A DNA stretch of 38,229 nt from a virus. The stretch spans positions 1 through 38,229 of the IMG/VR virus record IMGVR_UViG_3300035698_018426. One strand, written 5' to 3'. This document shows, piece by piece, positions 1 through 38,229 of this stretch. Both the position numbers and the translations under genes were made by a program. The notes under the pieces are model-generated. The model was not told the origin of the DNA. It did no database searches and saw nothing but the letters and a program-made list of their open reading frames with translations. The stretch's first letter is position 1; each line of letters opens with the position of its first letter.

Positions 1-1
1 T

Positions 2-127
2 AAGAGAAAAGAAGTAGGGCAATATTGAGATACTCATTACGCAACTTTGAATACTTGGGTTAAACCAGAAGAAAAGAAAGAGAATAATAATAGTTGAGAT
101 ATAAGTGTAGAAGATATTCCTTTTTAA
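2..127 (+). CDS. ssb: Single-stranded DNA-binding protein, C-terminal part (5' truncated)
   Basis: The reading frame is open from the window edge and ends at TAA. With TGA as Gly, the last 41 residues include a core-like stretch with YGDTHYATLNTWVK, a low-complexity Asn/Lys linker and the acidic tip ending VEDIPF. That tip is the hallmark of bacterial and phage SSBs, where it docks partner repair and replication proteins. Only the tail and the end of the OB fold are visible, so the call rests on the tip and linker. Its natural partners, an annealing protein and an exonuclease, lie near 29-31 kb. Two TGA codons are read through. Confidence 0.7.
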
Positions 128-135
128 AAACAATT

Positions 136-339
136 ATGGAAACAATTATGGAAATATGAATTTTTATACTTGCAATAGCTGTTACATTTTGGACAGTCGT
201 ATTGCTTTTGAAAGAGATTATTGCATTGCAGGGGGGAGCAAAATTTAGCTCAATGATACCGGAGATAATTCAAATTATCCTGGGAGCGTTTATTGCTTAC
301 ATATTATGGCACTTCTTGTGATATATGATTTATACATAA
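136..339 (+). CDS. Small membrane protein (67 aa)
   Basis: The ATG sits 8 bp after the SSB stop behind the leader AACAATT; an in-frame ATG at 148 is an alternative. Two hydrophobic stretches are visible, around residues 8-25 and 46-63, joined by a short polar loop, so a two-span inner-membrane hairpin is likely. Two TGA codons are read as Gly. It is the last gene before a strong terminator, so it probably belongs to the SSB transcript. A holin-like or membrane-remodelling role is possible from size and topology, but no family motif is recognised. Confidence 0.55.
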
Positions 340-363
340 ACCGACACAACTAGAACATCACTA

Positions 364-392
364 AAACATTACTCATCAGTAGTGTTTTTTTT
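364..392 (+). terminator. Rho-independent terminator
   Basis: A 10-bp stem (364-373 with 378-387, one G-T pair) closes a CATC loop and runs into a T-tract. It ends the transcription unit of the SSB and the small membrane protein and separates it from the packaging module. Confidence 0.8.
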
Positions 393-394
393 AT

Positions 395-422
395 TTGTTT
401 TTTACCTGGTTTTTATTACACT
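395..422 (+). promoter_or_regulatory. Candidate sigma70-type promoter of the packaging operon
   Basis: TTGTTT and TACACT are 16 bp apart, the same spacing as the better promoters in this window. The site lies just after a terminator and 57 bp before the first packaging gene. An imperfect palindrome follows (ATGTAAA, six bases, TTTACAT, about 427-446) and could be an operator. The match to consensus is moderate. Confidence 0.35.
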
Positions 423-478
423 AAAAATGTAAAGAATATTTTACATATACAGCGTATTTGCTGGGAAACATTTTACAC

Positions 479-721
479 ATGATATATACAACCAAAGTAA
501 AAATTGCAGAGGCACTGCATAAAACTCGCCCAACCATTGATAAAATGATTTTGGATTGAGAAATAAAGACCCTATTTACCGACACCGGGAAAAAGGTTGG
601 CTTTGTTGTTGTGATAGATTTTATAGCTTATTTAGTAACAAAAAACACAAATGATGGATTGGTTTTGGGACAGCCCAATAGTAAGAGCAGTGACGAACTT
701 AAAAGCACAGCTGCAGCATAG
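479..721 (+). CDS. Small helix-turn-helix protein (80 aa)
   Basis: The first 30 residues (KVKIAEALHKTRPTIDKMI) look like a helix-turn-helix of the excisionase or small-terminase type, followed by a short beta-hairpin (GEIKTLFTDTGKKVGFVVV) as in a winged helix. It is the first gene after the terminator/promoter at 364-422, so it could be a regulator of the late operon or a DNA-recognition subunit for packaging. One TGA is read as Gly at the turn after the recognition helix. Its last 70 bp overlap the next gene in another frame. Confidence 0.55.
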
Positions 722-833
722 CGAGGTTGATATAAGCAACATAAACGAACACAGAAAAAAGGCAACCAAGAAAAGATTGGCTGCAAGGAAAGCCAGGAAG
801 AAAAAGCAAAAACATTTAAAACGTAACAAATAA
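651..833 (+). CDS. Small basic protein (60 aa)
   Basis: It starts at tandem ATG codons (651 and 654) behind ACACAA, overlaps the preceding HTH gene by about 70 bp and stops 4 bp before the methyltransferase ATG. The N-terminus is aromatic (MMDWFWDSP) and the last 27 residues are almost all Lys, Arg and Ala, suggesting nucleic-acid binding. No TGA is used. The long overlap means one of the two genes could be spurious. Spacing to the next gene and the A-rich leader favour this one being real. Confidence 0.45.
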   Translation: MMDWFWDSPIVRAVTNLKAQLQHSEVDISNINEHRKKATKKRLAARKARKKKQKHLKRNK

Positions 834-837
834 ACAC

Positions 838-2214
838 ATGGAAATTTATAATAACATAGTGACAAATGATTTTATCCCAAGGCTTGAACTGCAGGCGTTC
901 CAGGGCGATTTCAAAGACCATAACAACGCAAAGGAAATTTCAGACCTTGCAGCAAGTATGAGGACAACAAGCTTTACAGACCCGATAAAAGTATGGTACG
1001 AAAACGAGAACTTTATCCTGGACGGACACCAAAGATTGAAAGCATTAAACGAGCTTGCATTATTGGACTTTTACCTGGCTGATGATTTAGTGCCGGTTGT
1101 TTACATAAAAGCAGACACCATTGAGGAAGCAATTAGATGTGTATTTGTTTTTAATAGTAGATATTCAGTTGCAACGGAAGACGGTAAAAAGCAACTATTG
1201 GCAAAAGCCCCTGGGACTGTAAATTTGGATTATATAAGAGGGGTGCAGATTGAGGAAATAACAACAGACGCACTGCAGGAAATAGAAAAAGAGCCGGAAG
1301 AACATAACAACTTGCAAGAAATGTTTGTTGCTCCACCGTTTAGTGTACTTGATACAAAACAAGGGTACTGGCAAACAAGGAAAAGGGAGTGGCTCGGAAT
1401 AGGTATTGAAAGCGAACTTGGGAGAGAGGCAGAATGCTTGCCAACATCATTTTCAGAGGAAAAATATGGTGTAAAACCAAAAACAGGAACATCAGTATTT
1501 GACCCAGTATTGACGGAGATTTGTTATAAATGGTTTTCAATTGCAGAGGGGACAATTTTAGACCCTTTCGCCGGTGGCTCTGTAAGAGGTATTGTTGCAG
1601 CAAAGCTTGGGTTTAATTATGTATGAAATGACCTTAGAAAAGAGCAGGTTGTTGCAAACAGGAAAAACGCAAAGGAAGTTTTAAAAAAGACAGAGTTGCA
1701 ACCAGTTTGGACGCATGGAGATAGTTTGAATATATTAGACCTAGCAAAAGGAACGGAGGCAGATATGCTTTTTAGTTGTCCACCGTATGCAGACCTCGAA
1801 GTTTACAGCGAAGCCAAGGAGGATATATCAAACATGGAATATCCAAAGTTTATGGAAGTATACAGGGAAATTATTGCCAGCAGCTGCCAGCTTTTAAAAG
1901 AAGATAGTTTTGCAGTTTTTGTTGTTGGTGACGTAAGAGATAAAAACGGTATTTACAGGAATTTTGTAAGTGATACAATCGGGGCGTTTAAAGACGCTGG
2001 GCTGCATTTATATAATGAAATTATCTTGGTAAACACGGTTGGGACGCTTGCAATTCGTGCAGGGAGGCAGTTTAATATCGGTCGCAAGGTATGAAAGCAA
2101 CATCAAAACGTTTTAGTGTTTTTCAAATGAAACCCAAAAAACATAAAAGGGAAATTCAGTAAACTAGATTTCTCGGTGTTAGAAAATGACAATGTAGTGG
2201 ACGGAGAAGAATAA
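838..2214 (+). CDS. ParB-domain / DNA methyltransferase fusion (458 aa)
   Basis: The N-terminus (about residues 30-80) is a ParB-like nuclease/N-domain with the LDGHQRLKAL signature. The C-terminal half is an amino-group DNA methyltransferase with an SAM-binding stretch DPFAGGSVRG (242-251), then YVGNDLRKEQ in which the glycine (263) is a TGA codon, and the catalytic CPPY (314-317). Such ParB-methylase fusions are common just upstream of phage terminases and methylate phage DNA, probably against host restriction. Three TGA codons are read through, at 1624, 2092 and in the C-terminal FKGNPK segment. Without recoding the gene would appear as two fragments. Target base and sequence cannot be read from the protein. 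Confidence 0.85.
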
Positions 2215-2232
2215 TATTTATTAAATTTGATT

Positions 2233-2703
2233 ATGGCAAAAAATGCAAGATTAGATTGGGACGGCTTGAAATTAAGTTATTACAAGTCAGAAATTATGGA
2301 GGTTAAACCCTGGTACGAGTCCACTGGCAAAAAATGGTCGGGGACAACTGCTAAAAAGACAAAGGGCTGGGCTGCAGACAAAGCAATATTTATGGAGTCT
2401 GTAAATGCAACAGCAACAAAGGAAGTGACTCAAACATTAATTGAACAAAGAGCCGTGCTTTTAACAAACATGGAAAAGGCAAAAATAACGGGACTCAATG
2501 AGCTTGCAAAAAGATTAAACAACAATGTAAAAAGCATGAACGTTTGAACGATAGGAAGCATTGTAAACATATTCAACAATGAACAGGAGCTGGACGGTGA
2601 CAAAGTGGATAACACCAGCAGTGTTGTGTCACTTAGACAAAAGATAAGGGACGCCCAAGCTAAAAAACTCGCCGGGGTGAAAAAAACTAAACCCAAGCAA
2701 TAA
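2233..2703 (+). CDS. terS: Putative small terminase subunit (156 aa)
   Basis: The ATG at 2233 follows a TTGATT leader. Residues 8-25 (WDGLKLSYYKSEIMEVKPWY) recall the N-terminal helix region of phage DNA-recognition small terminases. The rest is mostly helical, Lys/Gln-rich, with a basic tail. Position between the methyltransferase and the large terminase is the main support. One TGA (2545) encodes Gly after the first 104 residues. I cannot see a clear helix-turn-helix, so the assignment is from context. Confidence 0.5.
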
Positions 2704-2757
2704 CATAACAAGCTGCACCAAACAACAAAGCAGCAGAACAAATGCTTTATTTATAGT

Positions 2758-2949
2758 TTGTGCAATACAATTATATCATTGTCAAGTGAGTATTCAGAAA
2801 GTAAAAGGCGAGTAAATACGTCACTCTCGAACTTTCAAACATTGCAAACATATAGAACAGCAGCCGAGAACCAGCCAAAATTGGCGTTTAAACTGCTTTT
2901 ATATATAAATATAGCCAAACAAAAAAAGAGATCCTTAAAATGGAAATAA
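2758..2949 (+). CDS. Hypothetical protein, start uncertain (about 63 aa)
   Basis: An open frame rich in Ser, Gln and Lys lies between the small terminase and the next small gene. It has no ATG; the first available start is TTG at 2758. A good leader (AACAA) precedes an ATG at 2742, which lies in a different frame and meets TAG after four codons; a +1 shift at that TAG would join the two. It overlaps the following ATG (2940) by 10 bp. Either a non-ATG start, a frameshift or a sequence error is needed. Confidence 0.35.
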   Translation: MCNTIISLSSEYSESKRRVNTSLSNFQTLQTYRTAAENQPKLAFKLLLYINIAKQKKRSLKWK

Positions 2950-3059
2950 ACGGTAAAAGTCAAATTGGCTTTACAGCTGGATTTCCTTACATGCACCCAC
3001 GGGGCTGCAGCAATTGCAAAACATGTATAATATATAAAAAACACCCTGCCAAAAATTAG
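2940..3059 (+). CDS. Cys-containing small protein (39 aa), possibly the 5' part of a longer gene
   Basis: It begins with ATG at 2940 and carries a compact GCSNCKTC knuckle near residue 25, which could bind a metal. It ends at TAG 3057. The sequence directly after the stop continues as an open frame one base ahead (to 3372), with similar composition, so this may be the N-terminus of an about 144-residue protein made by a +1 shift or split by a sequence error. Confidence 0.45.
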   Translation: MEINGKSQIGFTAGFPYMHPRGCSNCKTCIIYKKHPAKN

Positions 3060-3129
3060 AAAGGAAAAGTTTAGAAACGACGGGAGCAATAATTGAAACA
3101 CTACTTTTAAAGGTAGCATTGAAATTGAC

Positions 3130-3372
3130 TTGTTTTATAGTGCTTTGGACAACAATTTTTACTTCAAAGACGCAGACCTGGAGAAATACTTTAAAAAAGA
3201 GGATATTCGCTCTTATAGTTTCAAAAGTTGTAAAACCAGGGACGAAGCTGTTGCGACTTTTCAATTAATGCTTGGCGTTGCACACAAAGAAAGGGTTTGT
3301 TTCCAGGTTAAAATCGAAATGAACAAAGAAACCATTGCAACAGGTGGAGGCTTTAAATTATTATCAAATTAA
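3130..3372 (+). CDS. Hypothetical protein, probable 3' part of a split gene
   Basis: The frame is open from 3031 to TAA 3372 but has no ATG. TTG at 3130 or CTG at 3046 would be the only starts. The upstream in-frame part reads through one TGA (3094) and looks like normal coding sequence, which argues that translation enters from the 2940 gene. The 80-residue core contains an aromatic and Asp/Lys-rich region (DLEKYFKKEDIRSYSF). No family is recognised. Confidence 0.45.
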   Translation: MFYSALDNNFYFKDADLEKYFKKEDIRSYSFKSCKTRDEAVATFQLMLGVAHKERVCFQVKIEMNKETIATGGGFKLLSN

Positions 3373-3375
3373 ACC

Positions 3376-3633
3376 ATGCAAAAAATAAAAGAGGCTGCAA
3401 TTTACTATAAATGAGTAATATACACATGAAAGCGACACTTTAATTGTATTGCCAAGGCACATGAGGCAACCAAGGACAAACCAATTATTGCAAATGGTTG
3501 GCGTAAAGGGTTCGTTGATGAGGCTGGGGAATATTACAGCCGTGCAGAAGCTGCAATGATTGCAATTGCAGCAAAGCAAATTACAAATTTGAGGTATAGT
3601 AAGACGGAACTATACAGCGAGGATTTATATTAA
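3376..3633 (+). CDS. Small phage protein with G-x-RHF motif (85 aa)
   Basis: The ATG is 3 bp after the preceding stop. Two TGA codons near the start give YYKGVIYTGKRHFNCI, a pattern like small phage proteins that sit next to terminase or replication genes. The C-terminal half is helical and ends in KTELYSEDLY. It lies 12 bp before the large terminase and is probably cotranscribed with it. No function is assigned. Confidence 0.6.
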
Positions 3634-3645
3634 AAAACAGATAGT

Positions 3646-5280
3646 ATGGCAAGAAAGAAACCGGAAATGCTTACATACAAGGAAGTCAAAAGCCTTGAAG
3701 ACTTAAATATAATCGACGAACTAGACGACAAAATGTTTAGAGCGTATTTATGGAGCAAAGGTTTTTACGACTTGGAGTGGTTTACAGACAACTATTTGGC
3801 TCATTACAAGGTTGATAAAAAAACAGGCGTTCCAATAGCAACACCAAAGCTGCACAGGGATATTTGGCAAAGTATAGAGGGACAGGATAGTTTAATTATT
3901 GTTCCTCGTGACCACGCCAAAAGTACAAGTATTTTCTTTTATACAATTTGGAATATATGTTACCAGGTAGACCCGGAAATATTGCTGGTTATGTCAGAGG
4001 CTTTGGGTACTGCAACAATTGGTAAGATAAGAGATGAGTTTGAAGAAAATGCAGACTTGCGTTTTGTGTTTGGGCGTCTTGTGCCAAATAGGAGCAGGAA
4101 AGAAGCCAATAAGCTTTGGACACGTAAGAAACTATCGTTTACCAATGGAACAAAAATTGCATCGCTTTCAAAGGGAACAAGTATGCGTTGATTAAGACCA
4201 ACTTTAATATTGATGGACGACCCCCAGGAGGACGACGATGTAGTAAACAAGGCAACAACAGATAAATTTAATACTTGGTTCTTCAATACGGTTTATAATA
4301 TGCTTGATGACTCGGGGCGTTGTATTGTTGTTTGAACTGTAATTTGACCGTTGTGTTTTGTGCAATATTTAAAACAGGAAGTCAGAGGCTTCAATGTTAT
4401 TGAACATGTTGCAATAAAAAATATTAAAATACAGGAATTAAAGAAAGGAAAACCACATAGAATAAACGGGAAACTTGTAATTGGTGACGGAAGAAAACAT
4501 ATTATTGGTTGAAACCCTCTTTGGGCTGCAAAATGGAGTATTGAGGCACTGGATAGGAGATACCAAAAGTTGCTTACAAAATCCGGTGATGACTCAAACT
4601 TTATGCAGGAATATATGAACGTTCCAATGATATTAAACGGGCGTCCATTCTACCCAAGGAACTTTGTGAACAATATTACACCGTTGCAGCGTTACAAAGT
4701 TGATACTGTATACGAGGACTTGTTTATTTACTGACCTATGGAAAAGGACGGTTTAATTGGTGTTGATGTTGCAGAGGGACTTATTACTGGGGATTTCTCA
4801 GTTATTCGTTTCAGAAGTAGAAAAACAGGGCGTTTGATTGCAAGTTATAGGGGACATATTGACCCGGAGGACTTACCAAAAGTAATTGACCGTATATACC
4901 AGCTGTGAGGAAGTGCAAGGGTTGGTATAGAAAAGAACAACCACGGAGGAACGACAATAAGGTTTTGCCAGGAGTTTCCCTGGTATAATGATTTATATAG
5001 AACAGAGGACATTGATAAAATTACACAAAGGAAAAAACAAACTTACGGTTTTCTTACCAGCAAAAAGAGCAGACCAATTATGCTTGATACACACAAGGAC
5101 TTGATTAAGAACGAGGAAATTGATGTTGACGAACAGTTAAAAGAGGAAATGCTTTATTTCTACCGTAACGAGAAAGGGAAGCCGGAAGCCCTGGCAAATA
5201 GTCACGATGATGTGATAATGGCAGACGCAATCTGTAACGAAATGCAGCCATATTCCATATACTCCGGTGTAAAAGTTTAA
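3646..5280 (+). CDS. terL: Large terminase subunit (544 aa)
   Basis: This is the DNA-packaging motor: an N-terminal ATPase and a C-terminal RNase H-like nuclease. Visible are a Walker A-like PRDHAKST (87-94), Walker B ILMDDP (188-193) directly after RGLRP, where Gly182 is a TGA, and coupling motif VVGTVIGP with two more TGA glycines. The nuclease has Asp374 in GVDVAEG, Glu429 in GIEKNNHGG and the terminal acidic cluster HDDVIMAD (520-527). Length is typical. Under the standard code the gene would stop after 181 residues. Later TGA codons fall at plausible glycines as well. It defines the orientation of the late operon. Confidence 0.95.
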
Positions 5281-5281
5281 T

Positions 5282-5309
5282 TTGAAAAAACGCAGTTGTG
5301 TTATATACT
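5282..5309 (+). promoter_or_regulatory. Sigma70-type promoter before the portal gene
   Basis: TTGAAA and TATACT are separated by 16 bp in the 58-bp gap between terminase and portal. The downstream leader carries GTAAAAGTAA, also found after the capsid-module promoter (8579-8588). This would give the head module its own start. Confidence 0.55.
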
Positions 5310-5338
5310 GCAAATATATTATTTTGTAAAAGTAACCT

Positions 5339-6694
5339 ATGCCAAAAATAATTCGCAGTGCAGATTTAAACCGTATGAGGGAAATAGAAGCGAACAAGAA
5401 TATAATAAACCTGGATTATTTACTAGACCAGGGGAATGCTTTGACAAACTTTATATCTGACATGTTCTTCAACGGGGACGACACAGAACCAACCGTAAAG
5501 AAAAAAGGACAGGAGAAATTGAAGTTGTTAAACCATACAATCGCTCTGCCGTATAAAATAGCAACAACCAAAGCAAAGTTTTTTGGAAAACCAAACACAA
5601 ATTTGATTGTTGAAAATATAAAAGAGCATGTAATTTCTTATGTATACGGAGGGTTTACAGTTTTTGCAATTGATGAAATGGACGATGACGGAAAGGTTAA
5701 AATAAACCAATACAGCCCGGAACAGTACATACAAGGGATTGAGTTTGATAGTTTGGTTACATACCTGCAGGACGAACAAAATAACAGCTATGCTTTTATT
5801 AAAGAATTTCCAAATGATGACTCGGGTATTGTAAGAAATAAGCTTTATAAAATTACTGGGGACATAAAGGCTGCATTATCGGGTATTATAATTCCTTTGG
5901 ACACATTAGACCAAACAGCACACCTGGAAGACGAGGACAATTTTGGTGTAAAAGAAAAACTTATTTACACGGTGCATGATTATAAACTCAAAGGGGGACA
6001 ATACGGGACGCCTCAACTTGGTATGGTTAAAAGCCTATTAAACCAAATGAACATTGAGCTGGTAAACATAAAAGACCAGTTTATGAAGCATTTACAAGCA
6101 AAACTTGTGCTGCAGGGAATAGACGCAAGTAAAATGAAAAAAGACGAGGAGGGATATATTGATATTAGAGCAGCAGAAGCAATATTTTTGGAAGTTGGAG
6201 CGTCTGCACCAAGTTACATTGAAAACAAAAATGAGCTTTTAAAAGATGTTATTGAAATACTGGATAAATATATTGGTTGGATAGCAACGACATTATCAGT
6301 GCCAAAAGAACTTGTTGGACTTACTGGACAGGTTGGGACGGAAAGCACGGAAAGTAAATTGCTCCGTTTTTCAGACTTTACAAAAGACATTGAGGAAATA
6401 CACGACGGGTTCAGAAAGGTATTTGAGGAAATGTTTGCAGTAGTAACGAAAATTGACAAAGATTATTTAAAAGACCAGGACGAAAAGGGTTTTGGGTATA
6501 TTGCAGAGCCAGTAATGCCAAGGGACGGAACAGCACTTGCAACAGAACTTGCAACAGCAAGACAGGGTGGCTTTTTAAGCAATACAACAGCTGTTAAAAG
6601 ATACACAGAGTACGAGGGGAAAGAATTGGAGGAAGAACTTGCCAGGATAGCAGAGGAGGAAGCAAGGAGCATTGCAAACGTAGATATATTTTAA
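5339..6694 (+). CDS. Portal protein, SPP1 gp6-like family (451 aa)
   Basis: The portal forms the dodecameric ring through which DNA enters and leaves the head. Size, position between terminase and the minor head gene, and the sequence agree with the Gp6-like portal family: a long helical clip/wing region, a conserved segment with LSVPKELVGLTGQVGTESTE around residues 315-340, and a helical C-terminus rich in Glu and Arg. No TGA codon is used in 451 residues although the protein has many glycines. The leader before the ATG is GTAACCT, with no Shine-Dalgarno sequence. Confidence 0.85.
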   Translation: MPKIIRSADLNRMREIEANKNIINLDYLLDQGNALTNFISDMFFNGDDTEPTVKKKGQEKLKLLNHTIALPYKIATTKAKFFGKPNTNLIVENIKEHVISYVYGGFTVFAIDEMDDDGKVKINQYSPEQYIQGIEFDSLVTYLQDEQNNSYAFIKEFPNDDSGIVRNKLYKITGDIKAALSGIIIPLDTLDQTAHLEDEDNFGVKEKLIYTVHDYKLKGGQYGTPQLGMVKSLLNQMNIELVNIKDQFMKHLQAKLVLQGIDASKMKKDEEGYIDIRAAEAIFLEVGASAPSYIENKNELLKDVIEILDKYIGWIATTLSVPKELVGLTGQVGTESTESKLLRFSDFTKDIEEIHDGFRKVFEEMFAVVTKIDKDYLKDQDEKGFGYIAEPVMPRDGTALATELATARQGGFLSNTTAVKRYTEYEGKELEEELARIAEEEARSIANVDIF

Positions 6695-6712
6695 TTATAA
6701 AACCAAACAATT

Positions 6713-7150
6713 ATGAAAGAACTAGATAAAATCAACTTACATGTAGTGGACGCAAGAAACGGGGTGTTATTTTCTGCAATTAAAGACAGCAAAGATATTA
6801 TTGTAAACGAGGCTTGCATTGAAGTAATAAAACTTGATGTTGATAATGTGACATTGAGAGTAAAAAACGCCGTATCAAGCACAAATGTTGCATTGAACGG
6901 GTTGCCAAAACCAACACCGGTTGAAAACATACACGGGGAGTGCAACAAAGCAATTTGGAGCAAACTGGTAAACAATGGATTGGCTGCACTATACAACGAC
7001 ATGTTTGAACAATTACTTGCCAAAGAGTGGTGGGCGACAGTTCCAGGAATTACAGTTGATGAGAGTAAAAAAGACCTTGTAAGAATTATTGCACATAATG
7101 CAGCTTTAATGTTTGTAACCTCTAATCTTCCAAAAAATGCCAAAAAATAA
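6713..7150 (+). CDS. Head-module protein of unknown function (145 aa)
   Basis: The ATG follows AAACAATT, 18 bp after the portal stop. The protein looks mixed alpha/beta: an N-terminal beta-rich part, then a helical part with EQLLAKEWWATVP. No TGA is used. Its last 14 bp overlap the next start, so it is translationally linked to the HExxH gene. No family recognised. Confidence 0.65.
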   Translation: MKELDKINLHVVDARNGVLFSAIKDSKDIIVNEACIEVIKLDVDNVTLRVKNAVSSTNVALNGLPKPTPVENIHGECNKAIWSKLVNNGLAALYNDMFEQLLAKEWWATVPGITVDESKKDLVRIIAHNAALMFVTSNLPKNAKK

Positions 7151-7532
7151 AAAACTTGCCAAAGTAAAAGTCAAAACTTGCGAGGACGTTATTTATAAAA
7201 ACTGATACTGCTTTGTAACTGGTGAAACAGACAAATTGCAGCAGTTCGCAGACGAAAACAATCTTGGTTACCAGTTTGCTAGTGAAACACTTGGAGGAGT
7301 TTGTATACACAAGGGAGATGATACATATATATTTATGTTTGAGGACAAAATTAGTACAATAATGCACGAATGCGTCCATGCAGCACAAATGAGTTTGGAT
7401 TATAGGGGTGTTCCAACAGGTGTTGAAAATACAGAGGGGGTTGCATACCTGGCAGCATGGATATTTGATGAGTGCCTGGGCTTCTTTGCAGATTATTTCG
7501 ATAAACAAAAAGTATTATGAGAAAAGCATTAA
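7137..7532 (+). CDS. HExxH zinc-metallopeptidase-like protein (131 aa)
   Basis: Residues 77-81 are HECVH, a zinc-peptidase motif, followed by a downstream Glu in NTEGVAYL (100) that could be the third ligand, as in short phage metallopeptidases of the head-morphogenesis region. One TGA is read as Gly near residue 24 (YKNGYCF) and one near the C-terminus. It overlaps both neighbours. Candidate roles are prohead protease or peptidoglycan-degrading virion protein; its small size and lack of a signal sequence leave this open. Confidence 0.65.
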
Positions 7533-7678
7533 TAATAAATTTAAAAGAGCTTACGGAAAATACTGCAGCAAACATTGCAGAAATTAAAAAAAGAAAGCTT
7601 GTTATTTATTATCCAATATTTTTGCTTTATGCTTTTACATTAATTGGGATGGCAAAATTTATTCAGATAACTTTTTAA
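7517..7678 (+). CDS. Small single-span membrane protein (53 aa)
   Basis: It starts inside the end of the HExxH gene. A helical N-terminus with basic residues is followed by one clear transmembrane segment (VIYYPIFLLYAFTLIGMA). No TGA is used. Tight overlap with the neighbour suggests coupled translation; function unknown. Confidence 0.5.
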   Translation: MRKALIINLKELTENTAANIAEIKKRKLVIYYPIFLLYAFTLIGMAKFIQITF

Positions 7679-7681
7679 AGC

Positions 7682-8494
7682 ATGGAAAAATTAACCAGGA
7701 AACAATTTTTGGAGCTTATAGCACTATATAAACAAGCCAGGGCGAACATTGCTTTGCAAATGGCTTGATATGACGGTGTAAGGGTGAGGGAAATTGCTTT
7801 GCTGCAAACAGTAGATAAACAAATAAAAATCCTGGATGCAGAAACAACAAAGTTCCTGGAGTGATACGTGCCGAGGGAATATAAAGCAGAATTAAAAGCT
7901 GCAGAAAAAAGCATTGTTGAATTATGAGTGAAAGGGGTGTGAGTTGCAAACCTTACAAAAATTGATACAAAAGCAATTGAGTATATTGTAAGTGATATGA
8001 GCGAAAGGCTTTTAATGTCGGTTCGCCAGGTGCGTCGCTCTGTTGTAAACCATATTTGAAGTGTAAAGCAGGCAAAAATTCGTGAGCTGCTTGCAGTAAA
8101 TACAATTGACGGTCAATGAGTAACGGCAACAGCCAAAGAGGCGTCAAAAATCATGCGTCAAGACGGGATTACTGGTTTTATAAACAAAAGGGGTGCAAGA
8201 TTAAAACTTGATACATACATGAGGCAGCTGGTAAGGAATAGCATACAGGAGGTGCATAACCAGGCAGCATATAACAGGTATTCAGAAGCAGGGATTGAAA
8301 TAGTACAATACTCAACCATTGCAGACGACAAGGTGAGTGATATATGTAGTGCCAGGGAGGGAAAATATTTTTATTTAAACGGTATTACACCACCACCACT
8401 TGGCTCGCATTTTAATTGCAGACATAGGCTAAAACCAAAACTGCCAAAGTTTGTTCCGGCAGGTGTAAAGATACATTTACATTATCCAAATTAA
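7682..8494 (+). CDS. Minor head protein, Mu gpF / SPP1 gp7-like (270 aa)
   Basis: The C-terminal domain has the family pattern: DDKVSDICSAREGKYF, then PPPLGSHFNCRHRLKP, which is the conserved H-x-x-C-R-H end of the Mu F domain. The N-terminal two thirds is helical. Such proteins bind the portal and a few copies enter the head. Six TGA codons, at 7769, 7862, 7925 and later, are read as Gly; none disrupts a motif. The gene is followed by a terminator, closing the portal transcript. Confidence 0.85.
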
Positions 8495-8495
8495 T

Positions 8496-8527
8496 AGCAG
8501 CCAATTCAAAAGGGTTGCTTTTTGTTT
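8496..8527 (+). terminator. Rho-independent terminator after the minor head gene
   Basis: A 7-bp stem (8496-8502 with 8513-8519, one G-T pair) is followed by a TTTTGTTT tract. It starts directly after the stop codon and precedes the capsid-module promoter. Confidence 0.65.
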
Positions 8528-8549
8528 ACCAGGGGCGTTTTTAAATTAT

Positions 8550-8577
8550 TTGACTGTTTAAATTTAAAGAATACTAT
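8550..8577 (+). promoter_or_regulatory. Strong sigma70-type promoter of the scaffold-capsid module
   Basis: TTGACT and TACTAT are 16 bp apart, the best -35 in the late region. A long leader (about 75 nt) follows with partial inverted repeats (GTAAAA...ATATAC at 8579-8593 against GTATATATTTTAC at 8628-8640). A second TATAAT at 8643-8648, 9 bp before the ATG, lacks a matching -35. Confidence 0.6.
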
Positions 8578-8657
8578 GTAAAAGTAAATATACCGAGGAA
8601 CTTCCAACCGTCGTCAAAAAATAGGCAGTATATATTTTACACTATAATTCTATAAGT

Positions 8658-9332
8658 ATGATTTTAGAAGAAGCATTAAAACTGTTGAAAGAAACAGACG
8701 CTGCAGCCTTTGAGGCAGTAGAAAAAGAAATTACAACTCTGACAAATAAAGGGACTGGCGTTGAGATAGAAAGAAAAAAAGCCGAGGACGCAGAAAAGAA
8801 ACTTGCAGACGAGAAAGCTGCACATGCTGCAAAAGTTGAAAGCCTCACGGAAGACATCGAAAAAGCAAAAACAGACGGAAAAAATGCAGGCGATAGTTTC
8901 AAATGATTATATGAGGAAGAAAAGGCAAAAAGGGAAACCCTTGAAGCTGGCGAGCTTGGATTAAACCAACAAATCGAAAGTTTAAAAACTGCCAAAGCTA
9001 CTTCCGACGCACTCATTGAAACAGACATCGAAAAACTTTATATTGGTTTGGAAGACGAACAAGTGGCAACACTTAAAAAGCTTGCAAACAAATTCCCAAT
9101 AGAGGAAAGAGTAAGTTTTATTGTAGACTTTAAAGAAAAATATTTAGGAATTGAAAAAAAGAAAGGGTGAAAGCCCAATGGTGGAACTGGTGGCGAAAAA
9201 ACAACCCTTGAAGATATACAAGCAGAGTACGACAGATTAAAAGCCTTACCCTACAAAACCCCAGCAGAACAAAAAGCGTTCTTACTGTCTGCAAGGTATA
9301 TCTCGGGAGAATTAAAACTGCCAACAACTTAA
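8658..9332 (+). CDS. Scaffold-like coiled-coil protein (224 aa)
   Basis: The protein is dominated by charged heptad-like helices (residues 1-140, Glu/Lys/Ala-rich), as in GP20-type capsid scaffolds, and sits directly before the major capsid gene. A Gly-rich hinge (KKGGKPNGGTGGEK, about 168-181) precedes a helical end. Such scaffolds guide capsid assembly and then leave or are degraded. Two TGA codons (8904, 9168) encode Gly. Confidence 0.75.
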
Positions 9333-9355
9333 TTTATATCCTAGCATAAACTATT

Positions 9356-10507
9356 ATGACAATTAAAGGAATTTTATACTCAGACCAAGAGGCTCTGACA
9401 CTCGACCCAATGACACTTGCATATTACTCAAATGTCCCTGCGAATAACAGAACGACACTTGACTTACATAGACAAGGTGAAACACTGAATACAACAGAAT
9501 ACAAAACGTACACAAAACCAACAAGAGCGAGAAAAGGGGCTGTTGATGATACAACACCATGGAACGCTTCTGCAACAACTGGGCTTGCAGTTACTCACCA
9601 AACAGCACTTGACCTTGATATAGGTAAAGTATTGCTTATCGGTTCTGAAAAAGTAATTGTAAAAGCAATTGATGTTTCTGCAGATACGATTGAAGTATTT
9701 GCAAGAGGAGCTGGTGGAACAACTGCTGCAATACATGCTGTTGATAGTGAAATACTAATGACAACAGTTGCAGTTCCAGAGGGTCAAAATCTTGGTGCAG
9801 GTTTATTCAATGAAAGAGTTGCTGCAACAAACGGTACTCAAATCATCACAAAACAAGCACAAGTGACTCTGACGGAAGCAAAACAAAGACGTAAACTTCC
9901 GGAGGATTTACTTACTGAAAAAACGCAAGACGAAATGTACGACGCAGTCGAAGACATGAACTATGCGTCAATCGCTGGTTCGTTCCAAGAGGCAGACAGT
10001 GACACTGAAACGCCAGGGATGACAAGAGGTGTTGTTGAAACAATTATTGTTGCTGGTAACGGGAAACTTGTAAACGTTACAAGTGGAGCATTTACGGAAG
10101 CAAGAGTTACTGCAATGCTTCATAATATTTGGCTTGAAAAAGGGAAAGTTGATACAATCATACTTTCACCGGACAACAAAAAAATCGCAAACGGTTTCGG
10201 TAGTTTTGAAAAAAGAGTTGCAGATATTAGAGGAAACAAATTGGGTCAAGAAACAGACGCAATTTCTGCAGAGGGTATTGGTGACGTTTACTTTACTGTA
10301 GACCACTCATTAAGCAATGCAGACGTTGTATACTGTAATTCTGCAGATATGACACAACATTATTTCGAGGGTGACGAATTAAGAGTAATTAATACCTCTG
10401 ACACGACAAACCCAAGACTTATCAGAAATTCTATTATGGGACAATTAGGGTTTAACTACACGAACGTAAATAGAAACTTCGGGCTTGATAGAAACCTTAC
10501 TACATAG
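9356..10507 (+). CDS. Major capsid protein, SU10/DUF5309-like (383 aa)
   Basis: Position after the scaffold, length and sequence fit the DUF5309/SU10 group of HK97-fold capsids, including the segment NERVAATNGTQIITKQAQVT followed by a helix with EAKQRRKLPEDLL. A beta-rich insertion (about 75-135) may be a surface domain. No TGA codon occurs although there are roughly thirty glycines, all GGN. A strong terminator follows, consistent with a very abundant transcript. Confidence 0.85.
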   Translation: MTIKGILYSDQEALTLDPMTLAYYSNVPANNRTTLDLHRQGETLNTTEYKTYTKPTRARKGAVDDTTPWNASATTGLAVTHQTALDLDIGKVLLIGSEKVIVKAIDVSADTIEVFARGAGGTTAAIHAVDSEILMTTVAVPEGQNLGAGLFNERVAATNGTQIITKQAQVTLTEAKQRRKLPEDLLTEKTQDEMYDAVEDMNYASIAGSFQEADSDTETPGMTRGVVETIIVAGNGKLVNVTSGAFTEARVTAMLHNIWLEKGKVDTIILSPDNKKIANGFGSFEKRVADIRGNKLGQETDAISAEGIGDVYFTVDHSLSNADVVYCNSADMTQHYFEGDELRVINTSDTTNPRLIRNSIMGQLGFNYTNVNRNFGLDRNLTT

Positions 10508-10541
10508 TAAAACCCCTCTACAAGTGCAAAAATCCTAATTG

Positions 10542-10573
10542 GGGGTGGGGATATAAACACCTCGCCCCTTTTT
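10542..10573 (+). terminator. Strong terminator after the capsid gene
   Basis: A GC-rich 9-bp stem (10542-10550 with 10560-10568, two wobble pairs) is followed by TTTTT. It is 35 bp after the capsid stop and would reduce transcription into the connector genes. Confidence 0.75.
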
Positions 10574-10594
10574 ATATTTATAAACACACATATT

Positions 10595-11071
10595 ATGGCA
10601 AAAGCTGCTACAAAAGGAATACTCATTGTAAAATTTATTGTTACAATTGGGAAAAAAACATACATGCCAGGACAATATAAAGTTGCTGGAGAAGAATACA
10701 AAGCGTTGCTTACTGCACCTTATGTAAGAGAAGCAACAAAAGAGGAACTGGCTACTGCAAAAGCTGCAAGAAAAACCAGGGACGCTGCTAGAAAGGCAAA
10801 TGGCTTTGGAGAAGACCAAGACGAAGTTGAAGTGATTGAAACTGGCGACGAAGACGCTGGGGGCGATGAGGAAGACGAAGACGAGGACGACGAAGCTGCA
10901 GACGGTGAGGACGATGTAGAAACTGACGATGTTGTTTACACTAGAGAGGAACTTGAAGCACTTGAAGAAGCTGATTTAAGAACACTTTACAAAGCAGAAC
11001 AAGACAAACTTGGTAAATCTACTCCACCAAATATCGGTGTTGCAAAAATAATTGATAATCTATTGAAATAA
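10595..11071 (+). CDS. Acidic head protein with C-terminal SAP/Rho-N-like helices (158 aa)
   Basis: Residues 8-40 form a small beta-rich domain (KFIVTIGKKTYMPGQYKV). A very acidic run of Asp/Glu (about 80-112) follows. The C-terminal 40 residues (TREELEALEEADLRTLYKAE...) resemble the HeH/Rho-N helix-extended-helix fold found in phage head-tail proteins. Location right after the capsid suggests a connector or head accessory protein. No TGA. Its stop overlaps the next ATG (TAATG). Confidence 0.6.
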   Translation: MAKAATKGILIVKFIVTIGKKTYMPGQYKVAGEEYKALLTAPYVREATKEELATAKAARKTRDAARKANGFGEDQDEVEVIETGDEDAGGDEEDEDEDDEAADGEDDVETDDVVYTREELEALEEADLRTLYKAEQDKLGKSTPPNIGVAKIIDNLLK

Positions 11072-11499
11072 TGGCACTTTACGAACCAATATACATAACA
11101 GCCCAGGAGGTAAAAGATAACACAAGCGACGTCAAACTTGCTGCAGAAACGGACGCACTTCTTGAAAAACTTATTGTAAAAGCCCAAATATTGCTTGACG
11201 GTTATATTTGAGCTATTGAGTCGTATAGTGACACCCAAAATTTCAAGTTCCCAAACTCTGACAACAAAGTGCCAGTCAATGTAAAGCAATCAACGGTCTA
11301 TATTGTTGAAAGCATTTACTCTGAAATGGTGCAAAACAGAAAATGAGTCAAGAGTGAAGCGTGGGACGGTTACAGCGTATCTTATACAGAGTCCGTGACG
11401 AGTGCAGATTTTGAATATGTTACAGAGGCAGCAAAATCAATGCTGAACGAATACGGACTTGGAGAAGCTGGACTTGCAGCGTTTAAACTTAACTATTAA
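11071..11499 (+). CDS. Head-tail connector protein (142 aa)
   Basis: An N-terminal helical part with VKDNTSDVKLAAETDALLEKLIVKAQILLDGYIG is typical of the gp6/gp15-type connector fold that binds the portal. A beta-hairpin region and a helical end follow. Two TGA codons encode Gly. It shares one base with the upstream stop. Confidence 0.6.
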
Positions 11500-11503
11500 A
11501 AAC

Positions 11504-11836
11504 ATGTGATTTGCAGACGGACTAAAACATACAGCAAATATTTCAACCGTAAGTATTGCAGAGGATAGTTTTTGAAAAGAAACAAAGACCTTTACTGCTT
11601 TATATGAAAATATGAAATGCAGGCTTGGCAAATGAACACCAAGGCAAATAAAAAGCAACGAAAAGGACGAAAAGTTTGTTGTTACATATAAGCTTTATAC
11701 TCTGCCGGAGTATTCTGCAGGTAAGAACGGCGACCAAGTTATAATTGGTGACGACACTTTTATTATATATGGACATAGTGCAGCCGTTGGAGGCGAAACA
11801 AATCATTATATTTATAATATAACAGCTGATGAGTAA
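11504..11836 (+). CDS. Head closure / head-tail joining protein (110 aa)
   Basis: A small beta-rich protein in the head-closure position, starting ATG-TGA (Met-Gly). The sequence alternates short strands (EKFVVTYKLYTL, DQVIIGDDTFIIYG) as expected of a small barrel stopper. Three TGA codons, including the second codon, are Gly. It overlaps the next gene by 8 bp. Confidence 0.5.
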
Positions 11837-12236
11837 AATAGAGCAAGTGGTGCAAAATCTCAACAAAGCAAAAATAAAAATCACCGGCGATTTAGAAAAA
11901 AATGTCGGCGACGCTGGTTTGCATGCAGAGGGAGAAATTGTTGAAAATACTCCAGTTAGTGAAGACGGAGGAACGCTTGCAGACTCTATTATTACAGGAG
12001 AAGTTGAAAAGGTTTGAACAAAAATAGTCGTGGAGGTTGGAACAAACATTGACTATGCAGCACACGTTGAATATGGGGTGACGGCAAAAACTAAAACTTG
12101 AAAAGCCAGGAAAAACCCTTACGATTATCACAAGTGAACAAGAGTTTTTAAAAGTTGAACTGGGGCGTCGATGTTCCGTGATACAATGGACGCACAGCGA
12201 GATAATATTATTGATATAATTAAAAACTGATGATAG
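11829..12236 (+). CDS. HK97 gp10-like tail protein (135 aa)
   Basis: The core VGTNIDYAAHVEYGV is the conserved signature of HK97-gp10 family neck/tail-terminator proteins, and the C-terminal helix SMFRDTMDAQRDNIIDIIK is also typical. The frame ends TGA-TGA-TAG, giving two Gly before the real stop, and overlaps the next ATG inside this end. Six TGA codons in all. Confidence 0.75.
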
Positions 12237-12583
12237 CTTCAATAAAAAATGCACTTGATAATGCACCTGGACTTGTACTTGCTGAAAAGAAAGTTTACAA
12301 AAAGCCAATCCAGGCAACCCAGCCTGCAAATTACATATATTTTATATCCGGTGTAAAAACTAGAACAAAAACTGGCTATCGTCAAAGGTTTTCTTTCTAT
12401 GTTATTGCAGAGGAAATGGAAACAATGGAAACGTTGAGCCAGGAGCTGGAAAAACTACTGGTTGGAAATGGTTTAAATATAGACCCCAGCCTTTGGAGAA
12501 TATTGCAGCAATGAGAAAAGGAGTTTGCTGATGAAATGATACGAGTAATTGATTTTACTTTCTATTCTACTTTTAAAATTTAA
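12230..12583 (+). CDS. Tail terminator/completion protein (117 aa)
   Basis: Starts within the last codons of the gp10-like gene. The alpha/beta layout (N-terminal helix, strand IYFISGVKTRT, central strands, a helix with SQELEKLL, final strand) and its position just before the tube gene fit the tail completion family (gpU/gp17-like). One TGA. Confidence 0.6.
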
Positions 12584-12595
12584 CATAATACACAC

Positions 12596-13372
12596 ATGAG
12601 TAATATGGACGAAAAGAAACTTGGTACGGTTGCAGGTGACCTCCTAATTTGGAAACTATCTGACCCAGGGAACATAATAAACCTTGGAGGATTAAAAACA
12701 CTTGACGCAACTGTTGATACAGACGCAGAAAGAGTTGAAATTGCAGTACACAACAGAGCAGCCATAACAGGTAACTCACCGTCTGCAATAATCGGGGTTC
12801 AATTCCTGGAAAATATTGATGCAGAAAAAATATCAGTACTTACTGGAGCTGATGTAACAGTTGTTGCAGCATCACCAATAAGCATAACAGGTGAAGCACT
12901 TGGGACTGGTTGGGTTGTTGGACAACCAATTAAACTTGCAAACAAAAATGGTGACGACACTGTTGTTGCTTCAATTGTTGTTGATGCAGACGGTTCTGCA
13001 CTTGCTGCAGGTACTGACTACGAAACATACGTTGCCGACGGTTCAAACGGTGAAAAAGGTGCAACATATATTGTTCCAAAAACTGCACAAGCTGGAGTTT
13101 TAGACGCTGACTATGATTACACGCCAAATTCTTCTGTCACAGTTAGAAACAAAAGAAAATACAGAAACGATGTATTACTTGGAGCAAAAATTGTTACAGA
13201 GGCAGACGCTGACGGGAAAGTGAATACTTACACGCTAGAGTCTTGTATATTTAAAGGACAATATAAAATTTCAGTGATAGACCTTGCAATTGCTGGTGAC
13301 CTTGACGGGACAACTGGTGCTTTGGAACTATCAAGGGGGGCTGATATTGTACATAACATTGAAACGCTTTAA
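12596..13372 (+). CDS. Major tail tube protein (258 aa)
   Basis: It lies between the tail completion gene and the chaperone/tape-measure pair. The protein is beta-rich, with a Gly/Asp/Val-rich inserted domain (about 85-185, Ig-like or tube-decoration in character) and a C-terminal part containing KGQYKISVIDLAIAG. No TGA codon is used despite many glycines, as for capsid and portal. A terminator follows. Confidence 0.75.
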   Translation: MSNMDEKKLGTVAGDLLIWKLSDPGNIINLGGLKTLDATVDTDAERVEIAVHNRAAITGNSPSAIIGVQFLENIDAEKISVLTGADVTVVAASPISITGEALGTGWVVGQPIKLANKNGDDTVVASIVVDADGSALAAGTDYETYVADGSNGEKGATYIVPKTAQAGVLDADYDYTPNSSVTVRNKRKYRNDVLLGAKIVTEADADGKVNTYTLESCIFKGQYKISVIDLAIAGDLDGTTGALELSRGADIVHNIETL

Positions 13373-13399
13373 TTTTACAATAACTGCTTTTCTGATATG

Positions 13400-13437
13400 A
13401 TGTTACTATATATTTTATATGTAGTAACATTTTTTTT
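13400..13437 (+). terminator. Terminator/attenuator between tail tube and chaperone genes
   Basis: A 13-bp stem (13400-13412 with 13418-13430, one G-T pair), 5-nt loop and TTTTTTT tract. The next gene's ATG follows the T-tract with no gap, so readthrough transcripts would carry the hairpin directly at the start codon. Confidence 0.8.
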
Positions 13438-14019
13438 ATGCAAGAATTAATGGTAAAAGAAGCAGTGCTGGAGCTTCCAAAAGGCAAGGAAAAGTTCGTG
13501 TTTACTATAAAGCAAGCCAACTTTGAAAAAATCCTAGAGTTTGATTTTTATATAAAACAGCAAAATAATACAATCGTGCAGCATATATTCGATTTATTGC
13601 ATGGTATGGACAAGGAGTTTACGGAAAAGCATTTTGATAGCATATCCCCGGAAAAGTTTAATGAGGTATATTTATTTTTTATTAAGAATTATTGCACGGG
13701 TTTTTATGATATATCGGAGGAAACCGGAAGCAAAGAACGTAAAGCCGTTGAAAACAAGCCTTTTTCGTCCGTTATAGCGTGAATTGTAACAAACAGCAAT
13801 GAAACTATAGAAAGCTTGTTAAAACTTACCTGGCAGCAAATTATATATCTTTCCGAGGGGCTTGTGTACAATATGAACGAGCAAAGCAAAGACGGGAAAG
13901 CAGAAAATGCAAGAAAACAAGGTAAAAAGGACATAAAGGATTGAAAATATACAGATACAATTGCTGCACTAAAAGCCCAAAGGGAAAAGGTAAATGCAAA
14001 ATTTATTACTAAAAAATAA
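13438..14019 (+). CDS. Tail assembly chaperone (193 aa)
   Basis: Position between tube and tape measure, length and a helical, charged composition match siphovirus tail assembly chaperones, which coat the tape measure during assembly. The N-terminus (VLELPKGKEKFVFTIKQANFEKILEFDF) resembles that family. Two TGA codons (13780, 13942) are read through; I see no clear slippery site, so the usual frameshifted second product may be absent. The ATG touches the preceding terminator. Confidence 0.65.
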
Positions 14020-14023
14020 AAAC

Positions 14024-16975
14024 ATGGTTGTTGTAGATAAACTCACAGTTGAAATTGAAGCCGATATAAACGACTTTGATACAAACCTGGATAAAAGTAC
14101 AGCCTCTCTTAAAAAATTTGATAAGGAGGGGAAAAAAATAGCACCAACGGTGGACAAGAATATAAAAACCCTGGACAGCATGAATAAAGAGCTGGCAGAG
14201 TTAAAAAGTAAACTTGGCTCTGCAGAAGTTGGAAGCACTGCATTTAAAAAATTACAAAAAGAGGCAACAGCAGCAGAAAGGAAAATAAAAAGCCTTTCAG
14301 ATATAACCGGTGGAATGTCGGGAGTTATGAAAAAAGCTGGTGCAGCCCTGGTTGGACTTTTTGCAGTCGATAAATTAGTTAGTTTTTGAAAAACTGCAGT
14401 AACAAACTTTGTTGCTTTTGAAAAGGGGCTTGCAAGAATAAATACTGTTGCAAATGTTACACAAAAGCAAATGCAGGGGCTTGGAGTTGAAGTAAAAAAC
14501 ATTGCAGAAAAATTTGGACTTACACAAGAGGAATTGTTGGAAACTGGTTTTAATATTTCGTCTGCAGGTGTTGAGTTTGAGAATATTACAAAAATAATGG
14601 AGCTGGCTGCAGTGACTGCAGTATGAGCCGGGACAGATACAACCACGGCTTTTAATGGTATAATCGCCGTTGTTAAAAAATACGGTGAAAACTTAAATAT
14701 TGCCGGGGATATTGCAGAAAAGTATTTTATTGCAAACAAACTGGGACAAACAACGATTGAGGACATGGCAAGTGCCATGCAAAACCTTACGTCAAAAGCA
14801 AAGCCGGCTGGTGTTAGTATTGACGAAGTGTTTGCCGTGTTAGCAACTTTGACTGGTGTAACTGGTGATGCCAATGCTGTTATCACTCAATTAAACGGGG
14901 CGATTGATGCAATTTGAGCACCTACCAAGGAAGCCAGTGCAAAATTTAAGGAACTTTGAATTGAAGTTTGAAGTACAGCGATTGAGGAAAAAGGGCTGGT
15001 TGCAGTTTCAAAAGAAATATTTGATGCAGTATGAGGAAATATTGAACAGCTTAGAACACTTATACCGGAACAGGAAGCGAGTAAATTAGTAATTGCACTT
15101 GCTACAACACAAAATCAAAAGTATAAAAAAAGTCTTGATGAGGTTGCAACAGGGAATTGAAACCTGCAAGAGGCTGTTAGATTAATGACGGAAACAACAG
15201 ATTTCCAATTAAAGGTTGCCAACAGTAAATGGACGAACTTTACAACAGCAACAGGGAGAAAGCTTACAATTATTGCTGGTTGGCTCTATGATTTTTGAGA
15301 AATTGCCAAAAGTTTATTTCTTGGAGTGTTTGGTGGTGTACTCGGTGCAGCAGGTGTATCGCTTGGAGGTTTAGTTGCTACCGTTTGGGCTGGTTTAAAA
15401 GATATTTGATACAACTTTAAAGAACTTGCGAGAGTATTGCCAGCACTTATGAAAACTGCAATAAACAACCTGCCAGCAATAGCGTCTGCAGGGTTGAGAA
15501 AGTTCCTGGGCGTGTTTGGTGACCTATGAGGTACAATATCAGACAAACTGGGTTTAAAAGAAGACCTGGGGAGCGTATTTGGCGAAGTAGATACAAACTT
15601 TAATTTTAAAAATACAGCCCAGGCAGCAAAAACGTTTGAAAAGCAAATGTGAGCGATTGTATGAGGTGTGAAAAATGAGTTTAGAAATGTTGGCGATATA
15701 TTAAAGGGCGAGGGTGCAGTATTTGACGCCGAGGTGTGAAAATTACTGGACGGGATTGATAATTTAGACCAGGGGTTTTGAGGTGATACCCTTGGAGGTA
15801 TGAACGAGAGTTTGGCAGAAATGAAAAAAAGACTGCAGGAAACATCGATTGGAACAGAGGAGTTTAAAAACCTGCAAGCAGAAATAAAAGCTGCAGAGGA
15901 TAAAATAAAGTGATATACAAATGCACAAGGCAACGCAGCAGCAGCAGGAGCAGGAGCAGCAGCCGACGCACAAAAGGATATCGAAGATACAAAAAAAACA
16001 TTGCAAGCAGCAGTGGAAGCACAAATAAAAGACCTGGACAAATTAAAAGACGAGGGGACGCAAACATACGAGGAAATAAACAAGGAAATTGCAAACCAGG
16101 AAGACAGTATTGCAAAACTGAATAAAGAATATGAAGACTTACAATCAGAGCTGGAAAAAGTTGGTGAAAAGGGGGCTGATGATATTGCAAAAATAACGGA
16201 AGCAATCGACGAGTTAAATGCAAAACTTGGAACAATAAAAACTCAATGAAGCCTGGATTTAGCAGAGCGTGAGTTGGATATACAAGAAAGGCTTGCAGAA
16301 ATAGACAAGGAAAGAAAAGAGCTGCAGGAGGATTGATTTGAGGGTGACGAGCTGGAGGAGTTTAATGCACTACTTGAAGAACAAAAAAAATTAAAAGAGG
16401 AGCTGCAAGTATTGGACGGAAATTTAACAGAGGAAGAAAGAGTAGAAGCAGTTGCACAACTTAGTAAAACAAAAACGCAACTTATCCTGGACGAGCTGAA
16501 AGCAAAAGAGGACGAAATAGCTGCAGACAAACTTTTACTTGAAGAACAAAGACTGCAAAGAGAAACAGAGCTTGCACTAGAACTTGCAGAGCTTGAAACT
16601 AAAAAACAAGCAAAACAGGACGCAGCAGTTGCAGAGGCACAAATACTGGAAAATCTAATAATTACCAAAAATTTATTGGAGCAAAGTTACCTGGACGCTT
16701 TTGGTGAAAGAGTTGGTGTTGAGGGAGCAAAAGTTGATAAGCTTACAAAGAAATATTTGGCACTTGCTGCAGCAAAACAAAAGGCGTGATATTCTTGAAC
16801 GGTTCTTGGTTCTGCTATAACAGCACAAGCAAATACAACCACGTCACAGTTTGACGAAAGAATCACTGGGGACGTAAAAACAGCAGCCGTGAACATATAT
16901 GGCGATATTACAAACAATAATGCAGGGGACGTGCAGGCGTTCGGGGACTCTTTAAATAACCAAATTAATCCATAA
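14024..16975 (+). CDS. Tape measure protein (983 aa)
   Basis: The longest gene of the late region and the tail-length ruler. The N-terminal 100 residues are coiled coil. A TP901-type tape-measure core follows (about 130-330: AEKFGLTQEELLETGFN, GQTTIEDMASAMQNLTS, LTGVTGDANAVITQLNGAI). A hydrophobic middle region (about 420-500) probably holds membrane-active segments. Long charged coiled coils span about 590-900. TGA glycines are frequent throughout. By the usual 1.5 angstrom per residue, 983 residues suggest a tail near 150 nm (inference). An in-frame ATG at 13994 is a less likely start because it overlaps the chaperone. Confidence 0.9.
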
Positions 16976-16985
16976 TTTTTTAAAA

Positions 16986-17876
16986 ATGATTTGAAGCAAC
17001 TACAAATACAACGGGGAGCAAATTGATATTGCACATGCTGAATATGATATATATTTGAGCGATGATTTAAACCCTTTGGAAATTAATGCAAGCGACACAA
17101 CAGAGGAGGTCGTTTGATACCATGGACAAACAACGAGTCCGACTTATGCAAGAAATAGAGTAATTTGAATTACTGGAGTGATTGTAAGTGATACCCGTGT
17201 TGGTTTTGGTAAAGCAATGACATATTTAAACAATTTATTCAAGCTGCAAGGTAACACATGAACCCTGCAGCTTAAACCGTTCTTATTTACGGATGATGAG
17301 GGAATTGATTGGGAAGCACAAGTGAAAATAAAAGTGCCTTTAAAATACGAACTTGAAGAAATGGACGGGCTGCATTTTGTGAGGCGTTTCGTTGTTGTAT
17401 TATCTGCACCCGACCCAAAGCTTTTTTCTCCAGTAGAAACAAGCCAGGCTGGCGAGGAGGGGTCAATTTGAGGTTTAGCAATAACAGACGAGGGAATTGC
17501 TATTACAGAGGATTGAATTGCAATAAATGAGTTTTGAGGGGAATTTCTTATAATCCCTGCAACATGAAACCAACCACTCGAACCCAGGTTTGAAATAACA
17601 GTTTTGAAAGATATAAGCGAGTATTTAAGAATGCAAAATGGTAACACTGGCGAATATATCCAATTTAATGTGAGTGCTACACCTGGACAAGTATTTGTGA
17701 TTGATAGCAGCAACGAAACAGCAACCCTGGACGGTGTAAATATAATGGCTGCAAAAACCGGGGGGAATTTTATTACTATTGATTGACCGACACCAGTGGA
17801 AATATTTGATACCGACCAAAGGTATTATTGAAACGACCTGGATATAATAGCTTACTTTAAAAACATTTTAATATAA
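16986..17876 (+). CDS. Distal tail protein (296 aa)
   Basis: First gene after the tape measure. The N-terminal half is beta-rich with a pattern of a Dit-like ring protein (GYHGQTTSPTYARNRVIGITGVIV, then LKPFLFTDDEG). The C-terminal half contains Gly-Ile repeats (GGLAITDEGIAITEDGIAIN) and a galectin-like beta region. It would form the hub joining tube and tail tip. About ten TGA codons encode Gly. Confidence 0.65.
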
Positions 17877-17882
17877 AAAATT

Positions 17883-19691
17883 ATGGATATTTTAATATTA
17901 GACAGACAAAACAATATTTTAGACCAATTTTCCAATAAATTTTTTGGCGACTTGCAATATGAGGAGCTTTTAAATGGTATTTGAAAGGGGAGTTTTACCA
18001 TGTCGATTGAGAACACAAACAATAAAATAAACTATTTGCAGGCAAACAACAGGATTGTTTTCAAAGATAAAGAGCAAGTATATTTTGGCTGAAATATTTT
18101 TAATATAAAACCAAGTTATGAAATAAAAAATACTTTTGTTTTCCAAAACCTGGTGTGAATATTTAACGATAAAAAGATTTATGATGATGTCGTGTATACA
18201 GACAAAACAATAGATTTTATTTTAAATGATATATTGGCTGCAGTAAATACCAGGGAGGACACTTTTATTGAGCTTGATTGTTGAATTGAAGATATTACAA
18301 CAAGAGAGTTTACAAAAAGCCAAACTGTTTTCAGTGCTTTTCAAGATTTACTTGATGACAGATACGAGTTTTTATTACTGCCAACCATTACTGGAACAAC
18401 AGTAAGTTTTGTTTTAAAAGTAAAAGAAAATATTGGTATTGATAGAACGACTATTGGTAACGATTACAGAGAATATAAATACGATTTAGAGGTTTGAAAT
18501 AAAAGGACAATAAACACCATTGAGGGTGAAATAGATATTAGGAACACCGGGAACGCTATAATTGGGAACGACGGAGAAACTTACGACGAACAGGAGGATG
18601 CAACCAGCATTTCTTTAATTGGTAGAATTGAGCGTTGAATAAAGACAACCGGGGATATTATTGCAGAAACAATTGCATATTTAACAGCCAGGAAAGATAT
18701 TATAAACGAGGTGAGAGTTGAGCCAAAAACAAACGATTTCTTTGAAGCAAACCTTGGTGATACTGTAAAAATAATTACTGCAGGGAATAAATTAATGGAA
18801 TTTAATAAGGGAATTAAACTTATTGGAAAAAAATATATTGGTTGAGAATTGCCAACGGTTGGTTTTACTTTAAACAATGCAAATGTAAAAACAATATCCA
18901 TTGCAAACGAAATAAATATTTTAAAATCAAAAGTTGATAATTTTAAAAGTGCTGCTGCAGCTGCTGCAAGTTCTTGGGGGTCAATTACTGGTTTATTATC
19001 TACACAAACAGACCTGCAGGACGCTTTAAATGAAAAGCAAACAAAAACAGAGAAAGGTGCTGAAAATTGATATGCTAGTTTAGATTGAGCCGGAAAAGTG
19101 CCAAGCTGACAGCTGCCAAGTTATGTTGATGATGTTTTGGAATATGCAGATTATGCAAGTTTGCCAGGCACGGGAGAAACTGGAAAAATTTATATAACTA
19201 CTGACGACGGTTTACAATTTAGGTGGACGGGTTCGGTTTATGCTCCAACCGGTGGTGGTGCGTCAAGCTGGTGAGATATTACATGAACATTATCTGCCCA
19301 GGCTGATTTGATTGCTGCATTAAATGAAAAATTGAGTTTGACGGGTGTAGAAACCATGACGAATAAAAGAATTACTCAAAGAGTGATTACAATTACAACG
19401 TCTGCAACAATTACACCAACAGGCGACACAGCAGATATTTATGCAGTTACAGCCCAGGCAGCAGCTGCAACAATAGCTGCACCAAGTGGGACACCAACCA
19501 ATGGACAAAAATTAACTTTGAGAATAAAGGACAATGGAACTGCAAGGGCTTTGACTTGGAATTGAATATATAGAGCAGGAGGAACGGTTTTGCCAACAAC
19601 AACAACAATTTCAAAAACAATGTACGCAGGTTTTTTATATAATAGTACAGACAGCAAATGGGACTTCATAGCTTATATTGATAATTTTTAA
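17883..19691 (+). CDS. Tail-tip (Tal-like) protein fused to a fibre domain (602 aa)
   Basis: Residues 1-350 are the baseplate/Tal-like part that caps the tail tube. From about residue 360 the protein is fibre-like, with an internal duplication (SWGSITGLLSTQTDLQDALNEK and SWGDITGTLSAQADLIAALNEK), and the widespread phage-fibre linker GKVPSGQLPSYVDDVLEYA, in which the Gly after Ser is a TGA. The end is a beta-sandwich-like domain (ITPTGDTADIYAVTAQ ... YNSTDSKWDFIAYI) seen at fibre tips. Numerous TGA codons. Confidence 0.75.
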
Positions 19692-19694
19692 ACA

Positions 19695-20543
19695 ATGGCA
19701 ACAATAAAAATATTGGCTGTTGCTGGTGGTGGTTGATGAGGTTCAACAATTGCTGGTGGTTGAGGTGCAGGTTGATTAATTTACAACGCTGCACATACGG
19801 TTGGTTTTACCGGACACTCAATAGTAATTTGAAACGGTGGTGCAGGTGGGACGCCTTGAAATACTCACGCCGGGACAAACGGTTGAAATACGACAGCATT
19901 TTGACTTACTGCCGTTTGAGGTGGTTGAGGTGGTGCATACAACAATGCACAAGCGAAAAGCTGATGAAGTGGTGGTGGTTGATGTGGTGTACAAAATAGC
20001 AGCTGATGAGGTGCAACTGCTGGACAATGAAACGTGGGTGGTTCTTGAACAAGTGTATATCGTTCATACAACGGTTGAGGTTGAGGTGGTGCAGGCTGAC
20101 AATGAGTAAATGGTAGCTGACAAACCAAAACACATTGAGGGGTCTGATTATCCTATAATATATCGGGGGTCGCAAAATATTATGCTGGTTGAGGTTGAGG
20201 GTCTTCGTATAATATAAATTGAGCTGACGACGGGGTTGGTGGTTTATGATGAGGAGGAAATTGAAACGGGAAGAATAATTGATATTGATACAATGCAACT
20301 GTAAACACTGGGGGTGGTTGAGGTGGTTGATGATATTCTGCTTGAAAATGAGGTGACGGGTGAAGTTGAATTGTTGTTATTTCTTATGCAACAGACGGGA
20401 GCGATTGAATTTCTGCAGATAGCACATGATGAACAATTACAGAGGCTGGAGGGAATACAATACATACTTTCACATGAAATTGAACATTTACAGCAGTTGA
20501 ACACGTGGAGGCTGCAACAACAAGTATGTTTTTAATGTTTTAG
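19695..20543 (+). CDS. Glycine-rich tail adhesin (282 aa)
   Basis: About 99 of 282 residues are Gly and about 44 of these are TGA codons, so the gene is invisible under the standard code. Runs of Gly alternate with short polar stretches (Asn, Ser, Tyr), then GDGGSGIVVISY and a C-terminal GGTITEAGGNTIHTFTGNGTFT, both hallmarks of Gly-rich phage tail-fibre proteins. Similar poly-Gly domains in T4-like gp38 adhesins form packed polyglycine-II helices that bind receptors; the same role here is inference. It follows the tail-tip gene by 3 bp. Confidence 0.85.
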
Positions 20544-20556
20544 CTTCGAGCTAAAA
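20538..20556 (+). other. Hairpin overlapping the adhesin stop codon
   Basis: A perfect 7-bp stem (20538-20544 with 20550-20556) with loop TTCGA includes the TAG stop. No T-tract follows directly; a T-run comes only about 12 nt later, so it may stabilise the mRNA end or be a weak terminator. Confidence 0.35.
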
Positions 20557-20620
20557 ATACAATTCCTATTTTTTATAAAATGAATATACTGGAATTAATT
20601 TATATCTTTATTATAAAACA

Positions 20621-22870
20621 ATGGCACAAATAGTATGATTAATATGAGGTAAAAATAAAACAAAGGATTACCAGTTTGCACAAGCAATGTCCTCTGTTTT
20701 GGAGGCTGGTGTTGAAAATGGTTTATTAGTTACAACAGACAGCATTGCAATTGGAACTGCAATAATTGAGGTTACAAGAACCAGTGGCGAAACATTTAAA
20801 GTTCCGTTTTTCAATACAGAGGTTGTAAGTATTCCAACCCTGGCAAATAAAAAAATATTTGTTGAAATTGGACAAGAAAATATTGATGAGGGAGATATAA
20901 ATAATAATGCTGCAGGCGATAATATTTGAAGCATAAAAGTTGCAGACGATTATCCAGCAGCAAATTTTGTAAAACTTGCAGAAACGAACGGGGCTGGTGC
21001 AATTACAGATAAAAGAGTTTTTATTAAAGTAAAAAAAGAGCTGCTCGACCTAGACGGAGTACTTTGAGATTTAAATATTACTTGAGATATACACGGTGCT
21101 AAAATTTACGGTGACGGTTCAAATTTAACTGGGCTTTCTGCTGAGGTTGATAGCAATAGTAATAATTATATGCTCGGTGTTCCTGGTGTAATTGGGAAAG
21201 GTTTTAGTCTTGTTGATTATGAACAAGTCACTGGAACAGAGGAAAATGTTTTTGGAACTGCAGGACAACCAAAAGTTGGACAATTGTTTTTCTGACAAAA
21301 CAGAGATATTCCATCATTAAATTTAAAAATCAAAAAAAATAATTCTCCAAGTGACGGATTATTTGTTGAAATACAAACAGATAATGCAGGGCTTCCAAGT
21401 GGGACTGTTGTTACAAACGGGACATCAGATACAATTTCATATACTGCATTATCAGCAACAGCACAAATTGAAACATTTACATTTTCTGCAGTTCCATTAA
21501 TTGTAACAGCTGAAAAATACCATTTAGTTTTAAAAAGAACTGGTGCAAATGACGCTGTGAATAATTATACTGTATACAGTGCAGACGCAGACCTTATTGC
21601 TTGATATATGGTTGCAGACACTGGGACTTGGTGAGTTGTTGCAGATGACTTATATTTTAAAATACCTGGTTATAAAATTGCAGTAAAAGGAGGAAATAAC
21701 TTTATAGGGATTTGCCAACTTACATGAGCTGCAGGGGAAATTGTAAAATTCAACACAAGCTATGATGACAACCAAACAGGGTTGTCGGAAAAAGAATATT
21801 ACACATACGATAAAGCAAATTGAGATATAATACCAGGGGGAGATTTTAAAGCTATATCAGAAAATGCAATTGCTTTCAATATCCAAGGAATAAAAGCAGA
21901 TATTACATTTTGAAACGGGAAAGATTGAGAGCTTGTTATTGCAAATGGTGAAACTGTAAACTTAAATTTGAACACCTGGTATAATTTCTCAAGTATTGAT
22001 ATACAAGCATGAGGAACTTTAAGTACAAACGATACTTCTTGAAAGCTGCAAATAAAATGTATATGAAGTTGTACAATTAATGGTGAAATTGATTTAAGAG
22101 GGGCTTGAAATGATTGAGATTTTGTATTATTAGACGGAACACTTGTTGAAACTTGAAATGGTGGTGTTGGTTGAAGTGGTTGAAATTGCTGATATTCAAG
22201 TGCAACTTGAGGAGCTGGTGGAAGTTGATTAAACAGTGCTTACGGTTGAGGTGGTGCTGGTTGATGAAGTGGTGCGTGAAGTGCAAGAGAGTGAGGGGAC
22301 GGTGGTGCTGGTGCAACACCTGCTGGAACTGGTGGTGCTGGTTGAGGAACTGGTGGTGATTGATGAAATGCGTACGGAAGTAATGGAACAAACGGAGCTT
22401 GGACAACCGACTACACTTATTATTCTTGAGCTGCAGGTTGAAATTCTGCTGGTTGAGGTTGAGGTGCATATAGAGATTGAGGTTGAAATGACGCTTGAGG
22501 TGGTTGAGGAGCTGGTGGCGATACTGGTTTAAGTGCATGAAGCCTTGTGCTTTATTCAAAAGTTGTTGTGGGGGCTTGAACTATATTTGCAAACGGGACT
22601 GCTGGTTGAGGTGGTTGAACTGGTTGAAATAGAGGGAGTAACAGAGGTATTTGAGGAGCTGGTTGAGGTTGAGGTGGTTGAGGTGGTTGAGGTGGTTGAG
22701 TTGGGATTATTTATAGCTCAAATCAATATACTTGAACAATAAACACTGCTGCAGGTACTGGGGGAACATGAGGAGCTGGTGGAACTGGTTGAACTAATTG
22801 AGGAGCTGGTGCAAACGGGACTGCTGGTTGAGTTGGGACACAACAATTAATTCGTAATTATTCAATATAA
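20621..22870 (+). CDS. Large tail fibre with Gly-rich C-terminal adhesin domain (749 aa)
   Basis: Residues 1-130 form an attachment-like domain. ITGDIHGAKIYGDGSNLTGL is a typical phage fibre linker. A jelly-roll-like beta region follows (about 200-370), then a beta-helical part (NLNLNTWYNFSSIDIQ ... CTINGEIDLRGAG). From about residue 505 to the end the chain is Gly-rich, again mostly through TGA. The C-terminal region is a second poly-Gly adhesin, longer than that of the preceding gene. A TATACT at 20585-20590 upstream lacks a good -35. Confidence 0.8.
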
Positions 22871-22871
22871 T

Positions 22872-23306
22872 ATGAAAGTAGATATAAACACTTTGACAAG
22901 TGAACAAAAAAAGTTGGCAAACATAGGATATGAGTTTTATTTAACAGAAACAAAAAAGCTCTCAATGCGAGAGCCTTCTGTTAAAACTATTTCTTTTCTT
23001 GATTTTAAAATAAACCAGGTAAAAAATAATTTTGATAAAAGAGTTTCAGCTTTCCTTTCAAAATATCCAAAAAGGGAGCAAGACACTTTTGCACAAAAGC
23101 TTTTTGAAGCAAAAGCAGTTCTTGCAGGAGGTGAGAGTATATATATAAAGTGAAAAGCAGAATTAATGCAGGCAACTGAAAAACAAGTTGCAGAAAAAAT
23201 AATTGAAAAAAATAATGATTTTACTTTAAAATATGTTGAACTGGAAAACCAAAAAGATATTGATATACTTAAACTAGAAAAAGAAAAAGCACTTTTATCA
23301 GAATAA
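22872..23306 (+). CDS. Hypothetical helical protein next to the fibres (144 aa)
   Basis: The ATG follows the fibre stop by one base (TAATATG). The protein is almost entirely helical and Lys/Glu/Gln-rich, with a coiled-coil C-terminus. One TGA (23151) encodes Gly. Position suggests a fibre-assembly or tail-associated function. A hairpin inside the gene (22958-22974) would act as a terminator only for minus-strand RNA. Confidence 0.55.
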
Positions 23307-23317
23307 AAAAGTAAATT

Positions 23318-23659
23318 ATGAGCTTAGAACTAATTATTATCGAAATATTAAAATACGTACTGCCTGGAGCTGTATGAGGGTTTTGATATTATGTTTTTTT
23401 GCTTACAGAGGGCGTTATATTCAAATATAAAGTAATGTTTGCATATATGTTTGTCGCCGGTTTGGTTGGTTATGTTCTATCCCAGCTATTTTCTTTCTTT
23501 ATTATTGACGGAGTTGCAAAAAAATTCCCTTGAGTAGTATGAAACGAGGCAAAATTATTGGCTATTATTTCAATGTCTTCTTGATTTTTCTGCAAGAAAT
23601 TTATTAAAACTGCAGAAAAAACGGAGATAATAACACCTAAAATAAAAATATGAAAGTAA
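23318..23659 (+). CDS. Holin-like membrane protein (113 aa)
   Basis: Three hydrophobic segments are visible (about residues 5-32, 40-66 and 82-97) with a charged C-terminal tail ending KTAEKTEIITPKIKIGK. Size, topology and position between tail fibres and hydrolase-like genes fit a phage holin, which permeabilises the inner membrane. TGA glycines lie inside the membrane segments (AVGGFGYYVF, SSGFFCKK). It overlaps the next gene by 10 bp. Confidence 0.6.
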
Positions 23660-24273
23660 TTGATTTATGAACAAACATGTTTAAATATCTTTATGCAAGT
23701 AAACCTTTCAAAGCTATTTTTATTTGATTGCTGGTGTTTGTTACTAATAGTCAGATAATTGCAACAACTTCAAAATGGGAAGACCAAGTGACATATCAAG
23801 CAAGATATGAAGAAGTAAAAGAGGAGCTTGCAAATATTACTAAAAGAGAAAGAGTAATTGCAAGACTTGAAAGCACCAGTTACGACGAATATTTTGAATA
23901 TTACAGTGTAACTTTTACCAAGAGTTGAACCAAATATGCAAAGTTTGCAAAAAACGAAATTATAGAATATGAGTCAGATAGGGAAATTTTCCAAAGATTA
24001 AACTCGTTATGATTTACAGAAAGTGTGACAAAGGACATAAACTTTGATTGAATATATGACGACGGAAACCCTTTTAATGCAAACTTTGACCCAAAGAATT
24101 ATAAAGACGTGCAGGAAAGAAGCTCATCAATATGGAACTTGGGTATTACCTGCAGCGATGAAAGACTTTGAAAGTGAAACTACAGAGTAGAGCATTATAT
24201 AACAGCGACGCTTGATTATGGTGTTGAAAAGGCAAAACTCCCTCCTCTATATACATATTTTACATGTAAGTAA
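23650..24273 (+). CDS. Membrane-anchored protein of the lysis region (207 aa)
   Basis: An N-terminal transmembrane anchor (FKAIFIGLLVFVTNS, about residues 20-36) is followed by a helical stretch (YQARYEEVKEELANITKRERVIARLES) and a mixed C-terminal domain predicted to lie outside the membrane. The topology recalls spanin-like or membrane-tethered lysis accessories, but I see no family motif. Seven TGA codons are read as Gly. Confidence 0.5.
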
Positions 24274-24296
24274 AAACTCCCGTAAATATTCAAAAT

Positions 24297-24324
24297 TTGT
24301 TTTTATTATTATTTATGATAATAT
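24297..24324 (+). promoter_or_regulatory. Candidate promoter for the hydrolase pair
   Basis: TTGTTT and TAATAT are 16 bp apart in the 90-bp AT-rich gap before the YiiX-like gene. The -10 is weak; an overlapping GATAAT at 24317 is an alternative. Confidence 0.3.
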
Positions 24325-24363
24325 AAGGTCAAGAAAAATACTTTACAAATAACACAAAACAAT

Positions 24364-24975
24364 ATGGCTGCTATGTTTACAATACAAGTTGCACACTATG
24401 TTGGCAGCAAAACAAAGTTTGCAAAATTTATCCGTTTCCAGCAAAAAACATTGCAAGGTCTTCCAGCAAAAGACGCAATGCTTACTCATGCAGAAATGGT
24501 TTTTTTGCCGACAAACGATGTGGATATTTTGAGTAAAATTAAAGGTATTCAAAACATTTATATTTGAGATAGAAAAGAAAAAAGGGTGGTTTGAGAACAA
24601 AGGCTGCACGAATATAAAACCGGAGGGCTTTGGTTTAGTGCTTCTGAAATTGACGGGGGGACGAGGTTTAAATTTATAAAGGACGAGAACGAAAACTGGC
24701 TTTATGAAAATATCCAAGTCACAAAACAACAATATTTGGAATTGCTGGACTATTATATAGAAATTGACGGTAACGACTACGACATGCGTTCGATAGTTTT
24801 TGCACAAGCACTGAAAACATTTTGGTTTTTAAATGATTATGCTTTCTTTTGCTCGGAGGTAGTTGCCAGGGGTTTGCAGGTGATACATCATTGAAATGTC
24901 TGCAGATACGACGCAATTAGATTAAACCCGTGAAAGCTGAAATATTTATTGAGGAACGGACACTTGAAATTATAG
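24364..24975 (+). CDS. YiiX-like permuted NlpC/P60 cysteine hydrolase (203 aa)
   Basis: Two motifs of the circularly permuted NlpC/P60 (YiiX/YaeF) group are present in the right order: the histidine in LTHAEMVF (His42) and the catalytic cysteine in FFCSEVVARGL (Cys163). Members cleave amide or ester bonds in peptidoglycan or lipids. Next to the holin-like gene it is a candidate endolysin or envelope hydrolase. Four TGA codons, among them Gly in HHGNVCRYD and NPGKLK, must be read through to reach the cysteine. No signal peptide is visible. Confidence 0.6.
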
Positions 24976-24999
24976 TTTTATATTTATAAATTTTTGATT

Positions 25000-25989
25000 A
25001 TGACAAAAGAAGAAAAAATGCTGGAGGCTTTGTATAACACAACAACAGCAAGGGACAGTGAGCCAATGGCTGCAGACATACAGTTTGAAAAGGTGACGGA
25101 GGATATTGATATTGTTTTGCCTGGATATATATTATTAAACGATAATGTTGTTTTAAACCAGGGGGCGACAATGCTTTGTGTTGCCTTTGGTGCTACTGCA
25201 TGAGTAAATGAAAATTTAAACATGCTTTGAAAAAAAGGTGATAAAAACCCAAATGCAAATGCTGGGTATATTAGAGAAAACCTCGACCCGGATATAGATA
25301 AACACGGGACATATATTATAAATGGTGCAAAAGCTGCAAGAAGCCTTGGTTGGATTGAAGCATACACATTTATAAAAACGGTTGAAGATATGCAAAGAGC
25401 AATTGCATTATTTGGGACAATAGCAACTGGAACAAACAAAATTGACTGGGCTGCTTTAAGAGAAAACGACTTTGTTGCAGTGCCTGGAAGTGGTGGAGGA
25501 CATAAAATAAATATTGTCGGATATAACACACTTATTGAAAATGCAGTGTATTCAAAGGACGGCAGAGAGTACAAAGACTATTTTATAGTAGAAAACACCT
25601 GGGGCGATACGTGGGGCGTACAAGGACGTTATTACATACCTTTTGAATATGCAATGGAAATTTTGTTTAACACAAAAGTATCAATGATTGTAAGTGAAAA
25701 GGAAAACCGTAAATATGCAGACGCTGTTGTTGCAAATATTAGAAAAGAAATGGAAGAAAAAAAGGTTACACCTTTCGTTGAAAAATATGCTTTCTTCGAC
25801 CAAGAACAACTTGCAATGGCAGACCAGGAAAACAAAGACCTTTTCCAAGTGCTGCAAAATGCTTTAAAAGAAACAGGATATGAGCCTATATTTAGAACGC
25901 TTATTGGTTTAAATGAAGACAGAACCAATGCAAGAATTTTAATGGAAATTCAAAGTGCAAGAGCGTATGCTAGAAATATGAACAGATAA
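25000..25989 (+). CDS. Papain-like (C1 family) cysteine protease (329 aa)
   Basis: The papain catalytic set is complete: oxyanion Gln54 and Cys60 in NQGATMLCVAFG with the canonical six-residue spacing, His168 in GGHKINIVGY, and Asn199 in ENTWGDTWG followed by GRYYIPF. About 110 further residues form a helical C-terminal domain. No signal peptide or clear propeptide is seen. Two TGA glycines lie just after the active-site helix. C1 proteases are unusual in phages; it could open the host envelope, process virion proteins or act on host proteins. It follows the YiiX-like gene by 24 bp. Confidence 0.85.
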
Positions 25990-25995
25990 TTTAAA

Positions 25996-26059
25996 GGGCT
26001 GCAGCTGATGCAGTCCATTTATGTTTCCTCGTAAGGGAAGCTCCATAATTTATTTTTTT
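25996..26059 (+). terminator. Tandem stem-loops ending the protease transcript
   Basis: First hairpin: 8-bp stem (25996-26003 with 26009-26016), loop GCTGA, directly after the stop codon. Second: TTATG/CATAA (26019-26023 with 26044-26048) enclosing TTCC/GGAA, followed by TTTATTTTTTTA. The second looks like a terminator; the first may protect the mRNA end. Confidence 0.5.
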
Positions 26060-26070
26060 ACTTACATATT

Positions 26071-26118
26071 ATGTCAGTACACGACGAAGCAAGAAAGGTG
26101 AGTGGTTTTGATTGTTAA
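26071..26118 (+). CDS. Possible 15-residue leader peptide
   Basis: ATG behind ACATATT, encoding MSVHDEARKVSGFDC and ending TAA 12 bp before the next gene in the same frame. It lies directly after the tandem stem-loops. It may be a translated leader or chance. Confidence 0.25.
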   Translation: MSVHDEARKVSGFDC

Positions 26119-26130
26119 GTTATCCCAGCG

Positions 26131-26391
26131 ATGACAGAAACACAACAAGCGTATCTTGATAATTACCATGAAAGGCTCAACGATAATGATGTTTTCAACA
26201 ACCCAACAATTGAGGAAGACAAGAAATATTTTGCACATGTTATGCTCCAAAATGCAAACAGGTTTAAACAAATTTCGGACGATTTAGACCCGAAAGATAA
26301 ACCAGCAATTTATGAAAAAATGGATAAAAATTATGAAGATATGGCAGAGGCGAACTACCTTAAATATCTTGAATTAAAAAGTTTCATGTAA
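26131..26391 (+). CDS. Hypothetical helical protein (86 aa)
   Basis: An acidic, all-helical small protein (Asp, Glu, Asn, Tyr and Lys rich) with no TGA codon. It follows the papain-like gene and ends 6 bp before a perfect terminator. Small acidic proteins next to proteases can be regulators or inhibitors, but nothing in the sequence proves that. Confidence 0.6.
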   Translation: MTETQQAYLDNYHERLNDNDVFNNPTIEEDKKYFAHVMLQNANRFKQISDDLDPKDKPAIYEKMDKNYEDMAEANYLKYLELKSFM

Positions 26392-26397
26392 ACTTTC

Positions 26398-26419
26398 AGA
26401 GGTGTAAAAACCTCTTTTT
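26398..26419 (+). terminator. Terminator closing the late region
   Basis: A perfect 6-bp stem (AGAGGT with ACCTCT), 6-nt loop GTAAAA, then TTTT. It is followed within two bases by another hairpin (26421-26436, CTCCCC with GGGGAG, loop ACCT). Confidence 0.75.
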
Positions 26420-26457
26420 CTCCCCACCTGGGGAGTCCATAACAACAGGAGGTTTAT

Positions 26458-26595
26458 ATGTCAAAATTTGCAAAATACTTGCTGCGAAAGTTTGGATTGT
26501 TAGCAGAGGAGGGGACATTGATTTACGATGATGTTCCATTTCTTCCTCAACAACTTGTAAAGAAAGGAGGTGATTATATCTCGGTTGCAGCATAG
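26458..26595 (+). CDS. Small protein behind a strong Shine-Dalgarno (45 aa)
   Basis: Unlike nearly all other genes here, the ATG has a full AGGAGGT (26447-26453) five to six bases upstream, and the 5' side carries a stable hairpin. The protein (MSKFAKYLLRKFGLLAEEG... DYISVAA) starts with a basic amphipathic helix. The codons for VKKGGD (26558-26575) contain AGAAAGGAGGTGAT, a perfect complement of the usual 16S rRNA 3' tail. It is enclosed by two terminators and has no visible promoter of its own. No TGA is used. Confidence 0.4.
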   Translation: MSKFAKYLLRKFGLLAEEGTLIYDDVPFLPQQLVKKGGDYISVAA

Positions 26596-26636
26596 ATTGC
26601 ACGGAAATAATAATATACTTTCTTCTTACTACTTAC

Positions 26637-26660
26637 ACCCTCGGAAACGGGGGTTTTTTT
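26637..26660 (+). terminator. Strong terminator with GAAA tetraloop
   Basis: A 7-bp stem (26637-26643 with 26648-26654, one T-G pair) closes a GAAA loop and runs into seven T. It ends the short unit that contains the Shine-Dalgarno-led small gene. Confidence 0.85.
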
Positions 26661-26837
26661 ATTGCCAAAACCTCTCCCCCGGCACTTTTTACCAGGGGAG
26701 GGCTGGAATAATTAAATGGCTGTCTTAAGCGACCCCCAATTTAGGAACGTTTAGGAAACCCGTTTTCCTAATGCAGCTACTAAACAGGGGAGGGGAGGAA
26801 TTTAAACAGTGTCAGAACGGTATCAATACACCACCAA
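26661..26837. other. Noncoding stretch with repeated GGGGAG stems
   Basis: No convincing gene. It holds an 8-bp stem of CTCCCC/GGGGAG type (26672-26679 with 26695-26702), matching the stem at 26421-26436; a direct repeat TTTAGGAA (26740s and 26750-26757); an 8-bp hairpin TTAGGAAA/TTTCCTAA (26751-26758 with 26764-26771); and a third G-rich AGGGGAGGGGAGG run near 26786. Candidate structured RNA, origin or packaging-related site; not decidable by eye. Confidence 0.35.
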
Positions 26838-26887
26838 TTGACAACGTTATATGCAAAAATATATGCAAATATTTGCGTGTATGCAAA
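26838..26887 (+). promoter_or_regulatory. Early promoter with overlapping palindromic operator
   Basis: TTGACA (26838-26843) and TATATG (26860-26865) are 16 bp apart. Three ATGCAAA copies start at 26851, 26863 and 26881, and the middle one is part of a perfect 12-bp palindrome GCAAATATTTGC (26865-26876) over and just after the -10. This is the layout of a repressed early promoter. It faces the membrane protein gene at 26950; no repressor gene is recognised nearby. Confidence 0.5.
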
Positions 26888-26949
26888 ATATGTGTTTTAA
26901 TATATATGTATTAAGTTATTTAATACTTTTATTTTAAAAACAAAAACAA

Positions 26950-27549
26950 ATGGAAAAAACATACAAAATTATAAAAGGTGCAGCAACAGAATATTTAAAC
27001 AGTGATTTTTGTAATACCAACACTGCAAAATTTATTGCAAAGGCAGAGGGGAGGAAAGTATTTTTACATGAGATTGATGAGGACGAGGATTTTATACAAG
27101 TGAGCCAATACGAAAAAACTGAAAAACATAAACTGCCGATATTGTTATTAGAGGAAGCAGACGAGGAGGATAGTTTTGAAGCCGTACAAGAAGACAAGAA
27201 GAAACTACCTGGCAAGATAAAAAAAGCAGCCTGGGCGATGTGAGGGTTGATTTTGATTAATATAATTATTTACAGTTTTGTTTCTCATGTTTGAAACAAT
27301 TTTGCAGAAGCTGCAAACAAGACAGAAATTTGAAGTGGTGTAACTTTATTTGATACATATACGGACAGAATTATGCTTTTAGAAAAAAAGGAAAATTTTG
27401 AACTTACAACACAAAAAGAATTGAGAACACAAAAAGCAAACGAAATTGCCAGGCTTGATAAACTTATTGAAATATCAATAAATAATGTAAAAGACGCAAG
27501 AGCAGAAAAAGTTGAAATTGAAAGACAAAAAATAGAGTTGGCAAAATAA
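26950..27549 (+). CDS. Membrane protein with coiled-coil C-terminus (199 aa)
   Basis: First gene behind the operator-like promoter, leader AAAACAA. Residues 1-90 are cytoplasmic and acidic, a transmembrane segment (GGLILINIIIYSFVSHVG, about 98-115) follows, and the last 80 residues are a Lys/Glu coiled coil. Three TGA glycines surround the membrane segment. Early phage membrane proteins often act in exclusion or host takeover; no family motif is seen. Confidence 0.6.
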
Positions 27550-27553
27550 GTGT

Positions 27554-27580
27554 TTGCAATTAAAAAAAAAATGCTATAAT
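27554..27580 (+). promoter_or_regulatory. Extended -10 promoter of a small RNA
   Basis: TTGCAA and a perfect TATAAT with a TG extension (TGCTATAAT) are separated by 15 bp including a long A-run. Transcription would begin near 27587. No start codon opens a gene downstream before the terminator. Confidence 0.7.
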
Positions 27581-27586
27581 ACACCA

Positions 27587-27699
27587 GCTTGGAAACGAGC
27601 AAAACATTTTCACTTCATACCTGGAAATCAATATAAGCAAGTTAAGAGCTACTTATAGCAAACATCGGGGAAACAGATTTACTTTTGTTTCCCCTTTAT
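27587..27699 (+). ncRNA. Candidate small noncoding RNA (about 113 nt)
   Basis: A strong promoter directly upstream and a strong terminator at the 3' end bracket a stretch without an open frame. The 5' end folds as a GAAA-capped hairpin (27587-27591 with 27596-27600). A CCAG near 27584 can pair with CTGG near 27642. A GCTA/TAGC hairpin lies near 27650-27661. I do not recognise the family: it is not a tRNA (no T-loop) and is too short for 6S-like RNA. Antisense, regulatory or packaging RNA are options. Confidence 0.55.
27667..27699 (+). terminator. Terminator of the small RNA
   Basis: A perfect 9-bp stem GGGGAAACA/TGTTTCCCC (27667-27675 with 27686-27694), 10-nt loop, then TTTATT. No gene ends nearby, so it most likely forms the 3' end of the noncoding RNA. 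Confidence 0.85.
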
Positions 27700-27733
27700 T
27701 GTGCCAAAAATATTATTGTTTTGCATTTTAATT

Positions 27734-27813
27734 AAAAAAAGTTTTGCAATTAAATTAAAAAACTATACAATTCACTTACTTAATAAATAACGCAACAGGT
27801 ATGGCAACAATAA
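27734..27813 (+). repeat. 80-bp promoter-leader repeat, copy 1
   Basis: Identical to 35101-35180 except one base (G at 27792, A at 35159). It includes the promoter, the leader with AACAGGT and the first codons (Met-Ala-Thr-Ile) of the next gene. Weaker similarity extends about 15 bp upstream. Confidence 0.9.
27744..27771 (+). promoter_or_regulatory. Early promoter, copy 1
   Basis: TTGCAA and TACAAT (within TATACAAT) are 16 bp apart, giving a start near 27778 and a leader of about 23 nt ending AACAGGT before the ATG. The -35 with its downstream A-tract resembles the small-RNA promoter at 27554. Confidence 0.65.
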
Positions 27814-28052
27814 AACAAATTGATATACATTTAAGACAAAGGGACTGGACAGGTGCAGCCGTTTTGTTTAAAAATATGCAGGTATATTTCCAGGAAAAAT
27901 ATAAAATAGATTTTGACCTTATGGATTATTCAACAATTTCGCTTCGTGATATATGCAAGGAAGCTGGATATGATTACTGGTGAAACCATGCACACTCAAC
28001 AGCAATTGACGGAATGGACTCTGCAATTGCATACTTTACATATAACAAATAA
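27801..28052 (+). CDS. Small early protein (83 aa)
   Basis: Leader AACAGGT directly before ATG. A mixed alpha/beta small protein with WTGAAVLFKNMQVYFQEKY and a tail with HAHSTAIDGMDSAIAYF. One TGA (27981) encodes Gly, extending it by 23 residues. First gene of the transcription unit driven by the duplicated promoter; its N-terminal four residues are shared with the 35168 gene because the repeat includes them. Function unknown. Confidence 0.6.
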
Positions 28053-28056
28053 AATC

Positions 28057-28191
28057 ATGTACAAAACAAATGCACAAAAAAGAATAAACAGTAGAAAATT
28101 TGAGGAGTTTGCTGGCGAGTTTTGCAAAGCAGCAATTGTTGTTTTTATTATAATATTATTTTTTAATTTGGTTTGATATGTTGGGAGATAA
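28057..28191 (+). CDS. Small membrane protein (44 aa)
   Basis: Basic N-terminus and one transmembrane segment (AAIVVFIIILFFNLVGYVG), with a TGA glycine at its end. ATG four bp after the preceding stop. Overlaps the next gene by 14 bp. Confidence 0.5.
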
Positions 28192-28282
28192 AGACAAGTT
28201 TGAAGCTGCAGGAACTACACACGACCAATGGTTGGAGGATAACTGCCCTATGAACACCAGGGGCGAGGAGATAGATTGCTAG
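28178..28282 (+). CDS. Small acidic protein (34 aa)
   Basis: Starts within the preceding gene, encodes MLGDKDKFEAAGTTHDQW and an acidic Cys-containing end (EEIDC). Short but in a packed array with coupled starts. No family. Confidence 0.4.
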   Translation: MLGDKDKFEAAGTTHDQWLEDNCPMNTRGEEIDC

Positions 28283-28310
28283 GTGTTTTCCAAAATGGAA
28301 AGCCCCAGTG

Positions 28311-28327
28311 GAGTTTAAACTCTTTTT
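28311..28327 (+). terminator. Weak terminator-like hairpin
   Basis: GAGT-TTAA-ACTC followed by TTTTT, between the tiny acidic gene and the recombination operon. The stem is only four to five bp. Confidence 0.35.
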
Positions 28328-28346
28328 ATATTTTTATTTAACAGGT

Positions 28347-29378
28347 ATGGTAAAAAAAACACCAGTGAAAAAAACGGCAACAGTAATTAAAAAAACAAAA
28401 GCTGTTTCAGTAAAGACAAAAACTGTTTTGGAGTTGGATAATTTCAACCCTATGAGAGCAGAGCTGCAGAAATTTACAGACGCAAGAAAGGACTTGGACA
28501 TAAAGGGTATTGAAGACAAGGAGGGATATAAATTAGTACATGACGCCCGTATGGAGCTTGTAAAGAAAAGGACACAAGTAATTGAAGCAGAAAGAGTAAG
28601 AATTGTTGCACCAGCAAACAAGTTTGTGAAAGCAATAAACACCGAGGCAAAAGCCCTGGTTGAAATAGTACAAACCGTAGAAAAAGACCTGCACGAAAAA
28701 GAAAAAGTAATTGATGATGAAAAAGTGAGAGTAAAAAGAGAAAAAGAGGAAGCAGAACAAAAGAAAATACAAGCCAGGGTGGACGCATTCGCAACCTGGG
28801 ATTATCGCCCGGAGTATATTGTTGTAAAAATGATGTCAGATGAAGCATACGAAGATTTATTGGCAAAATCAAAAACAGCTTTTGAAGAAAAAAAGGCAAA
28901 AGAAAAAGCAGACCAGGAAGCAAAAGAACAAAGAGAAAAAGAGGAAAAGGAAGCTGCAGACAAACTTAAAAAAGAGCAGGAGGAAACAGCAAAAAAACAA
29001 AAAGAAGCACAACAAAAATTGGACGACCAAAAAGCAGCACAAGACGCAGCACAAAAAAAGATTGATGACGCAAACGCTAAAATTGAAACCGATAAAAAAG
29101 CACTTGAAGAAAGCAAAAAAGCTGCAGAGGTTAAACCAGCTGTTGAACCAGTAAAGCCGGACAGTGTAAACACAGAAACCGGAACAGTTACTGATACAAA
29201 AACAACTGGCGATATTAAACCCGATGTTGCTGCAGCACAAAAAGCAGCCTATGTGTTATTTTTGAAAAAACACTGAGTAAGTGACGCAACAAAAGATAAA
29301 TTTGTTATTGAAACAGATAAGGAAGCAAAAACAGTTACTGTATTTGAAAAAGTACAACTGGGAGTATTTAATTTTTAA
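28347..29378 (+). CDS. DUF1351-like coiled-coil protein of the recombination module (343 aa)
   Basis: The ATG at 28347 follows the leader AACAGGT; a GTG further upstream is unlikely. After a basic N-terminus (about 1-25, Lys/Thr-rich), residues 30-130 match the DUF1351 pattern (YKLVHDARMELVKKRTQVIEAERVRI...), a helical protein found beside phage annealing proteins. A very long Lys/Glu/Ala/Gln coiled coil spans about 125-260. A small C-terminal domain follows one TGA (29275). Its role in recombination is not established; probably a scaffold or annealing partner. Confidence 0.7.
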
Positions 29379-29389
29379 TATAAAAAAGT

Positions 29390-30037
29390 ATGTCAAAAGA
29401 AGTTGCAGTGCTTACAGACGAGCAAAAAAAAGAAATGGACGCCCAAGTTGCAAGCTATGTGGACAAAGTGTTGTTTAATTCAAAAAGCGTGGAAATATTT
29501 GCAATGCACCAGGCAAACAAGCTGGCGTTTTTACAATACACACGCCCGAGCTGGAAATTAACCAGGAAAATTTGAAGTAAAAAAAATGAGGTGACGAATG
29601 CTTGGGAGGACGAGCTTTGCGATTATATACCAATAAGAAAAATGGAAAGGCTGCTAAACTTTTTGTTCAACTTCAAGTGGGAAAGCAAAATGGTAAAATC
29701 AGATTTCGCAGAGGGGACAAATGCAAAAGGAAAAACAGTTTATAATGCTTTTGTAATAATGGAGTTTACTTGTGAGTTCTTTGGACAAAAGAACATAAAA
29801 ACGGTATCGTGAAGCTGGCAAATGTACGCAAACCCTGCAATAAGTACATTCGCAGTTATCCAGGCTGCAATATCGCAAGCAACAAAGAATTTTGGAAAGC
29901 TGTATTGAATAGGTGCAGACCTCAACGACGATATTGAAGATAGGTTTGCAGAAACAGACAAAAAAGCAGACAGCGACGAAGAAGTAGAGGCAGGAATGGA
30001 CAGTTTAATTGATGATTTTAATAATAACGCAAAATAA
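29390..30037 (+). CDS. Single-strand annealing protein, putative (215 aa)
   Basis: The central SWQMYANPAISTFAVIQAAISQATKNFGKLYGIGADLN has the helix-rich pattern near the C-terminal end of Redbeta/Rad52-type phage annealing proteins (ageing of the Ala- and Lys-rich helix into KNFGKLYGIG). A preceding beta region holds EGTNAKGKTVYNAFVIMEF. The end is acidic (Asp/Glu/Asn). It anneals complementary single strands during phage recombination and replication. Context with DUF1351, exonuclease and SSB is strong; the exact family (Erf, Sak, RecT) is not resolved. Three TGA codons fall at Gly sites. Confidence 0.6.
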
Positions 30038-30040
30038 ATT

Positions 30041-31006
30041 ATGCACAAAGCTTACAATATGGATAAAACAGCACTTGAAATGTATATTGCTGAAAACCAA
30101 ATAAAACAGACAGACGAGTATGCTATAAAAAACAGAGGTTTTATAACAGCGTCAAAACTCAAAGTTTTTAGACTTTCGCCGGAGGATTATTTTATGAGAT
30201 ATATTTTGGAACTGCCTGGCAAGGCTGCAGAAAAAAAATGCTTTAAATTATGAACTGCAGTTGATGACTATATAAGTTATTGAGAGGCGAAGTTTAAAGA
30301 AAAATACTTTTTGCCGGAAAAAAAGATGTTAAAAGCCGACTGGGAGGTGCTTTGTATAGAAAAAGGACTAGATAGCACATGAAGTGCCAAAGAACTTGAA
30401 GCAAGGGCGACAGACGGACTTATTGTTATGACTGGTGCAGACTCTATAAACGTACTTGGTATGATAAACGAGTACAAAAGGCAACCACTGTTTAATTTTG
30501 AGGGAAAGTATGAAACACAAAAAGAGTTCTTGTTTGATTATAAAGGGCTGCAACTTAGAGCAACCCTGGACAGGTTTATGGAAAATGTAGAGGGACAGGA
30601 AAAATGAGAAATAAGAGATATGAAAACAACAGGTAAACTTAAAAAGTTTAATTTTAGTGCAATGGATTATGGTTATGACTTCTCAATGAGTTTTTATAAC
30701 ATACTGGGGACACTTATTTTTGATAAGAACTTTGAGTTGATACTTGATGTAGCGTCTAGCACTTTCCCGTTTGCGTCACAATCAATAAAAATGCCACCGG
30801 AAACAGTTGTTACACAGTGAAAGGAGCAGATTATACCAACACTGAATAAACTTGCTGAAATACAAACAAAATGGGAAGAAACAAAAGACCCAAATGTTTG
30901 GAGAACAGAAATAAAAGAAGAAGCTCAAAGGGAAAACCTTTTTGACTGTGAAATGTACAGCGAAATGGAAACAACAATACAAAAGAATTTTACTTATTTA
31001 CAATAA
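30041..31006 (+). CDS. PD-(D/E)XK exonuclease, RecB/RecE-like (321 aa)
   Basis: Conserved features of phage recombination exonucleases: GTAVDDYIS near residue 70 (first two residues after a TGA Gly), Asp177 in LRATLDRF, and Asp193-x-Lys195 in EIRDMKTTGK, which form the metal-binding site. A helical C-terminal part contains QSIKMPPETVV. It resects double-stranded ends to feed the annealing protein encoded directly upstream (4-bp gap). Five TGA codons are read through, one three residues before the catalytic D-x-K. Confidence 0.8.
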
Positions 31007-31012
31007 ACGGAC

Positions 31013-31285
31013 ATGATAGATTTAACAACACTTACACTGAAAAAATATATTGGTTTTAAAGGTATGAAAGCGAAAGATTTTGAAAGCCCAACAACACTTT
31101 CCAATATTTTCAATGGTTGAAAAAATATCTGAAAGTTTAATAAAAATTACACGGGAGGTAAAGATTACTTCCCAAGTGATAAAACTGTAAAAAGTATTGC
31201 AGCAACGATTTCGGTTACAGAGCAAGAAGCAAGAACACTGATTAAAAACGAACTAGAAGAACAAGCAGCCAAGGTTGCAGAGTAA
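31013..31285 (+). CDS. Small early protein (90 aa)
   Basis: Basic N-terminal half with FNGGKNIGKFNKNYTGGKDYF (two TGA glycines) and a helical acidic C-terminus (TVKSIAATISVTEQEARTLIKNELEE) that could be a helix-turn-helix. Six bp after the exonuclease and probably cotranscribed. Function unknown. Confidence 0.55.
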
Positions 31286-31306
31286 TTTATTTTTTATTTT
31301 AACATT

Positions 31307-32026
31307 ATGACAAATACAGAAATCACATTATGACTATTGCTTGCCTTTACACTTTTTTCACTTGTAAGAGCTGCAGTTGTTATTGGTAAAATTGAAGACA
31401 AACTGGAGGTAAAAAACTTGAAAGGATTGTTTGAAAAATTAACAACATTGCTGGAGGGTTTTAAAACAAAAACAAACCTTATAAATGCAATTATGCGACA
31501 TTTAAAAGTGGAGGCACCGTCAAGCATAATACAGTTTATAAAAGGTATTGAAGCCAGGGACTCAGAAAACGGTGACAAGCTTACAATGGAGGTTGATAAA
31601 AACAGTGAGTATGAAAAAGCTGCAGAACTTTCAAACCAAAATATTGCAAAGCTTGAAACACAAATTGAGAACATGGAAGCACAAAACAAAAAAGATAAAC
31701 ACGAAGCAAACTTGCTTGTGGATATTGAACAAAAAAAGTTAAAATCATTTTGAAGAAAACTTGGTAAAATTGTTGAGTACATAGTAAAAGAAAACCAGGA
31801 CGAGGAAATACTTGCTTTAATAGAGGAATTTGACGCTTTCTATGTTATAAACGCTGCACTTGTAAAAGGGAAAAGAGTAAATGAAAGGCAAGCTGATATT
31901 TACAGAGAGCAAACAAGAAAACACCGTAAAAGAGAAAGAACACACAAAAAAGTTTATGACAGATGCAGAACGCTTTGTAATAAATACAGTGAGCCAATGA
32001 TTTATAAAAAGAGTGGTGAAAAATAA
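31307..32026 (+). CDS. Membrane-anchored coiled-coil protein (239 aa)
   Basis: One N-terminal transmembrane segment (ITLGLLLAFTLFSLVRAAVVI), a helical region and a coiled coil (about 105-145), then a strongly basic C-terminus (RKHRKRERTHKKVYDRCR) suited to nucleic-acid binding. Leader AACATT. Two TGA codons. A tether of phage DNA or replication complex to the membrane is an idea only. Confidence 0.55.
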
Positions 32027-32068
32027 GAATATAAATATATTTAACTTCCATTATTTTTATAAACAGGT

Positions 32069-32896
32069 ATGCACATGAGCGAAAATGAAGTAAAGAAAAA
32101 AATGCCAAGGGATTTCAAAGGGGTTTGGATTACTGCAGAAGTATGGCTGGACAGAAACCTTACATTGCAGGAAAAGTGTTTTTACACGGAGATTGGTAGC
32201 CTGGACAATGAGGAGTGATGTTATGCACAAAATGAGTACTTCGCAGACTTCTTTGATATATCCAAAACCAGGGCTTCCCTGGTAATAAAAAGCTTGTTGG
32301 AAAAGGGATATATTACCTCTTTAATGATTTATAAAGAGGGTACTAAACAAATATTAAAGAGGGTATTAAACATAAGTTATAGACCCTCCTCAACAAAAGT
32401 TAAAGACCCTCCCCTTGGAAAGTTAAAAGATAATAATACAAGTAATAATACAGAGAATAATACAACTAATATATCTCTTGCTCCAGCAAATAAATTTGCT
32501 GCAGACTCGTTTGAGTATTTGGTATGTAAAGACTTCCTGGACGCACATATTGAAAGAAATTCAATGTCAGTGGAAATATTATTGAGGGACAAAACACAAA
32601 ACGAAGTGTTGCAGGAGTGGGCTGATGAGATACGCAAGTTTTTACAATTGGATAACTACCAGGAAACAGAAATAAAATACTTGCTGCAGTTTACATATAC
32701 CAAAGAAATGTGGTTGAGATATGACGATTACAATTTTTGGCAAAAAAATATGCAAAGTATTATGAAGCTTAGAAAAAAGAATAAACACAACATGAGATAC
32801 TTTGAGGTATTTATTGAAAAGTTTAGGGAAAACAAACCAGCGATAAATGCTTACTTGGGGATTACTGAAAAAGATTTATTTGATAAGTGAATTTAA
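32069..32896 (+). CDS. Phage replication initiation / replisome-organiser-like protein (275 aa)
   Basis: The N-terminal 90 residues match the winged-helix domain of phage replication proteins: RDFKGVWITAEVWLDRNLTLQEKCFYTEIGSLDNEE, then GCYAQNEYFADFF, where Gly50 is a TGA, and ISKTRASLVIKSLLEKGYI as recognition helix. A Lys/Asn linker and a helical C-terminal domain (about 140-275) follow, as in proteins that load the host helicase. Leader AACAGGT, first gene of its unit. The pair ATG 32069/32075 leaves two possible starts. Confidence 0.75.
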
Positions 32897-32899
32897 ACA

Positions 32900-33436
32900 A
32901 TGCCAGTAAATATAAATATAATTACAATTATAAAAACATACGACAATGAGGAATTTCATTTAAAAATGCCGATTGAAACGTATATTTTAGAACGTGATAA
33001 AAGGCTGGCACTTGGTAAAAAAACGATTTATTTACGAGATTTTAACTATGATTTAACAATTTCAAATGTTAAAAGTTCAAGGCAAGTAAAACAATTTATT
33101 GCAATTGCTGCAGCAGCTGCCAAGCCCAGGACACTTGCTTTAATGTGAAGCACGGAAAAAAAGCAGCTGCAGGAAACAAACCCGGATAAATACTGGCAAA
33201 TGCAGAGGGAGGAGGAAAACACCAGGAAAAAAGTGCAAAAAGTTGTAAAAGAACACCTGGAAAACTCAAAGTGACGCAGAGCCAAAGCATTTATTGCAGA
33301 CAGGGACTTGCAACTTAGAAATTTTGCAAAAAGGGAGTTGGAGTTTGGTATTACAACCACTGCAACAAAAATTAAAGAGTGGGAGCAGTACAAAAGAAAG
33401 GATATAATTGAAAAGGGAAAAACTTTAAAAACATAA
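32900..33436 (+). CDS. Hypothetical helical protein (178 aa)
   Basis: Begins 3 bp after the replication gene. A short N-terminal beta part is followed by an Ala-rich helix (QFIAIAAAAAKPRTLALMG) and long charged helices, with basic stretches (KGRRAKAFIADRDLQLRNFAKRE). Two TGA glycines. Possibly a partner of the replication protein; no family recognised. Confidence 0.55.
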
Positions 33437-33446
33437 TTTTAAACAC

Positions 33447-33671
33447 ATGAACGAAGGACTAATTGGAGCATTGATTATAATTATACTGTATTTTTTACCG
33501 TGTATGGTAGCATATAGCAGGGACACCGTGAACCAGTGGGGCGTTTATACTATAAATGTACTGTTTGGCTGGACTGTTGTATTTTGGATTGTTGCATTTA
33601 TTATGAGTTATTGAAAAACAAAAAAGGAAGCAAAGCTGCAGGAGAATTTTTATATAAATAATTTAAAATAA
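33447..33671 (+). CDS. Superinfection immunity protein (74 aa)
   Basis: Two transmembrane segments with the signature of the T4 Imm-type superinfection immunity family: a first helix ending IILYFLPCMVAYSRD and a second VYTINVLFGWTVVFWIVAFI. Such inner-membrane proteins block DNA entry by related phages after infection or in lysogens. One TGA gives the Gly at the end of the second helix (MSYGKTKKE). Its place in the early operon fits rapid expression. Confidence 0.8.
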
Positions 33672-33673
33672 TT

Positions 33674-33898
33674 ATGAAACATATAACTTTAAAAGCTGAT
33701 TATCCCTTTAATTGTTGGGCTTGTGGTTACTGACAGCGAGCAAAGCCGTCAATGTTTATGCAAACAGGTATAATGAACCAGGGGGCTTGAAACTGCATTA
33801 ATTGCTGAAAGCATAACATGCTGGAAATAGACCTGGAAACAAACGATAAAATGATTGCAAGCAAGGAAACTCGCAAGGAAACAAATTTAGAAAAGTAA
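33674..33898 (+). CDS. Zinc-ribbon protein (74 aa)
   Basis: Two knuckles, CWACGYG (residues 14-20) and CINCGKHN, form a typical zinc ribbon; the Gly after the second CxxC is a TGA codon, as is one after the first, which is strong evidence for TGA = Gly. A short acidic/basic tail follows. Starts 2 bp after the immunity gene. Confidence 0.65.
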
Positions 33899-33909
33899 AT
33901 ACAAAAACC

Positions 33910-34362
33910 ATGGCAAGAAAAACCGTAATGCCCCAGGCAAAAGAAGACCCAATTGAGCTTTCAATATTACAATGGATTGAATACCGTTTGCGTATAAAAG
34001 CAGTATGGAAAAATGACATAAAAGGTTTTTACAGCAAAGCAGCAGACGCATATTTTAAAAATACAAACCCGTATGTTAGGCGTTGAATTTCTGATATTTC
34101 TTTTTTATGCAAATGACAGTTTGTTTGTATTGAAGTAAAACGCCCAAGTGAAATGAAATTTTTTATGCAGCCAATGGAAGAATTAAAATTATGATTTGCC
34201 AGGGCGACAATGACACAAAAAACAACAGCAAAAAAATACGAACACGCAATAGAGCAGCAAACATTTTTAAGACAGATAAGAGAGGAGGGAGGAATTGCTT
34301 TTTTTGCATGTTCTGCAGACATGGTTGAAAAAAAACTAATTACATCGGGGTTTAAAATATAA
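33910..34362 (+). CDS. VRR-NUC type PD-(D/E)XK nuclease (150 aa)
   Basis: Catalytic layout of VRR-NUC nucleases is visible: VRRGISDISFL with Gly59 (TGA) and Asp62, then CIEVKRPSE with Glu75 and Lys77, and a C-terminal helix-strand with EQQTFLRQIREEGGIAFFACS. Stand-alone phage VRR-NUC proteins are Holliday-junction or flap nucleases used in replication and repair. Three TGA codons are read through. Confidence 0.8.
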
Positions 34363-34449
34363 ATGGAGGACTTCACTGATTATGACTTTGAATATATAAA
34401 CGCCCCGTTCACTGCAGAGGAACTTGATTATATTATAAATGAAACGTAA
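34363..34449 (+). CDS. Tiny acidic protein (28 aa)
   Basis: Acidic and aromatic (MEDFTDYDFEYINAPF...). The start uses the A after the previous stop codon and the stop abuts the next ATG, so all three genes are translationally linked. DNA-mimic-like charge; function unknown. Confidence 0.4.
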   Translation: MEDFTDYDFEYINAPFTAEELDYIINET

Positions 34450-34614
34450 ATGATAAAAGTATACCAGGGAGGAAAACTTGTGAGAGAATATCCAAAGTTA
34501 CAAATAAAATATCCGTTGCATTGTTACATTGCAGCAAAGACATTAAAATACTTCACCAGGAGGAGTTGAGTGCATAGTTACGAACATTTCGGAATTATTT
34601 TACAATCTTATTAA
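34450..34614 (+). CDS. Small basic protein (54 aa)
   Basis: Starts directly after the tiny acidic gene. Beta-rich N-terminus and a basic middle (KTLKYFTRRSG, Gly = TGA). No family. Confidence 0.45.
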
Positions 34615-34625
34615 AAAAAAACATT

Positions 34626-35081
34626 ATGGCGAAAATATGCAAGTATTGTAAAAAGCCAAATGCGTTCCCAATGCAAAAATTCTGTAGCCAGGATTGTTTT
34701 AATAACGGCTGAGGGGTCAACATAAAGAGAACACCTCTAAAACGCAGCACAAGCAAAATAAATGCTGTTTCTAAAACAAACAATAATACACCTGCATTAT
34801 TTACGCAAAAAACAAAGGATATAATCCTTGCCAGGGACAAAGTTTGCATAATAACTGGTGACCCAATAATAGATTATCATCATGTATATTTTTGAAGCCA
34901 GGCAAACAGAGGTAAAAATAGAAACGACGCAGACCAGGGAGTGGGATTAAGTGCAGAAATACATCGTATTATGCATCATGCAAGCCCAAAAGAAACACAT
35001 CTTGCCAGGATATACAGAGCAAAATGTATTATTTATGTAAAAAGTGGAAAAAAGTATCTACATGACAAAGCCACGGACTAG
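34626..35081 (+). CDS. HNH endonuclease with N-terminal zinc finger (151 aa)
   Basis: Residues 5-24 hold CKYC and CSQDC, a zinc-binding head like those of NinG/Rap-type recombination nucleases. The HNH core follows: VCIITGDP (73-80), DYHHVYFG (83-90, Gly = TGA) and GLSAEIHRIMHH. A basic linker (KRTPLKRSTSK) resembles the NinG family. It likely cuts recombination intermediates or packaging substrates. It is the last gene before the second copy of the early promoter. Confidence 0.75.
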
Positions 35082-35100
35082 GTAGTTTTGCAATTAAAGT

Positions 35101-35180
35101 AAAAAAAGTTTTGCAATTAAATTAAAAAACTATACAATTCACTTACTTAATAAATAACACAACAGGTATGGCAACAATAA
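35101..35180 (+). repeat. 80-bp promoter-leader repeat, copy 2
   Basis: Differs from 27734-27813 by one base. It carries the same promoter, leader and the first four codons of the next gene. Confidence 0.9.
35111..35138 (+). promoter_or_regulatory. Early promoter, copy 2
   Basis: TTGCAA and TACAAT at 16 bp, identical to copy 1 at 27744-27771. Confidence 0.65.
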
Positions 35181-35404
35181 CAAAAAAAGAAATAACAGCA
35201 GAGGCAAAACAGATAATAAAAGATATATTTCAAATAATGGTTACCTCTCCAATAAAAGAAGAATGGAAAACAGGGTTTGTATTTATTGATAAAAAAATAC
35301 TTGAACTTGAAAATTGAGAAAGAGGATTAAAAATGTTTGCATGGAGAGAAGTTAAAACAATATTAAACGCAAAGTTTGGAAAGAAATTTATTACTAAAAA
35401 ATAA
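35168..35404 (+). CDS. Small early protein (78 aa)
   Basis: Leader AACAGGT. Shares only the first MATI residues (from the DNA repeat) with the 27801 gene; the rest differs, so the repeat is regulatory rather than a gene duplication. Helical, with WKTGFVFIDKKILELENGERGLKMF (one TGA Gly) and a basic end. Function unknown. Confidence 0.55.
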
Positions 35405-35408
35405 TAGC

Positions 35409-35591
35409 ATGGACGATTTACAAATTGACGCAGTGGTTGAAAATTTTATAAACGGGAACAAAAAAGACGCCCTGGCTGGTATGAAAGAAATAAAAAACCA
35501 CGGACAGGAAATAGAACTGGTGGACAAGTTGTATGCACAACCAAAACACCAACAATTGGCAATATTAGAATATTTTTACAAATATTGCTAG
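35409..35591 (+). CDS. Small helical protein (60 aa)
   Basis: ATG 35409, four bp after the preceding stop. All-helical acidic small protein with GNKKDALAGMKEIK and QLAILEYFYKYC. No TGA. No family. Confidence 0.5.
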   Translation: MDDLQIDAVVENFINGNKKDALAGMKEIKNHGQEIELVDKLYAQPKHQQLAILEYFYKYC

Positions 35592-35592
35592 A

Positions 35593-35611
35593 ACTACTTT
35601 AAAGGTAGTTT
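35593..35611 (+). other. Hairpin after the 60-aa gene
   Basis: AACTAC and GTAGTT form a 6-bp stem around TTTAAAG, directly after the stop codon. Only a short T-run follows, so termination is uncertain. The remaining gap to 35685 shares ACAATTCAC with the duplicated promoter region and ends in AACAGGT. Confidence 0.35.
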
Positions 35612-35685
35612 GCACCTTGTGATAAACTTTTTAAAATAAGTGGGAACAATTCACAGGTTGCAATTTACTTTTAAATAAAACAGGT

Positions 35686-35904
35686 ATGACTGCAGAAACA
35701 AGAAAAGCGACAGAAATAGAAAAAGACGTAATGTTGTTTTTAAATGAATTGAGGGAAGGTGCAACAATTAATATGTTTGGAGCTAGACCGTACATTGTAG
35801 AGGAGTTTGATATTACAAAAAAGGAGGCTGGTGATATTTTGAGTTTATGGATGAGTAATTACAACAGCGAGGGGGATTATGATATTTTAACATTAAAAAA
35901 ATAA
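35686..35904 (+). CDS. Small early protein (72 aa)
   Basis: Leader AACAGGT, first gene of a new unit. ITKKEAGDILSLWMSNYNSEGDYDILTLKK looks like the end of a winged-helix or helicase-accessory fold, with an N-terminal acidic helix. No TGA. Function unknown. Confidence 0.55.
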   Translation: MTAETRKATEIEKDVMLFLNELREGATINMFGARPYIVEEFDITKKEAGDILSLWMSNYNSEGDYDILTLKK

Positions 35905-35909
35905 TTATT

Positions 35910-36239
35910 ATGAAAAATTATACAATTGAGGAAATGGAGGCTTGTATTTATGAAAACCAAACAAACGATAGAAGCCCTTTAAAAAGAAGAAACGGTGAAA
36001 AAGTGAATATTTTAAGCTTTGCACAAATTGACGATAAATATATTGTTATTGAAACAGACAAAGACGAGTTTGAGGGTTGTGTATTTAAAACATGCGACAT
36101 GGAGGCAGGCAATACAATCAGCCAAATTTCTGCAAGTAAAGATATGCAAATATTACTTACACTTTGATTAAAATATAATTGATTAAATTCTCAATTTGCA
36201 GAGTTTGCAGGAAAAATGCTTGATAATTTTAACAACTAG
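35910..36239 (+). CDS. Hypothetical protein (109 aa)
   Basis: Alpha/beta small protein (YIVIETDKDEFEGCVFKTC) with two TGA codons near the C-terminus that add about 24 residues to the standard-code version. Leader AATTATT. No family. Confidence 0.55.
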
Positions 36240-36242
36240 AAA

Positions 36243-36452
36243 ATGAATATTGCAAAAATATTCCAGGATAAGCACATTGAAAAAATATGCTGCAACCAAA
36301 AAACAGCCCACGAGATACGCAAAAAGTATTTTAAATATAGAACATTTTGGAAAAGGGAAAAAGTAAATGTTGATGATAAATTGGTTGTAATTATAGACGA
36401 CCCGTACATAAAACTCCAGGATAGGGAGCTATTAATTAAATATAAATATTAA
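36243..36452 (+). CDS. Small basic protein (69 aa)
   Basis: Lys/Arg-rich with CCNQKTAHEIRKKYFKYRTFWKRE and a beta-like end. Follows the previous stop by 3 bp. No TGA. Possible nucleic-acid binder; no family. Confidence 0.5.
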   Translation: MNIAKIFQDKHIEKICCNQKTAHEIRKKYFKYRTFWKREKVNVDDKLVVIIDDPYIKLQDRELLIKYKY

Positions 36453-36453
36453 T

Positions 36454-36705
36454 ATGTGAGAAAAGTTTGCAAGTAAAGAACAGGAGCTGCAGTTTTACTG
36501 TAAAAAGTACGGCGAAGCCCTGGGGATAAAAGACCTATACAAAATATACAAAGCTAAAATTTGGAAAATACAGCACGCCTGGCAACTGAAAGATAAAACA
36601 ACCCTGGCAGAAATTGAAAGCTTTAAACTGGGTATTTCCTACATTGAACAGGGTGCTGACAAATACGAGTTATTACTTGATTTATTTAACAGAACAAATG
36701 GATAA
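36454..36705 (+). CDS. Small helical protein (83 aa)
   Basis: Starts ATG-TGA (Met-Gly). Helical, with several aromatic residues (YCKKYGEALGIKDLYKIYKAKIW). Overlaps the next start by 8 bp. No family. Confidence 0.5.
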
Positions 36706-36925
36706 AATTATAAAAATGCTGCTTGATAGGCAAATTGCTTTAAATTCACAAAATATGTATCTTACAAACGATATGTTACATGAGGAGGAGGAGTTTTGAA
36801 AGGAAGTAAAAACCTGCATGAGTTACAAGGAAGAAGAACTGCAGATAAAATGGAACGACTTTAAAATGTCGCTGCTATGAGCTGTGATTAATTTACTTTT
36901 AAAAATACAAAGATTATGGAAATAG
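36698..36925 (+). CDS. Small protein (75 aa)
   Basis: Overlapping start; helical and acidic with HEEEEFGKEVKTC (Gly = TGA) and a hydrophobic C-terminal stretch. Overlaps the next gene by 10 bp. Two TGA codons. Confidence 0.5.
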
Positions 36926-37062
36926 GAATAAAAAGTAGAAGAAAGTTATGACTATTCGGATTCTATTACTACTCAAGGATAAGAGAAATGATGCCAGACT
37001 GAATTGCTGAATTTAGAACCATAAGGATATATGAAAGAAGGATAGAGAAGATTATCAAATAA
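36916..37062 (+). CDS. Small basic protein (48 aa)
   Basis: Arg/Ile/Tyr-rich (REMMPDGIAEFRTIRIYERR). Codon use changes here to AGA, ATA and TGA, unlike the upstream genes. No family. Confidence 0.45.
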
Positions 37063-37073
37063 TAATAAACATT

Positions 37074-37505
37074 ATGAAACTTAAAGTATGAGACAAAGTG
37101 AGAGTTAGAGAAGGATTGGAGATTGACAAAGAGTATGGAGAATGTAATTATTTTGGACATATGGAATTAGAAAAATGAAAAGAATATACAATAACGCACG
37201 TTGATTATAGTAATTATGAATTAGATAACTGATACGAATACTACACTGATGAAATGGTAGAGTTAGTAGAAGGATCTAAGAAGTTAGAAGAGTTTAAAAA
37301 ATGAAATATGGTTCTTGACTTGGATTGACATGAAGTAGAACTTATGTTTGACTATTGAAAAAAAGACAAGTCAGGAGATAGATATGTTGTCCTTGATAAT
37401 TGAAGCCTATACTTTAGACAATCAATTAAACATATACCTATAAAAGAATACACAATGAAAGAACTACAAGAAAAACTAGGCGAATCTTTTAAACTTATTA
37501 AATAA
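37074..37505 (+). CDS. Beta-rich protein with KVGDKVRV motif (143 aa)
   Basis: The opening MKLKVGDKVRVREGLE is typical of small beta-barrel domains, and its Gly is TGA. About seven of thirteen Gly are TGA, a higher share than in the main region. The rest is acidic and beta-rich (YTITHVDYSNYELDNGYEYY). Leader AACATT. Possibly an RNA-binding or host-modulating protein; not identified. Confidence 0.55.
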
Positions 37506-37515
37506 TATAAACATT

Positions 37516-37830
37516 ATGGATACAAATAAAAGAGATGAACTAATAGGAAATATAAAAAGTACACTAGATACACATAGTCATATTGCTTTAGCACTAGATG
37601 CTAGTGAGGCTATTAATGGGCAAGTCTATAATGAAACTGATTTATTAAATGCTACACAAATATTTATGCATATCCTTTGAAATGTATCTATAGGACATTG
37701 AATTAGTAAATGATTTACACAAGAACAGATGATACTTATTGCAGAAGAGATGGGAAAGAATATAAAACAGACAATACAGCTATCGACAGGGATAGATATA
37801 CCAACTTTAGTTAATAAACTATATAAATAA
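37516..37830 (+). CDS. Helical protein (104 aa)
   Basis: Leader AACATT. Mostly helical with HSHIALALDASEAINGQ and a C-terminal EEMGKNIKQTIQLSTGID. Three TGA glycines (GHGISKG). Its stop overlaps the next ATG (TAATG). Not identified. Confidence 0.55.
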
Positions 37831-38066
37831 TGCAAACAACAGAACAACCAAAAGATTATATAATAGGATGAGTAAGTTTAACAATAGGACAGTACACATA
37901 CTATATGCAACTAGATCCTAAGGGTAAGACTAACTTTATCAACACACTAGAATGAGAACACGAGGCTAATGCTCCACTCCCTACTTACTTAGCAGAGGAG
38001 ATAACCAGAGAACAAGCACAATTAATTATAGAAGGAGGAGAGAATGGATTCAAAGGAAGTTTTTAA
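37830..38066 (+). CDS. Small protein (78 aa)
   Basis: Mixed fold with GQYTYYMQLDPKGKTNF and a helical end (EEITREQAQLIIEGG). Two TGA codons. Not identified. Confidence 0.5.
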
Positions 38067-38087
38067 TTAATTAACAATTAACAGATT

Positions 38088-38229
38088 ATGAATGATAAAT
38101 ATGAATTAACAGACAAGACAAGACAATTTAATTGAGTGAAACTATATCAGATAAAAGCTAAGAGAAACTTTTCATATGTATGTAAATGAGAACTGGGAGG
38201 ATGGATAGAAACAGAAGATAATCTAAGTA
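38088..38229 (+). CDS. Beta-helix (hexapeptide-like) protein, N-terminal part (3' truncated)
   Basis: The visible 47 residues, NDKYELTDKTRQFNGVKLYQ then IKAKRNFSYVCKGELGGWIE, match the N-terminus of a phage family of left-handed or polymer-forming beta-helix proteins (typical Lyt-ET-G-L-x-RI ... V-K-GDLGG). Both conserved glycines after FN and CK are TGA codons. The gene runs off the window. Confidence 0.65.

What the first reader, a model, noticed from the sequence alone, without database searches (positions are those of the whole stretch)
1..38229. Whole window is written in a code where TGA is glycine
Nearly all long genes need TGA read as sense, and the recoded position is a conserved Gly in many independent families: terminase RGLRP, methyltransferase YVGNDL, VRR-NUC RRGISD, zinc ribbon CINCG, replication winged helix EGCYA, HNH HHVYFG and beta-helix KGELGG. 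TGG is used separately for Trp. Table 25 is known from Absconditabacteria and Gracilibacteria, so this is a phage of such a host.
Basis: partly seen in the sequence, partly recalled or inferred. Interest (0 to 1): 0.85.

Follow-up and report, generated by a model that had tools for sequence, protein, structure and literature searches.

The report
Phage that reads TGA as glycine
This stretch is a large part of a phage genome in which the usual stop signal TGA spells glycine, a code already known from Absconditabacteria and Gracilibacteria and their phages; new here is a set of nine sister phages that use TGA to very different degrees, avoid it in their most abundant particle proteins, and in three cases also seem to read CGG as tryptophan.

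Summary
With TGA as sense, long reading frames cover 82% of the window, almost all on one strand (44% with standard stops). Against homologues from standard-code phages, TGA columns hold Gly 64 of 90 times, Trp and Cys never. The same test recovers 51 of 51 ordinary codons and picks Gly for TGA by 9 nats over Ala and 24 over Trp. TGG remains Trp. Corrections: portal, major capsid, major tail protein and two other genes contain no TGA, and some of the listed motifs could not be verified.

A tape-measure search found nine relatives, all TGA-sense. Across the group TGA supplies 3-84% of glycine codons. Window TGAs face Gly 72 times, TGA 26, Trp/Cys 0. Capsid and major tail genes are TGA-poor throughout. 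CGA reads as Arg in three relatives including the nearest; CGG reads as Trp in three others. No contig scanned carries a tRNA gene.

TGA=Gly phages are published (PMC10746230), so the window is a new member of a known kind. The host is inferred; no CRISPR spacer test was possible.

The parts
1..38229 (.). virus record read under NCBI table 25 (TGA=Gly)
   Evidence: G000 is a virus record of exactly this length; coding coverage 44% to 82% when TGA is sense; Gly at TGA columns
838..2214 (+). ParB-like/DNA methyltransferase fusion; 3 TGA at aa263, 419, 431
   Evidence: Pfam N6_N4_Mtase 8e-9; 17 homologues: G 17/17, 13/17, 17/17 at the TGA columns
3646..5280 (+). terminase large subunit, 6 TGA
   Evidence: phrog_38 5e-48; aa230 G 2/2, aa182 N/Q
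5339..6694 (+). portal, no TGA (0/30 Gly codons)
   Evidence: phrog_533 1.6e-5; codon counts
7682..8494 (+). minor head protein, 6 TGA
   Evidence: Phage_min_cap2 9e-8; phrog_4611
9356..10507 (+). major capsid protein (SU10-like), no TGA (0/30 Gly codons)
   Evidence: SU10_MCP 6e-25; codon counts
11829..12236 (+). neck/tail-completion protein, 6 TGA and one CGA (aa124)
   Evidence: phrog_5 3e-12; the CGA faces Arg in relative G001
12596..13372 (+). major tail protein, no TGA (0/26 Gly codons)
   Evidence: phrog_807 2e-7; homologues in five relatives also TGA-poor
13994..16975 (+). tape measure protein, 19 TGA (start possibly 14024)
   Evidence: PhageMin_Tail 3e-20; TGA=G gives the best PHROG scores; nine relatives
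16986..17876 (+). distal tail protein (Dit), 10 TGA
   Evidence: phrog_33 50.8 bits with G, 35.8 with W
17883..19691 (+). tail tip/fibre protein, 13 TGA
   Evidence: PHROG tail families; 33% identity to relative G005
19695..20543 (+). glycine-rich fibre protein, 44 TGA of 99 Gly codons
   Evidence: phrog_2295 1e-48 when read with G
20621..22870 (+). fibre protein with glycine-rich C-terminal half, 55 TGA of 166 Gly codons
   Evidence: N-terminal part 34-39% identical to relatives
24994..25989 (+). papain-fold peptidase, 2 TGA
   Evidence: Peptidase_C1 3e-6
29390..30037 (+). conserved protein upstream of the RecE-like nuclease, 3 TGA facing G in G001
   Evidence: 47.5% identity to G001, TGA columns 3/3 G
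30041..31006 (+). exonuclease VIII-like PD-(D/E)XK nuclease, 5 TGA
   Evidence: phrog_412 4e-15
32069..32896 (+). replication initiator (winged helix), 2 TGA; aa50 G in 4/5 homologues
   Evidence: phrog_19658 2e-16
33910..34362 (+). VRR-NUC-like endonuclease, 3 TGA
   Evidence: phrog_93 1.7e-7; the RRgISD Gly not independently verified

Best explanation
The window is a large fragment of a siphovirus-type phage genome written in NCBI table 25: TGA is a glycine codon, and TAA and TAG are the stops. Inferred mechanism: the host, a member of the Absconditabacteria/Gracilibacteria group, lacks the release factor that recognises UGA and has a tRNA-Gly with anticodon UCA, so the phage needs no code-switching genes and carries none that were found. 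UGA seems to be tolerated rather than preferred: selection keeps it out of the most abundant virion proteins, while low-G+C mutation pressure lets it rise elsewhere. In this phage CGG is unused and the rare CGA is probably still Arg, so the code is table 25 rather than the Absconditabacteria code 37. Shown here: the Gly meaning, the related TGA-sense group, no tRNA gene, and TGA-poor capsid and tail genes. Inferred: the host, its tRNA and release factors, and the cause of the avoidance.
For: Reading frames; TGA columns G 64/90, W 0, C 0; likelihood test with 51/51 codon controls; tape-measure and Dit HMM scores best with G (phrog_991 103 vs 86-93 bits; phrog_33 51 vs 36-48); 73 window TGA sites against nine relatives: G 72, TGA 26, W 0, C 0; monophyly of the ten TGA-sense tape measures at 98/100 support; no tRNA in the window or the relatives' contigs scanned; no Shine-Dalgarno 4-mer upstream of 45 starts, with SR1 genomes reported as SD-scarce and lacking CCUCC (PMC10783764); CGA=Arg in the nearest relative G002.
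Against: No CRISPR spacer, prophage or peptide links this phage to a host. The minor head and neck genes barely discriminate (minor head 83.3 bits with G, 83.6 with R; neck 47.8 with G, 47.5 with W). Several TGA columns, mainly in coiled-coil parts of the tape measure, face other residues. Lack of SD sites is shared by some standard-code phages, and shuffles expect only 0.9% because the upstream regions are G-poor. The window's own CGA meaning rests on one aligned site and a sister genome.
Confidence: 0.95

Rival explanations
1. TGA is tryptophan (table 4), as in mycoplasmas and many recoded phages.
For: TGA=Trp is the commonest bacterial and phage TGA reassignment (general knowledge; PMC10746230 mentions code-4 phages).
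Against: No Trp at any of 16 TGA sites against standard-code phages or 73 sites against relatives; likelihood 24 nats worse than Gly; tape-measure and Dit HMM scores fall; glycine-rich fibres would become tryptophan-rich.
Confidence: 0.01
2. Standard code with read-through, frame-shifted or decayed genes, or sequencing error.
For: Portal, capsid and major tail genes are intact under the standard code.
Against: 227 in-frame TGA but no in-frame TAA or TAG in the same 37 genes; TGAs fall on conserved glycines; nine independent contigs show the same pattern.
Confidence: 0.01
3. The code is table 37 (TGA=Gly with CGA and CGG=Trp) and the host is an Absconditabacterium.
For: CGG is absent and CGA rare in frame (0 and 5 of 10,127 codons); three relatives use CGG as Trp; Absconditabacteria are SD-scarce (PMC10783764).
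Against: The nearest relative G002 reads CGA as Arg at 12 sites (R over W by 54 half-bits); the one window CGA with an aligned partner faces Arg; neck HMM 47.8 bits with R, 46.6 with W.
Confidence: 0.2
4. The host uses the standard code and the phage switches the code during infection, like TAG- or TGA-recoded gut phages.
For: Such phages exist (PMC10746230 and its references); capsid, portal and major tail genes are TGA-free.
Against: No suppressor tRNA in the window or in the relatives' contigs scanned; no tRNA synthetase or release factor among the annotated window genes; TGA is present in presumed early (nuclease, replication) as well as late genes; TGA=Gly in bacteria is known only from the Absconditabacteria/Gracilibacteria group.
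Confidence: 0.04

Closest known systems
Code-25 phages and prophages of Absconditabacteria and Gracilibacteria (Liu et al. 2023, PMC10746230)
   Same: TGA-dense genes, coding density much higher under code 25 than code 11, canonical portal/terminase/tail genes.
   Different: The window belongs to a tape-measure group with a wide range of TGA use and TGA-free capsid, portal and major tail genes; the parts of that paper read here do not describe this or CGA/CGG.
UGA-to-glycine code of Gracilibacteria/BD1-5, shown by proteomics (Hanke et al. 2014, PMC4032931) and of SR1 bacteria (Campbell et al. 2013, cited there)
   Same: UGA=Gly with UGG=Trp.
   Different: Those are cellular genomes; this is a phage genome in which no tRNA gene was found.
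Absconditabacteria code with CGA and CGG = Trp (Shulgina and Eddy 2021, PMC8629427)
   Same: CGG=Trp is seen in three relatives of the window; CGG is absent in the window.
   Different: Window and nearest relatives appear to keep CGA=Arg; relative G005 keeps CGG=Arg.
IMGVR_UViG_3300031215_000034 (G002), nearest relative found
   Same: About 11 shared genes, tape measure 48%, gene 23318 70%; TGA=Gly, CGA=Arg.
   Different: TGA supplies 55% of Gly codons (27% in the window); the capsid protein shows no detectable similarity.

Membership tests
NCBI table 25 (TGA=Gly) | TGA occurs inside genes, TAA/TAG terminate | tested here: met
NCBI table 25 (TGA=Gly) | TGA columns are glycine in homologues | tested here: met
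NCBI table 25 (TGA=Gly) | TGG remains Trp | tested here: met
   W 33.5 vs next Y 8.6 nats
NCBI table 25 (TGA=Gly) | CGA and CGG remain Arg | tested here: inconclusive
   CGG absent; one window CGA site faces Arg; nearest relative CGA=Arg
NCBI table 37 (Absconditabacterales: TGA=Gly, CGA=CGG=Trp; table number from own knowledge) | CGA and CGG encode Trp | tested here: inconclusive
   no CGG in the window; the few CGA data favour Arg
Code-25 phage of Absconditabacteria/Gracilibacteria | spacer or prophage link to such a host | not testable with these tools
   no genome of these phyla could be reached; the one genome-contig scan hit only other phyla
Code-25 phage of Absconditabacteria/Gracilibacteria | no code-switching machinery needed | tested here: met
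   no tRNA; window incomplete
Tailed phage (Caudoviricetes), siphovirus-type | terminase, portal, capsid, major tail, tape measure and Dit genes | tested here: met

The most novel reading that the evidence does not exclude
One phage group spans at least two related codes: all ten members read TGA as Gly, but G003, G008 and G009 also read CGG as Trp (five sites, W 11 Y 3 H 2 R 1 E 1; W over R by 14 nats), while G005 keeps CGG=Arg and G002 and G006 keep CGA=Arg. The two kinds are mixed on the tape-measure tree, so phages or their modules appear to have moved between hosts with different sense-codon meanings, and UGA is depleted in the most abundant virion proteins of the members tested.
Probability: 0.65. 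Interest if true: 0.72.

Novelty: new member of a known kind. Interest (0 to 1): 0.5.

Why it matters
TGA=Gly phages are published, so the code itself will not surprise a specialist. The group found from this window makes two open questions testable. First, does a phage follow its host's codon reassignments? TGA supplies 3-84% of glycine codons within one tape-measure lineage, and CGG is read as Trp in some members and Arg in another. Second, is a reassigned stop codon as good as an ordinary codon? UGA is depleted in capsid and major tail genes, which suggests it is read more slowly or less accurately; low-level misreading of UGA was reported by proteomics in Gracilibacteria (PMC4032931).

Tried and rejected
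Terminase, major capsid and tail-tip single-protein scans of viral contigs found no relative. Capsid, portal, VRR-NUC, exonuclease and glycine-rich fibre tblastn found nothing in annotated phages. A tRNA-Gly(UCA) pattern scan of genome contigs, meant to reach host genomes for spacer matching, hit five genomes of other phyla. The DNA pattern GGN-TGA-GGN in viral contigs gave 30 contigs without similarity to the window, mostly reading well under the standard code. The methyltransferase motif KVgKQHQN as a recoded bait gave no hit. L008 looked TGA-sense by coverage but its genes are standard. PDB hits of the methyltransferase were spurious RecA repeats. Freeing TAA also raises coverage, but this is the antisense shadow. 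Rfam gave nothing credible. No long repeat joins the two window ends, so a complete circular or terminally repeated genome is not supported.

Full report
What was checked. The window is one virus record of 38,229 bases. With standard stops, frames of 100 aa or more cover 44% of it and are split between strands; with TGA as sense they cover 82%, 35 of 39 on the plus strand. TAA as sense also gives 81%, but 30 of 39 frames are then on the minus strand, the antisense shadow of the real genes. In 37 genes there are 227 in-frame TGA among 10,127 codons, with TAA (31) and TAG (6) as stops. Five of these genes have no TGA: portal, gene 6713, major capsid, gene 10595 and major tail protein.

What TGA means. 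I translated TGA as unknown and aligned the proteins with standard-code phage homologues. Four families gave usable alignments: methyltransferase, terminase, tape measure and replication initiator. At 16 TGA sites the homologues show G 64 times out of 90, and W and C never. A simple likelihood test in the style of Codetta, one vote per column, recovers all 51 ordinary codons that have at least five columns and gives Gly for TGA, 9.3 nats above Ala, 23.8 above Trp and 23.2 above Cys. TGG is Trp. PHROG scores agree where they discriminate: tape measure phrog_991 103 bits with Gly against 86-93 with Trp, Cys, Arg or Ala; Dit phrog_33 51 against 36-48. The minor head and neck genes barely discriminate.

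Relatives. Terminase, capsid and tail-tip scans found none, but the tape measure found one relative and its two-sequence alignment found eight more plus a standard-code outgroup. All nine are TGA-sense. I read G001 in full, G002, G006, G008 and G009 nearly in full from several pieces, and the others as fragments. TGA supplies 84% of Gly codons in G008 (22% G+C), 55% in G002, 46% in G009, 41% in G004, 27% in the window, 21% in G005, 17% in G003, 8% in G006, 5% in G001 and 3% in G007; the share falls with rising G+C (rho -0.68, p 0.03, n 10). Window TGAs at 73 sites face G 72 times, TGA 26 and W or C never; TGAs of the relatives face window Gly codons 89 times. The ten tape measures form one group at 98/100 support against standard-code tape measures, with the window and G002 as sisters at 98/97. 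The outgroup branches are long, so deeper placement is unsure.

The arginine codons. Absconditabacteria are reported to read CGA and CGG as Trp besides UGA as Gly, and some Gracilibacteria read CGG as Trp (PMC8629427). In the window CGG never occurs in frame and CGA occurs five times. The one window CGA with an aligned partner faces Arg, and HMM scores lean slightly to Arg. In the relatives, CGA reads as Arg in G002 (12 sites), G006 (11) and G005 (6), and CGG as Arg in G005 (4 sites). In G003, G008 and G009, however, CGG falls on Trp columns: five sites, W 11, Y 3, H 2, R 1, E 1, Trp over Arg by 14 nats, including terminase positions that are Trp in several standard-code phages and a G003 site where two relatives have TGG in the same peptide (NFWTKHY). 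HMM scores for G008 and G009 proteins mostly rise with CGG=Trp. The two kinds are intermixed on the tree. This rests on few codons, and I found no report of it for phages in the papers searched.

Which genes avoid TGA. In the window, portal, major capsid and major tail protein use TGA for none of 86 Gly codons, while other genes outside the two glycine-rich fibres use it for 128 of 514 (p 3e-10), and TGA share falls with a C-ending codon bias often linked to expression (rho -0.75, p 5e-5). The capsid and major tail genes of the relatives show the same: 0/18 to 17/29 for major tail proteins and 0/36 to 5/22 for capsid genes, each below its genome's rest, though not each significantly; combined p 6e-18 without the window and without one capsid candidate of unproven identity (identities). 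The correlation with C-ending codons is significant in only three of the ten (window, G001, G006). Selection for speed or accuracy is my inference.

Translation start. None of 45 ATG starts has a Shine-Dalgarno 4-mer within 20 bases upstream, and G is only 5% there. The relatives also have few or none (0-4 per genome). SR1 genomes are listed as SD-scarce without the CCUCC anti-SD (PMC10783764). This fits but is not specific: several standard-code phages also lacked SD sites, and shuffles of the G-poor leaders expect only 0.9%.

Mechanism and host. No tRNA gene was found in the window or in the relatives' contigs scanned (L086, the last piece of G009, was not scanned), so the host presumably supplies the UGA-reading tRNA-Gly. 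Known Gracilibacteria lack prfB (PMC6851277). Together with the known distribution of the code this makes a host of the Absconditabacteria/Gracilibacteria group the best inference, with a CGA=Arg (Gracilibacteria-type) host favoured for the window. No genome of these phyla could be reached, so spacer matching was not done.

Novelty. Code-25 phages and prophages of these bacteria are published (PMC10746230). The window is a new member of a known kind. The graded TGA use, the TGA-poor capsid and tail genes and the CGG=Trp relatives go beyond the papers read here and are the parts worth following.

Noticed in passing
L078 669-2027; L083 3514-4743 (minus strand); L084 2852-3439; L072 6705-7313: Relatives G003, G008 and G009 appear to read CGG as Trp in addition to TGA=Gly.
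   Followed up: yes
27718-27827 and 35085-35194: A 110-base stretch, mostly intergenic, is duplicated at 92% identity upstream of two small genes. It holds promoter-like boxes (TTGCAA, 16 bases, TACAAT) and does not fold better than shuffles.
   Followed up: partly
27795, 28341, 32063, 35162, 35680: The 9-mer ACAGGTATG occurs five times (0.2 expected), each time at a gene start in the right half of the window: a possible non-SD start or early-gene signal.
   Followed up: no
45 gene starts across the window: Leaders are A/T-rich with 5% G and no Shine-Dalgarno sites; T is enriched near -22 and A near -12 and -3.
   Followed up: partly
19695-22870: Two adjacent fibre genes have glycine-rich stretches with 99 TGA codons in total.
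   Followed up: partly
1-127: The window starts inside a reading frame ending in DIPF, like the C-terminal tail of a single-strand binding protein, so the genome is probably cut there.
   Followed up: no
L069 and L070 (G001): A relative with only 35 TGA in about 10,200 codons: a code-25 phage that has hardly taken up the codon.
   Followed up: yes
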